NCBI GenBank assembly: GCA_963924555.1
Contig: OZ004584.1
Coordinates: 7,067,001-7,131,000 of the forward strand
DNA length: 64,000 bases
Reading direction: 5' to 3'
Origin: Crambe crambe
Taxonomy: Eukaryota > Porifera > Demospongiae > Poecilosclerida > Crambeidae
Under the pieces are notes generated by a model, which did no database searches, was not told the DNA's origin, and worked only from the letters and a program-made list of their open reading frames with translations. Positions 1 to 64,000 of this stretch are shown here, in pieces. The translations under genes were made by a program, and so were the position numbers. The first letter of the stretch is position 1, and the number at the start of each line of letters is the position of its first letter.

Positions 1-316
1 GGGTGCACTGGTTTTAGCAATGAGTATGTACCATCAATTGCTGTGGGAAAGTCTTGTGAGTGGTGCTGAAAATTACCATAATTAGGAGTATGAAGATATT
101 GAAATAATTATTCGAAATACTTAGTTACTTTGATGGTTGAATATGCTATGTTTGGGGAAGAAGTAGGTCCCACTAAAGAGTATTGCATTGGCTCACTCAG
201 TGTAGGATTACTGCACAAATTCTACAAAAGGATTAAACAAATAAAAAATCAATCATCAAACAAAAAACAACTTTGTTAAGTGAGTAGTAGTAGTAAAGTA
301 TGAATGCCAACATCAC

Positions 317-699
317 CAGGGAAGTAGCCAGGTTTTTCATTTCACTGAGGCAAAATTGGGGGTACAGTGGATTGCGTGGCCATAAGGTCACGGAGAGGGG
401 GAGGATGTGGGAAGGGGATGTGTCCCCTCCTGCACGAAGCGCAAAGCAATTTTTAAAATAAAATTTGGAGACCTAGAATCAATCATTTTACTGAAAGCTC
501 ATGCAGTATCATGATTCAAACATTGATAGTTAAGCTACAATTTATAGTGATGTATGTAGCCAATTCTTAAGTACGAAAGATGTCAGGAAGGGTCAGCAAT
601 GCTCTGGCACTGCAAACTTCTCTGTTGATCATGTACTAATTTCCTAAATTTTTCACTGAGGTGAGTGCCTCAGTTGCCTCAATGGTAGTTACTCCTCTG
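317..699. mobile_element. Short inverted-repeat element (MITE-like)
   Basis: The segment is absent from the paralogous position in gene D (26630-26645). It starts CAGGGAAGTAGCCAGG and ends with an imperfect inverted version (TACTCCTCTG). The sequence ATCAC lies on both sides and occurs once in the uninterrupted paralogue, so it is a plausible 5-bp target duplication. No coding capacity is seen. Confidence 0.5.
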
Positions 700-828
700 A
701 TCACTATCATATAATTATGCTCATTACAACAGCTAAATAAATGGAAAAAGAACTAATGATTGCTACTGCTTAGCTGTAAACCATACCTATTCCAACAGGC
801 ACTGCAATTGCTACCACATAGTGGAGTT

Positions 829-3129
829 TGTTAGTGCAAAAAATAGCAATATGTTTACGCGCTGGATAAAAGCACCAAACTTTGTCAGGTGATACATGTG
901 ACCACATTGAACAAGAAAATGACCGGCTCCAAAAAAGCTAGCTTGTAGAAGTGGGGATATGCATGTTTAAACAGTGAAACGCAGAAATAAAGGTGAAAAA
1001 TTGGCGAAAATTAGATGTCTATAGCCCAGCATTTTCCTGCACATACTGGCAGCACTGCAAGTAAATACCTGCACATTCACAAGCAGCTGCAAGCAAATAC
1101 CTGCACATTTAGACCAGTTGTGACTGTTCTCTGTAGCTGTAGCAATGTCTAAGCCCATTGATTGGAACTTGTGTATAATCTGTCAGAAAATTTCATCAGC
1201 AGAACTTCGCTGCCCTACCAAGTGTGCATCTGATCGGCCTCCAGTTGACTTCTATAATGCATTCTTGGAAAGTTCAAGGAGCTTGATGCCTTGCCAGTGA
1301 ATCTTGATTATGGTGAGCAAGGGACAGCTTTAGCATTTGTGGAAAACAATGCATCCTGGCACAAACAGTGTCATCAGAAGTTTAACAATTCCAAACTGGA
1401 GCGTGTGAAGCAGAGCTAGGCTGCAGAAAAGGAAGAGATCATCTGAAGAAGGAACCGCATGTTGATCCAAGCGTAAGCCTTCTGAAGTACATAGGCTGTG
1501 CATTTTTTGTAGTAATCTGACATCCGAGGAATTTACCACCTTTAACATTGATAAGACCATTAATTTAAGGACATGGCTAGTGAGATGTGTGACAGTGAGC
1601 TGCTTATAAGACTAGCTGGTGGTATTGACCTTGTTGCAGCTGAGGGAAAATACCACCTTTCCTGCCTGACCAAATATAGGAGTCGTTACCGTTCTTTCAT
1701 CCGATCTCAATCTGCATCATCAAAATCAAATGTTGCTGTTAAGCAGGTTAAAGCATGTGCTTTTGCTGAGCTAGTAATGCATATGGAAAGTAGTTTAGAA
1801 GAGGGTACATATGCTTTCAAACTAGCTGAGCTTCATGATTCCTATGAAAACCGCTTGAAGAAGTTGCATGTAGACTTTTCTACAAACAGGACCCGGTTAA
1901 AGGAAGACCTTATTGATTACTTTAAGGAGCATGGAATCCAAGAAGAATGTAATCTTTCTGTTTCCAGAGGGGATGCATTCCCTTCTACAAAATATGTCAT
2001 TCCCAGATCAATTCTGAAACTTTAAAAATAGCTTCAGTAGCCAAAATAATCTGTCAGGAAATATTTCAGGAAGAAAACAACTTTCAATTTGGCTGTAAGT
2101 TTCCTCCAAATTGCCAGAAAGAGTGTGTGCCTTACAATCTAAATCTTCTCATCTCTATGATCCTTTATGGACCCAATCAAGATAGCCATATGAATACACA
2201 ATGTTCTCTCACTATATCTCAATTAATACTTTTCAACTCCAAGAAGAGACAAACTGATTCAGTAAAGAGTTTTTACAGACACTCTGTTATCCGTGAGCCT
2301 CCTCTTCCTCTATATATTGGTCTGAAAGTTCATTCATTTGTGCGTAATAGAGGAACTTCAGTATCTTGGGATTAGCATTTCTTATAATAGACTAATGCAG
2401 ATTGAAAAAGATATAGCACATTCTGTTTGTAGTCAGTATCAAGCTAATGATGTGGTTTGCCCATTTCAATTGCGGAAAGGGCTCTTTGTAGTAGTAGGTG
2501 CTGTTGATAATATTGATCATGACCCTTCTCCTACAACTTCCCGATCTTCTTTTCATGGAACGGGTATTAGCATTATACTGCCAATAATTTGGGTATAGAA
2601 ATAGAACCAGTAGCTACTGTAGCAGCACAACAGATTGCCTTACCACCCTATAGTTCCGGCTGTAGCTTTGAACCAATCAAAAGCTGAAGTTCCACAAAAA
2701 ACCTGTATAGGCCTTTTGTAGTAGCCTAGAAGATGCTACCAAAAAGGAAATGCTGTGGCTAAAAAGTTCAATGGAGCTATTAAGCTATTTGTTTGATGAT
2801 TACAAACCATTAAGCTATCATGCTCATCTTCAACCACCTGTGACTGATCCTCCTGCAAATCCAGCCGAGGCTGTACAAGCTGTAAGTACAAGAAAGCTGG
2901 ACTACAATGCACTAACTTATGTACTTGCAGATGTGAAATTTAAGCTTAGTATTAAATTTTGCCTTTATTTTCACAATTTTCATGTTTGTTTACTAGTTGT
3001 GCGTCCGTATATGCCACAATGTTTGCGGAAAATTTTGGAGCCGGTCACTTTCATGTTGTACATAATAAAACCAATCTCTGTGCAAAATTTGGTACTTTTG
3101 TCCGCTCTGTAGACATTTTTTCACTAACA
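829..3129 (+). mobile_element. DNA transposon with ~110-bp imperfect terminal inverted repeats
   Basis: Comparison with intact gene D shows a 2.3-kb insertion in the stalk exon. The ends begin TGTTAGTG and finish CACTAACA, and similarity continues inward for about 110 bp as an imperfect inverted repeat, including GACCGGCTCCAAAA near 921 and its complement near 3036-3049. A decayed plus-strand coding region lies inside. No clear target-site duplication is visible. The superfamily is not identified. Confidence 0.7.
1145..2598 (+). pseudogene. Transposon-borne protein of a family common in coral and sponge genomes, frameshifted
   Basis: The reading frame is split into pieces. 1145-1300 begins MSKPIDWNLCIICQK and has Cys pairs. 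About 1316-1423 contains a WHKQCHQKFNN motif. About 1480-1570 contains CIFCSN. An intact stretch at 1573-2025 (150 aa) contains AAEGKYHLSCLTKYRSRYRS. 2338-2598 contains RKGLFVVVGAVDNIDHDPS and SFHGTGISI. From memory, these motifs occur in repeated uncharacterised proteins annotated in cnidarian and sponge genomes. Function is unknown. The piece spacing, stops and frame changes mean it is not expressed as one protein. It lies within the 829-3129 transposon and is probably its cargo or former coding region. Confidence 0.6.
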
Positions 3130-3870
3130 GCCCTAACTCAGTACTGCTTGTTCCTAATAATAGTATAAAAGAATGTGTTATTAATACCATTTATAGCTGT
3201 AGGAATAAACCTGCATGAAGTTAACATGTACAAAGTACAGTGCAGTAAAATAATAATTATTCATGTAGCTACAGTTAACCCAATGCTGTACATATATGTA
3301 GCTACTGGCTGATAGTTGATTTCAAGAAGTTGATTAGATCAACTTTCAGTGTGAAACTATCAATATACGTACGTCATGGGATCATAACATCTGACAGCTT
3401 GGAATAATAGTCTGTATAGCAAACTAGACATCATGCAGACATTGCAATGCTTGCCCCATCAAATTGTTTATATCACTAGCTATGAGTTTAAGTCTTACAC
3501 TTTCACTAATAAGTCCCTACTCACTTTCACTTGTGTATGTGTTCATTGTCATAGTCAGGGTTGGGAGTGTAGTTGGGGTTGGGAGATACACCACTGTAAT
3601 TGTCCCACTGTTGGGACAATTGCCCGAACCCATGGTAGGATTCTCATCATTGAGAACTAGATATTCAATCCTGTTCAATGCATCAGTGAGATGTGCAGGA
3701 GAGCTGCAATGTGTACTACCATCTTCATACTGTATGTGAACAGTCTGATTTTTAAAGCAGCTTGAAATCTGTGAGAGAAATCACACACACATTCATTTTG
3801 GCCACTTTATATCAGCTCCTCATACAAAATGAGTGGTCCAAACATTATCATAATTGGAACTCAATCTAGC

Positions 3871-6016
3871 CTTAGATAATTAGACTACGTACACAGGATT
3901 GGAAACAATTATTCGCGCGCGGACCATGCGCGTTGCGCCAAATTATTGCAGCTGTTTACAGTGTGTGGTTTGTTTCTCTAAGTGTGTGGCTTGTTAGTGC
4001 TTATATAGCTGGAGAAAATCTGATTTACAAGGTAAAATTGTGTTGTTATTGGCTAGCCAGTGCTAAGAGACCTAGCTATGATCTAGCTAGCTCTATCAGC
4101 TAGTTGGCTACTGCTAATTTACAGTGCTAGAGACCTAGCTAGCTAGCTATTAACTGAAGCTTACATGACCACTTCATTGAGCTTAATTGCTTTAACTATA
4201 GATCCTAGTGGAATTATTGTCCAAGTTTTGCAACAAATTGTGAAGACTAAGATGTTCTCTCAACCACACGATATTGCTGTTCGAGAAATTGCTACTGCAG
4301 CTCTTGAGTGGTGCACAAATCCTTCAAGCTATGAAATGTTGAATTGCTTCTAATAAAATTACTTGACCCTCATCCCTTAGAGAAAACACAACGAATTATG
4401 TGGGGGCTGTACCATAAAATCAGAACCACCACAGAGTTTCAGAAAATCTGAAAAGACTTTTTTTGTCAAGCTGGTATAGCAATCACCCCTCCTGTACTAG
4501 AAAATTACAGATGTGTTATAGCTATTTGAACGAGTAATTCCTAATAACTGCCCTATTTCAAGTGACCTCAGCTCTGCCTCCCAGCATGATTATGAGTGTG
4601 TAATTACTTACAAAGAGAGTAATGCATTGCGGTATGCAGCAGGGTACATCCCAAGGGCTCTGCACAAGAGATTAAAAAGTTCCTCTCACCCTTGAAAGAA
4701 AATTTGATATGTTATATTGATGATTTGTTACCATGATGACAATGAAGAATCAGAGGATTGGATATAGACTTGGTCGATAGGAGATTACTCCACATTTCAA
4801 ACTCCATGTATAGTTTCATGGTGGAGATGGAGAAAGAAGTTCAGAATCATTTGATAAAGCCCATTGATAACATTAAGAAAAGTATTAAAGAAGGAATGTA
4901 CAAAAATAGTCTGAAATTTCTGAGGATTGGGATGAAGAGGAGAGCAAGGTGATTGAAATGATAGTGGACCTTTGGATCACCACACGAGGCTTTGCTTTTG
5001 CTAGCTCAAAATGGCTAGTAGCTAAAACCAAGGGCATAAGGAAGACTACTAAGACCCTCAATAGATTATCATAAAATTAATTATTATGTAGGTATTATAA
5101 TTTTATAATTATAAAGCTTCTACTGCTGATATACTAGCTTAATTTTGATGATATGGTAACACTAAAGAGTGAACAAACTGCTGTGGAATTTGGGCATTTT
5201 GAGAGTTTCACCAAGGTGAGATTGGGCTCTTTCAATCTGACCCATTTAGATGGAAGTCTGTCCAGGGTGATTGAAAGATCACTGATACTAGAAGCAGGAC
5301 TTGAAGATAATGGCACCTTGAGAATATTCTTACTTCCATGTTTTTTGACACACAATTTGCTTTTTTTCCTCCTTGGCATAGCTGTAACTATTATATAGTA
5401 ATAAATTAATGTGGATAAGTTAGCATGTATACATTAGCTATAATTTTGGTCACTGCAGCTTATGGGATTGATGCTATTCCAAACTGCAGCACTAACTTTA
5501 TCAGTTAGCAAAATTTCATTGCTCATGCAACAGTGCCTTTTGTGTGAAAGAAAGCAAAAATATACACCTCCAAACACAGAAAAAGCCAGAAAGCATCAAA
5601 GATTCAGGACAAAAACATATATTATGCACACCATTCCGTATGGCAAGCATCACTCAATAACATAAACTTCATTAAAAGGACACAGGAATTATGCCTTTGC
5701 AATGAAAGAAGAAAAAAACTTTATCTGTTGCTAGGGTGATAAAAATCTTCGTGGAAAACTGTTTTATGAGCAAACTAACTATACTTAAGAAACACATTTC
5801 ACATCCCTGGAACATACTCTGTAAAGTAGCCCTTTATTTGATGCTAAAACTCACCAGTTTATTCTCCTTTCATGAAAAGTATACTCGAGAAACAAGGAAT
5901 AAATTTCCAATTTTCCTTCGCGCATAGCAACACGGATCGTCCGCGACGATTTGTATTAGCATAATGGGCGCACGTGAGCTGTTTCCAATCCTGTGTACGT
6001 AGTCTAATTATCTAAG
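3871..6016. mobile_element. DNA transposon, copy 1 of the AGGATTGGAAAC-end family
   Basis: A perfect 36-bp terminal inverted repeat lies at 3871-3906 and 5981-6016 (core ACACAGGATTGGAAAC). It is flanked by a 7-bp direct repeat ATCTAGC just outside each end, a target-site duplication. GC-rich subterminal sequence (GCGCGCGGACCATGCGCG on the left, GGGCGCACGTGA on the right) recurs in the copies at 57931 and 59938. The 2.1-kb interior holds only short open frames (for example 4165-4353, 4758-4952, 5153-5398), which I do not recognise as a transposase. Confidence 0.8.
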
Positions 6017-6033
6017 ATCTAGCTATACTGCAT

Positions 6034-6402
6034 AGTCTGGCACAGCACCGCCCACCGACTTTAGTAGGTGGTCTGGTGACATACAATACAACGAGTTGTG
6101 CCGGTGGATTCTATTGCGCATGCGCGTTACTAACAGGAAGTGTCGTAGGAAGCGGTATTATAATCAGCCAGTGACACCACAGTTGTCATAGTTATTCTTA
6201 ATTTAATTGGCGAGCATGGCAGGTACAATTTTAGCGTGCGAACTTACAGGAAAAGGCCCCAAGTGTTTGCGTAATTTTACGTCATTAAACGTCATTTAAT
6301 GATATTCATTGATTTAGCAGTTTTCCTGCTAAACGGCACAACTCGTTGTATTATATGTCACCAGACCACTACTCAAGTCGGTGGGCGGTGCTATGCCAGA
6401 CT
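6034..6402. mobile_element. MITE with ~75-bp terminal inverted repeats
   Basis: The left end AGTCTGGCACAGCACCGCCC and the right end GGGCGGTGCTATGCCAGACT form an inverted repeat that runs inward for about 75 bp. The direct repeat TATACTGCAT occurs at 6024-6033 and 6404-6413. At 369 bp it has no transposase capacity. Confidence 0.8.
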
Positions 6403-6509
6403 ATATACTGCATGGTTGCTTTAACACATTAGTTGAACACATACGTATAATTTGTGATCTATTAATTCATACTATGTATGTAGCTAGCCTACATAACTAA
6501 ACATACAGC

Positions 6510-6960
6510 CAGTGGCGGATCCAGGAATATCGTAAGCGCGCGCGAAAAATCCGAGAACCATGCCCACTTTTGATTAACCACACCCTTTTTATTATGGCAG
6601 ATAGCCTAAGTAGTAGCTACCCTACTCTGCCAGCGTACATGGTCAGAAATGAGAAGGCATTCAGTTTGAGATACTAGTGCAGACGAACAAAAAGCACAGA
6701 TTTTAGATCGAGATGAGGGTAAAAACATGATGGGGCGCATGCGCTGATAAATTATTGAACTCTGACCCGCGCCCGATCTTTATCACAGGCTCTCCTTCTG
6801 TAAGTTTATGCTGTTTGCTAGATGATCTATAGAAGTGAGCCTACTGCTGCATTCTTTAATACTAATAATAGTTTTATTGTAAATGCTGTGCAAAAATTTT
6901 AAGATGTGAATCAAGATGGGTACTTCTTAAGAAGTAAAAGAAGCCCTAAATCCGCCCCTG
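6510..6960. mobile_element. CAGTGGCGGATCCAGG-type short element
   Basis: It starts CAGTGGCGGATCCAGG and ends AAATCCGCCCCTG, a short imperfect terminal inverted repeat. A related element starts at 57359 with CAGTGGCGGATTCAGG. Both have GCGCGCG-rich sequence followed by a CCACGCCCA/ACCACACCC stretch near the left end. No gene is visible. Confidence 0.5.
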
Positions 6961-7296
6961 TTAAAGAAGACAATTATGGAGAGCATTGTTTATTCTTATA
7001 TCATTGCACATGGTAGTAATATGTAGGTCATCAATCAGACATGTGATCAAGATGAAGTTTTAATGTGTGACTTACAAATCTACTACTGTAGTAGCTTCTG
7101 ATGCTCTTTATAGTCATTACAACTTTTAAAGAAGACAACTTTGGTTATCTCATACACAGGCTCACTTTTATACTTCACTATAATATATAGCTACGTATGA
7201 TGTGTTAAACCACGTGTACACTTATGTACTGATTTGTAGCATGAAATTAATTGGCCCCTCCCCCTCTCCCCGTGCATTGTTAGTAGCTACAATATT

Positions 7297-7531
7297 AGTA
7301 GGGATGGCTGTGTGTGGTTCAAAAAGGTTCAGCAACAAGGGAGTGAACTTCAGTCAAGTAACCCTTTACCCATCACCAATGTGAACTAACTATTCCTACT
7401 TCACTCTTGGCCTATCATGGGAGTGAAGTAGGAATAGTTAGTTCGTAGTTTGGTATATTGATGATGGGTAAAGGGTTACTTGACTGAAGTTCACTCCCAT
7501 GTTGCTGAACTTTTTTACAGCCATCCCTACT
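7297..7531. repeat. Large palindromic foldback element, copy 1
   Basis: The two halves are near-perfect inverted copies around about 7415. AGTAGGGATGGCTGT...TTCAGCAACAAGGGAGTG on the left is mirrored by CACTCCCATGTTGCTGAA...CAGCCATCCCTACT on the right. Each arm is about 110 bp. A diverged copy lies at 57641-57883, and a fragment at about 40260-40310. Confidence 0.8.
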
Positions 7532-7722
7532 TCTCCTTTTTATCCTTTACTTGTTCATCACCTTTTTTTATGTAATGCAGATAGATTATAGTCTCATTAC
7601 TATTCTTTATTTTATTATAGGCAACTGGATGTTAATGTACTTGCCTTTGGAGTGGTTACTGTAATACAGAATAATAATATTCATAATAATTTGTTGCCAT
7701 TGCGTATGCATCCTGGATTCCA

Positions 7723-7887
7723 GAAGAGTTCAGCAAACACAACAATAGAAGCAGCTGTCAGGTTCAAACCTATATGTGAAGAGTTCAGCAAACACAACAA
7801 TAGAAGCAGCTGTCAGGTTCAAACCTATATGTGAAGAGTTCAGCAAACACAACAATAGAAGCAGCTGTCAAGTTCAAACCTATATGT
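7723..7887. repeat. Tandem repeat, 3 x 55 bp
   Basis: Three consecutive copies start at 7723, 7778 and 7833, each beginning GAAGAGTTCAGCAAACACAA. They are almost identical, so the array is recent. No gene overlaps it. The flanking stretch 7888-8773 holds no recognisable gene. Confidence 0.9.
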
Positions 7888-8773
7888 ATGTATATGTACG
7901 TATAATAATAATACAAATGAGTAGGATATTGCGAAATGTGGACTTGACGACATGACTCAGTGCATGTCATGTATACCTTTTTGGTATGTCCTCATTAATA
8001 GATAAATCCAAATAAATATAGAATAATTACGTAATGATCTTACTGAAGTGTGAATAACTATTCCAATACACGACGTTACAATCTGTCTACTTAACACTTC
8101 TTCATCTTCAGACAGTTCCAAAGCATATCCATCAACTCTGTACATCAGCTGGAAAATGACGAAGAAACTGGATCCTTTAAGGGGACACATTGTGTTAGTA
8201 TTTCCAGATTTCAAAATTTTTTTCCTTTTGAAGGTTTATATAACACACACCTCGAGAAAGGATAAGGACTTATTAAGGAGGAGAAGGGAGTTTCTACTAC
8301 ATGCTTAAGTACGTAGCTAATCATTATGGTGACATTGCCAGCCAAATTAAGAAACAAAATTAACATGGTATATGATTCGTGAGCCACACACTAGGGGGAT
8401 AGCTACTCAGTTCACCCAATAGTTGGTATGAAAATATTGGAATTAAAGCTATTTATATAGCTACAGAAGCTCATTGCCCATGCAACTAACTGCATACAGG
8501 TGGCCTATTAAGGATTCTCCATGGTAAGGAAAGCAGAGATAAAAATTCATACCTATTTGATAACTCATAGTAAACATTAGCTACAAAACTAAATATACAT
8601 TTATACTCGACTTATCAACTGTAGGAAGCAGGTAGACATCTGCTTAACTTTTACCGGGGTTAGCTAATCAGTGTATTTCTGTTCTAGTAGCTATGCACAC
8701 ATGATTATCACACACTGAGCTAGCAGATATGTCTTGCTGTTCTGAATGAGTAAGATATCAAGCTCCCTATAGG

Positions 8774-9531
8774 CTAGCCTCGTTCCCAGGCTCTCAGTGA
8801 AACGGGAAATGTGGGGGCGGAAAGGCGAGCCTGGTTTCTACTGCAGACCGGATCCCTCACATTCCGGGGGATTTGGATTCCCTCCGTACTTTCCCGCTTT
8901 TGATTTCATCATAATTATTATTTTGTCTAATCAGCGTTTTTTTGTGCAAGATGGCGAGTTCGTTTCTGAGAGTGTTTCTTCTAGCGTTTCTTCAAGCGAT
9001 TCAAGTTCCCACTATCCGCAAGCGCTTTCTCATGCCCTGTCAATGCTTGGTTTACCCGAACTGTTGCTGAAGGAAGAGCAGAAGCTGGCTATCCGAGCTG
9101 TATTTGATGGCAAGGATAAGCTAATGTTCGTGCCCCTGCTCTCAAGGGATCTCCGCAAAGAAGATCTGGCCAGGTCTTTGAAGCTAGTAACGTTTGCAGT
9201 TGCCTTCTCCAAGGAAACTATTCTCCTCTTGCAAGCTTAACAGATGTGTGATGGGAAGGGGTCATCTGGAGCTAGCTCAGGGACATCCAGGAGTTTGTTG
9301 ATCCTAAAAGCCCACTTCTATGATAATCCAGAACTGCTGAACAAGGCAATGGCTGCACTCTGCTCATACAATTTGTACTAATTGTGACGTTTACTTAATA
9401 ATTACATCATCAATCGTGTTATGAATATAATTATGTGGTCAAAATTTACACGCCCGTGCGTGCAGTAGAAACCAGGCTCTCCTTTCCGCCCCCACATTTC
9501 CCGTTTCACTGAGAGCCTGGGAACGAGGCTA
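8774..9531. mobile_element. hAT-like non-autonomous transposon carrying an ORF
   Basis: A terminal inverted repeat of about 70 bp (TAGCCTCGTTCCCAGGCTCT...) lies at 8775-8845 and 9465-9531. A perfect 8-bp direct repeat CCTATAGG flanks it (8766-8773 and 9532-9539). Eight-bp target duplications are typical of hAT-type elements. Much shorter elements with the same end sequence occur at 34265-34311 and 52243-52375, also with 8-bp flanking repeats. The 0.76-kb element is too short for a hAT transposase. Confidence 0.85.
8797..9240 (+). CDS. ORF inside the hAT-like element, with a RecQ-helicase-like N-terminal segment
   Basis: This 147-codon frame begins inside the left inverted repeat. Residues from about 78 onward read ALSHALSMLGLPELLLKEEQ and then LAIRAVFDGKDKLMF, which resembles the motif preceding the Walker A loop in RecQ-type helicases (an L-x-x-x-Q-x-x-A-I-x-A-x-x-x-G-x-D pattern). 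The frame ends without helicase motifs, and a Ser-rich stretch (SVSSSVSSSDSSSH) precedes the match. It may be a helicase exon captured by the transposon; such fragments are rarely functional. Expression is unknown, and the N-terminal part encoded by the repeat is probably not real protein. Confidence 0.35.
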   Translation: MKREMWGRKGEPGFYCRPDPSHSGGFGFPPYFPAFDFIIIIILSNQRFFVQDGEFVSESVSSSVSSSDSSSHYPQALSHALSMLGLPELLLKEEQKLAIRAVFDGKDKLMFVPLLSRDLRKEDLARSLKLVTFAVAFSKETILLLQA

Positions 9532-9539
9532 CCTATAGG

Positions 9540-10139
9540 CTAAAGCTAAATCTGCATATTAAATAGCTTCCAACTGGAGTGGAACATCTTCAGCTCCTAG
9601 CCTTGTAGCTCTCAATGTGTAAAAAATTATTATAGCCTACTTGTGGTTATGATTAAAGTGTAATTCTAGTACAGGCCATGTACATGTGCTATGTAATATT
9701 TAGAACATGCATAGGTGCCAGGGTTCATGGATTATAAACCTCCCGAGTCCTTAGGGCAAGAGCATTTATAATCCATAAAACTGCTAGTATAGCTGAGTAT
9801 TATAGACTGGGCTAGCTGCAATAAAATAATTTACCGTGGCACTTTAGCAGCCACGCATTCTTGTTTCCATGGAGATTCCATTGATGATGGGCAATATATC
9901 TGCTGTCCAGATAATTATAATAATTATTGCCCATCGTTCATGATGACAGGCATTCTGACATTTATACCTCGCCGTGGCCCTTTGATATCGCCCATATACG
10001 TATATTATCAACAAAACGATTAGGTTTGATGCTATATACAGCTACGTACAAAATCATCCTAACTATAATCCGGTATAACAAGAAAGTTTATCAATAGAAC
10101 TCAATAATAATTTCTTAGCTACATATATCAGTTTGCTGC
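9540..10139. other. Intergenic stretch, no gene seen
   Basis: Only small foldbacks are visible: one at about 9728-9777 (GGATTATAAA mirrored by TTTATAATCC) and one around 9885-9940 (GATGGGCAATA mirrored by TATTGCCCATC). Nothing here looks like a coding exon. Confidence 0.6.
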
Positions 10140-11884
10140 TTACATAAGCATTAAAATGCTCAGAATTAAGCTCCCTGCAACATGAATCAGCACAGATGGG
10201 TTAAATGTTACATTCCCACCGGAAAATAAATCACAGGAATAGCCAAAATTATCTGCAGTTTTGAACATATCACTATGCTTGAAGAGCGGGAAGAATGGAA
10301 CTATGTATCCATTTTTCTGATGTCCCTTTATCTCAACATCATCAGGGTACCGAGCATTTGGATTACGCTGCAGCCACCCCTCGAGGATACAGTCAACCGT
10401 GGTATGGTGGTTGACGAAAAGTGGATCATTTGGAGAGGCAGCAACATCAGCCATCACACCTTTCATGTCATTGGGAAGATTAGATTTCAAATTTACTGTG
10501 CCAACAATGATATGGATCTACAAAAATTATAATAATTGTTTTCATTTGTGTAGCAATACTGTCATAGCTATACCACTAAGCTATACATGTACTTACTAAG
10601 TTGTGGAGATTTCGCTTTAGTGGCATTCCTGGGTTATCACCTCTACAATCAGGACTTCCTTCGCATAAGCATAGTGGATCGCTTCTACAGTCATCAATGC
10701 TGACACTACTGTCAAAGCCTTCCATAAAATTACGAAAGCTCTCTTCACTTGCACGTTTATTGTAAGGTTGAGTGTCATACTGTTGCTTACTGAGTGCTTT
10801 TTCAACATCAGCTCTAGAAGGCCAGTCAGGATTGAATCTATCACAAGGATCTTTTTTGTCATCTCGTGCCAAGGGACAACGAAGCAAAGGTCCAGTTTTT
10901 ATTCTGGGATCACATATGGTGCCTTTTGGCATTATCACATTACCACTGCCATTATACCAGCAAATGGTGTCCCAACCACCTTCAAACAAATCACCGTGCA
11001 CCTGAGGCTGACTGTTTATGTTGTTTCGCCTCTCTCCTAATCTATTAGGAACGAAGATTTCAGTATCATCACTGATGGCCTCCTGTGTCTCTTTTCGCCA
11101 GTCCCAGTAGTGGGTCCTGAAGGCATAGTAATTCTGATGCCTCATACTTTTCAGCATCCATTGAATTTCCCACTCAAACCACAACACAAACTGTCGGTGC
11201 CATGTTGGAAATCCAGTAGCCTCATGCGCATAGTCTATTTTAGGACAATCCATACCTGCAAAATTCAGTAGCTTAAAACAGTGGGAGGCATGCATGCACA
11301 AGTGTGTATACATGCATGTGTGCACAATAATTAGAGCCTTACCGTTACATTCACTGTTTTTAGCAGCATAATGATGTTGCCAGACAAATAAATCATATAG
11401 GCTTATGTTAACTGTCATGATATCAGTGGAACCAGGTCGACTTTCATTCAAGACTACTTTATAACCAGAGGGGTAAGTCCTTGTCATGTTCAGTATTTCA
11501 ATATAGCTAGTCATGCCATTCAAGATAATCGAGGTCATGAATGGATCTTCGTGGAAAATTTTGATCCTTGATGCAGTTTGATCCATAATATCCATACTTG
11601 CACCTACTGCAGTCGTATCCTCCATAGTTACCATTGCAACTGCATGCTCGCCTGAAGTAGTGTGGCCAATTTGCACGTACATCAGTACCAGACATGTTGA
11701 AACTTGATGGTAGATCTATGTTTGCACATGTACCACGACTTGGTCCACCACAATTGTTAGGACAGCATTCCATATTTCGAAGACTTTGTGTATCGCTACA
11801 GCTTGCAGGAATTTGCGAAATAACACTTTGAGGTGATAGAGAAAAAACTGCAATGCAAATTACCACCATCCACTGTGCAGTCAT
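10140..11884 (-). CDS. Tyrosinase-family copper protein, with one frameshift
   Basis: Three exons: 11343-11884, 10597-11255 and 10140-10517, with GT-AG introns. Exon 1 has a signal peptide (MTAQWMVVICIAVFSLSPQS) and a Cys-rich EGF/laminin-like segment (CNGNYGGYDCSRCKYGYYG), as in animal tyrosinases. Both type-3 copper sites are visible: CuA with QHHYAAKN, then AHE and FPTWHRQF; CuB with LHNL plus an adjoining His, then NDPLFVNHHTTVD. The C-terminus is hydrophobic (HVAGSLILSILMLM), fitting a membrane anchor or GPI signal. By family it would oxidise phenols or catechols outside the cell or in a secretory vesicle. Oddity: exon 1 hits a TAG at 11507-11509. The homologous frame resumes at once (YIEILNMTRTYPS), so there is one extra base (or four) near 11505-11512. 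This could be a polymorphism, assembly error or real inactivation. Confidence 0.85.
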
Positions 11885-12033
11885 GGTTGTCTTGAGAAAC
11901 TTCTAATCAGATTTATAAAACCCAAGTAGACTGATTAAATTTTTCTGCGGTGTCCACCAGCAGCTTTTAAGTGTGATTTGTTGGGCGAGCGCGCATGCTC
12001 AGTGTACCATGGGCGCGGGCCCGTAGATACATT

Positions 12034-12204
12034 GTACAGGGGTTTTCAGGTTGGTTGACACAAAATTTGCCGACTGTGCAGAATTAAATTCGTGCTCGCA
12101 AAATTTAAGATCATTGCATTTATATGACAGTATATTGTGCTCGCTTGAATTTATCTTGCACATGTGCAAATTCTACTGGTCAACCAACCTGAAAACCCCT
12201 GTAC
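12034..12204. mobile_element. Small foldback element (26-bp terminal inverted repeats)
   Basis: GTACAGGGGTTTTCAGGTTG at the left end is the exact inverse of CAACCTGAAAACCCCTGTAC at the right end, and the match continues through GTTGAC/GTCAAC. It is 171 bp long, non-coding, and abuts a retrotransposon fragment. Confidence 0.8.
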
Positions 12205-12269
12205 TAGGTGGGGCTAAGAAAATTGTTAATTTAATGCGATGTAAAGCGCGCATGCTCAGTATAGTCTTG

Positions 12270-13070
12270 CGCGGCGTAGCCCATACGCGCATGCCGGGTA
12301 GGGTCTGTCATGCCGGAGACTGGCTAAATGTTGTTTCATCAACAGCCTTGGGGCTCCACCTACATGATCGGGAGTTCCGCCTGTGCCTTGATTATCGGCT
12401 GGGATTGAAGATCACAGGCAAGAACCCAAAGTGTTCAGTGTGTGCCAAGGAAGGCATAGTGGATTCCTTTGGAGATCACTATGTGGGATGCGGTGGTAAC
12501 GGAGACAGGATCCATCGTCACGATTCCCTTCGGGATGTTCTCTTCTCTGCCACCCAGTCAGCTGCCCTCGCCCCAAGGAAGGAAATCCCTTCCCTCATTC
12601 CCGGGACCAACAGCTGTCCAGCTGACATTTTCCTTCCTAACTGGTGCAGAGGTCGTCCTGCTGCCCTAGACCACTGTCATTTCCACCCTACAATCCTCTA
12701 TCCTGCCTGCTGCCGCCAACACCCAAGGCCATGCTTTATGCATAGGAGAGGAGAGGAAGATGACTGCTCATAATGAACCCTGCCAAGCAGTAGGTGCATC
12801 CTTCATCCCCATGGTTGTCGAATCACTGGGAGGATGGAGCTTACCATCAGCAGAATTGGCCGTCACCTGGGTCAGAGGACCGGCTCATCCCCAGGAGAAA
12901 CCTAGTCTCGCGAACCAGCCTGAATATTCCATATACTACGGCTTGCTTGCAAGACTAGGAGAAACCACCCGCCAGCTCTTTCAACGTCTTGCCATCACCC
13001 TGTGGAGAGGCAATCAAGCCTGTGGCTCAACCCTATGCCCACCACCTCTCCCTGGATTGATGGAAACACT
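12270..13070 (+). pseudogene. Retrotransposon 3' fragment (reverse-transcriptase polyprotein C-terminus)
   Basis: In-frame pieces read DWLNVVSSTALGLHLHDREF, then a Cys/His cluster (CSVCAKEGIVDSFGDHYVGC), then ALAPRKEIPSLIPG and ADIFLPNWCRGRPAALD. After a frame change, VESLGGWS and TRQLFQRLAITLWRGN continue to about 13060. From memory, this string of motifs is typical of the C-terminal region of non-LTR retrotransposon proteins found repeatedly in sponge and cnidarian genomes. No reverse-transcriptase catalytic core (YxDD) is present, so it is a truncated, frameshifted, dead insertion on the plus strand. Confidence 0.65.
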
Positions 13071-13380
13071 TGAATTCTTTGTATTTTTGGTAGTGTCTGG
13101 TGTACGTACACACATATAGATTGTACTGCGGTTTTAGGGAATCTTGAAACGCTGGTCCAGTCAAACCGTGTACGTTTTGAGGCGAATTTATTTGCAACCG
13201 GAAGTAGATTAAAGTGGGCGTGGTTACAAACAATGGCTCGACTAGGTACCAGCTGGAAAAGCGTTCTTTCTGCAGTCTCAAGACATTTCGTTTCCCTTTA
13301 ACAGCTAATACTGTTTCTAAGGAGGGTATTCAGTATATTTATGGCTACTGCTTCGAGGAACTGGTAAAAGGAGTGCTATG

Positions 13381-13604
13381 ACAGTGAGCAAATCTTGGTC
13401 TTGTTCCTCCTCCTCGTCCTTATGCAGGAACACAATTTCAGTCAAATCTTACCATGTTGGAGTCTAGATTAAACAAAGTTCTATAGCATGTTACAGTGAG
13501 CAAATCTTGGTCTTGTTCCTCTTCCTCGTCCTTGTGCAGGAACACAATTTCGGTCAAATCTTACCATGTTGGAGTCTAGATTAAACTAAGTTCTATAGCA
13601 TTGA
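13381..13604. repeat. Tandem duplication, 2 x 112 bp
   Basis: Two copies begin ACAGTGAGCAAATCTTGGTC at 13381 and 13493 and differ at only a few positions. Confidence 0.9.
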
Positions 13605-15165
13605 CAGCTGGTCATGCATTAATGTCTAAAATAGAAACGTAATAGGGAATAAGTAGCTATAAATTTTATTTTTCATTGTGCATTGTATGGTACAGCTAGC
13701 TATAGCTGTAATCTCTCTCCTCTATAATATATAATGGGTCACATCAGCCAATGTAGCACCTAACATGCACACGCCTCCCAGGGTGCATTCAGCACTAATT
13801 ACATGATGTATGTGTCATGGAAATAAAAAGATCATGCTCACTTGCTCACTGTCTAAAGCTAAAGTAGTAGTTGTAGCTTATCTAATATATATAAACTAAA
13901 CAGCAAAATCTTCTAAAGAGTTGTAGCACTAAAGAATACTTGCTTGCTCGCTCGCTGCCAACTGAATGTTGAACATTGCCCTAGTTAAAATTTTGTATAG
14001 AGTGTACATATAAGCTAGGTGTTTGTTTTGAGAGATTGATCCTCTTTCTGTGTGTCCTTTATATACCCATCATCTCACAATCCTTCCAAGTATAGAAAAT
14101 AATCTCAGGGTTTCTCTTCCCTCTTTGCACCTGCAGATCGCACACATGTTTCAATTGCATTGACCTTCCCCCTTTGAAGTCCTCTACAACAAGCTCCACT
14201 TTGCCATGACTGAAGGAGGAGGTTTTGGGATAGAATGAACACTCTAAACATGAATCACATGACTGTTACATGACTGGTTCTTGAATCATTTTATAATGCA
14301 TTTAGTGAAATCATGGAATCATGCTGTTGGTTGTTTGTTCGTTTTTTATTTGTTTGTTGTTTTATTTATTTTCAGTGACTGTATATAACCCCATAGCTCT
14401 CTGAGTTTGCTTTTTTTAAATTTTAATTTTCACCATAAATAATATTAATTGAATTCTCCACATGTATAATATTATGAGATTTGACCTGGTCTTAAAGTGT
14501 GAAGATAGCAGATACACAGGCACGATGGTGCACTCATGATAGCTACTGGTGAAAACTTCAGCTACGTATGACATACGTATCAGGGATGTATACTGGCACA
14601 TCTGCATATGAAGTTGCGTGTCAGTGGAACGATTTTAATGAACTTTAACAGTGTGAATGCCTAACTTAATAGTGATAATAGTTGGATTTTTAAATACTAG
14701 TGTGTGATTAGAACAATAATTATTGATAGTGTGACTGATTAATTTTATGATTATGGTGTGTTATGATGAGAACAATTAGTTACAGAAACTACAATGACAT
14801 GTATGCCATAATAAGATGACTGCAGACACTGAGATATTATAGAGAAAGGATGAAGCTGAATATAATGGGAGTGACAGCATGAACAGTCTCATGATCCATT
14901 TCCTGCAGTACAAAATCATAAATCAAGTAATAATTATAATATAATATAATAGCATGTATATACAGTGCATCATTACGACATTCATCAATAATGGACATCA
15001 TAGGGGTCTTGATGGCTAGCTATATGTTTTGCATCAATGGATTTAGACACTTAATTAACAAGTGTGTGTGTTCCACCTCTGAGGACAAGGAATGTTCTCA
15101 ATCCCAATCCCTCTCAGTATTTAGCACAATCTCACCATGACCGTTATGAATCTTTTGTCAAGGCA
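13605..15165. other. Gene-poor 3' flank of receptor A
   Basis: No supported exon is visible and no death domain is found downstream of gene A on the minus strand. Part of 14640-14960 resembles the spacers at 18360-18560 and 35700-35900 (GTGTGATTAGAACAATAATT..., TTATGATGAG), so it belongs to the duplicated inter-gene spacer of the array. Confidence 0.5.
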
Positions 15166-15529
15166 TTAGTGCTTCCTCCTCTCTTCCCCTAATGGAACCA
15201 CATTTGAGTAAAATGTTGCATCAGGTCCAACTACTTCAACTCTCGGAGTTAAAGGAGGAATCTCAGCATAAACTGGCTATCAAAACATGAAAGAGAACAA
15301 TAAATTGTAGCTGTGTAGGTATTAGTCTATCATCACCTCTACTTTACCAACATCTTTAGTAATGGCATATGCACTGAACATGTATTTCTGGGTGATTTTA
15401 TCTATCTTGAGCAGTGGCCACCATTTCAGAAGATCTCTATAATGAATCATGACTACACTTTGGCTTAATATTATGGGGTGCCATTTTTCTCAAAATTCAA
15501 TCAAGAAGGAATTTACATGGGCACTCCAT

Positions 15530-16185
15530 GCTCACACAGGGGGTGAGAATCTACTAGCTAAATCTCATACATGGGAGGGTACCGGGTGGGAATTTACCAA
15601 CCATGCTCGCACCCCCCCCCCACCCCCCCCCCCCCCCCCCCCCCGTGTGTGAGTATGAATGAGATTTAATACATGTTCATTCCCTATGTGTGAGCATGGT
15701 TGAGATTTAGTAAATGCGTCCACCATCTCTGTGTATGGGCACGTGTGAGCATAGTTGAAATTTTCCACTCCCTGTGTGTGAGCATGGTTGAGATTTAGTA
15801 AATGTCCACCACCCCGTCTGTGAGTGGTTGAGATTTCCCAAATGAGCATGGTTGTCAATGAATTCGCTAGTAAATTCCCCCCTCTGTGTGAAATGATTGA
15901 ACGTGCACCTACGTGTGTGACCATGGTTAAATATCCACCACCTGTGTGTGAGTGGTTGAGATTTCCCACTCCCTGTGTAGCTATAAGCATGGTTAAATTA
16001 GTAAATTCCCACCCTTAGTGTGTGAAAATTAATGGTTGAGATTTACTAAACATGCACCTGTGTGTGAGTGAACATGGTTAAGATTTAGTAAATGTCCACC
16101 CTGTGTGTGAACATGGTTGAGAATGTACACCTGTGTGTGAGCATGGTTGAGACTTAGTAAATGTCCACCACCTCCTTCTCGACTG
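15530..16185. repeat. Degenerate minisatellite in a receptor A intron, with poly-C tract
   Basis: Variants of a unit of about 36-40 bp (TGTGTGAGCATGGTTGAGAT followed by TTAGTAAATGTCCACC) repeat about 15 times. A C-run interrupted once lies at about 15610-15645. It sits between the tail exons of gene A, inflating that intron. The copies at genes B and G lack it, so the expansion is specific to this locus. Confidence 0.8.
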
Positions 16186-16259
16186 AATTTCGAGACAAAC
16201 GGCACCCCATATTAGCTATGATGTTATTTTTGTTGGGAAAGTATATAGCATTTGCATAC

Positions 16260-16357
16260 ATCCTTTTACCATGCCAATGGCAGCCATTTCGGTACACAAT
16301 CTCCATAGAGCAAATTGTGCACCAAAATGGCTGCCATTGGGATGCATAGTAAAAGAA
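16260..16357. repeat. Foldback hairpin in receptor intron (copy at A)
   Basis: CCAATGGCAGCCATTTCGGT and ACCAAAATGGCTGCCATTGG form a hairpin of about 97 bp. Equivalent hairpins lie in the homologous intron at 19356-19445 and 36733-36836, so the insertion pre-dates the gene duplications. Confidence 0.75.
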
Positions 16358-18659
16358 TACATTGTAAACATTCAAATTAATGTATGATAGCCATTTGGAG
16401 CTAAATGGAAAGAAAGTAAAAATTGCTTTGAGTTCATCAATAATAGATAGCTAGCTCCTTGTAGCTAATGGATACCTCTTCTCTTTGAGCATCCGTAAGC
16501 TTGATAACTGTATATGCACTGTTTTCATGAGTTCGTATCTCAAAGTCTATTATTTCATCAGATGATTTCTGGCCATGATTCCTGCCTGTGGGAGTGTTAT
16601 AACATATAGCACAAGTGAATCGTCATGAATTTGAAAATGCTATAGCTGTCATATTGATCAACTGTCTAAGCTGCAGTGCTATACAGACATGTATTATTGT
16701 CATAAAATAGCTACCATTTTTCATGTGATGTAACCAATAGCAACAGCAAAATGTTGATAGCAGTAGAATGAATGCTAATATGGTCACCACTGCATGGAAA
16801 TATGATATTCATGGTAACAATAACAGTGACACGATTCTACCATAACATTTACCAATACCCACAGCAATTATCACATTCAAATACTCAGAGGAGGAGGAGT
16901 CTATAGAATAGTATATGACATACATAAGTCCATGATAAGCTAATTTCGATGACTAGTTATCAGAGGTACAGTTGCTTACTGATTATAGTCGAAATAATCT
17001 TTTGCGTTGTCAGGTTGCTTTCTCTTGGGAAGTACATCACAAGAATAACATTAGATAAACTTCCATCATCAGTTTCCACATAAACAGTATAGTTGTTTAC
17101 AGATGCATTGAAACATCTGCTGCAGTTATTCTCACCACTGTTCAGAATGAGGTACTGCAACTGATTCAAGTCAGTGGTAACTTGTACTGGGCAGCTGCAG
17201 TGTGTGTTGCTATTATCGTAGTCAAAGTGAATAGTAAATTCTTGAAAGCATACAGATGTTACCTGAAATAGAAGGAATACCATTTAAAATTATTATTAAA
17301 GATATCAATTATAATCACATACGTACCAAAGATATATTCAGCTCCAGTTCAGAATTAAATAATTGTATTTCTCCCTCAAAAATGAATATTCCTGAATTAA
17401 TTTAGCAATCATAATACCAGCTAGCTAAAGTAGTACCCATTAGTTTCATTACCATCATAAAATTCTACATTCCTTGGATCACTAGGAGCCCCTCGACCTA
17501 CTACATTCACTGCTGTGACTATGAACTGATAGTGAAGCATCAGTCCAGAGTTGTTGGTAGGTATTGTGTAGTGAGGAGTCACAATGGAGCATTGTCCAAG
17601 GTGATGAAGTGGAGTCCTCTCTCCTTCAGATACATTGTACACCTCCACACAGAATGTCATGTCTGGGTCAGTGTTAGTGATGTCGAGGGAGAAGGGAGGC
17701 TGCCATGTCAGGATGATGGAAGAACAGTTAGTGGAGACTCTCAGATCACTAACTCTCTCTAAGTATCCTGAATAAAGCAGCTAATTCACAATAAAAATAT
17801 AGCTACGTATGCTTTCCTTGTATGTGAAGAATAAAGGGATTTCCATATAAACGAGTTGAGTTTGGCATTACAGCACCAAAAGAAACACACTGGACTAATG
17901 AATTGTTTCGTCCAGCACTGCAGTATAGATGAAGAACACTTCCTGCAGATCTATTTATCACATCTCCATCCACTCCATCTTTAATAGTGGCATTGTTGAG
18001 ATGCCAATCAGTAAAAGCTTGCATAGTGGTACATCTGAACTCAGCTGTTTCATTTAGACCACATACCACTTCTGAGGTAACTTGTCCTGAGATGAATACA
18101 AACTGCAGTAGAGAAATAGAGGCAATGATAACTACTCTACTTCTTGACATAGCTAGCAGCTAGTATATTAGCTATCTAGCTAAGTTATAGTTTGGACAAC
18201 ATTATGTGCACTGTTTACATTGTGAAATTAGTCCATGCACCACACTATGAATTATATAGTTATGTAATTATAGCAGAGAAGATTTTGGGAAAAGCTATTT
18301 GATAATCATACACTGATGATGGCTCTGAGTAGCAGCTAATTGTCTGATTTAATAATTACATGTATGAGTGTGAGAGTTATTGATATTGAAATTTAATGAC
18401 ATGATTAGAACTTTAATGTGACTGATTAACTTTATGATCACAATGTGTTATGATGAGGATAAAAAAACAAGCAATGATTATAGCAACTACGATGTGTATT
18501 GGGCTACAGGAGGTTATGAAGCTGAATTGGGAGTGACCACCAGTGTTCTTAGGTACTGGATATTGTGTGATGTGTGTGTGGGTGTGGGGGGGGGGGGGTG
18601 GAAAGGAAGAGAGTGTCAATAAAGTAATATCAATAAGTCAATCTTCAGTGAAATGTAAA

Positions 18660-18835
18660 ACCATTAGCTATAGAGGAACTTCTAATAAATGGACGGACTT
18701 GGGACCCAGCCTTTTGTTGATCCTTTGTAGAGAGGTTGTCCTCTTTAGAGGTTAGTTCGTATAACAAGATTGTTTTTGTTGAGAGGTATGTCCTTTTTTG
18801 GAGGTTCCGCTGTTCCCAGGCCTATTTTTTTGTGG
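18660..18835. repeat. Decayed pogo/Tc1-like MITE in the A-B spacer
   Basis: AGAGGAACTTCTAATAAATG near 18673 is mirrored by TTTTGGAGGTTCCGCTGTTC near 18793. The arms resemble the better preserved element at 48430-48573. The same spacer is present at 36010-36165. A G-run lies at about 18586-18598. Confidence 0.45.
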
Positions 18836-19015
18836 GGAACAAGGTGTACAATTGGGAGACATTGTTGTATTCTTGAAAGAGGACACTTCAGGAGATCTCA
18901 AAAGTATTCCTATACTGGCAGCTATGGTGAGAGGCTACATTATAACTTGCCATCAATTTCTTGTCCCCTTCTTTTACACCAACCTGTGTTAAAGATTCTC
19001 ACCATGGTTGAGCCC

Positions 19016-21487
19016 TCAATGCTTCCTCCTCTCTTCTCCCAGTGGAACCACATTGGAGTAAAATGTTGCATCAGATGCAACTATTTCAACTCTCGGAGTT
19101 AAAGGAGGAATCTCAGCATAAACTGGCTAATGAAATATAGAGAACTTAATTCAATTATCGTAGCTATGTAGTATTAGTCTATCATCACCTCTACTTTGCC
19201 AACATCTTTAGTAATGGCATATGCACTGTTTTCCTGAGCGTGTATTTCTGGGTGATTCTGTCTATCTTGAGCAGTGGCTACCACTTCAGAAGATCTCTAT
19301 AATGAAAGATCAATCATCAGAAAGTATGACTACACTTGTATAATTATACATCCATTCACCATGCCAATGGCAGCCATTTTAGTACACAATCTTCATAGAG
19401 CATAATACAAATTGTGCACCAAAATGGCCGCCATTGGGATGCAATACATTGTAAACACTCAGATTAACTGTAACTAGCTCCATTTGGAGCTAAAAATTGC
19501 TTTGAGTTCATCAGTAATTATAGCTAGCTAGCTCCTTGCATAGATACCTCTTCTCTTTGAACATCCTTAAGCTTGATAAATGTGTATGCACTGTTTTCAT
19601 GAGTTTGTATCTCAAGGTTTATTATTTTACCAGATGATTTTTGCATAAGGATAATGAATTTATCATGAAGTATGACAACACTTTAAAGACGGCTATTATT
19701 ACTTTTTTCTGCAATAGACCTTAAGGAAAAGGAAGAGAATTAACTCAGTGATTGTTGCTCTGAGGCTCCAATTTCATAGAATAATAATGCTCTTAATTAA
19801 TCATAGCCATACCTCTTCTCTTTGAGCATCCTTAAGCTTGATAACTGTGTACAAACTGTTTTCATGAGTTTGTATCTCTGGGCATTTTACTTCATCAGAT
19901 GACTCCTTGCCATGGTTCCTGCCTACAATCATAATTATTATCATGATAGCTATTATAAGAGAAACTATCGATTTATGGCAATCACTAACTGTCTAAGGAA
20001 GTATTATAATAGTTACCACTTTTCACATGATGTAACCAATAGCAACAGCAAAATGTTGATAGCAGTAGAATGATGCTCATCACTGCATGGAAAGGTAACA
20101 AATTAATAGCAGTGAGCAACAAGATTATGTAATAATATTTACCAACACCCACAGATACTGCAATTACCACATTCAAATGCTCAGAAGAAGTAGAGTCTAC
20201 ACATTTAGTAGTACGTAAGTAAGTTACAATAACTATCATGACATCATAGCACAACAGCTGCCTACCAACTGTTGAAAAGCTTTTTTGTGGTATCTTATTA
20301 GTTGGGTCGTTTTCACTTGGGAAGTACATCACAAGAATAACATTAGATAAACTTCCACCATCAGTTTCCACATAAACAGTATAGTTGTTCACAGATGCAT
20401 TGAAACATCTGCTACAGTTATTCTCACTATTCAGAATAAGGTACTGTAAGCCAATAGCAACTTGTAATTGTACTGAGCAGTTGCAATGAGTGCTATTGTC
20501 ATGGTTTATAATGTGAACAGTTAATACTTGGGAGCATACAGAAGTCACCTGAAAGAGAATGAATAGCTAGCATTTTAGTCTTTTAGATATTAATTTTTTT
20601 TAAAAGCATACCAAAGATATATTCAGCTCCAATTCAGAATTAAATCGTTGTCGTATTTGACCCACACTAAGGAATATCCCTGAATAATATTAATCATCAC
20701 AATAACAGTTAGTCACCTACATAATTATGTAGTACCCATTAGTTTCATTACCATCATAAAATTCTACATTCCTTGGATCACTAGGAGCCCCTTGACCTAC
20801 TACATTCACTGCTGTGACTATGAACTGATAGTGGAGCACCAGTCCTGAGTTGTTGGTAGGTATTGTGTAGTGAGGAGTCACAATGGAGCATCGTCCAAGG
20901 TGGTGAAGTGGAGTCCTCTCTCCCTCTGATACGTTGTACACCTCCACACAGAATGTCATGTCTGGGTCATTGTTAGGAATGTCCAGGGAGAAGGGAGGCT
21001 GCCAAGTCAGAGTGATGGAAGAACAGTTGATGGATACACTCACTTCCCTCACTTGATCTAATAGCCCTGTTAGTAGCCAAGACAACAATAACAAATAAAC
21101 AAGAACTATACAACCACAACAACGAACAATAGCTATATAATACAGCTGCTTTCCTTGTATCTGAACATAGAAAGCATCACCAGGAACATTAGGTACACTT
21201 GGATCAGTAACATGAACTTCTTCACACTGAACTGTGGAGTTATCTAATTCTTCAGTACAGTTCAGAGAGAGAATTGAGGTGTCTTGTGTTGCAACAGTTC
21301 CTTCATAAATCTCATTATTGATTTTCCATGTTATGATGGATCCAGTGAGTGGCATGAAGTCCAAGGTACATTCAAATTCAGCTCGTTGATGTAGGCCACA
21401 AATTATCACTGATACACCCTGCACTGTTTCATAACTAAAAAGGACCAGAAGATAGATCACTATATATATAGCTCTAGTATATCTCAT
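19016..21487 (-). CDS. Receptor B: intact Ig-FN3-TM receptor with ITIM-like tail (482 aa)
   Basis: Nine exons join into one open frame of 1449 nt: 21154-21487, 20752-21066, 20612-20679, 20266-20548, 20143-20196, 20017-20082, 19813-19922, 19189-19296 and 19016-19126. The order is: signal peptide (MRYTRAIYIVIYLLVLFS), Ig-like domain (CGLHQRAEFEC, ending YVQIQG), FN3 domain, Cys-containing module (CNCSVQ, NCSRCFNAS), stalk, transmembrane helix (SIILLLSTFCCCYWL), ITIM-like exon (NSLYTVIKL), second tyrosine exon (ENSAYAITKD) and last exon (PVYAEIPP, TFYSNVVP, ending ERRKH). An extra ITIM-like exon copy at about 19555-19640 lacks a usable acceptor. All introns are GT-AG except intron 1, whose donor is GA (CAAG/GAAAGC). 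An upstream Met at 21503-21505 is a possible alternative start. Type I membrane protein; ligand unknown. By motif, phosphorylated tyrosines would recruit SH2 proteins. There is no death domain. Confidence 0.85.
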
Positions 21488-22019
21488 CCTCCTTGTGATC
21501 AGCACAGAAGAGCCCAGTATAACTCAATCAACCAAGATTTAACCATACTGTGTTTTAATTAATTTGTGAAATTGGTGGATCACCTGACCAGGTCATGCAC
21601 ATGTATAGCTGAGTCATGTTCCTATAGAAATCTTCTTGCATGAATACTAGCTAAATCTCTTTAGGAAGATAATCATCATGCATAATACATGCTATAAAAT
21701 ATTATAATGATACTATATGGAAAGCTATAAAAACAAAGAATGAAAAGAAGAAAATCTGGGAATGAAAGTACCCACATTCATGAATTTGAAACGTCAATGC
21801 AATCTTGCAATCAATTTCCTGCAGTACAAAGTCGTATTACGTAGATCATGAAATAATTATATAGTGTTTTCAGGTGCTAAATATTTGGGGAGGAGAGATT
21901 GATCACAGTGTCACACATAATGCAAAAAAGAGGAAGAGAAAAAGAGGCGCATGCCTCCCGGCCACCCCCTTCTTCAGCACCTGTGTTAAAGATTCTCACC
22001 ATGTGCTTTTGTTGATCCC

Positions 22020-24530
22020 TCAATGCTCTTCCCCCAATGGAACCACATTTGAGTAAAATGTTGCATCAGGTCCAACTATTTCAACTCTCGGAGTTAAAGG
22101 AGGAATCTCAGCATAAACTGGCTATGTGGAAACATGAACATTCAAGGAAATTCATTTAGCTAATAGTCACCATCACCTCTACTTTATCATCTTTAGTGAC
22201 AGCATATGCACTGTTTTCTTGAATATGTATTTCTGGGTCAGAAATACATTATTACATGTATTTCTCGAGATTTGTCCATCTCGGGTAGTGGTTGTCACTT
22301 CAGAAGATGTCTGCATGAGGATAATGAATTCATCATGAAGTATGACATTAAGATATGGTAGCTATAACTTTATTTCCTGAAATAGACCTTTTGGATCAAA
22401 AATAAAGTAAGAAATTAGTGATTGTCGCTTTGAGGCTCCAATTTCAATGTTCTTCATCAATAGTTATAAACATGTACATGTACCTCTTCTCTTTGAGTAT
22501 CCTTAAGCTTGATAACTGTATACGCACTGTTTTCAAGAGTTTGTATTTCAGGGTTTATTACTTCATCAGATGATTTCTGGCCATGGTTCCTGCCTATATA
22601 TATGTGATATATAGAATCATGAGAATGTTATACGTAGATACATATGAGAGAAACTATAAATTTATGGCAATCACTAACCGTTACCACTTTTCACATGATG
22701 TAACCAATAGCAACAGCAAAATATTGATAACAGTAGAATGAATACAAGCATGCTCATCACTGCATGGAAAGGTAGCAAATTAATAACAGTGAGCGACAAG
22801 ATTTCACATAGTAATAATATTTACCAACACCCACAGATACTGCAATTACCACATTCAAATGCTCGAAAGAAGAAGAGTCTACACATGATTGGTAAGTATA
22901 AGTTGCTTTAACTGTCATAACATCATAGCACAACAGCTGCTTACCAACTGTTGAAAAGCTTTTTTGTGTTATCTTATTAGTTGGGTTGTTTTCACTTGGG
23001 AAGTACATCACAAGAATAACATTAGATAAAATTCCACCATCAGTTTCCACATAAATAGTATAGTTGTTCACAGATGCATTGAAACATCTACTGCAGTTAT
23101 CCTCATCACTATTCAGAATGAGGTACTGCAACTGATTCAAGTCAGTGGTTACTTGTGCTGGGCAGCTGCAGTGTGTGTTATCATCATTGTCGTCAAAGTG
23201 AATAGTAAATTCTTGAAAGCATAAAGATGTTACCTGAAATATAATGAATACCATTTAAAATTACCATTAATATTATCACGATCACATACCAAAGATATAT
23301 TCAGCTCCAATTCAGAATTAAACAGTTGTTGTATTTCTCCCTCAAAGATGAATATTCCTGAATTAATTCAGCAATCATAATACGTACCGGCTAGCAGCTA
23401 TTGTAGGTACTCATTAGTTTCATTACCATCATAAAATGTTATATTTCTTGGATCACTAGGAGCTCCTCGACCTACTACATTCACTGCTGTGACTATGAAC
23501 TGATAGTGAAGCATCAGTCCAGAGTTGTTGGCAGGTATTGTGTAGTGAGGAGTCACAATGGAGCATCGTCCAAGGTGGTGAAGTGGAGTCCTCTCTCCCT
23601 CAGATACATTGTACACCTCCAGACAGAATGTCATGTCTGGGTCAGTGTTAGGGAGGTCCAGGGAGAAGGGAGGCTGCCAAGTCAGAGTGATGGAAGAACA
23701 GTTGATGGAAATATTCACTTCTCTCACTTTATTAAGTAGCCCTGCAGTATAATTTGGATCAGCTAACACATGCATCTCTGAGAGCTATATAGCTACGTAG
23801 TTAGCTTTCCTTGAATACGGACTGTAATTAGGTCACCATAAATGATTAAATTTGCTGTATCAAGTACCATACACTGAACTGTAACATTTTCATACTCTTC
23901 TGTACAGTTTATCTGAAATTCTTTGTTAAATGATATATTTGCTCTCCAGTTATTCTTTGTGAGGTATTCATAATATTGGTGACAGTCCATAGAATTGAAG
24001 GTTGAATTAGAGATGACAAGTTCAAGTTGCAATCAAATTCAGCTATTCGATATAAACCACACACCACTTCTACATAAGCATAGCATATTTCATTCAGAGC
24101 TACTGTATCATCGCCAATACCTTTAGCTTAATAAGTACTAGCATAAAAGCAAAGAAGTATCTTCCTGCCATAACTATCGAAGCTCAAAGATAGATGTAGT
24201 TTAGAAAATAAAATGTGAATGATGTAACCAAAAATTAGCTAGCTATACACCTTGTATTTGGATGTGGTATACATCTCCAAGAACATCTGGGTCACTTCGA
24301 TTGAAGATATTTTGTTTCTTGCACTGAATTGTAGAGCCTTCAAATGTCTGAGTACAGTTCAGATTAAGCATTTGATTTCCAATAGTTGGATCAACTCCTT
24401 CAATTTCAGATGCTGAGACATTGTTGATTGTCCATTCTATTGCATGTAGACCCAGCGGGATGAAGTCCAAGGTACAGTTTAATACAACTCGTTGATGCAG
24501 ACCACAAATCACCAATGATGCTATCACCAT
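22020..24530 (-). pseudogene. Receptor C: degraded paralogue with two alternative Ig first exons
   Basis: Two Ig exons precede one FN3 exon. The upstream one (24251-24530, MVIASLVICGLHQ) has a very short signal sequence and, alone in the family, a standard GT donor (CAAG/GTGTAT). The nearer one (about 23820-24160) has its own signal-like start (MAGRYFFAFMLVLIKLKVL) but carries a stop and a frameshift. Then come FN3 (about 23428-23743), the Cys-containing module (about 23292-23355 and 22945-23234; CSCPAQ, NCSRCF), stalk, transmembrane exon (about 22680-22760) and an ITIM-like exon (22484-22593, NSAYTVIKL). The next exon (about 22186-22308) is shifted out of frame by an internal insertion near 22230-22260. 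The last exon keeps the YAEI segment and stops at 22020-22022. Splicing from the upstream Ig exon could still give a truncated receptor. No death domain. Confidence 0.6.
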
Positions 24531-24860
24531 AATAAGACCAGTAATTTTAGCTACATAGTAGCTAATTTCAATAGGTAGCTACTTGAACTATAGCATACCC
24601 TTAAAATGATTGCCAATATGGTGCCAGTGCAGTCATCCATTGATAATATTATCAGTAGCTAATGTATATACATCATGAAACTGTTTATACAGGTATATCA
24701 TAGCTAGTTATGTATCATGGTGAACTATAGTGTGCTATATTTGGAGTTGCCACAACTGTTTGTATAAATACACAACTTGTCATCAAAACAAAATTTATTT
24801 TTATGCTAAACTATTAATAATGTTCTAATAATTGACACAACTGATAAGTGTCTTGGCTAG

Positions 24861-27800
24861 CTACACCGATTCTGATACTTGGGAATATTTTTTTGATAAA
24901 GTGCATGCCAACTCATGCTCCTTTATATGACATAAAGCAGCAGTGATTTCTTTGAAGGGAGCTCTTCTCTTGAAGAAGTACTCCAAGGTCTCCTGCAAAC
25001 ATGCCTCATTGCTTTCATTGTTAGTGTAAATCTCATCCTCAAGATCCTCATCAATTCCTATCTTCAGTGCGAATTCACTCCACTTTCCAGCAATGGAATA
25101 TAGATCATGAAACAAATCTTCTGCAGTCATGGGTGGCTTTACTAAAGGTGTGAAGAAAGTCAACAGATATAATTTTCAGCCACTCCATACTGAATCCAGT
25201 AACCTCGTAGCTAAATTTGGGTGCTAAGACAGTTAAATCATTGAACATGTGACTGATATTCTTTGTTGTTCACTGTAATGAAAACATGGGATTCTACTGC
25301 TTTGCAATCTTGGTAGCTATATATAAGGAGTGCTTGGGAAAAGGTACGTACAAGTTGTAAAAATCCTGCTAAAGTTTATAAATAGCTAGCTACTTAATAA
25401 TCATGAAACCTAAAACTTTGAAACTGAAATTATTGATTTTAGTTCCATTTGAAGCAAAAATAATAGCTAATTGGATACCAATTACATCTCTAAAACTTGT
25501 TTTTGCTCCCAATTGTATACAGTAGCTAAGGTCCTATAACACACCTGCTGGTTTTGGTTGTGCTTTCATCTCCTCTTTTTCCTTTGGTATTGATATTCCT
25601 GTGAATGGGACTATGTCTGAGTAAATGACGTCGTTCACTATTATGACACCAGCACTTGAATTAGGATCACTGGTATCTAACTGAGCATACTTGACCTGCA
25701 AAATTTAAAAGGATAGAGAGGTAGCTGATTTCAGATTGTGGGTACTAAATTTAATTATCTATTGAATTTAATTATTTATTAACTAAATAATTGTATGGCT
25801 AGCTATATCCAGTTTATTATTGTCGTTTTTGTTGTTGTTGTTATTGTTTGTAAATTTTATTATTATTGTGAAATTTTTGACTTGCAGGTACTAAAGTTGA
25901 TGCCTCTCAAAATTCCGTACCTCTCTTTCATCTGGCATTGGTTTCTTATTTGGTAATGGTGCACTAGAAAATCTGATGTTCGCTACTTCATTATCAGCAG
26001 TTGAAGTAGATTCAGGATCATCAACTGGAGTGGATAAATCCTGCTAAAAAGATAATTATGTAATAGCTACTCCCATAATTTTTATGATTATTACATGTAT
26101 CATACCTCATTACTGTGGACTTTGATGATCTGTTCTTCAACAGAAGAATCAGGACTACAATATGTAGAATTTCTTTTCAAAGTGAGCATTGACTCTTCTA
26201 GAGGCTGGTAATGTGAAAATTATGTGCAATCAAAAATTGAAGAAGTAGGGCTGCATACATGTGCGTATAAGATAAATCTTGTACCTTTCCATCGCTATCC
26301 AGTGGAGGGTGCACTGGTTTTAGCAATGAATATGTAGCATCAATTCCTGTTGGAAAATCTTGTGAGTGGTGCTGAATTTAGATCGATGAATTGAGTATGA
26401 TGATATTAAGATAATTATTATCAAAATACTTAGTTACTTCGATGGTTGAATATGCTATGTCTGGGGAAGAAGTAGGTCCCACTAGAGAGTAATATGTTGG
26501 CTCACTCAGTGTAGGATTACTGCACAAATTCTACAAAAGGAATAAAAAATCAATCATCAAACAAAAAATAACTTTGTAAATACCGCTTTTTTCATTTCTT
26601 TCCTGTGATGTGAGTAGTAGTAAAGTATGAATGCCAACATCACTATCACAATGTTCATCACAACAGCTATAAAAATGTGGAAAAATAACATCTATGCTAG
26701 TTAGCTAATAGCTGTAAATCATACCTATTCCAACAGGTACTGCAATTGCTACCACACCAAGAGAGTTGGTATACTCAGTACTGCTTGTTCCTACCACTAA
26801 AAGTAAAAAGAATGTGTCATTAATATCATTATTATTACCTGCAGGAATAAACCTGCATGAAGTTAACATGTAAAAAATACAGCGCAGTAATATTTATGTT
26901 CAGTTAACTCAATGCTGTGCTACTGGCTAATTGCCCAGATAAGTTTTTGACTTCGAGAAGTTGATAAGATCAATTTTCAGTGTGAAACGTACATAATGGG
27001 ATCACATGATCATAACATCTGACAGCTTGGTATAACAGTCTGATGTGTATAGCAAACTAGACATCATGCAGCCATTGCAATGCAAATTGTTTATTATCAC
27101 TATCTAATAGTCTTACACTTTCTCTAAAAGCTCTATAGTTAAGTCCCTACTCACTTTCACTTGTGTATGTGTTCATTGTCATTATAGTTGGGGGTGGGAG
27201 TGTAGTTGGGGGCGGGAATGTAGTTGGGGTTGGGAGATACACCACTGTAAAATTGCTTGAAATGTTTTCGTATTTCGTTTCAACATGAAGAACATAGTTT
27301 ACAAATATGTATGAAATGTTGGGACAATTGCCTGAATCCATGGTAGGATCCTCATCATTGAGAATGAGATATTCAATCCTGTTCAATGCATCAGTGAGAT
27401 GTGCAGGGGAGCTGCAATGTGTGTCATCTTCATACTCTATGTGAACTGTCAGCTCTTTGAAGCAGCTTGTTGATGACTGGATTATCTCAGCTGAAATCTG
27501 TGACAGTCAATGTAGCTAGCTAGAAATCTTAGATTGGCTAGATTTTAGCTCCCCATAAGATGAGTGGTCCAGCCATTAGCTATCACATTTTTAAGGTTAG
27601 CTATCTGAGTTTATTGAAACTCAAATGGTTGTTTTTACACAACACATGATAATTTCAGTTTGTGAATGGTAACCAATTTATACTAGTTACATAACATACA
27701 GCCATCATCACTCCTGAATCAGATAAGTGTACATCTGGATCATAAAGTCCAATGAAATGATCTACATCATTGTGATTACTATGAGATGAGAATTTATTGG

Positions 27801-28526
27801 TTTAATGGTTACAAACTAACCATCATGAAACATTACATCTATAGGATCACTGGGAGCTCCTCGACCAACTACATTCACTGCTGTGATTATGAACTGATAC
27901 TCCAGCACTGATCCAAGGACTGAGTTGGTAGACAATATGTATTGAGGAGCTACGATGGAACATTGACCAAGATGGTGAAGTGGAGTCTTCTCTCCCTCAG
28001 ATACATTGTACACCTCCACACAGAATGTCATGTCTGGGTCAGTGTTAGTGATGTCCAGGGAGAAGGGAGGTTGCCAAGTCAGGGTGATGAAGGAACAGAT
28101 AATGGAAACATTCACTTCTTTCACTTCATCTAGCAGTCCTATAAGTATCAAAAGTTTAATAATGACTAAGTGATGAGATAATAGTTGCTACTTTCCTTGT
28201 ATCTGGACAAAGAACACTTCACCATAGAGTACTGTGGGATCACTAACATTAAAGAGATTATGTCTTTCACATTGGACTACAGAGTTCAAAAATGTTTCAG
28301 TACAGTTCAAATGCAGCATTCGGTGTTCAAATGTAGTGGTGATTTGAGATCGTTCTTTAATAATATTGTTTAATGAGATATTATTGACTGTCCACATGAT
28401 TGAATAATCACCTATAGGTTTAAACTGACAATTGAATTCAGCCACTTGATGTAGGCCACAAATCACTTGTGATGACATGGAACTTTCTGTAGCTAACAAT
28501 AATAATATCACTACCTTTATTATCAT
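24861..28526 (-). CDS. Receptor D: intact Ig-FN3-TM receptor with several ITIM-like motifs and a death domain (675 aa)
   Basis: Twelve exons join into one frame: 28196-28526, 27821-28138, 27700-27761, 27155-27497, 26725-26784, 26584-26666, 26438-26530, 26285-26371, 26106-26204, 25921-26040, 25545-25695 and 24861-25141. Order: signal peptide (MIIKVVILLLLATESS), Ig-like domain, FN3 (LTWQPPFSLD, WPPF-type core), unrecognised module ending in a Pro/Thr-rich stalk (TTFPPPTTLPPPT), transmembrane helix (VVMNIVIVMLAFILYYY) and a long tail. The tail carries IAYSTI, TYSLL, VKYAQL and VIYSDI; three fit the ITIM consensus (I/V/S-x-Y-x-x-I/L/V). The last exon is a death domain (DLFHDLYSIAGKWSEFALKI, then DEDLEDEIYTNNES, CLQETLEYFF, and ITAALCHIKEHELACTL), with the conserved Trp and amphipathic helices of that fold. 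By family logic the tail could recruit SH2 phosphatases or kinases and death-domain adaptors. Intron 1 has the GA donor. Stalk exon acceptors AAG and CAG are tandem and both in frame. Confidence 0.88.
28195..28196 (-). promoter_or_regulatory. Non-canonical GA 5' splice site after Ig exon (representative, gene D)
   Basis: The exon ends ATACAAG and the intron begins GAAAGTAGC, which matches the usual donor GTAAGT except for A at +2. The frame requires this junction: the Ig exon must end in phase 1 to join the phase-1 FN3 exon. The next GT (four bases on) would shift the frame. The same CAAG/GAAAGY is found in A, B, the second C exon, E, F, G, H, I, J and the relic near 40511. Confidence 0.65.
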
Positions 28527-28619
28527 AGTGAATTAGCTACTGTAGGCAACTTGCTTTTATCGAAATTACCATAGCCGCTATCTATGGTTCTTTAGCTATA
28601 GCCCTGTGCGCGCTAATCC

Positions 28620-29340
28620 CCCGGCCCCCGGCGCGGGCGAATTATTTATTTATTTATTTTTTTTTTTTTAGAATAATTATTTTATAGACTCTCCACTGAC
28701 CTTTGAACCAAGTTGTGCGCATGCCCATGGCAATAGTTCGAGTTTGTGAAGCCAGAACCAAGACCCCTGAGCAAATGTATCATAGCAAGAGTGTATGAGA
28801 AATAATAAATAAGGTGCAGGAAAAGAATGAATAAACCTAGAGCAATAAAACTGACAGGAGAGAAACTGAAATTATGTTGGGAGGATCTAGAACTACATGG
28901 CTATTCTCCTTGGTACTCGAGATCACTATTTCATGGAAATCTGTTCCTTCTCAATGTTTGTTAACATTACAGAAATAACTATCCCATATGCAGCACAGTC
29001 CATCAACTCAAATACAAGTAGTTGCTGAGAAGGGTCCCATGAACTTTCTGGCCATGAAAATTGTTCTTGAAGCCAGCTACATCAAGCAGAGGTCTGAACT
29101 TTGCTGAGAAGTGTATGTACTCATCCTCCTTGGTTTCTGTGTAGCTAGAGAACAAACGTAGGGATGCAACTCACACATAACTCAGAGCTAGATTTGCTTA
29201 CCTGAAACTTGGTCTGTACTTTATAGTATGTAGGCTCTAGTGGGTTGGATAATCATTCACAGTAGCTTTTGTTAAGTCTGTAGGTTAAGTCTCATTTCAG
29301 TGTTAAGTTTTGTTAAATCTCCACAGTAGTATAACAGCAG
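28620..29340. other. Spacer between receptor D and a J-type relic
   Basis: A GC-rich patch and T-run (28618-28672) lie upstream of gene D. About 28925-29130 has an exon-like minus-strand frame (SWPESSWDPSQQLLVFELMD, then CAAYGIVISVMLTNIEKEQI) that I do not recognise and cannot connect to splice sites with confidence. Nothing else is visible. Confidence 0.35.
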
Positions 29341-29343
29341 CAT

Positions 29344-29376
29344 GCAGCAGCAACAACAACAACAGCAGCAGCAGCG

Positions 29377-29409
<33 letters not shown>

Positions 29410-29440
29410 ACAACAATGACAACAATGACAACAACAAAAT
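29344..29440. repeat. CAA/CAG trinucleotide repeat
   Basis: A run of CAA, CAG and related triplets (CAACAACAACAACAACAA) about 90 bp long. On the minus strand it reads as poly-Leu or poly-Cys, which is an artefact of the repeat. Confidence 0.9.
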
Positions 29441-30195
29441 CCTCTTCTTGTAATGGAACCAAAGGAAAAACATAATGATGGACTTGATAGTAGCAGAATA
29501 AGCATTGTGAGGCTCATTAGCTACTGGAATATTATTAATGTATGATTGTAGTACTATCAGTATTGCATCTGAATTAGAAGGAATGATAGTAGAAGAGTCC
29601 AAAACAATCATGTTGTTTGTTTGTTTTTATAGCTAGCTAGTGGCTAACCTGTTTTCTATTGGGAAATATGTCACAATAAGACTATTGGATACAGTTCCAT
29701 CATCAGTTTTCATATAAATAGTGTAATTGTTTACAGATCCATCAAGACATCTGCTACAGTTATAGATACTCTCTCCATTCAAAATGAGAAAATGTTGCTG
29801 ATTCAACTCAGGAGTTACTTGTACTGGGCAGCTGCAGTTTGTGCTATCAGTTAGCTCTTGGAAGCACAGATATCAGCTGCATAATAATTTAAACTAATAG
29901 CATTTAAGTATACAAAGTGGGGTCACTGAAATTAAAGAGATTATGTCTTTCACATTGAACTACTGAGTTCTTAAATGTTCAGATGCAGTATTTGATTTTC
30001 AAGCGTAGTGGTGATTCCAGATTCACCTTTCTTAATGCCTGATGAGACGTTAACTGTCCACGTACGTAATGATATAGCTAATAACCTATAGGTTTAAACT
30101 GACAATTGAATTCAGCCACTTGATGTAGGCCACAAATCACTTGTGATGGCATAGTAACTAATAATAGTAATATCACTATCTTTATCATCATAGTA
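29440..30195 (-). pseudogene. Relic of a J-type receptor: transmembrane, Cys-module and Ig fragments
   Basis: 29440-29520 matches the transmembrane exon of gene J. 29650-29880 matches its Cys-containing module (CSRCLDGS-like, then a short deletion near 29850). 29910-30195 matches the Ig exon of gene D, with deletions and stops. The FN3 exon and tail are missing. The order follows the family on the minus strand, so this is a collapsed gene copy rather than scattered fragments. Confidence 0.7.
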
Positions 30196-30397
30196 AACTA
30201 GCTACTATAAGCAACTTGCTTTTAATGATACTGCAGCAAAGGCGATAAAAATTATAAGCTACTCGCCTATGTCACGTGGCCGCGTGAGAGCGTGGGGGTG
30301 GGGCTGGGCCAGGTACTGTTATATGCATAATAATGGCTAGCTAACTAACACCATACTGACTGTGTCTGGATGCATTATATTATTATTGGTCAGCTTA

Positions 30398-33300
30398 TTA
30401 TATTGAGTACTTTGATTTCAAATTATCAGCCACTTTCATTTCACTGATGTTCTCTAGAGCTTCGATGATACCCTCCAGTTTGTTTCCAGGACGTTCGAAG
30501 TAAAACTCCAATGTGACTTCAAGGCATGTGACATTGCTTTAATTGTTGGTATAAATTTCATCTTCAAGGTCTTCGTCAATTCCAATCTGTTTTGCAAACT
30601 CACTCCATTTGTCAGCAATGGGAACAAGATCTTCGATAACATCTGCAGCAGTTGAAGGCTTTGGTACAGTTTCTGTAATATTAAATATGAATGAGCATAC
30701 ATAGCTAATTTTTCATAAACATCTGCAGAGTATTCACCCCTCTTTGTAGCTCATAAATAAAGAGTACTGTATAGCTATACCATTAATAATCATGCAAGAC
30801 TGCAAAGCTCCTTATCTTCCTTTCTTCATTATGGTAGCAATGTATACTTGGCTAGCTACTAGCCATTACTTTTAGCTTGCTTTGTTGGAATCTGTGGTGG
30901 CACATCAAGTTTCAACTTTGAGGGAACTACATCCGAGTAGACCACTTTTTCTGGTGCTATGATCCCAACAATCGGAGATGAACATGAGAGGTTTAGTTGA
31001 GCATATATTATATTCTATAGTATGAATCATTGAATTATCAATAATCAATAAGTCAATATTGCTATACCTCACTGCTCAAAGACTCATTGGTTGTCTGACA
31101 GACTTTTTCATTGCTAGGTGAAGCGTGTGGTACAGGGTCCTCTTGAGTACTCACACTCTGCAAACAAAAATAAAAAGCATAACTAATAATTCAGTCCCAA
31201 AGAGCTACGAGCTAAATAAAGCCAAATATTATTGATAACCATGATTGTAATAACAACAGTTTCAATGATACATTTGGCTAAAAAGCACTTTGCTTCGATC
31301 TCCAAGTTAGAAACTCTTTTGGTAACATAATCAAGTGGATCAGTGGGTAGCTAAATGGACTATGTTGACTTCTGCAGTCACCAGTACTTTCTGCTTCATG
31401 AACTGGATCGTATGGAATTTGCAGCTGTGGAAGGGTGGGCAATTTGAATTTGCAAGTAGCTAGCTAGTTCATACAAATCAGCTATCATGAGAATTTGATA
31501 GCTGTGCACAGTCAGTAGCTATGTAGCTACGTAGTTTGCATTCATAGTCATAACTTAGCTAGTTAATGTAGGTCAGGCTGGGGGGCGGCATATAAAACTG
31601 TACCAGGTTCAGTTGGTTCAGTTAGCTTCACACTGTAGCTGATAACTGTAGAGCTGTACCTCATTGCCAGTATTTTCATTGAGTACATCTGAGCTTGGAG
31701 TATTGGGTCCTCTTGGTAAGATATCATCATACACTGAACATGAGGTCATACCACTTGATGCCTTCTCTTCAGGTGGATTCTACATAAAAGTATAGTTAAG
31801 TTTATAACTTAGCTAGCTATCATCATCATACCATGAAATCTGAGTATATATTGTCCTGTAATAAGAAAATATTTTCGTGAGTAGCTACATGACTGATGAT
31901 CACTAATACAATGTACCTCATGGTCGTCATGGAATCGTACTTGAAATTCGGCTACAGCATAAAGACTTAAGTGCATAACGATTAGCTAATAGTTGGCTAT
32001 GTAATTTTACCATTATGTTCACTTCGTTTCTTTCTGTAGTAGTGGTAGAAACCACAGCAAGATAGGATTGTGAAGAGCATGCATACTGGTTGGGTGTAGC
32101 TATAATAAAATGAACTAGCTATAGCCATTTTAATTTCTTACCTAAATATACTCCAGCAAATGCTGCAGCAACTGCTGTAATGTTGAGGTTCAGATGTACT
32201 TCATCACGGTCTGTTCACAGACTCAGAATAATGAATGTTCAATTATAGGTGCCATGCATGTAGGTCATTATTATGGGCTGAGACATGACAGAAATTTGGG
32301 GGGACGGAGGCTCATTAATGCTGACAATTAAGAAGTTATATGACACATTGATTTTATCCATGGTCTATACTTTTTGCTAGCTAGCTAACTAAATTTAGAT
32401 CTACGTATAGCACACAATATGAGGACTAGCAGAAAGTGACATGGTTAGAGATTTTTACCTGAAGTTGACGTAATGATTGCAGAGCTAATGCTAGTTGGTT
32501 CAAGTTGAGTCATATTTTCACATTTTACAGTTGGAATAACAAAGAGGTGATTGGACACGAGTCCATAGTCTGTGTATTCAATGTATATGGTATAATTTGT
32601 GGATGGAATAAGACAACCACAGTTGTCACTATGAAACTCAAATTCAGTGACGTTTGTGTTATTCAGTGAGCAGCAGCAATTAGTTTCATTGTGATGTGCT
32701 CTGATATGTACAGTAACTCCTGAAGCCAGTGGGTAAGGAGAGATCTCCTGTGCAAAGAAAGAATAGGGTTAGCTAATAATAGCCATAGCTAGTTCATAAA
32801 GGGATCTTCTGTGCATGCATTAAGAACAATAGCAACTATAGGAGTTGCTGTCAATTAGCTAGGCTATACTTTAAAAATAAAGCAGGAGACATCTCTGATT
32901 TGGAATAACATACCATGCAAAAACCGATTTCAGGTTCCACGGATGTTTGGGTTATTTGTGAGTCGCAGTTTGCGAATAGGATTATGAAATAGTTGTTATT
33001 CTAAATTCTCTTTTATAGGCACAATTATTTATTCCCCAAGGATTCTTTAGCTATAGTTACTGTACTCCATTGTCAATACTTCCAGCTAATGCATGCATGG
33101 TATCAATAATAACCATTAGAACTACTGTAGCTACATTAATTCAGACACATTATTATCATTAATTTTTGTAACTTACTAATGATAGATTTACTTCAATATG
33201 AGAGTTGCAAATCTTGACTGTTGCATTGAGAAGACTTACAAAACCTTGAACATAATTATAATAAGTAAACAAATATGCACCTCTTCATTTAATGAGGGGG

Positions 33301-34236
33301 GGAGGGAGGGAGAAGACAGTGATCGAGGGCAGCGTATAGATGTGCTGTACTGGCTAAGACTGGCATGTGCAATCTGTACGCATGCGCGGTTGATCAATTA
33401 ACCCCGCCCAACCTGGGGGAGCGGCCACACTCCACTTGTTAACTATATTTAAAGATAGCTTTAAAATTAAGTAAACAAATATGCACCTCTTCATTTAATG
33501 AATAACTTACAAGGAAGGAGTGTTGCATTTATGGGCGCACTAGGAGCTCCTAGACCAACTACATTTCTGGCTCTAACAATGAATTGATACTGATTCAGGT
33601 CACTGATATTCATAGTGTACTGATGTGACTCAGTGCAGTGATCAGCAGAGTCCTTGAGTTGAATAGTCCCTCCCTTTCTGACTTCATATACATCCACACA
33701 GAATGTCATGTCTGGGTCAGTGTTGGTGATATCTAGGGAAAAGGGAGGCTGCCAAGTCAGGATGATGGACCAGGCGGTACAGTTGATGGAGACTTCTAAG
33801 TCTTCAACACTCTCTAATAATCCTGTGTGAGATAATCATGTCAACATGATTTACTAGCTAAACTTGTATACTTTCCTTGTATGCGAAGAGTATGCAAATC
33901 ACCAAAAGCAAAGGAGAGAAGACCAACTCTAACACACTGAACTAGTGAGTTATTCAGTGAAGCACTGCAGTATAGAAATAGTAAAGGAGATCTTGATGAT
34001 ATATTTGACCTGGCTCCTTCAACACTGATAGAGGAGACATCGTTGATTCTCCATTCAATGCCATAAAACCCCCAAGGATTCCATGGTGGTGTTGGTGCTA
34101 AGAGACATCTGAATTCAATTGTTTGATTCAAGCCACAGACAACCTCATTACTTGAGAATGAGGTAGTTCGTCCTACGAGCTGAATCACCGCCGTAGCTAA
34201 AATGGTGCTAAACTTCTTGCTACTACTTCTTGACAT
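30398..34236 (-). pseudogene. Receptor E: long-tail receptor with nonsense codon in its death domain
   Basis: Exon 1 (33876-34236) has a signal peptide and an Ig-like domain of the CGLNQTIEFRC subtype. FN3 is at about 33510-33826. The Cys-containing module is at about 33184-33245 and 32460-32755 (CCCSLNN, NCGCLIPSTNYTIYIEY). A stalk and transmembrane exon (about 32018-32094, VCMLFTILSCCGFYHYYRKK) follow. Tail exons include SVYDDI (about 31660-31790) and the pair IIYAQL and VVYSDV (about 30900-31017), the last two with the same 22-residue spacing as in gene D. The death-domain exon (30398-30672) matches gene H closely, but GAA is changed to TAA at 30539-30541 in DEIYTNNES, removing the second half of the fold. 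As it stands the gene encodes an ITIM-bearing receptor with a broken death domain. It uses the GA donor at 33874-33875. Confidence 0.75.
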
Positions 34237-34264
34237 TGTTTAAAAATGAACCATACTGCGCATT

Positions 34265-34311
34265 AGCCTCGTACCCAGGCTCTTATTATGTGGGGGCCTG
34301 GGTACGAGGCT
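34265..34311. mobile_element. 47-bp miniature hairpin of the TAGCCTCG family
   Basis: TAGCCTCGTACCCAGGCTC and its inverse are nearly all that remains. The 8-bp direct repeat CTGCGCAT flanks it, with one extra base on the right. It lies just upstream of the receptor E start codon and has the same ends as the element at 8774-9531. Confidence 0.75.
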
Positions 34312-34620
34312 AACTGCGCATGTGCTAAGAGTAATGATCTTTATACGTACCAGCTGTACCTGTAGCTATGGCCTAGCTAGCTAGAGTCTGAGTTTCTTTG
34401 CCCACAACCTAACTTTTTTGTACTTGTTTTTGAATGATTAAGGTTTTCCAGTAGTTAATGTTATGGATATCATAACTATATTTTAATATTATTATGGCAA
34501 TATGGCAGTATCTATAACTTGACTTACTGTAATTTCCCTTTCAGAACAAATAAACATGTTTATTCTTTGTGATAAAGGTCAAAATTGTCTATGAAAATAA
34601 CTGAGTCAGGATATTGTACA

Positions 34621-35490
34621 CACTGAAATTGAAAGTTTAATGGCAGTAGCTACTTTCTATGTAAATAATTTGCCACCTCAAATTCTTCCATACTTTTCAA
34701 AATGTTGATAATGTCAGCCAAGCTCTGAGAGCGAAGTAATTCAATGGTGACCTTTAGGCATGTTTTATTTTTATTGGTAGGCTCTCCAGTGAATTCAAGG
34801 ACACTCCCCATGTCAATTCCCATTTTTCCAGCAAACTTCCTCCACTTGCAAGCAATAGGGGAAAGATCATGGAATAGATCAGCCACATTAAGAGTTGTAG
34901 CATTTTGAAGACTTCCTGTTGTAAGATTTCCAACAAGTAATGTAATGATTGCGCTAATGAACTATAGCAACTATAGTATGGTTTCCATCGAGTTTAGTGG
35001 TCATACATCCCACCAATGATGGATAGTTGTATATACAGAATGTCGTCTGGGTCAGTGTTAGGGAGGTCCAGGGAGAAGGGAGGTTGCCAAGTCAGGATGA
35101 TGGAGGAACAATTGATGGCTAACTCTCTTGAAGTATCCGGAATAAATCACAATGATCAGATTATAGGTATGCTTTCCTTGTATGTCAAAATTAAAGGGAT
35201 TTCCATATGAACGAGTTGAGTTCGCCAAAAGAAACACACTGAATTGTTTCGTCCAGCACTGCAGTATAGATGAAGAACACTTCTGCAGATCTATTTATCA
35301 CATCTCCATCCACTCCATCTTTAATAGTGGCATTGTTGAGATACCAATCAGTAAATGCTTGAATAGTGGTACATCTGAACTCAGCTGTTTCATTTAAACC
35401 ACATACCACCTCTGAGGTAACTTGCCCTGAGATGAATCCAAACTGCAACAGAGAAATAGAGGCAATGATAACCACTCTACTTCTTGACAT
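34621..35490 (-). pseudogene. Locus F: orphan death-domain exon beside broken Ig/FN3 exons
   Basis: 34650-34930 is an open death-domain exon (DLFHDLSPIACKWRKFAGKM, SLADIINILKSMEEFEVANY, ending HRK and a stop) closest to that of gene I. About 35038 abruptly starts a truncated FN3 exon, followed by an Ig exon (35177-35490) almost identical to that of gene A. The Ig exon has lost one base near 35282, shifting its frame. There is no transmembrane or tail sequence between the FN3 remnant and the death domain, so a breakpoint near 35035 fused two unrelated parts of array units. The Ig exon keeps the GA donor. Confidence 0.75.
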
Positions 35491-36368
35491 AGCTAGCAGC
35501 TAGTATTAATAGCTGCTGCAAATATATTAGCTCTCTAGCTAAGCTATAGTCTAGATAACATTATGTGCATTGTTTACATTGTGAAATGAGCCCACCACAC
35601 TATGAATTATATAACTATGTAATGATAGCTGAGATGATTTTGGGGAAAAAGCTAATTGATAAGCATACACTGATGATGGCTCTGAGTAGCAACTAATTTC
35701 CTGATTTAATAATTATGAGTGTGAGAGTTACGTATTGATATTGAAATTTAATGACTGATTAGAACTTTTAGTGTGATGATTAACTTTATGATACAATGTG
35801 TTATGATGGGAATAAAAAACAAGCAATGATTATAGCGACTACAATGTGTATTGGGCTACAGGAGGTTACGAAGCTGAATTGGGAGTGACCATCAGTGTTC
35901 GTAGGTGCTGTGTGTGTGTGTGTGTTGGGGGGGGGGGGGTGGGAAGGAAGAGAGTATCAATAAAGAAATGTCAATAGCTAAGTCAATAAAGAAACTCTTG
36001 AAATGTAAAAACCATTAGCTATAGCCAAAAAATGGACACACTTGGGGACCCAGCCTTTTGTTGATCCTTGTAGAGAGGTTGTGGTCAGTTCGTACATGTA
36101 TAACAAGATTGTTTTTGTTGAGAGGTATGTCTTTTTTTGGAGGTTCCACTGTTCCCAGGCCTATTTTTTTGTGGGGAACAAGGCATATAATTGGGAGATA
36201 TTATTGTATTCTTGAAAGAGGACACTTCAGGAGATCTCAAACGTATTCCTATACTGGCAGCTATGGTGAGAGGCTCCACTGTAACTTGCCAACAAGGGTC
36301 ATTGTCACACTTCTTGTCTCCTTCTTTTACACCAACCTGTTTTAAAGATTCTCACCATGGTTGAGCCC

Positions 36369-39300
36369 TCAATGCTTCCTCCTCTCTTCTCCCAATGGAA
36401 CCACATTGGAGTAAAATGTTGCATCAGGTCCAACTATTTCAACTCTCGGAGTTAAAGGAGGAATCTCAGCATAAACTGGCTATTGAAACATAAAGAGAAT
36501 GATAAATTCAATTATCATAGCTGTGTAGGTATTAGTCTATCATCACCTCTACTTTACCAACTTCTTTAGTAATGGCATATGCACTGTTTTCCTGAATGTG
36601 TATTTCTGGGTGATTTTGTCTATCTTGAGCAGTGGCCACCATTTCAGAAGATCTCTATAATGAATCATCAGAAAGTATGACTAACTTTGGCTTAAGATGA
36701 TGTTATTTTTGTTGAGAAAGTATGCATGCATCCTTTCATCATGCCAATGGCAGCCATTTTGGTACACAATCCTCATAGAGCATAATACAAATTGTGCACC
36801 AAAATGGCCATCATTGGCATGCATAGTAAAAGGATACATTGTGAACACTCAGATCAACTGTAACTAGCTCCATTTGGAGCTAAATGGAAAGAAAGTAAAA
36901 ATTGCTTTGAATTTATCAGTAGTTATAGCTAGCTAGTTCTTCTTGTAGCTATGGATACCTCTTCTCTTTGAGGATCCTTAAGCTTGATAACTGTGTACGC
37001 ACTGTTTTCATGAGTTCGTATCTCAAGGTTTATTACTTCACCAGATGATTTTTGGCCATGGTTCCTGCCTGTGGGAGTGTTGTAACATAGCATAAGTGAA
37101 TCATCATGAATTTGAAAGTGCTATGTAGCTGTCATAATTTATTGATCAACTGTCTAAGCTGTAGTGATATAAATGTAGCTACCATTTTTCATGTGATGTA
37201 ACCAATAGCAACAGCAAAATGTTGATAGTAGTAGAATGAATGCTAATATGGTCACCACTGCATGGAAATATATGATATTCATGATAACAATAACAGTGAC
37301 ACGATTCTACCATAATATTTACCAATACCCACAGCAATTATCACATTCAAATACTCAAAGGAGGAATCTATAGAATAGTATATGACATACATTAGTATAT
37401 GACATACATTAGTCCATGGTAAGTTAATTACGATGACTAGTTATACCTTACTACTTGTACTAGCAGCTGCCTAGCCCTATAGCTATAGCTAGGTGCCATG
37501 CATCATTATTGATGGGCTGAGACACCACCACAATTTGGGGGGATGAGGGGTCATTAAAAATGCTGACAATTACTTTTATCCATGGTCTTAATTGGAAGCT
37601 AGCTAGTTAATAATATTTCCTAAATTTCATAGCTATAGCACACAATATGAGGACTAGCAGAAAGATTAGGGATTTTTTTTTTTGGGGGGGGGGGGGGGGG
37701 GGAGGGAGCTACATATCATATACCTGAAGTTGAAGTTGATGTAATGATTGCAGAGCTAATGCTAATGCTAGTTGGTTCAAGTTGAGTCATATTTTCACAT
37801 TTTTCAGTTGGGATAACAAAGAGGTGATTGGACATGAGTCCATAGTCCATGTATTCAATGTATATGGTATAATTTGTGGATGGAATAAGACAACCACAGT
37901 TATCACTGTGAAACTCAAATCCAGTGACATTTGTGTCATTTAGTGAGCAGCAGCAATTAGTTTCATTATGATATGCTCTGACATGTACAGTAACTCCCGA
38001 GACCAGTGGGTAAGGAGAGGTCTCCTGTGCAAAGAAAGAATAGGGTTAGCTATAATAGCCACAGTTAATCATAAAGGGATCTTCTGTGCATGCATTAAGA
38101 ATTATAGCAACTATAAGAGTTGCTGTCAGTTAGACTATACCATAAATTTCGTTAGATAATGATGTTTATAAATTATGTTAATTTATTTTCATTGTTAGCT
38201 ACAGCTTATTTGTATTTAGCTTTTACACTATTTTTGTACATGATTTATTTTCATTGTTGAATAAGACCAAGAAAATAAATCAATTATAATTCAGAGAACA
38301 ATTAATTACAATGCAAAAATTAATCCATGGATGTTTGGGTATTTTGTTTGGGTGTATATATAGGCAAAATGTATTTCCCCAAGTACTCTCTAGCTATATG
38401 TAGTGCATCGTCAATACTTCCAGCTGATAGTATCAATAATAACCATTAGAACTACCGTAGCTAGTTGGTTACATTAGTTTTGACACATAATGAGACCTAT
38501 TAATGTTTTAAGTTATAGTTGTTAATTTTTGTTGGCTTAAAGAACTTACTAATGATAGATTTACTTCAATATGAGAGTTGCAAATCTTGACTGTTGCATT
38601 GAGAAGACTTTTAGAACCTTGAACATAATTATATTAGCTATAGTAAACAAAGTATGGACCTTGTCCTTTAATAAATAACTCACAAGGAAGGAGTGTTGCA
38701 TTTATGGGTGCACTAGGAGCTCCTAGACCAATTATGTTCCTGGCTCTAACAATGAACTGATACTGATTGAGGTCACTGATATTCATAGTGTACTGATGTG
38801 ACTCAGTGCAGTGATCAGCAGAGTCATTGAGTTGAACAGTCCCTCCCTCTGTCATTTCATATACATCCACACAGAAGGTAATGGTTGGGTCAGTGTTGGT
38901 GATATTCAGGGAAAAAGGAGGCTGCCAAGTCAGGATGATGGACCAGGAGGTACAGTTGATGGAGATCTCTAGGTCTTCAACACTCTCTAATAATCCTGCG
39001 TGGGATATAAACCATGACATCATGTCTAGCTAAACTTATATACTTTCCTTGTATGTGAAGAGTATGCAAATCACCAAAAGCAGGAGGTTCAGTCGAGGAG
39101 ATAAGACTAATTCTAACACACTGAACTAGTGAGTTATTCAGTGAAGCACTGCAGTATAGTAATAGTAAAGGAGGTCTTGATACAATTGACCTGGCTCCTT
39201 CAACACTGATAGAGGAGACATTATTGATTTTCCATTCAAAGCCATAAAACCCCCTAGGGTTCCCTGGTGGTGTTGGTGCTAAGAGACATCTGAATTCAAT

Positions 39301-39417
39301 TGTTTGATTCAGGCCGCAGACAGCCTCATCACTCGAGAATGAAGTAATTCGTCCTACGAGCTGAATCACCGCTGTAGCTAAAATGATGCTAAACTTCTTG
39401 CTGCTACTTATTGACAT
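36369..39417 (-). CDS. Receptor G: intact chimera of an E/H-type ectodomain and an A/B-type tail (499 aa)
   Basis: Nine exons join into a 1500-nt frame: 39048-39417, 38684-38995, 38550-38617, 37724-38024, 37323-37367, 37183-37257, 36959-37068, 36547-36654 and 36369-36479. Order: signal peptide (KKFSIILATAVIQLVG), Ig-like domain (CGLNQTIEFRC), FN3, Cys-containing module (CCCSLNDT, NCGCLIPSTNYTIYIEY), stalk (DSSFEYLN), transmembrane helix (ILAFILLLSTFCCCYWL), ITIM-like exon (ENSAYTVIKL), second tyrosine exon (ENSAYAITKD) and YAEI exon ending RRKH. Exons 1-4 are of the E/H type, which elsewhere is joined to a death-domain tail; exons 5-9 are of the A/B type. All junction phases agree, so the chimera is splice-compatible. 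An upstream Met at 39441 is possible. GA donor at 39046-39047. No death domain. Confidence 0.85.
36733..36836. repeat. Foldback hairpin in receptor intron (copy at G)
   Basis: Same hairpin as at 16260-16357 and 19356-19445 (CCAATGGCAGCCATTTTGGT and its inverse), in the homologous tail intron. A G-run and T-run lie in another intron of this gene at about 37670-37705. Confidence 0.7.
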
Positions 39418-39739
39418 TGTTAAAAATGAACCATACTGCACATGTGCTAAGAGTATTATTTCTCTGATGATCTGTAGCTAGAGTCTGAGTTTCTTTGCCC
39501 ACAACCGAACTTTTTTGGTACTTGTTCTTGAATGATTAAGTTCTATTCATCTGTATCTAATCATGGCATGCAGTATCAATAACCAGTTGACTTACTGTCA
39601 TTTTGGATAATTTCCCTTGCAGAGCAAATTTATATAAACATTATTTATTCAAGTTCAAATAATTATGGAAATAACTGAGTCAGGATATTGTACACACAAG
39701 TTTTAATAATTTAATTATTGTGCTGATGGTTATGTTTCA

Positions 39740-39835
39740 CAGTACTTTCTATCTAAATAGCTAATTTGCCACCCCAAATTCTTCCACACTATGTCAGCCA
39801 AGCTCCGAGAACGAAGTAAAATTCATAAGAATAGC
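39740..39835 (-). pseudogene. Death-domain exon fragment
   Basis: This matches the last part of the death-domain exons at 34650 and 45072 (ACAGTACTTTCTAT..., CAATTTGCCACC-like, GTCAGCCAAGCTC) with an internal deletion. It lies just upstream of gene G, the same relative place as F to E and I to H. It is non-functional. Confidence 0.6.
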
Positions 39836-40494
39836 TAATTTCTGTCATACCTGTAATGAACCATGGATGAACTGCATGGGCTATATGATAACATGCATTC
39901 TATTATGTATCCATGATAGTGTTTATAAAAAAGGAATTTTGAATACTTGAACGTGAAAGTTACTACAGGAGGTAAGTCCTTTACCTCTTCAAAGAGGGGG
40001 TAAAGTCACATACAATTTAAAGCACAAGGTTTCTTTCCATACACATGGATCCATGAAATCAATGTTTATTATACAGTTGTATTTTAACAAGTGAGCGCAA
40101 AAAATAAATAAAAATTGAAAAAATTTAGCTGCATTCCTATCATTCCTAGCCCTCCTAATTTCAATAACCACGCCTATATATATATATATCACCCAACTTA
40201 AAATCCCTACTCTTCGCTCCCCCTTCAGCAAACTCAAGAATCACAGCAATAATAATATTATTATTACAAAACTATTATTCCTACTTCACTCCTAGGCCTC
40301 CCTATGGATCAGTGAGTGTAACTTGCATGGGTGATGGGATTTAATATGCTCCCCATGCAAGGTGCAGAGAAATTGACAATATTAACACAACTCCAGTTCA
40401 CCACCAACAACACAGCAACAACGATAACAACTAAAATGGCAGAAAACTAAAGGCCATCTACAATAATTATACAGATTAGTTTATTTTTCAGCTT

Positions 40495-40800
40495 AAGAAT
40501 TGCTACTTTCCTTGTATCTGGACAAAGAACACATCACCAAAGATTGTGGGATCATTACTGAAATTAAAAAGATTACGTCTTTCACATCAGATTTCTGAAA
40601 TGTTTCAGTACAGTTCATACATGTAGCATTCAATTTTCAAGTGTAGTGGTAATTCCAGATTCGGCGATATGATGAGATGTTATTAACTGTCCATGCAATG
40701 GAATAATCACCTATTGGTTTAAACTGACGATTGAATTCAGCCACCACAAATCACTTGTAATAACATGTAATTTTCTGTAACTAGTAACTATCATAGTTCT
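40495..40800 (-). pseudogene. Relic Ig exon of D type
   Basis: This matches gene D exon 1 (28196-28500), including the CAAG/GAAAGT junction at 40509-40511, but has frame-breaking deletions (for example near 40590 and 40745). It lies between genes G and H with no FN3 partner. Confidence 0.7.
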
Positions 40801-40978
40801 ATAGCTACAGTAAGCAACTTACTAATACATATATACTGTAGCAAAGACAATAATACACCATGCATTTTTTGTAGAATACTGTGTTTGAAATCATAACTTA
40901 CAATAAGCATAGACTATGGCAAATTGCTAGCTATAACTAACTGACTGTGCTGATGCAGAGTATTGTATTTATTATTGG

Positions 40979-43597
40979 TCAGCTTATTGAGTACTTTGAT
41001 TTCAAATTATCAGCCACTTTCATTTCACTGATGTTCTCTAGAGCTTCAATGATACCCTCCAGTTTGTTTCCAGGACGTTCAAAGTAAAACTCCAATGTGA
41101 CTTCAAGGCATGTAACATTGCTTTCATTGTTGGTATAAATTTCATCTTCAAGGTCTTCATCGATTCCAATTTGTTTTGCAAACTCACTCCATTTGTCAGC
41201 GATGGGAATAAGATCTTCAATAACATCTGCAGCAGTTGAAGGCTTTGGTACAATTACTATAATATAAATAACAATAATGAGCATATGTACATATAGCTAA
41301 GTTTTCATAAACATCTGCAGGGTATTCTAAACACCCCCCTCTCCTCTTTGTAGCTCATAAACAAAGAGTATAGCTACCCCATTTTAATTAATAATCATGC
41401 AAGACTGCAAGGCTCAACTTGTAGCCTTATTTTCTTTTCTTCATTATGGTAGCAATGTATACTTGGCTAGCTACTAGCCATTACTTTTAGCTTGCTTTGT
41501 TGGAATCTGTGGTGGCACATCAAGTTTCAACTTTGAAGGAACTACATCTGAGTAGATCACTTTTTCTGGTGCTATGATCCCAACAACCGGAGATGAACGC
41601 AAGAGGTTTAGTTGAGCATATGTTGCACTCTATAGTATGAATCATTGAATCATGCATCACCATTAGTCAATATTGCTAGCTCTACCTCACTGCTCAAAGA
41701 ATCTTTGGTTGTATGACACACTTTTTCATTGCTAGGTGAAGCATGTGGTACAGGGTCATCGTGGGTATGCACATTCTGCAAATAAAGTAAAAACCGTAAC
41801 TAACAATTCAGTCCCAAAGAGCCACTATGTATGTAGCTATAGCTACATAAGCCAAATATTATTAATTGTAATGACAACAAATACATAGCTATATATTTGA
41901 TGAAAAACACTTTGCTTCAACCTCCAAGTTAGGAACTCTTTTGGTAGCATAATTTAGTGGATCAGTGGGTAACTGGGTGAGGGGAATATGTTGACATCTG
42001 CAGTCACTAGCACCTTCTGCTTCATGAACTGGAGTTTGTAGCTGTGGCAGGGTGGGGGGAGAAGAATGTTATTGATGGCTCACATGTGTTAGTTGAAATC
42101 ATCCACTCACGGCAATTGGATATACGTACTTTGCCTGTTGCCATTGATCAAAAATAAGTAATTTGCAAGTAGCTAGTTCACATGCACAAATGCACAGTTG
42201 TTTGTATTCACAATCACTAGCTAAATATCAGTAATGAAGGAGTATGAAAAGCTTTCTTTGTATGTTGAACTTTACATATAGGTACATGTAGCTATATACC
42301 TCATTCCCAGTATTTTCAGTGAGTACATCTGAGCTTGGAGCACTGAGTCCTCTTGGTAAGATATCATCATACACAAGCTCGTCTGAGGTCATACCACTTG
42401 ATGCCTCCTCTTCAGGTGGATTCTATATAAATTAGCTATACCTTTCACCATCTGGTTTTAGTCACAACAGACTCATACCATGAAATCTGAGTATATATTG
42501 TCCTGTAAAAAGAACAATACTTTCGTGACTATACATGACTGAGATTACTTTGTACGTACCTCATGAAATTGTACTTCAAATTCACCTACAGCATAAGGAC
42601 TTAGTGCATATAATATATGTATAATGATTATAGTTGGCTATGTAATTTTACCATTATGTTCTCTTCGTCTCTTTCTGTAGTGGCAGCAGAAACCACAGCA
42701 AGATAGGATGATGATTGTGAAGAGCATGCATACTGGTTGAGTGTAGCTATAGTAAAATGTAATTACAGCCATTCTGATCTTTCTTACCAACAGCTAATGC
42801 TGCAATAACTGCTGTAACTTTGAGGTTCAGATGTACTCCATTGTCTGTTCACAGACTCAGAATAATGAGTATACGTAGCTAGCTAGCTAGCCATAGGTGC
42901 CATGCATGTAAGTAATATCATGGACTGAGACATCACTAAAAAATGGGGGGTGGGGGGGGGGGTCATACCTGAAGTTGATGTAATGATTTCAGAAATAATT
43001 CTAGTTGGTTCAGGTTGAGTCATGCTAGTTAGTTCAGGTTGAGTCATATTTTCACATTTTTCAGTTGGGATAATGAAGAGGTGATTGGACACAACCTCAT
43101 TATCCATATATTCGATGTATATGGTATAATTTGTGGATGAAAAAAGACAACCACAGTTGTCACTGTGGAACTCAAATCCAGTGACATTCATGTCATTTAG
43201 TGAGCAGCAGCAGCAATTTGTTTCATTGTGATGTGCTTTGATATGTACAGTAACTCCTGAGGCCAGTGAGTAGGGAGAGATCTCCTGTGCATGCATTGAT
43301 CAGAAAATAATAGGGTTATAGCTATCTATTATTATTAGCTATAGCTCAGTTAATTGTAATTGCGTAAAGGGATGCAAAATTATAGCAACTAGCTATAAGT
43401 TGCTTTCAGTTGGCTATAGCTACAAAGCAGGACTATTTTTAAATAACATATGGCCTCTGTATAGCTACATACAATTCATTACGCTGCAAAAAAAAACAAA
43501 ACCAATTTCATCTGAGTTACAGTTTGCAACAACTGTGACTGCATGTTATTCTAAATTCTCTTCTATAACAATACCTTACAATAGGCACACAGTTCCC

Positions 43598-43628
<31 letters not shown>

Positions 43629-44703
43629 AGCAATAGCTACTATAACATCAATAACTATAACATCAATAGCTACTTCCCTAAATGGACAGCTGATTATTAT
43701 TGCATGGTTATGTTAATTTTGACATTATATGTACAATGTATTAGAGACTTTGTTTAAAACTTATTGGTAATAGATTTACTTTAATATGAGACTTGCAAAT
43801 CTTGACTGTTGCATTGAGAAGAAAACCTTAATACATGTAACACATACATATAGACATAGCTAATATAAAATACACCAGTGGTTCACATTGGCCTATTATT
43901 GCATGCAATGCGCTACCTTGCCCCTTAAAAATAACTTACAAGGAAGAAGTGTTGCATTTATGGGTGCACTAGGAGCTCCTAGACCAACTACATTCATTGC
44001 TGTAACAATGAACTGATACTGATTGAGGTCACTGATAATCATGGAGTACATGTCAGGATTGATGTTCATAGTGTACTGATGTGCATCAGTGCAATGATCA
44101 GCAGAATCATTAAGTTGAATAGTTCTTCCCCCTGTGATTTCATATACATCTACACAGAATGTCATGTCTGGGTCAGTGTTAGTGATATCCAGGGAGAAAG
44201 GAGGTTGCCAAGTCAGGGTGATGGACCAGGGGGTACAGTTGATGGAGACCTCTAGGTCTTTAACACTCTCTAGTAATCCTGCATGGGACGATCCTATAAT
44301 AACATGATTTACTAGCTAAATTTGTATACTTTCCTTGTATGCGAAGAGTATGCAGATTACCGAAAGCAGGAGGTTCAGTCAAGGAGAGAAGACTAACTCT
44401 AACACACTGAACTAGTGAGTTATTCAGTGAAGTACTGCAGTCTAGGAATAGCAAAGGAAGTCTTGATGATAAATTTGACCTGGCTCCTTCAACACTGATA
44501 GAGGAGACATTGTTGATTTTCCATTCAAAGCCATAAAGTCCTCTAGGGTTCCCTGGTGGTGTTGGTGCTAAGAGACATCTGAATTCAATTGTTTGATTCA
44601 GGCCACAGACAACCTCATCACTCGAGAATGAGGTGATTCGTCCTACGAGCTGAATCACTGCAGCTATAATGATATTAAACTTCTTGTTACTACTTCTTGA
44701 CAT
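40979..44703 (-). pseudogene. Receptor H: long-tail receptor with death domain; splice donor of exon 3 altered
   Basis: Exon 1 (44334-44703) has a signal peptide and Ig-like domain; exon 2 (43940-44278) is FN3. The Cys-containing module (about 43760-43820 and 42968-43284: CCCCSLND, NCGCLFSSTNYTIYIEYM) is followed by stalk and transmembrane exons (about 42660-42745, LFTIIILSCCGFCCHYRKRR). Tail exons have LVYDDI (about 42303-42425) and the pair ATYAQL and VIYSDV (about 41495-41630). The death domain (40979-41262) is full length (DLIPIADKWSEFAKQIGI, DEDLEDEIYTNNES, CLEVTLEFYF) and ends KSKYSIS. The one defect seen is the exon-3 donor near 43760: paralogues have TTA/GTAAGT, here CCA/ATAAGT, a G-to-A change at +1. 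If that blocks splicing, the gene is impaired; all other parts look intact, so it may still be active through a nearby site. Confidence 0.75.
43600..43628. repeat. Poly-C tract in receptor H intron
   Basis: An uninterrupted run of C of about 29 bases. Length is likely variable or assembly-sensitive. Confidence 0.9.
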
Positions 44704-45071
44704 GACAGGTAAACTTAGCTACAAGCAAAAAATATGACCGTACTGTACTACTATACTGCGCATGTGATGCATGTCATTCTTCTCTGTTGATCTTTACCAG
44801 CTGTAGCGAGTTTTTTTGCCCACAGCCTAACCATTTTTTGGTACTTGTTCTTGAATGATAAAGCAGATTTTCGTTTTTCAGTAGTTAATTTATTGATATC
44901 ATAACTATCTATTATAATATACGACTGTATTACTTAAACAGAATTATAGTTGATTTACAAAGTCTTTGGATAATTTCCCTTGCAGAATAAATTTATGTAA
45001 ATATTAAGTCAAATGAAATGATTGAGTCAGGATATTGTACACACTGAAATTGAAAGTTATTGTGTTGATGG

Positions 45072-48000
45072 CTATGTTTCACAGTACTTTCTATACAAGT
45101 AATTTGCCACCTCCAATTCTTCCATGCTTTTCAGAGCGTTGATAATATCAGCCAAGCTCTGAGAGTGAAGTAATTCAATGGTGACCTTTAGGCATGCTTT
45201 ATTTATATTGGTAGGCTCTCCAGTGAATTCAAGGACACTTTCCGTATCAATTCCCATTTTTCCAGCAAATTCCCTCCACTTGCAAGCAATAGGGGAAAGA
45301 TCATGGAAGAGATCAGCCACATTTAGAGTTGCAGCATTCTGAAGATTTTCTGATAACAATATCATAATGATTATTATTGTTATGGCTGTAGCTAGCTTGG
45401 AATTCAGTTGGCATACCATCCCACCCATAGACAGCTGTATGGGCCAGGTATAAATTTGAAATAGAGACAAAAGCTTATCATTGCTTCAGGATTTAGCTAA
45501 CTCTGATAAGCTGTGATGGCAGTCAGCTGATAGGCAAGTACTATAAAGCTGCAGATTATCTTTTTTTACCTTGTTTCCATTGGGACTCTTTAGGGATGAT
45601 ATTTAAGTAAATTGGCTCATTAGCTGATGGCTTCCTAATGTTTGGTGGAATCTCAGCGTAGGAAGGCTATTCAGTATAAAGAATATAGAATGCACAATAA
45701 GAAATGCAGTACCTTAGCTAATTGCTTCAAAGTTACATGCATGGCAATCTTTAAAAAAACCACCAATGATTAGCTATAGCTAGCTTCTTCAATCCTAAGA
45801 GTTATTTTCTTTCTACATATACAGCTTATGAATAATATTATCCACACCTCAATGTCATTTGTGACAACAGCATACGCAGTGTTTTCATAGGTGCATAAGC
45901 TTTTATCATGATGACTAGCAACAGTTGGTAGATGACTGCACTTTCCTCCTGTTGGCAATGATTCAAGCTATAATTATGAGTTATAATAATTATTATGGTT
46001 ATTACTGTATAGCTACATTATAATTGGGGTTCAGGACCAGAATACATGTCAGCAGAGACTATATAGATAGCAACCCCAGGGGAGCATTTTAGCCTATATG
46101 GTCTCCCTGCAGCATGGTCAACATGCATGACTGTAGTCAATCCCGTGACTAGTTTGATAAGTGACGTACCACTGGTCTTCTTCTTTTTGTAAATGCTGGC
46201 TCCAACGAGTGAGAGAATGAGTACCACAATACTCAAAACTGTATAAGGCATTATATACTTGTGAATAATCATATTGCTAGCTACAGCTAGTAGTTATAAA
46301 ATTAATATTAAAGCAAGCTGTATGCTGCCATGATACTTGAGGAGATAGCTACTGAACAACTCTTCAAGTGGCTCTATTAACAGGGAATGAGGAGGGGATC
46401 AAGGGAAGGGGGGGGGGGGGAACGTTCCTCCAAGGAGCACAAGCATGCTGATGTATCTTTACCAGCTATGGCAGATGTCACACTTGAGCCTATAATAATA
46501 TTAATATCAGCTCCTTCATCTGAATAATTATAGGATAATAATAAACATACAGGTAATTCATGCTATGAAATTGTTTACTTGTATTGAATCTGTTCAGTGT
46601 TGATGCATTTACATCAAGATCAATGTTAGTAGTTCCAAGTTGAGTTAAGTTTTCACAAGTTTCAGTTGTGCTGATGAAAAGACGATTAGATACAAGTTGG
46701 CATTCCATAATTTTAATGAATATGGTATAATTTGCTGAAGGAATAATGCAGCCACATTTTCCACTATTCAGAGAAATGTTTGTGTTCTTGATTCTGCAGA
46801 TGCATTCTGTGTCACTTTCATAGGCTATGATATGTATATAAACTCTTAATTCTGAAAGTAGCAAGTTAGGAGAAGTTACCTAAACATCATAATTATAATT
46901 ATGTAGCTACTGTCATCAATCGAGTTATTAAAATTAAGTCATATGATGAATTACGTAGTGAAATAAACTATGCTTTCATGCAGCAGACTTTATATAACAT
47001 TTAATGGAGCAACAATCAACTTAACTGATTATGTTTTTACTAGCTATAAATAGGAAGGTCAAAGTCAAAATTAATACAGAATCATAGGAAGGATGTTTCT
47101 TATTAGCTACTCACAAAATACACAGCTACACAGCACAATCAAACATCAAATCCACTTAATTAATTAAGCAACTACAGTAACTTTCCATGGTACATAATTT
47201 TTGCCATGATATAACTCTGATAGCTAAAGATTAACAAAAATTAGGCACTTACTAGTGATGCATTCACTTCCACCTGAGAGTTACATATCTCGGCTCTTGC
47301 ATTGAGGAGACTTGGATTGAAACCTTCATTGTTATAAATTTAGGATTATAGCTATAAAGTTGGTTGGCCCCATGCTAATCTTACAAGGAAGAAGTGTTGC
47401 ATTTATGGGTGCACTAGGAGCTCCTAGACCAACTACATTCATTGCTGTAACAATGAACTGATACTGATTGAGGTCACTGATAATCATGGAGTATATGTAC
47501 TCAGGATTGATATTCATAGTGTACTGATGTGCATCAGTACAATGATCAGCAGAATCATTAAGTTGAATAGTTCTTCCCCCTGTTATTTCATATACATCCA
47601 CACAGAATGTCATGTCTGGGTCAGTGTTAGTGATATCCAGGGAGAAAGGAGGTTGCCAAGTCAGGGTGATGGACCAGGGGGTACAGTTGATGGAGACCTC
47701 TAGGTCTTTAACACTCTCTAGTAATCCTGCATGGGACGATCCTATAATAACATGATTTACTAGCTAAACTTGTATACTTTCCTTGTATGCGAAGAGTATG
47801 CAGATTACCGAAAGCAGGAGGTTCAGTCAAGGAGAGAAGACTAACTCTAACACACTGAACTAGTGAGTTATTCAGTGAAGTACTGCAGTCTAGGAATAGC
47901 AAAGGAAGTCTTGATGATAAATTTGACCTGGCTCCTTCAACACTGATAGAGGAGACATTGTTGATTTTCCATTCAAAGCCATAAAGTCCTCTAGGGTTCC

Positions 48001-48205
48001 CTGGTGGTGTTGGTGCTAAGAGACATCTGAATTCAATTGTTTGATTCAGGCCACAGACAACCTCATCACTCGAGAATGAGGTAGTTCGTCCTACGAGCTG
48101 AATCACCGCCGTAGCTAAAATGACACTTCTTAGCATCATTTCCCTCGGAATATCTCTCAGCATACTGACACGACCTTTATCTATTTTAGCTACATTACTG
48201 CGCAT
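45072..48205 (-). CDS. Receptor I: Ig-FN3-TM receptor with short tail and death domain
   Basis: Exon 1 ends at 47782 and has a distinct N-terminus (MLRDIPREMMLRSVILATAV) before an Ig-like domain nearly identical to that of H. FN3 (about 47384-47726) is also nearly identical. The Cys-containing module (about 47254-47320 and 46535-46880: NSGKCGCIIPSANYTIFIK) differs from H. Stalk (SSVTSAIA) and transmembrane exon (about 46170-46285, YTVLSIVVLILSLVGASIYKKKK) follow. Tail exons have ENTAYAVVTND (about 45850-45955) and SYAEIPPN plus PIYLNIIP (about 45570-45665). The death domain (45072-45350: DLFHDLSPIACKWREFAGKM, SLADIINALKSMEELEVANY) is divergent from those of D, E and H and resembles those of F and J. 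I could not confirm one junction: the transmembrane exon ends in phase 1, but the next exon reads best in phase 0. Start codon uncertain among several Mets. Confidence 0.7.
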
Positions 48206-48429
48206 GTGTACGGAGCCTAATATGCATGTAACGTTTGTACTAACACAATATCAGTAATGTAACTCAACGACTAAAAACTAATAAAGTATAACTCAACATT
48301 AGTTCTTACAGTAAAATAACTACTGCAGTATCTTTGTTAGTGCATAGAACACCACCATCAAAAAAAAATCACCTAAAGAAAAAGATTAATACATTATAAT
48401 ATTATATGCTTCCATTATAAATGTAGTTA

Positions 48430-48573
48430 CAGTGAAACCTCTGAATAATGGACACACTTGCACCTTTCATCCTTTGTAAAAAGGTTATCCTAGAGATTAG
48501 ATTAGCTAGCTAATATTTTGAGTGTAGCTAGCTTACAAAGGTATAGCTAATCTCTTTAGCAGAGGTTCCACTG
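48430..48573. mobile_element. pogo/Tc1-like MITE
   Basis: CAGTGAAACCTCTGAATAAT on the left is mirrored by AGAGGTTCCACTG on the right, with TA on both outer sides. TA duplications and CAGT ends are typical of Tc1/mariner-type elements. It is 144 bp and non-coding. Confidence 0.7.
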
Positions 48574-48719
48574 TATTATGAAGCATGCATGATAAGTAGC
48601 TATATGCTATATCTAGCATTACTGACCCTTGGTGTGTGAAGAAGGAAGAGCAGCTAGCTACTATAGCTATGCACAACCAGATCCTCTATAGAGTCTACAA
48701 GTAGCTACGTATCTAAATT

Positions 48720-49250
48720 ACCAGCAAGTGATTCCACTTTGGAAGAAACTAGCCCTGGACCAGCTGTAGTCAAGTCAGACATTTTAGAAGTAATGGGAAC
48801 ATTACCTGGAAAGAAAATAATTGTACTACATTGTACATATCACTAGTTATAGCTGCAATCATTAATATGTAACTATGAAGCAAAGTTGGTTGTTGCTGAC
48901 TTAGCAACCATACCTTCTTTGATAGTTAGTATAGCTCTTTCACTTGAAAATACTTCATCATTCCTTCTAGTGAAGCACTGAAACACTGTTCCATTGACTT
49001 CATGTGCACAATACACATTAAGCCGGAAGAGATTTGGATCACCAGGACTGATGTGGCGTGGATAACTTGGTGCTCTTAATGGTTCATCATTAATTAGCCA
49101 TCCAATGATGGTTGTTCCATTTGGTCGACATGGAATGTGGACCGTGGTATTAACAGGCACTGTCATATTTCGAGGGGTTTCGATGAAGATAGTTCCAGGT
49201 ATTCCTGTCACAGCTATCATAACAATAAAAGGATAATGCATGACTGCCAC
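48720..49250 (-). CDS. Partial Ig-domain gene L: signal peptide, Ig-like domain and stalk exon
   Basis: Exon 1 (about 48912-49250) begins MAVMHYPFIVMIAVTGIPGT, a plausible signal peptide, followed by a V-type Ig domain (NTTVHIPCRPNGTTIIGWLI, then NLFRLNVYCAHEVNGTVFQC) and TIKE before a normal GT donor in phase 1. A second exon (about 48721-48806) encodes a short Ser/Thr/Gly stalk-like segment (ITSKMSDLTTAGPGLVSS) and again ends in phase 1 at a GT. No FN3, transmembrane or tail exon follows before gene I begins. This Ig subtype differs from the array (no CGLxQ motif) and uses a canonical donor. It may be a separate small receptor whose remaining exons are lost or unrecognised, or an alternative 5' end for gene I. 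Confidence 0.5.
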
Positions 49251-52240
49251 CTATAGCTCCATATAGCTATAGCCAAATATTGGCTAAAGCCTGGCAGATA
49301 TGTTGCTATATACGTATAATGTGTTTTTAATAATTATGGTAACTATTTTTAGCTAACCAGAATTATTGATGATGATGGTTAGTAGCACAATCGTGCCAAT
49401 GCCAGTTTTTCTTAGCAACTTTCCAATCTGAGTCATTTTGCAAGATGAAACAGATGATGCTCATTGATAAAAGTGAACAGGATAACAATAGCCGCAAAAA
49501 ACTATGGAAAGAAAGGTAGAGAGGAAAAAAGTAATTATGATCAGTCATCGTCACAGAGGAGGAACCAGAAGAGGCTAGGGTAGCTAAGAGGGAATAGTTA
49601 ATTGTGATTAGCTTATGAGATTATATAGCTATAGCTAGTGTTTCATGGGTGAACCATATCGACAAAGTTCATCAGAGATCATAATTATTGCTGCTGCCAC
49701 ACATGCAGTACCAGAGGAGGTCACTATGGTATAGGATTCATTATTTATTATAGTTATTTGGACATTCATAGCATTATGAATAGCAGCTAAAGAGAGTCTT
49801 TTAGGAAGCAAAACATTGCTCTCCCCCACATCCTTGTCTCTACAGCTAAATCTCCATCAATAATCTTTCCTTGTAGTAATTTTGTGCAACTGTAAAGTGC
49901 TATAGTTATATGAGGATAAAAGAATCCTCAGATCATGACTCATTGTTAAGTAATAAATGAAGGTGATGTATAGGGATAACTAGCTAAAGCTAGTGTTAAC
50001 TGGTTGAAAAAAAACAACAACAAAGATGAAGTCACATAGTAACAGCACCCAAAATCGTGGTAACTTGACAGCTAGCTATACACAAGCATGATGAAATAAC
50101 CAAATTTTGAGTGTGGAGAGTTACACTGAAATATTAAAAGGTGATGACAAAACAACAACAACAAAACAAACAAACAAAACAAAACAAAACAAAAGCTGCA
50201 TGGCTGTATTAATATGTACGTATGCATGCCTCATTTTATTATGAAAACAATGCTACTGCTGCACTAACTAGCTATAGGTGATATGAGGCTGTATTTTAGG
50301 CCATCCCTGTAGCTATATGTACGTAGCTACGTACATAGTCTATGTAAAAAATTTTTTTTGCACTTATAGCTAATAGCTAATCCCTTTGTTGCATTAGCTA
50401 TGATATACGTAGCTATATATACCTGTTAAGCCTATATAGAGTCAGAGAATGGCTTTAGGTTTTGGAATTTAGCAGACTTGAACTGTGTTTGAGCAGCAGC
50501 CTGATAGAGGACAAAGTTTCTTACTGACAGAATGAACCAGCTATATCCAACTAGCTGTATAAGGGCATTGGCATGCAAATAATGACAGATTATTATAGCT
50601 AGCTATGAATGTAGCTATTTTTATGAAAAAACAAACTGAAAAAATGACAAAATGTGTATATAGCTACATAGCCACTGCAGTGAGTTTGTTTCTAAAGATT
50701 AAAACACACTATGAATTATCTGCTAAGCTAAACTTTGGGTTGCTTTGAATAGCAGCCATGGAAGTATAGCTATATGTTTTACAGTCATTACAATCTATTA
50801 TTCATAATTAATGAATCAAAAAAAAAATGATGCAATAATAGAAGTATTAGCTATATCACTATGAATTAATTCATTACGATCACTAGAAAGGTCATGATAT
50901 CCACATAGCTAATTATGCATGACTGTGAGTGTCTCTCTAATAACCGTTCCTCTATTACCCTGACATGGTAGCAATATCTATGTATATCTATCTATCTAAC
51001 TATCTATGTATCTATATACGTATATAAACTGCATGACCTACTAGACATGACATGACATATAGTTCTGTGTGAAATGAACAGTGTATTACAAGGCATACGT
51101 TAGGTTCATAACTAGATCAGCTATATATCAAAATGAGGTAGCTACCAAGCTATAGATGGAACTATACCCTAACTCTGTCCATGCAGTGGCCCTATAGCTA
51201 TAAAATGCTTGGATACATGCATGTACGTATACAAGCACAGAGCTTGGCTAGCTATATACACATCAAAAGGGTTAGCTAAAGGCTCGAGTACAGTTCAGAT
51301 GATTGAATCATTCAGATCAAGCAAGTACATAGCTACATGATTTGGAAGCAAAAAAATATCTCAAGGCTGGAGTTATGCTGAGAAGTCTTGATTGGCTAGT
51401 GCAGCCTAGCTATTATGTTTTAGAGACATTGGGTATAGTTAGCTACTCCTTGGACTTCATTGTGTATGAACACCAATAGTGTCTCCTCAGATAGATTGAA
51501 GGGTAAATACGTATATATGCATGAACTTGATCCACTGAAAAATCACACTCTGAGCATTATGAACATCAAAATTCATTGTAAACTTGACAAAATTTGATGA
51601 GCTATTAGAAATAGTATTCATAGGTTAAGTATATTCATGTTTACCTGTGTTGTACTGTGTATATACACAGTACAGGTAAACTTAAGTAAACAGGTACATA
51701 GAGGTAAATATAGGTAGCTACATGAACATGAGTACACACAAGATAATTTAATGTGGTAAACATAGTCTGGGTTTATCGTGTGTCTTATCTGTCTCTAGCT
51801 AAATACTTAATACTATACTGAGCATGTGTAGACTATACTGACACAGATGTTATTTGGTATACAGTATGGCCACCTATTCCTATAAACATCTTCCTACACC
51901 CATGTTTATTGGTCCCATGACTGTTCTGCTTGTTGGTTCCATGGGTTCCATAGGTACATGGGTTCCATTAGTTGCACCCCACTGGTTCTGTAGGTTTAAT
52001 AGATTGGTTCCAGTGATTTCACGGATTTGACAAATTACGTATGCCATTGCATGGCTCTATGGTGTTAGTTAATCTCATTATCATTAATTTATATGTGTCA
52101 TTTTCTCTTTGACTGGTAGTATGCTGCAATTGGTGCATGGTTGAAGGTACATTTGGTTCTCCTGATAGATTCACAATATCATGCTGAAAAGTGATATTTT
52201 ATTATTAGCTACTATATACTTTTCTGAGATTATAGCAAAT
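49251..52240. other. Long gene-free stretch
   Basis: No supported gene is seen. It contains A-rich simple repeats (50150-50195, CAAAA-type), TATC repeats at about 50975-51015 and a short hairpin at 51643-51690 (GTTTACCTGT mirrored by ACAGGTAAAC). A 64-codon minus-strand frame at 49635-49829 is not recognised. Confidence 0.5.
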
Positions 52241-52242
52241 CT

Positions 52243-52375
52243 TAGCCTCATTCCCAGGCTTTCCTCTCTCACTCATCGAAGAAAAAGGTAAAGTATACCA
52301 CGTGAAGTACTGCGTGGTACTTTAATGAGTCTCAGAGACTGCCATTGAGAGTGGAAGGCCTGGGAACGAGGCTAA
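52243..52375. mobile_element. MITE of the TAGCCTCG family (third copy)
   Basis: TAGCCTCATTCCCAGGCTTTC and the inverted GGCCTGGGAACGAGGCTA form the ends. The flanking 8-mers GCAAATCT and GCACATCT differ at one base, consistent with an older 8-bp target duplication. Confidence 0.75.
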
Positions 52376-52377
52376 GC

Positions 52378-53235
52378 ACATCTAACACACTGGACCATTG
52401 AATCATTGCATCCAGCACTGCAGTATAGATGAAGAACAACTCTATCTATCATATTTCCATCCACTCCATCTCTTAAAGTGGCATTTTAGTGAATTAGCTA
52501 CAGTAGGCAACTTGCTTTTACCGAAATTAGTTAGTAGAAGAGCAATTCGTTTAGAGTTTAGCTAGTTCATACCCCGCGCGTGCGCGTGCAACATTAACTG
52601 CTTACGCACATGCGCAGTTGACAGTCCGTTTGAAGTGAAACTCAAGACTTCAAGACATGTGACATTGCTTTCAATTTCATTTTCAAGATTTGTTTGCAAA
52701 CTCACTCCAATGGGAACAATCTTACATCATGTAAAAATAATCAGAACTGGTGGTAGCTACAGGGTGTATTCAAACATCTCCCTTCATAGCTATAATTAGC
52801 TATAGATTGCTCTGTGGTGGCATAGTTTAAACTTTGAGGGAACTACGTCATATAGCTCAGTATGATATCACTGTGAGAGGAACGTGAGAGGGTTTCTCTA
52901 TAGATTAATCAATCATCATGAGTAATAAGAGCTATACCTCACTACTCAAAATATATTGCTGGGCGAAGCTTGTGGTACGGGGTCATCTTGAGTATATGCA
53001 TGCAAGCTATGCAAGTAGCTAGATCCATTCCCCAAATAGCTAGCTATAAAAGCAACCACGAGTGTATACATACCTAATAATAACGATAACACGTTTCAAC
53101 AAGACATTTCATGAAGCTTATTCAATCTCCAAGTCAAAACTCTTTCAGTATGTACAAAAACATGTTTCACCAATAGTTGATGAAAAAATAATAGCTAGCT
53201 ACTTTGTTTCAATCTCCAAGTTATCCATCACTGGG
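52378..53235 (-). pseudogene. Shredded receptor relic (Ig, death-domain and ITIM-exon fragments)
   Basis: 52380-52490 matches the A-type Ig exon. 52490-52530 matches the 5' flank of gene D. 52620-52730 matches the E/H-type death domain. 52795-52890 matches the VVYSDV exon, and 52930-52995 and 53090-53225 match neighbouring tail sequence. Each piece is shortened, and the join between Ig and death-domain remnants skips most of a gene. Confidence 0.65.
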
Positions 53236-53907
53236 TTAGGTGGGTCATCAGTGGGTATCTTGCATGGGTTATGGGACAAGGTGTAGAGAAGAAATTGACA
53301 ATATCTCATGAATCAGATCTTAGAGCTACACAGCAACAACAATAACAAGCAGAAAGATAAAGGCCATCTTTATAATTTTATACCTACAGTATACAGATTA
53401 TTATGATACTATACGTAGCTAGCACTACAAAGAAAATATTGTAATAGCTAATTATTAGTATAACAAAGTTATGCATGTTCCATGTATTTCAGGTGACTTG
53501 ATCAATGATCATTCAGGTTCCCAGAACATAGATAACAGTCATTGGAAAACCATGCATGCATGACTAACTCAGTTTGTTTTGTATTTCATGATTTAGTTTT
53601 CTATACCAATAGCTAATCATCCCAAATAGTAGGTATTGCTAGATAATAATAGCTATACCGCAAACATTGATGTTGACTGAGTGCTATTTGTGAATTTATA
53701 GCTCTTTCTCCAATCCCTAAAGCAAAAATCATGGCAGCTAGCTATAAAGTTATCTAAGGATATTTCAAAGTGCAGTGAAAATATCTACACATTCAATTTC
53801 ATATTTCTGCACAAACATTTTGCTACGCTAATTTGATTACAAACCAAAATTAATTATATACAGTATATATATATAACAGTCAGCTTTGCTATGTAAACAG
53901 GTCATTG

Positions 53908-55971
53908 TTAGTCACATGAAAAATATTTTCTGGATAAATAATTAGCCACTTCATATTCTTCCATGTTTTTCAAGGCATCAGTAATATCAGCCAGATTATG
54001 AGAGTTAATGGTGAAAAATAATTCAACTGTGGCTTCCAAGCATGCTTCATTAGTGTCATCTTTGGAGAATTTAGGAATATTATCTGCAACAATTCCTAAT
54101 TTAGTGGCAAACTCCCTCCACTTGCGAGCAATTGGTGAAAGATCATTCAACAGGTTACCAACAGAAATTCTTGCATTTTTTTGATCCATTTCTGTAAAAA
54201 TCGATAGCTATATAGTTACACTATAATTATTATGTAGCTTCAAGTGGCATAGCCATAATAACCAACCTGGTTTCAGTTGAATAATTGATGTGTTCTCCTC
54301 CAATGGAATCATGAATACATCATTGGGTGTGGTTATTTCAGTTGGTGTTGAAAGAGTGATCTCCCCAATGTCTTCATAGGGGTGATCAGGCTAGAAGTAC
54401 AGAGAATAATAATATTATTTAGCTAGCAGGCTGCAGCTCTCTAGCTTGTAGCTACCTCATCATCTTTGATCACAGCATATGCACTATTCTGATGTATATT
54501 TATCTCAGTTGATGGTGCAGGTAGATCATGCTGACTGGCTGGAAATTCAGTAGACCTCTGTATAGTATTTATTAACGACAACAAAAACTGCATAGATTCA
54601 ACCCATTAGCTACCTTTCCTTTCCTGTAATGGAACCAAAGGCAGAAACATAATGATGCACTTGATAGCAGCAGAATAACCAATGTGATGCTCAATACTGG
54701 AACAATTATACTTAAAGTGTAGCTCCAACTATGTATCATACCAATCATTGTTGTAGTTATAGCATCTGTATTAGAAGGAATAGTCTACAATAGCTAGTTA
54801 AAATATAGCTATAGCTAGTGACTAACTTGTTTGTGAGATCACCATATGAGTAGATCTGTAACTGTTATCAGTTGTCACAATAAGTCTATTAGATACAGTT
54901 CCATTATCAGTTTCCATATAAATACTGTTTACAGATATAGATTCATCAAGACATCTGCTACAATTATGAATACTCTCTCCATTCAAAATGATGAAATGTT
55001 GCTGATTCAACTCCGGAGTTACTTGTATTGGGCAGCTGCAGTTTGTGCTATCATAGTAATCAAAGTGGACAGTTAGCTCTTGGAAGCACACAGATATCAC
55101 CTGTATAATAATTAAAATCAATCGTTTACAGTAGACAAGCACCAATGTTAATACCAGTGATACATTCAGTTCAGAATTAATCCAACTTGCTCCATACAGT
55201 CGTATAATGCCTACATATATATAAAATAATTCAGTTTAATTATGATTAGCTAACTATTTCTACTACCATCATAAAATTCTACATTCCTTGGATCACTAGG
55301 AGTCCCTCGACCTACTACATTCACTGCTGTGACCATGAACTGATAGTGGAGCATCAGTCCAGAATTGTCTGTAGGTATTGTGTAGTGAGGAGTCATAATG
55401 GAGCATCGTCCAAGGTGCTGAAGTGGAGTCCTCTCTTCCTCAGATACATTGTACACCTCCACACAGAAGGTCATGTCTGGATCAGTGTTAGTGATATCCA
55501 GGGAGAAGGGAGGCTGCCAAGTCAGGGTGATGGAGGAACAGTTGGTGGAGGCATTCACTTCCTTCACTTCATCTAATAGCCCTGTTAGCAATAATACCAA
55601 AATAATAACAATAAAGTAAAATAGCTAAGCTGCTTTCCTTGTATCTGAACATAGAAAACATCACCAGGAACATTAGGTACACTTGGATCAGTAACATGAA
55701 CTTCTTCACACTGAATTGTGGAGTTTTCTAATTCTTCAGTACAGTTCAGAGAGAGAATTTGGGTGTCTCGTTTTGCAGCAGTTCCTTCATAAATCTCATT
55801 ATTGATTGTCCATGTTATGATGGATCCAGCGAGTGGCATGAAGTCCAAGGTACATTCAAATTCAGCTCGTTGATGTAGGCCACAGGTTATCACTGATACA
55901 CCTTGCACTTTTTCATCACTAAAAAGGACCAGAAGATAGATCACTATATATATTGCTCTAGTGTATCTCAT
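53908..55971 (-). CDS. Receptor J: intact Ig-FN3-TM receptor with ITIM-like motif and death domain (531 aa)
   Basis: Nine exons join into a 1596-nt frame: 55638-55971, 55267-55581, 55155-55210, 54827-55100, 54742-54765, 54614-54696, 54456-54557, 54267-54390 and 53908-54191. Order: signal peptide (MRYTRAIYIVIYLLVLFS), Ig-like domain (CGLHQRAEFEC), FN3, Cys-containing module (NCSCPIQ, NCSRCLDES), very short stalk, transmembrane helix (SITLVILLLSSASLCFCLWF), ITIM-like exon (NSAYAVIKD; S-x-Y-x-x-I), an exon with PYEDIGEI, and a C-terminal death domain (NLLNDLSPIARKWREFATKL, NLADITDALKNMEEYEVANY). The Ig and FN3 exons are closest to those of gene B, which has no death domain, while the death domain is closest to that of I. 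Longer N-terminal starts up to 56028 are possible. GA donor at 55636-55637; all other introns GT-AG. Confidence 0.88.
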
Positions 55972-56038
55972 CCTCCTTGTGATCAGCACAGAAGAGAATG
56001 TATGCCAGTAACTGTATAACTCAATCAACCACAGTCTA

Positions 56039-57241
56039 CACGCCAGCGTACATTTACAATACTTTTTGTATTACATGATGACGTCATAATTTTTGAGAAA
56101 ATGGCCGCTGAGGTACATCTCTTGAGCTCGGCTTTTCATCAGACTAGATACCTTATAGGTGGTAGGTTTGTTCTCAACAGATGGTGATAGGTTTATTCTA
56201 CCTTACCATCCGCTATGTAAGTAAACAGTAACTCTTTTTAGCATAGAATAGCCATGGTGGTGAGAGTAATGGAAGTTTAGATGGCTTTTAAGGGCCCTTC
56301 AGAAAGATGAACAGAAGTTATCTTACTACAAACATATAGTCAGTATGTATTCTAACATGTATGTCCATACTTTAGGTTGATACTTACATTTTACAGCAAA
56401 TGGCCCATGTTTGTATATATAAGTGTATGTTTGATATAATCATAGCAGTGTTAGAATCATTCTCAAGTTAGAATTTTTCATCTGTCTCAAATAATTTTCA
56501 TGTCTACTTTGATAGGGTAGACTGTTCATTACTGATCTGGCTCAAATAAGGGTTGATATGTCGGGTGATGGGCAATATTTAGAGTACTGTTCTCTGTGTT
56601 GGATCTGATACACATTCACTCCCTATGAGCTTGTAAGTTGCAAGGTACTGTAAACCTGAATGTAGTGTTCCTTGAAAGTGTGTTTACTGTGTTATTCACA
56701 GTGAAGCCACCAGTTATTTCCCTGTTAGTATGACAGAAATGTAGCAGGGGCCACGTTTACTCTGATGTACTTTACTTGTCATTGATCACTGCAGGCACTG
56801 AAGTAGAAATTCAAGAAACAAAGCTGTCAAGACTGTAGTCATTATAGTGTGTATTGTGATTTATTTGTGGCAAAGATGTGGTGTCATTTATACTGTGTTA
56901 TTATGTTTGAACAGAAATGATTGTTGGATTTATACATGCAGTAAGTATTCCTCTATAGAATGTACCTGGTATCAAAATGAAATAACTTGTTTACAGGAAA
57001 TGGCCCTATAATCCAACAATACACTTGAAATTGAGACATGGCTTGATAACTCTCTAGTGGTAATAGCTACGTGTACCAAATTCACACTAAAGGTCATCTG
57101 TGCCGACGTAAAACTGCCACCCAAGTCTTGTTGATTTATGTTGACAGAATCTAGAGATACAAGGCCATAAAAATTTCCTAGTGTCCGTATATTCCGCGTG
57201 ATGAGCATGTAAATGAAATACAACCGGATGCACGCTGGCGT
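56039..57241. mobile_element. Insertion with CACGCCAGCG ends in the 5' flank of receptor J
   Basis: The 5' flank of gene B (21535-21630) continues at 57242 here, so about 1.2 kb has been inserted. The ends ACACGCCAGCGTACATTTAC and, inverted, GCATCCGG...CACGCTGGCGT are an imperfect inverted repeat. A short frame starts AAAATGGCCGCTGAGG at about 56098 but stops after 28 codons. No transposase is recognised. Confidence 0.5.
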
Positions 57242-57358
57242 TTAATTTGTGGATCACCTGACCAGATCACGAGTGAGATACATGCAAAGCTGAGTCATGT
57301 GTATCCTATAAAGTAAATAATATTAATTCTGAATAAAAAATAGAAGTAAGGATGGGCC

Positions 57359-57644
57359 CAGTGGCGGATTCAGGATGTGAGAAAGGGGGTCGCGCGCGGA
57401 AAATTTTGTTGGGCCACGCCCATTTCATTTCACCACACCCACTTTTGAGGCTGGCTGCTTGACACGGTAAGACTTCGGCAGCTAAATTTTAATAGATATA
57501 GCTATAGATAGAGAAATTAGTCTGCTTACATCTGAGCATATTTAGTCTAGTAGGCACCCTAGTAGGCACAGCGCGCTACGCTGCTGGAATAGCGGCCCAA
57601 AGGGGGTTTCAATAGAAACCTTCAAACCCCCCTGGATCCGGCTG
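57359..57644. mobile_element. CAGTGGCGGAT-type short element (second copy)
   Basis: It starts CAGTGGCGGATTCAGGATG and ends CCTGGATCCGGCTG, related to 6510-6960. GGTCGCGCGCGGAAAATTTT follows the left end, and a GGGGGTTTC/GAAACC hairpin precedes the right end. Confidence 0.55.
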
Positions 57645-57883
57645 TGTACAGTTCAAAAAGTTCAGCAACAAGGGAGTGAACTTCAGTCAAGTAACCCCAT
57701 ACCCATCATCAATAGATTACCAAACTGCGAGCTAGCTATTCCTACTTCACTCACATGTCAGGCCAAGATGATAATATAGCTGAAGGGAGTAGGAATAGTT
57801 AGCAATATTGGTGATGAGTAAGCTTAAGGGATTACTTGACTGAGTTGCTGAACTTTTTTGAACTGCACACAGCCATCCCTACT
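57641..57883. repeat. Large palindromic foldback element, copy 2
   Basis: The arms match those of 7297-7531 (TTCAGCAACAAGGGAGTGAA on the left, inverse TTGCTGAAC and CAGCCATCCCTACTTCTC on the right), with more divergence and a truncated left tip that abuts the preceding element. Confidence 0.7.
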
Positions 57884-57930
57884 TCTCTTTTTTATAAATA
57901 TTTTTCCTTTACTTATTCATCATGTATAAT

Positions 57931-59294
57931 CATAGATATATTACACGGAACAGGATTGGAAACTCCCCAAATTCGCGGACTATCCGTGCCATAGCGTGCG
58001 CGGCCTGCTATGCTCACAATATGCGGCCTAGTTAATCTTTCAGCACAGGTGGTGGCTCTGTTATAAGTCAAACGGGCTTCTTTATAATCTAGCTACGTAG
58101 CTATCTGAAAGATAGTCTTCTTATAGAGAAAAACACAAACAGGACTGATATTTTTTGGAGTTGCTGTTTGCTGACTTGGATGATAGGAAGAGGTGGATGC
58201 ACAAAATGTGGGGTTATTCTGTGACTTGTACAATACGAGTACACATTTTAAATGCTCACCCTTATATCATTCTCTGATATCCCACTGAAATTCAAACATT
58301 CCCTTCTTGCTCTTCTGATCTTTAAGCTGATCATGGTGCACGACCCAGCAATGGCCCAGTAGTCTGCCTCTGACTTTGCAGGCAGAAATTGCTTCCACTC
58401 TCTTCTTTCACTGGTTATATCTCACATTTTGTAAGGTGAGGCAATTATTAGTTGTAATGAACTGCACTGCCCACTCCCTGGGTATACTGGACTGTGATCT
58501 TGTCAGCATGGTGTATAAACTCTTGGCAGAGGAGCTCAGTAGATGGAATGTGGGATTTGGATAATCAGAGATGTGTCATCTTCTCTTTTTCTCTTCCTCT
58601 GGTGGTTCTTCCTTGTATCAAATATCAATTTTCTTCTAGCTACTCATCCTTGTCTAATGATAATATGCCTAGCTAGCTAGCTATTTTCATGACAATTTTA
58701 TAGTGCACAACATTGTACTTCGAAGTTCTACTCGTTTCATTCCAATAGTAATGCTGTTACTGCTTCCATACATATTCAAATGAACATACATTTCTCTTAT
58801 TTTCATAGTGTTTTTGTTACACAAAGTAATGTACCAAATTTATATAAAATATGACCATTAAACAAGTTATAACAGAATTCATACATAAGAAAGTCATTTA
58901 ATCCAGTAGTTCATACCTCAATGCATGCAATTTATACTTGCTAAAACTTTAATGCTATCTCCTAACTAGAGAAAATGTGACACAAAACATTTCAGCCATG
59001 AAGTAAGGTCACTAAACAGTCCTCCAACTCTCGTATGGTTACTGCTTTCTCACCTGCAATAAGAAAAGATGATCGTGGTAAGTTCCGTGCATGTTTCACG
59101 GACAGTCCTGGCCTAGCAAACTGTAGCACGCTTTGCAAAAACCACAAAACCACAAGACAGAGCGTCTACAATATCGCCTAAAACCATGGCAATAGAGCGA
59201 AAATGCTATGGCAAGGATTGTCCGTTTACAATTATATTAGGCCTATGGGCGCACGTGACGAGTTTCCAATCCTGTTCCGTATAATATATCTATG
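57931..59294. mobile_element. DNA transposon, copy 2 of the AGGATTGGAAAC-end family
   Basis: Inverted ends of 34 bp with one mismatch lie at 57931-57964 and 59261-59294 (core GGAACAGGATTGGAAACT). They are flanked by a perfect 7-bp direct repeat GTATAAT. The interior (1.36 kb) differs from copy 1 except for GC-rich subterminal sequence. Short plus-strand frames at 58376-58564 and 58494-58676 are not recognised. Confidence 0.8.
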
Positions 59295-59476
59295 GTATAA
59301 TGCAGATAGCTAGCTATAATGAAAGTATCTATAGTCTCAGAGATAGCTACTTATTATTTTGTAATTGTTTATTTTATTATAGGCAACTGGATGCTGTGAT
59401 CCTCCTATCCATCCCAAATAATTATGTATTGTAGCTATGCAGTTCATCAGAGATTTCCAATTCTGTCTCACACTCA

Positions 59477-59937
59477 GCAGGCCCGTACCCAGAAATTTTG
59501 AAAGGGGGATTTCAACTATCCGTGCGCTTGCGCGCGGAAAGATTTTGTCTGGCGAAAAATTTTGCCTGGCCACACCCATTTTTGGATAGATACACGTACG
59601 CTGTTTTTAGCTATTAAACTATAGCAGCTGGTAATTGTAGGCAATCAGGGAATAGCTGATGAACTTCTAGCTACCTGTACAGTTTTTAGATACAAGCTGA
59701 ACTTAGCAAAGCTAATAGCTTCAGGCACCATATATAAATCAGTAGCCTAGGGGTGGTTTATAGCTAGCTAAAAACTGACGTTTTCTGGATAATAGGCTTT
59801 GCTATACTCGTTTTCTTTCTCTCTGCTTGGAGCTGGCTCGTGCACACAAAAATTAATTAACCGATTTTTAATGACGCGTACGATGTACGCGCTCGCTCGC
59901 GGTTAAAATTCAATTTGAAAAGGGGGTTCGATCGAAC
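59477..59937. mobile_element. Possible short element (GCCCGTACCCAG start)
   Basis: GGCCCGTACCCAGAAATTTT and a GCGCGCGGAAAGATTTT/CCACACCCA stretch resemble the left ends of the CAGTGGCGGAT elements. The right side has GGGGGTTCGATCGAACC. Boundaries are uncertain. Confidence 0.3.
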
Positions 59938-61353
59938 CATAGATATATACTAGACTACGTACTGGATTTTGCGAGCTTTTTGCAACGATGAATTATTAAC
60001 GTGCTGTCTGAGCATGCGCAGTTTTCAGGTTGCCAAGGCCAAGTGTTGAAAACTCAGCATTCAGTTTCAGACCACTGTAAGCTTTTGTGTAGTATAGCTC
60101 GCAGGATGCCATATCTGCCGCGGATGGGTCGTGGAGTGAGCCTAAGTAGCATAGCAACTGATTAATACATCGCAGCCTTTAATGCGCATGCGCCGTAAGT
60201 AAAATGGGTGTTGCAAAAAGCTCGCAAAATCCTGTACACAGGATTGGAAACAGGGCATGCGCGCGTAGAATTTATAGACCATCCGTGTAGGTACCTGGCG
60301 GACAGAGAAATCTTACACAAAATAAGAAAGAGGGTGAAAGGCAAGGTATTTAGCGCAGCAATAGTTATGATTATAAGTGAAAAGGCTCAATGACCTATAG
60401 CTGTAGTAGTTTATCATGTCAGTTTAGTCTATTTACTGTTGCTATGGAAGAAAAATGTGGAAACAGGTGACTGAAAAGTTTTATGGCACTCCTAGCTACT
60501 ACTAAAATAGAAGTCTATAGCTGCCTTACTTTTGGTATAAAATGAAAGATACTAGTTGACCATATGTACTCAAGTAGTTTTAAATTTGTGCAGGGCTGGA
60601 GATGGCATGCCATTTGCCATTGATGGTGTAAGAAGCCATTTCACTATGTTGTTGTTCTTATGTGAGGAGATGAGATACCTTTTTGTATCAGGGATAGGAA
60701 AGGATACACTGGGGCAGCTTTACTCTTCATCTTGATCCCCCAAAACAAGTATATCACAACAAATCGCTCGATGAATTGGATGTTCAGCAGTGCACTATCA
60801 GTACTTGTTATTATCATTTTCTTATTATAACATGAAAGGAAATATGTGTAAAGTGACAGTATTACGTAGTTGCTACATTATAGTATCCTTCTTTACTATA
60901 GCTTTTCTTGACAGCCAGCCATGGGTAATCTGAAGAAACAGTAACATTGACATGATTTTTTTTTAACAGGCACCTTTAAAAAGTACATATGTACATATGA
61001 ATGATCACTACCTAACAGATTAGTGGGGGAAAAGAGACTATACTTTTAACATCCAAGCTCCAGAGGTCCACAAAGTCGAACTACCATTGTTACTCGCAAT
61101 TATACCCTCTAACACTTGAGAAACCAGCCTTTTTAAGAACTATGCTTGTTTAGCACTATACTAGCCCACTCTTTGCATTCTTTGAACTTACCAATTGGCT
61201 ATAGTTTAGCAGAAATTTGGCACACTACTTCTCCTCCCCTGTTTGTTTGGGGCAATTTAGCACGAACAGCTGCCTACACGGATTGTCAGTATTGTCGTTA
61301 TGGGTGCACGTGACCTGTTTCCAATCCTGTGTACGTAGTCTAGTATATCTATG
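59938..61353. mobile_element. DNA transposon, copy 3 of the AGGATTGGAAAC-end family, with a nested insertion
   Basis: The left end CATAGATATATACTAGACTA is split by a 271-bp element (59963-60233) and resumes with ACAGGATTGGAAACAG at 60238. The right end (61310-61353) is its inverse. A perfect 7-bp direct repeat ATCGAAC flanks the whole. No gene is recognised inside. Confidence 0.8.
59963..60233. mobile_element. Nested MITE inserted in a transposon end
   Basis: TGGATTTTGCGAGCTTTTTG on the left is mirrored by CAAAAAGCTCGCAAAATCCT on the right. GTAC occurs on both sides and once in the uninterrupted end sequence, so the target duplication is at most GTAC. Confidence 0.8.
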
Positions 61354-61454
61354 ATCGAACACCCGAACCCGGGCAACCGTAGGTGGATAGGAAACGCCCA
61401 TTGAGTTAATTGTCACAATCCGCGTTGCGCGTGTGGGCGTAAAGTGAACTGTCA

Positions 61455-62560
61455 TGCCAAAAGTGGACCGGGAAAAAAGTGGACCCCCGGTCCAATTTTG
61501 GCAGGAAAAAATGGACCAGGGAGTCCACTTTTTTCTGCCAAAAGTGGACCTTCCTTGCCAAAAGTGGACTTGGTCCAATTTTGTCAAGAAAAAAGTGGAC
61601 CTGGTCCAGTTACTGCGGTCCATTTTTGGCATGGGAAAAAAAGTGGATCCGGTCCAGTTTCGCTGCCGAAATCCAGGCAGGTCCATTTTTGGAAAGGGAA
61701 GAAAGTGGACCTAGTTTCGGTGGCAGGTCCATTTTTGGCAAGGGAAAAAAGTGGACCCGGTCCAGTTTCGCTGCCGAAATCCAGGCAGGTCCATTTTTGG
61801 CAAGGGAAAAAAGTGGACCCGGTCCAGTTTCGCTGCCGAAATCCAGGCAGGTCCATTTTTGGCAAGGGAAAAAAGTGGACCCGGTCCAGTTTCCCTGCCG
61901 AAATCCAGGCAGGTCCATTTTTAAAAAGTGAACCCAGTCCAGTTTCGCTGCCGAAATCCAGGCAGGTCCATTTTTGGCAAGGAAAAAAGTGGACCCGGTC
62001 CAGTTTCCCTGCCAAAATCCAGGCAGGTCCATTTTTGGCAAGGGAAAAAAGTGTACCCGGTCCAGTTTTGTTGCCAAAATCCAGGCAGGTCCATTTTTGC
62101 AAAGGAAAAAAGTGGACCCGGTCCAGTTTCGCTGGCAGGTCCATTTTTGGCAAGGGAAAAACTCCAGTTCCACTGCCGAAATCCAGGCAGGTCCATTTTT
62201 GGCAAGGGAAAAAAAGTGGACCCAGTCCAGTTTCCCTGCCGAAATACAGGCAGGTCCATTTTTGGCAAGGGAAAAAAAGTGGACCCAGTCCAGTTTCCCT
62301 GCCGAAATACAGGCAGGTCCATATTTGGCAAGGGAAAAAAGTGGACCCGGTCCAGTTTCGCTGCCGAAATCCAGGCAGGTCCATTTTTGGCAAGGGAAAA
62401 AAGTGGACCTGGTCCAGTTTTGCTGCCGAAATCCAGGCAGGTCCATTTTTGGCAAGGGAAAAAAGTGGACCCAGCCCAGTTTCGCTGGCAGGTCCATTTT
62501 TGGCAAGGGAAAAAAGTGGACCCGGTCCAGTTTTGCTGCTGAAATTTAGGCCGGTCCTGT
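61455..62560. repeat. 62-bp minisatellite, about 17 units
   Basis: The unit is GTGGACCCGGTCCAGTTTCG, CTGCCGAAATCCAGGCAGGT, CCATTTTTGGCAAGGGAAAAAA. Regular copies start at 61751, 61813 and 61875; outer copies are shorter or diverged. Both strands stay open over hundreds of bases (for example plus 61444-62574 and minus 61584-62393), because the unit has almost no stop triplets. These frames are not credible genes. Each unit contains short palindromes (GGACCCGGTCC, CTGCC...GGCAG). Confidence 0.9.
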
Positions 62561-62607
62561 GGACCTGGCTTTGAAGATCAACCCACCCCTCCTAATAGTC
62601 ATACCTT

Positions 62608-63503
62608 TATAACGGGTATATTTCGAGGGGCCAAAGTTTCGCGGATTTCGCGATTTCTCTTTCGTCCGCAAATATTTAACCACGCGAATCACTGTGGCAA
62701 GACTATATATCCCGTGTAGAACTTAGCGCGAAATAGCGCACAATCTAACAATAATCGCGTTATTACGCGTATCAACTCCTTTTATCGCGCTACAGAATAC
62801 GTGCAATGCATCAACGCAAAACGTGCGAAATCACGGAAATTTGTAAGCGTTCGCGCAGTGGCTTTACATTTTTTTGGTGAATTTTATTTTTATTGATATG
62901 GCCTTGGCTAATCACTTTACCATTAGCGCCAAAAATATTTCTTTCACCAAATTATTGGACTAAACTTCGCGAAAATGTGCTAGCGTGCACTGCGCGCTAA
63001 ACGGCGCTCTTACGCAAATTTACGTTGCCATAATAACGCGTAATCCGCGACTTTTTACGTGAGATGACGTTCCTACACGTCGATTTTGACAGCGAATTAA
63101 TGCATTATTACGCGCTATATCGCGCGAAGTTCGATACGGGCACTAGAGTTGCTTCTAGCTCATGTGTCTGTGACTCTACAACAGATAGACTCACCTCGCT
63201 GAAGAAAAATAGAGCCAGATGATCTGATGGCTTTGAGGCGGCAGTAATAATAACGCTTCGCTAACTACGGCACTCCAGATATCGTGTTAAACTTAACCTG
63301 TCTAGAACTTAGTCTCAAATGAAAGATGGCCTAGATTTGCATACCATCGAAGCTTAGATGTAGCTAGCTCATAGCTCTGTGTGTGTGCACACGCGCACAT
63401 GGCCGCTGGCCAGATTTTTCTAAATCGCGAATGATTTCCCCGCGAAATAAGACAAAAAGGTCTAATCACAAAACTTTCGCCCCTCGAAATATACCCGCTA
63501 TAC
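62608..63503. mobile_element. MITE-like element with TATATTTCGAGGGG inverted ends
   Basis: TATAACGGGTATATTTCGAG and GGGGCCAAAGTTTCGCG on the left are mirrored by AAACTTTCGCCCC and TCGAAATATACCCGCTATA on the right. The 0.9-kb interior is unusually rich in CG dinucleotides (CGCGAAAT, TTACGCG-type words), unlike the rest of the window. No gene is recognised. Confidence 0.7.
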
Positions 63504-63710
63504 AGTAATTTAATCAATAAATTGTATAGGGCTATTAAAGTTAGTCAAGTTGTTTTTCCTTGAAAGGGTACCTACGTATATATAACTGCATGCTATATAA
63601 AATTCACTCGTTGATTACCTTATTCATGTAATGTCACCAGGCAGCATAATTATAATGGTATCTCAAATGATATTAGACTTTACTCAAGGGTCACAAATCA
63701 AGGAGTGAAC

Positions 63711-64000
63711 ATGTGATAACATCATAAGTGAAAATCACAATAATGATTACATAACAGTTAGTTAGTAATGATAAAAGTAATAATTAATGTTACTATCACA
63801 CACCCCCTCCTCCAGTTAGAGCTCGCCCCGAGCTTACTTTCTTCCATAGTAGAGGGGTGGTCAGATTACTAGTTTAAGTGTATACAAATAATATCATCTT
63901 TTGAAGTGTAGACACGTTTTCCTGCAATGCCGGTTGGAGTGCACCTCAACAACTCAATAGGGTCCATGCCTCAGACGAGATAACTTCCGAAACTTTCCGG
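63711..64000 (-). mobile_element. Possible 3' end of an LTR retrotransposon
   Basis: On the minus strand a purine-rich tract (GGAGGAGGGGGTG, about 63800-63815) follows GGGGCGAGCTCTAACT and precedes TGTGATAGTAAC. That arrangement resembles a Gypsy-type polyprotein end, polypurine tract and LTR start. The LTR extent is unclear; TGTGATAA at 63711 would make it very short. The polyprotein would lie beyond the window edge. Confidence 0.3.

Follow-up and report, generated by a model that had tools for sequence, protein, structure and literature searches.

In cnidarians, tunicates and vertebrates, the receptors encoded at allorecognition loci are unrelated yet converge on ITIM/ITAM signaling. Among receptors with a cytoplasmic death domain (DD), CD95/Fas has a TNFR-type ectodomain, and UNC5B carries TSP repeats and ZU5 and is not known to lie in a tandem array. 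An ITAM/ITIM-like motif surrounds Tyr291 of the CD95 death domain (PMC4572867), and UNC5B places an Ig ectodomain on its cytoplasmic DD (PMC8358048). The mechanisms of invertebrate allorecognition have been called a mystery (PMC12065747). In Hydractinia, the clustered Alr genes make up an IgSF multigene family in which some members are single-pass and pseudogenes are numerous (PMC11067881), and allorecognition candidates carry ITIM/ITAM motifs (PMC12065747). Botryllus FcoR has an Ig ectodomain, a transmembrane segment (TM) and a long tail with ITIM, hemITAM and a YxxI/L/V core, in a clustered locus (PMC12065747). The paired vertebrate genes CD300A and CD300C have similar ectodomains and divergent tails, for which gene conversion has been proposed (PMC12447643). 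Sponge IgTIR joins an Ig ectodomain to an innate signaling domain and is represented by one gene and two genes, respectively, in two species (PMC6208332).

On contig C6 of Crambe crambe, a tandem receptor array of about a hundred genes occupies about half a megabase, mainly 6.58-7.14 Mb. The window, the 64-kb stretch of DNA that was analysed, is the edge of this array. With a probability of roughly 0.6, judging from sequence, the array would encode a large family of type I membrane recognition receptors whose shared heads are coupled to phosphatase and death-adaptor signaling. Many of its genes resemble CD95 in having a cytoplasmic DD and ITAM/ITIM-like motifs (PMC4572867), but the CD95 motif lies within the DD, whereas the array genes keep theirs in a separate tail. 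Much as in UNC5B, an Ig-like outer part is combined with a cytoplasmic DD. A first-pass annotation of this DNA had held that ITIMs and death domains normally belong to different receptor classes; they are not wholly separate (CD95, PMC4572867; UNC5B with Ig and DD, PMC8358048). Among the best matches in the open-licence literature, in the portions available, no described receptor family joins Ig/FN3, ITIM and DD. The Hydractinia Alr genes, compared by description, are an IgSF family that resembles the IgSF-like array in its clustering and its ITIM-type motifs, but a DD is not mentioned for them in the excerpts of PMC11067881 and PMC12065747. The Botryllus fester co-receptors combine Ig with sushi, unlike the Ig-like domain and FN3 found here, and the excerpted account mentions no DD (PMC12065747). 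As in vertebrate paired receptors, linked genes of the array can carry nearly the same ectodomain ahead of differing tails; however, the inhibitory and activating members of paired receptors are defined by function, whereas the tail classes of the array are defined by sequence, and the available part of the source does not mention a DD (PMC12447643). Sponge IgTIR differs in carrying a TIR where the array has a DD, and in having one or two genes per species (PMC6208332).

Gene J is a complete, stop-free spliced model of 546 aa with the following exons.

55638-55971, minus strand: J exon 1, signal peptide and Ig-like domain (Ig by its C-W-C pattern, weak in Pfam), phase-1 end with a GA donor
55267-55581, minus strand: J exon 2, FN3, phase 1-1 (whole-protein Pfam fn3 E 3.9e-4, 21 bits, below the cut-off of 25)
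54827-55210, minus strand: J exons 3-4, hinge (55210-55155) and Cys module (55100-54827)
54614-54765, minus strand: J exon 5, single transmembrane helix (Kyte-Doolittle maximum 2.53, residues 339-373)
54267-54557, minus strand: J exons 6-7, tail with SAYAVI (a strict ITIM) and YEDI
53908-54191, minus strand: J exon 8, class 1 death domain (Pfam Death 27.5 bits, cut-off 22.6), its phase-1 acceptor fitting the exon 7 donor

The window also contains these genes and relics; genes A, B, C, E and G are described from individual exons.

45072-48163, minus strand: gene I, class 1 death domain at 45072-45347, tail unlike that of H, exons placed up to the TM and from the tail onward
40979-44703, minus strand: gene H, tail of class 2 with LVYDDI and VIYSDV, death domain at 40979-41256 (Death 26.4 bits)
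36535-39417, minus strand: gene G, Ig, FN3, Cys module and tyrosine-motif tail, no DD match downstream
34650-35499, minus strand: relic with a broken Ig, a partial FN3 and a DD exon (34650-34961) a few residues short at its end
30401-34236, minus strand: gene E, H-like, DD exon 30401-30712 with an in-frame TAA
24861-28526, minus strand: gene D, 12-exon stop-free model of 675 aa, Ig-FN3-hinge-Cys-TM-tail-class 2 death domain (DD exon 24861-25141), tail motifs TYYSLV, IAYSTI, VKYAQL and VIYSDI
22460-24578, minus strand: gene C, two Ig-like exons, FN3, Cys module and tail, no DD match downstream
19527-21487, minus strand: gene B, Ig, FN3, Cys module, TM and tail with SLYTVI, no DD match downstream
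15325-18150, minus strand: gene A, Ig, FN3, Cys module, TM and tail with SAYTVI, no DD match downstream

The minus-strand paralogous exon sets of the first-pass annotation (signal peptide and Ig, FN3, Cys module, TM, tyrosine-motif tail and, in some, a DD) are real. Its nine or so genes are present where it placed them, but the window holds only about a tenth of the family; its domain order holds, but an additional short hinge exon separates FN3 from the Cys module. The five genes to which it gave a DD (D, E, H, I, J) were all located, and the relic adds a further DD. What we take as its gene E, in which it read a truncated DD, has a nonsense codon inside the domain. The donor of the hinge exon in gene H is degenerate, so this gene is possibly non-functional.

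Profile searches moderately support the predicted death domains. Pfam Death (PF00531) matches at E<=0.1 all 14 open DD exons aligned, from 15 found in the window and at loci L039-L046, the one with a TAA being excluded. Five of the six DD-like exons in the window (those of D, E, H, I, J and the relic) were scanned, that of E lying outside the scan, and two pass the curated cut-off of 22.6 bits, at 40979 and 53908; the other three score 15.1, 14.2 and 19.2 bits, and phmmer in a small ORF set shows their homology to these two (E 1e-9 to 4e-26). The DD exon of gene D scanned alone gives E 0.025, but the whole protein gives no Death match at E<=1. At that threshold, whole proteins J, L039 and L042 match fn3 and Death only (Death E 0.054 in L042), and D matches fn3 and a sub-threshold PRIMA1. 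The FN3 call is borne out by Pfam in both exons scanned (E 4.7e-6 and 3e-5). Because Pfam support for the Ig exon is weak (among 17 copies, one touches I-set, best E 0.12, and one Ig_3, 0.18), the Ig call rests on the Cys-Trp-Cys pattern, which is invariant in the 17 aligned copies. Profile searches of the PDB gave weak matches only: for the DD, a calcium-channel subunit (E 0.087), the TNFRSF16 death domain (E 0.29) and then HipB; for the Ig exon, an antibody light chain (E 0.055). Protein J searched against 5.8 billion proteins returned 6669 candidates and none at E<=0.001, in a collection whose animal coverage is uncertain, so that this is not evidence of absence.

Genome search tables place at least 107 FN3, 109 Cys-module and 56 DD exons in the array. 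Positions come from search rows, and because one search listed part of its 177 matches, the counts are lower bounds. The census leaves out Ig-only rows, any repeat fragment of a Cys exon already counted, matches on C10, C14 and C66, and weak FN3 matches of 37-39% identity around 5.01-5.15 and 7.74-7.85 Mb. Two Cys-module queries gave 96 and 24 genome matches. Since near-identical blocks may include assembly duplications, the array counts are not independent. Among the matches listed, the nearest element upstream of 46 of 56 DD exons is a Cys exon on the same strand and within 5 kb, against a maximum of 44 in 2000 shuffles of DD strands, the observed count being taken over all elements and the shuffles over FN3 and Cys elements only. 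Six of the seven plus-strand DDs listed come after plus-strand Cys exons. About 200 kb past the main array lies a complete gene copy, L039, and other units are found at 7.20 and 7.27 Mb.

The combination of an ITIM tail and a DD behind an Ig/FN3/TM ectodomain, as first proposed from the window, forms a single reading frame in four complete stop-free models, J (546 aa) and D (675 aa) in the window and L039 (572 aa) and L042 (693 aa) outside it. In all four, the last tail exon ends in a phase-1 GT donor that is compatible with the DD exon, whose acceptor is also of phase 1. An upstream Met is missing in 8 of the 14 aligned open DD exons; these must therefore be spliced to something upstream, which rules out a stand-alone DD gene within the exon. 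The median dN/dS of the DD is 0.34, with values below 1 in all 50 usable pairs (of 91; 0.05<dS<1.5), a result favoured by the exclusion of the TAA-bearing exon. For Ig the median is 0.64, with 5 of 113 usable pairs (of 136) at 1 or above. The open DD exons are under purifying selection, as judged from these ratios. This selection, together with the exons lacking Met, argues against ITIM-only receptors whose transcripts normally stop before the DD, the DD exon serving as an alternative or rare 3' exon. We consider such receptors unlikely, even though genes H and D have an in-frame stop within four codons past the donor preceding the DD exon, so that intron retention would give a DD-less receptor, and even though the DD is next in 41 and not next in 51 of 92 FN3-Cys units among the matches listed.

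Tandem duplication, chimeras and decay, all anticipated by the first-pass annotation, are evident in relics, nonsense codons, near-identical blocks and head/tail exchange. Several window genes are damaged, and a stop codon lies inside 9 of the 56 DD matches listed. With L040, applying the exon boundaries of J yields 22 stops from the TM exon onward, and the gene is not counted as intact, though its DD and Ig exons were kept in the dN/dS and Ig-DD identity comparisons; the L041 model spans the head up to the Cys module. That the array is mostly decaying duplicates, with few functional genes among pseudogenes or assembly duplication, nevertheless appears distinctly improbable, as 47 of the 56 DD matches listed are stop-free, four complete genes were assembled and the open DDs are constrained.

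The strict ITIM pattern is [SIVL]xYxx[IVL]. Five tails hold 9 such motifs against 1.51 expected, a number reached in 0 of 5000 shuffles; ITIMs in the tails exceed chance, although the tails are related and not independent. Two ectodomains, cut by hand as were the tails, show a slight excess (5 against 1.96 expected; 210 of 5000 shuffles). In class 1 genes (J/I-like DD) the tail is short, J and L039 each holding one strict ITIM; in class 2 genes (D/H-like DD) it is long, and L042, H and D hold two or three.

Among 12 DD-bearing genes compared, four neighbouring pairs have similar heads on different tails, with one member per DD class; head DNA identities are 97.8% for J/L042, 97.8% for H/I, 89.1% for L040/L041 and 96.4% for P/Q. 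Genes without a DD share heads too (B with J, 89% DNA identity; G with T), so head groups exceed pairs and strict pairing is not established. Across nine genes, Ig and DD identities are uncorrelated (r -0.19). A regular alternation of the two DD classes was considered and set aside as a weak signal: among the matches listed, the class switches at 33 of 55 steps along the array (mean of shuffles 27.4, the observed number being reached in 797 of 10000), and for 20 of 24 class 1 DDs the nearest neighbour is of class 2 (mean 14.0, reached in 78 of 5000 shuffles), a figure inflated by duplicated blocks.

With its hundred or so tandem copies, its exchange of heads and tails and its faster Ig evolution, the family is unlike known guidance receptors, and Pfam finds neither ZU5 nor TSP1 at E<=1 in whole proteins J, L039, L042 and D. 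Adhesion or guidance receptors, akin to the UNC5-like dependence receptors and without an immune or recognition role, are a quite unlikely identity for the family, although Ig domains with a cytoplasmic DD do also occur in UNC5B (PMC8358048).

If the predicted recognition receptors are expressed, the Ig-FN3 head and Cys module would bind an extracellular ligand, of self/non-self or microbial origin. The ITIM-type tyrosines, once phosphorylated, may serve as docking sites for an SHP-2-like phosphatase or another SH2 protein, and the C-terminal DD, where present, may bring in a FADD-like or other DD adaptor. Candidate partners are encoded in the genome: an SH2-SH2-PTP locus whose SH2 part best matches SHP-2, and 29 DED matches and, on C1, a DED followed 0.3 kb downstream by a partial DD match (DED/FADD-like exons). 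A receptor with both an ITIM tail and a DD could gate a response of the death or NF-kB type, or fix the threshold for it. The recurrence of similar heads on DD-less, class 1 and class 2 tails parallels vertebrate paired receptors, in which one ectodomain is kept with opposing tails. Possibly, though this is a doubtful extension, the array serves an early-branching animal as a recognition complex of the histocompatibility kind, in which gene conversion keeps heads on short class 1 and multi-ITIM class 2 tails, and competing receptors read the ligand bound by a shared head and gate NF-kB or cell death. As a clustered, IgSF-like family that bears ITIMs, places shared heads on different tails and includes DDs, the array would be a candidate allorecognition locus in another lineage, and would link surface recognition directly to death machinery.

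The GA donor that ends the first exon of J recurs in the family. A variant U1 snRNA was considered as its explanation and rejected, as the usual ACTTACCTG is present in each of the three U1 copies found. Upstream of FN3 there are 47 distinct AT[ACT]CAAG matches, and in 30 of them the exon ends at a GA; TT (11), TG (4), TC (1) or CA (1) follows in the remaining 17, which are read as falling within the intron or within Ig coding sequence.

Between about 15.3 and 56.0 kb, the window's minus strand carries repeated exon sets, each in the order signal peptide plus Ig-like, FN3, short hinge, cysteine-rich (Cys) module, transmembrane exon(s), tyrosine-motif tail exons and, in some sets, a death domain (DD). 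The first-pass annotation had proposed a tandem receptor array here; it is present, and larger than described. Own-genome searches (host assembly 143 Mb, 119 contigs) place at least 107 FN3, 109 Cys-module and 56 DD exons on contig C6, which carries the window at 7067001-7131000; these counts were typed from the search matches listed and are lower bounds. Within C6 6.58-7.14 Mb lie 99 of the 107 typed FN3 places, predominantly on the minus strand, and the remaining eight are at 4.69-4.70, 5.66, 5.71, 7.20, 7.27 and 7.34 Mb. The window is only the edge of the receptor family. Among typed places on C6 we counted 92 FN3-Cys units, with a DD next in 41. DDs of any kind are frequent in the genome (at least 150 profile-search matches), and those of the receptor-array type are nearly restricted to C6, with 56 of 60 matches to the DD of window gene J there and four elsewhere (C1, C14 twice, C8). 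Further DD clusters at C16:1.25-1.47 Mb, C18:5.25-5.59 Mb and C15:1.39-1.69 Mb, the last with some DDs inside very long ORFs that reach 2557 codons, gave no match to the receptor-array DD queries. Blocks in C6 6.58-7.14 Mb repeat at offsets of about 100.9 kb and 15.7 kb with identical match scores, and stem either from recent segmental duplication or from an artefact of assembly.

Four genes, two of them outside the window, gave complete stop-free spliced models:
J: window 55971-53908, minus strand, 546 aa
D: window 28526-24861, minus strand, 675 aa
L039: C6:7338200-7340800, about 200 kb past the main array, 572 aa
L042: C6:7134300-7137300, 693 aa
In all four, a phase-1 GT donor ends the last tail exon and the DD exon begins in phase 1 after AG. 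The hinge/Cys reading frame is supported because both form a single open exon in L042. For 46 of 56 DD exons the nearest upstream element is a same-strand Cys exon within 5 kb, versus a mean of 37.7 and a maximum of 44 when DD strands were shuffled (2000 rounds); of the 7 DDs on the plus strand, 6 come after a Cys exon on that strand. The other ten comprise six after an FN3 exon, probably units resembling the damaged one at window 34650-35499, three with nothing within 5 kb and one with an opposite-strand element. Of the 14 aligned DD exons, 8 contain no Met ahead of the domain. The models and this linkage are evidence at the DNA level, and at that level the earlier proposal that an ITIM tail and a DD are fused behind Ig/FN3 is well supported.

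The Pfam Death profile (PF00531) matched all 14 open DD exons at E ≤ 0.1. Among window exons scanned, J (27.5 bits) and H (26.4) exceed the 22.6 cut-off and three others fall below it; in whole proteins, E was 1.1e-4 for J, 0.0011 for L039 and 0.054 for L042, and Pfam listed no Death match for D at E ≤ 1. Two single exons matched fn3 at E 4.7e-6 and 3e-5, and whole proteins at 3.9e-4 to 0.027, under the cut-off. The first domain is probably Ig-like: Pfam touches few copies (I-set 1/17, Ig_3 1/17), and Cys19, Trp33, Cys56 and Cys67 are invariant in the alignment. J (339-373), D (356-391) and L042 (339-373) each have one strong transmembrane segment; the hydrophobic N-terminus is over threshold in D and L042 and under it in J. 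A different Ig-like exon (I-set E 0.2) lies between genes I and J at window 48873-49250, minus strand.

The tails of J, L039, L042, H and D hold nine strict ITIMs, defined as [SIVL]xYxx[IVL] (SAYAVI, SAYAVV, VIYSQV, IVYSDI, LVYDDI, VIYSDV, IAYSTI, VKYAQL, VIYSDI), versus 1.51 expected, and 18 Yxx[IVL] versus 5.00; neither count was reached in 5000 shuffles. The ectodomains of J and D gave five strict ITIMs versus 1.96 expected (210/5000 shuffles) and seven Yxx[IVL] versus 5.72 (1721/5000). PMC12065747 names the core Y-x-x-I/L/V. For open DD exons, dN/dS is below 1 in all 50 usable pairs of 91 (median 0.34, range 0.16-0.67); for Ig exons the median is 0.64 (113 usable pairs of 136), with five pairs at 1 or more. 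Faster evolution of the Ig head than of the DD is expected for a recognition surface; relaxed constraint would look alike.

Heads (Ig exon plus FN3) are plainly exchanged between tails. J and L042, whose FN3 exons are 14 kb apart, share 97.8% DNA identity over 767 bp (5' end, Ig, intron 1, FN3); past the FN3 exon end this drops to 67.5% over 228 bp of the Cys module, the tails do not match and the DDs are 39% identical. Neighbours H and I are 97.8% identical over 744 bp up to the FN3 exon end, then match over just 146 bp (73%), with DDs at 38%. L040 and L041, neighbours on opposite strands, share 89.1% over 1163 bp (DDs 42%), and the loci P (C6:6769-6772 kb, plus) and Q (6774-6777 kb, minus) share 96.4% over 1123 bp and diverge beyond. 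Conversely, J, L039, L040 and L044 have DDs 80-91% alike and Ig heads 28-39%; over nine genes, Ig and DD identity show no correlation (r -0.19, Mantel p 0.84). The DDs form two classes, J/I-like and D/H-like (12 DD genes, six per class by our own grouping), and all four head-sharing pairs hold one of each. A rule that such pairs cross classes is suggestive only, because chance gives this in about 1 in 11 cases and the pairs were picked by similarity. Wider sharing counts against strict pairing: across 764 bp, J and the DD-less gene B have heads 89.0% identical. T, at 6857-6861 kb and with tail and DD of the J type, is 89.7% identical over 2040 bp to G, also without a DD, and matches H, I and the gene at 34236-30401 at 80-88% in their heads. 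R and D resemble each other over most of their length (about 79-85%). For CD300A/CD300C, PMC12447643 proposes that gene conversion keeps ectodomains similar on divergent tails; the likeness to the array lies in similar heads on different tails.

Intron 1, from Ig to FN3, has the donor junction AAG|GAAA and ends in AG. Its donor is GA in 30 of 30 recognised distinct FN3-linked exon ends (window 55638, 44334, 47782, 28196, 17817 and others, and L039-L046) and GT in none. The remaining introns of the gene models are GT-AG, save a degenerate hinge donor in H. A GA-AG intron is apparently kept throughout this large family. The AG before the GA donor and the A after it agree with the GA-AG consensus that PMC7072748 describes in Eurytemora and Oikopleura. 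The three U1 genes found in the genome are all ordinary. Upstream of gene C, a second Ig-like exon (window 24246-24578) ends AAG|GTGTAT with no FN3 directly next, the sole window Ig exon with GT at this position.

Candidate partners are encoded elsewhere in the genome, where presence does not amount to interaction. C18:6538300-6541600 encodes SH2, SH2 and PTP parts. The SH2 part best matches SHP-2 (PTPN11) chains (E 1.8e-53), and the PTP part, in which the HCSAGIGRTGTF motif is present, matches receptor-type phosphatases first (E 4.7e-42) and SHP-2 next (E 3.6e-34). The genome has 29 DED matches; at C1:53.9-54.5 kb a DED is followed 0.3 kb downstream by a partial DD match, and DED then DD is the order of FADD. 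A recognition role for the array receptors is a good hypothesis. Beyond gene structure, we infer that the head most likely recognises a ligand carried by another cell or by a microbe. Once phosphorylated, the tyrosines would recruit SH2 proteins, probably the SHP-2-like phosphatase, and clustering would let the DD, in members that have one, assemble an adaptor complex; head-sharing genes could read a single ligand via different tails. No family combining Ig/FN3, ITIM and DD is described in excerpts of the top-ranked open-licence literature matches, nor in those of PMC6208332, PMC11067881, PMC12065747, PMC4572867, PMC7072748, PMC9505182, PMC11999971, PMC12909245, PMC6321704, PMC12447643, PMC8358048 and PMC2575513.

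The window also holds minus-strand ORFs at 10140-11902 that, judged by eye, resemble a tyrosinase/haemocyanin-type copper protein, and a minisatellite-like repeat at 61225-62591, open in several frames on both strands.
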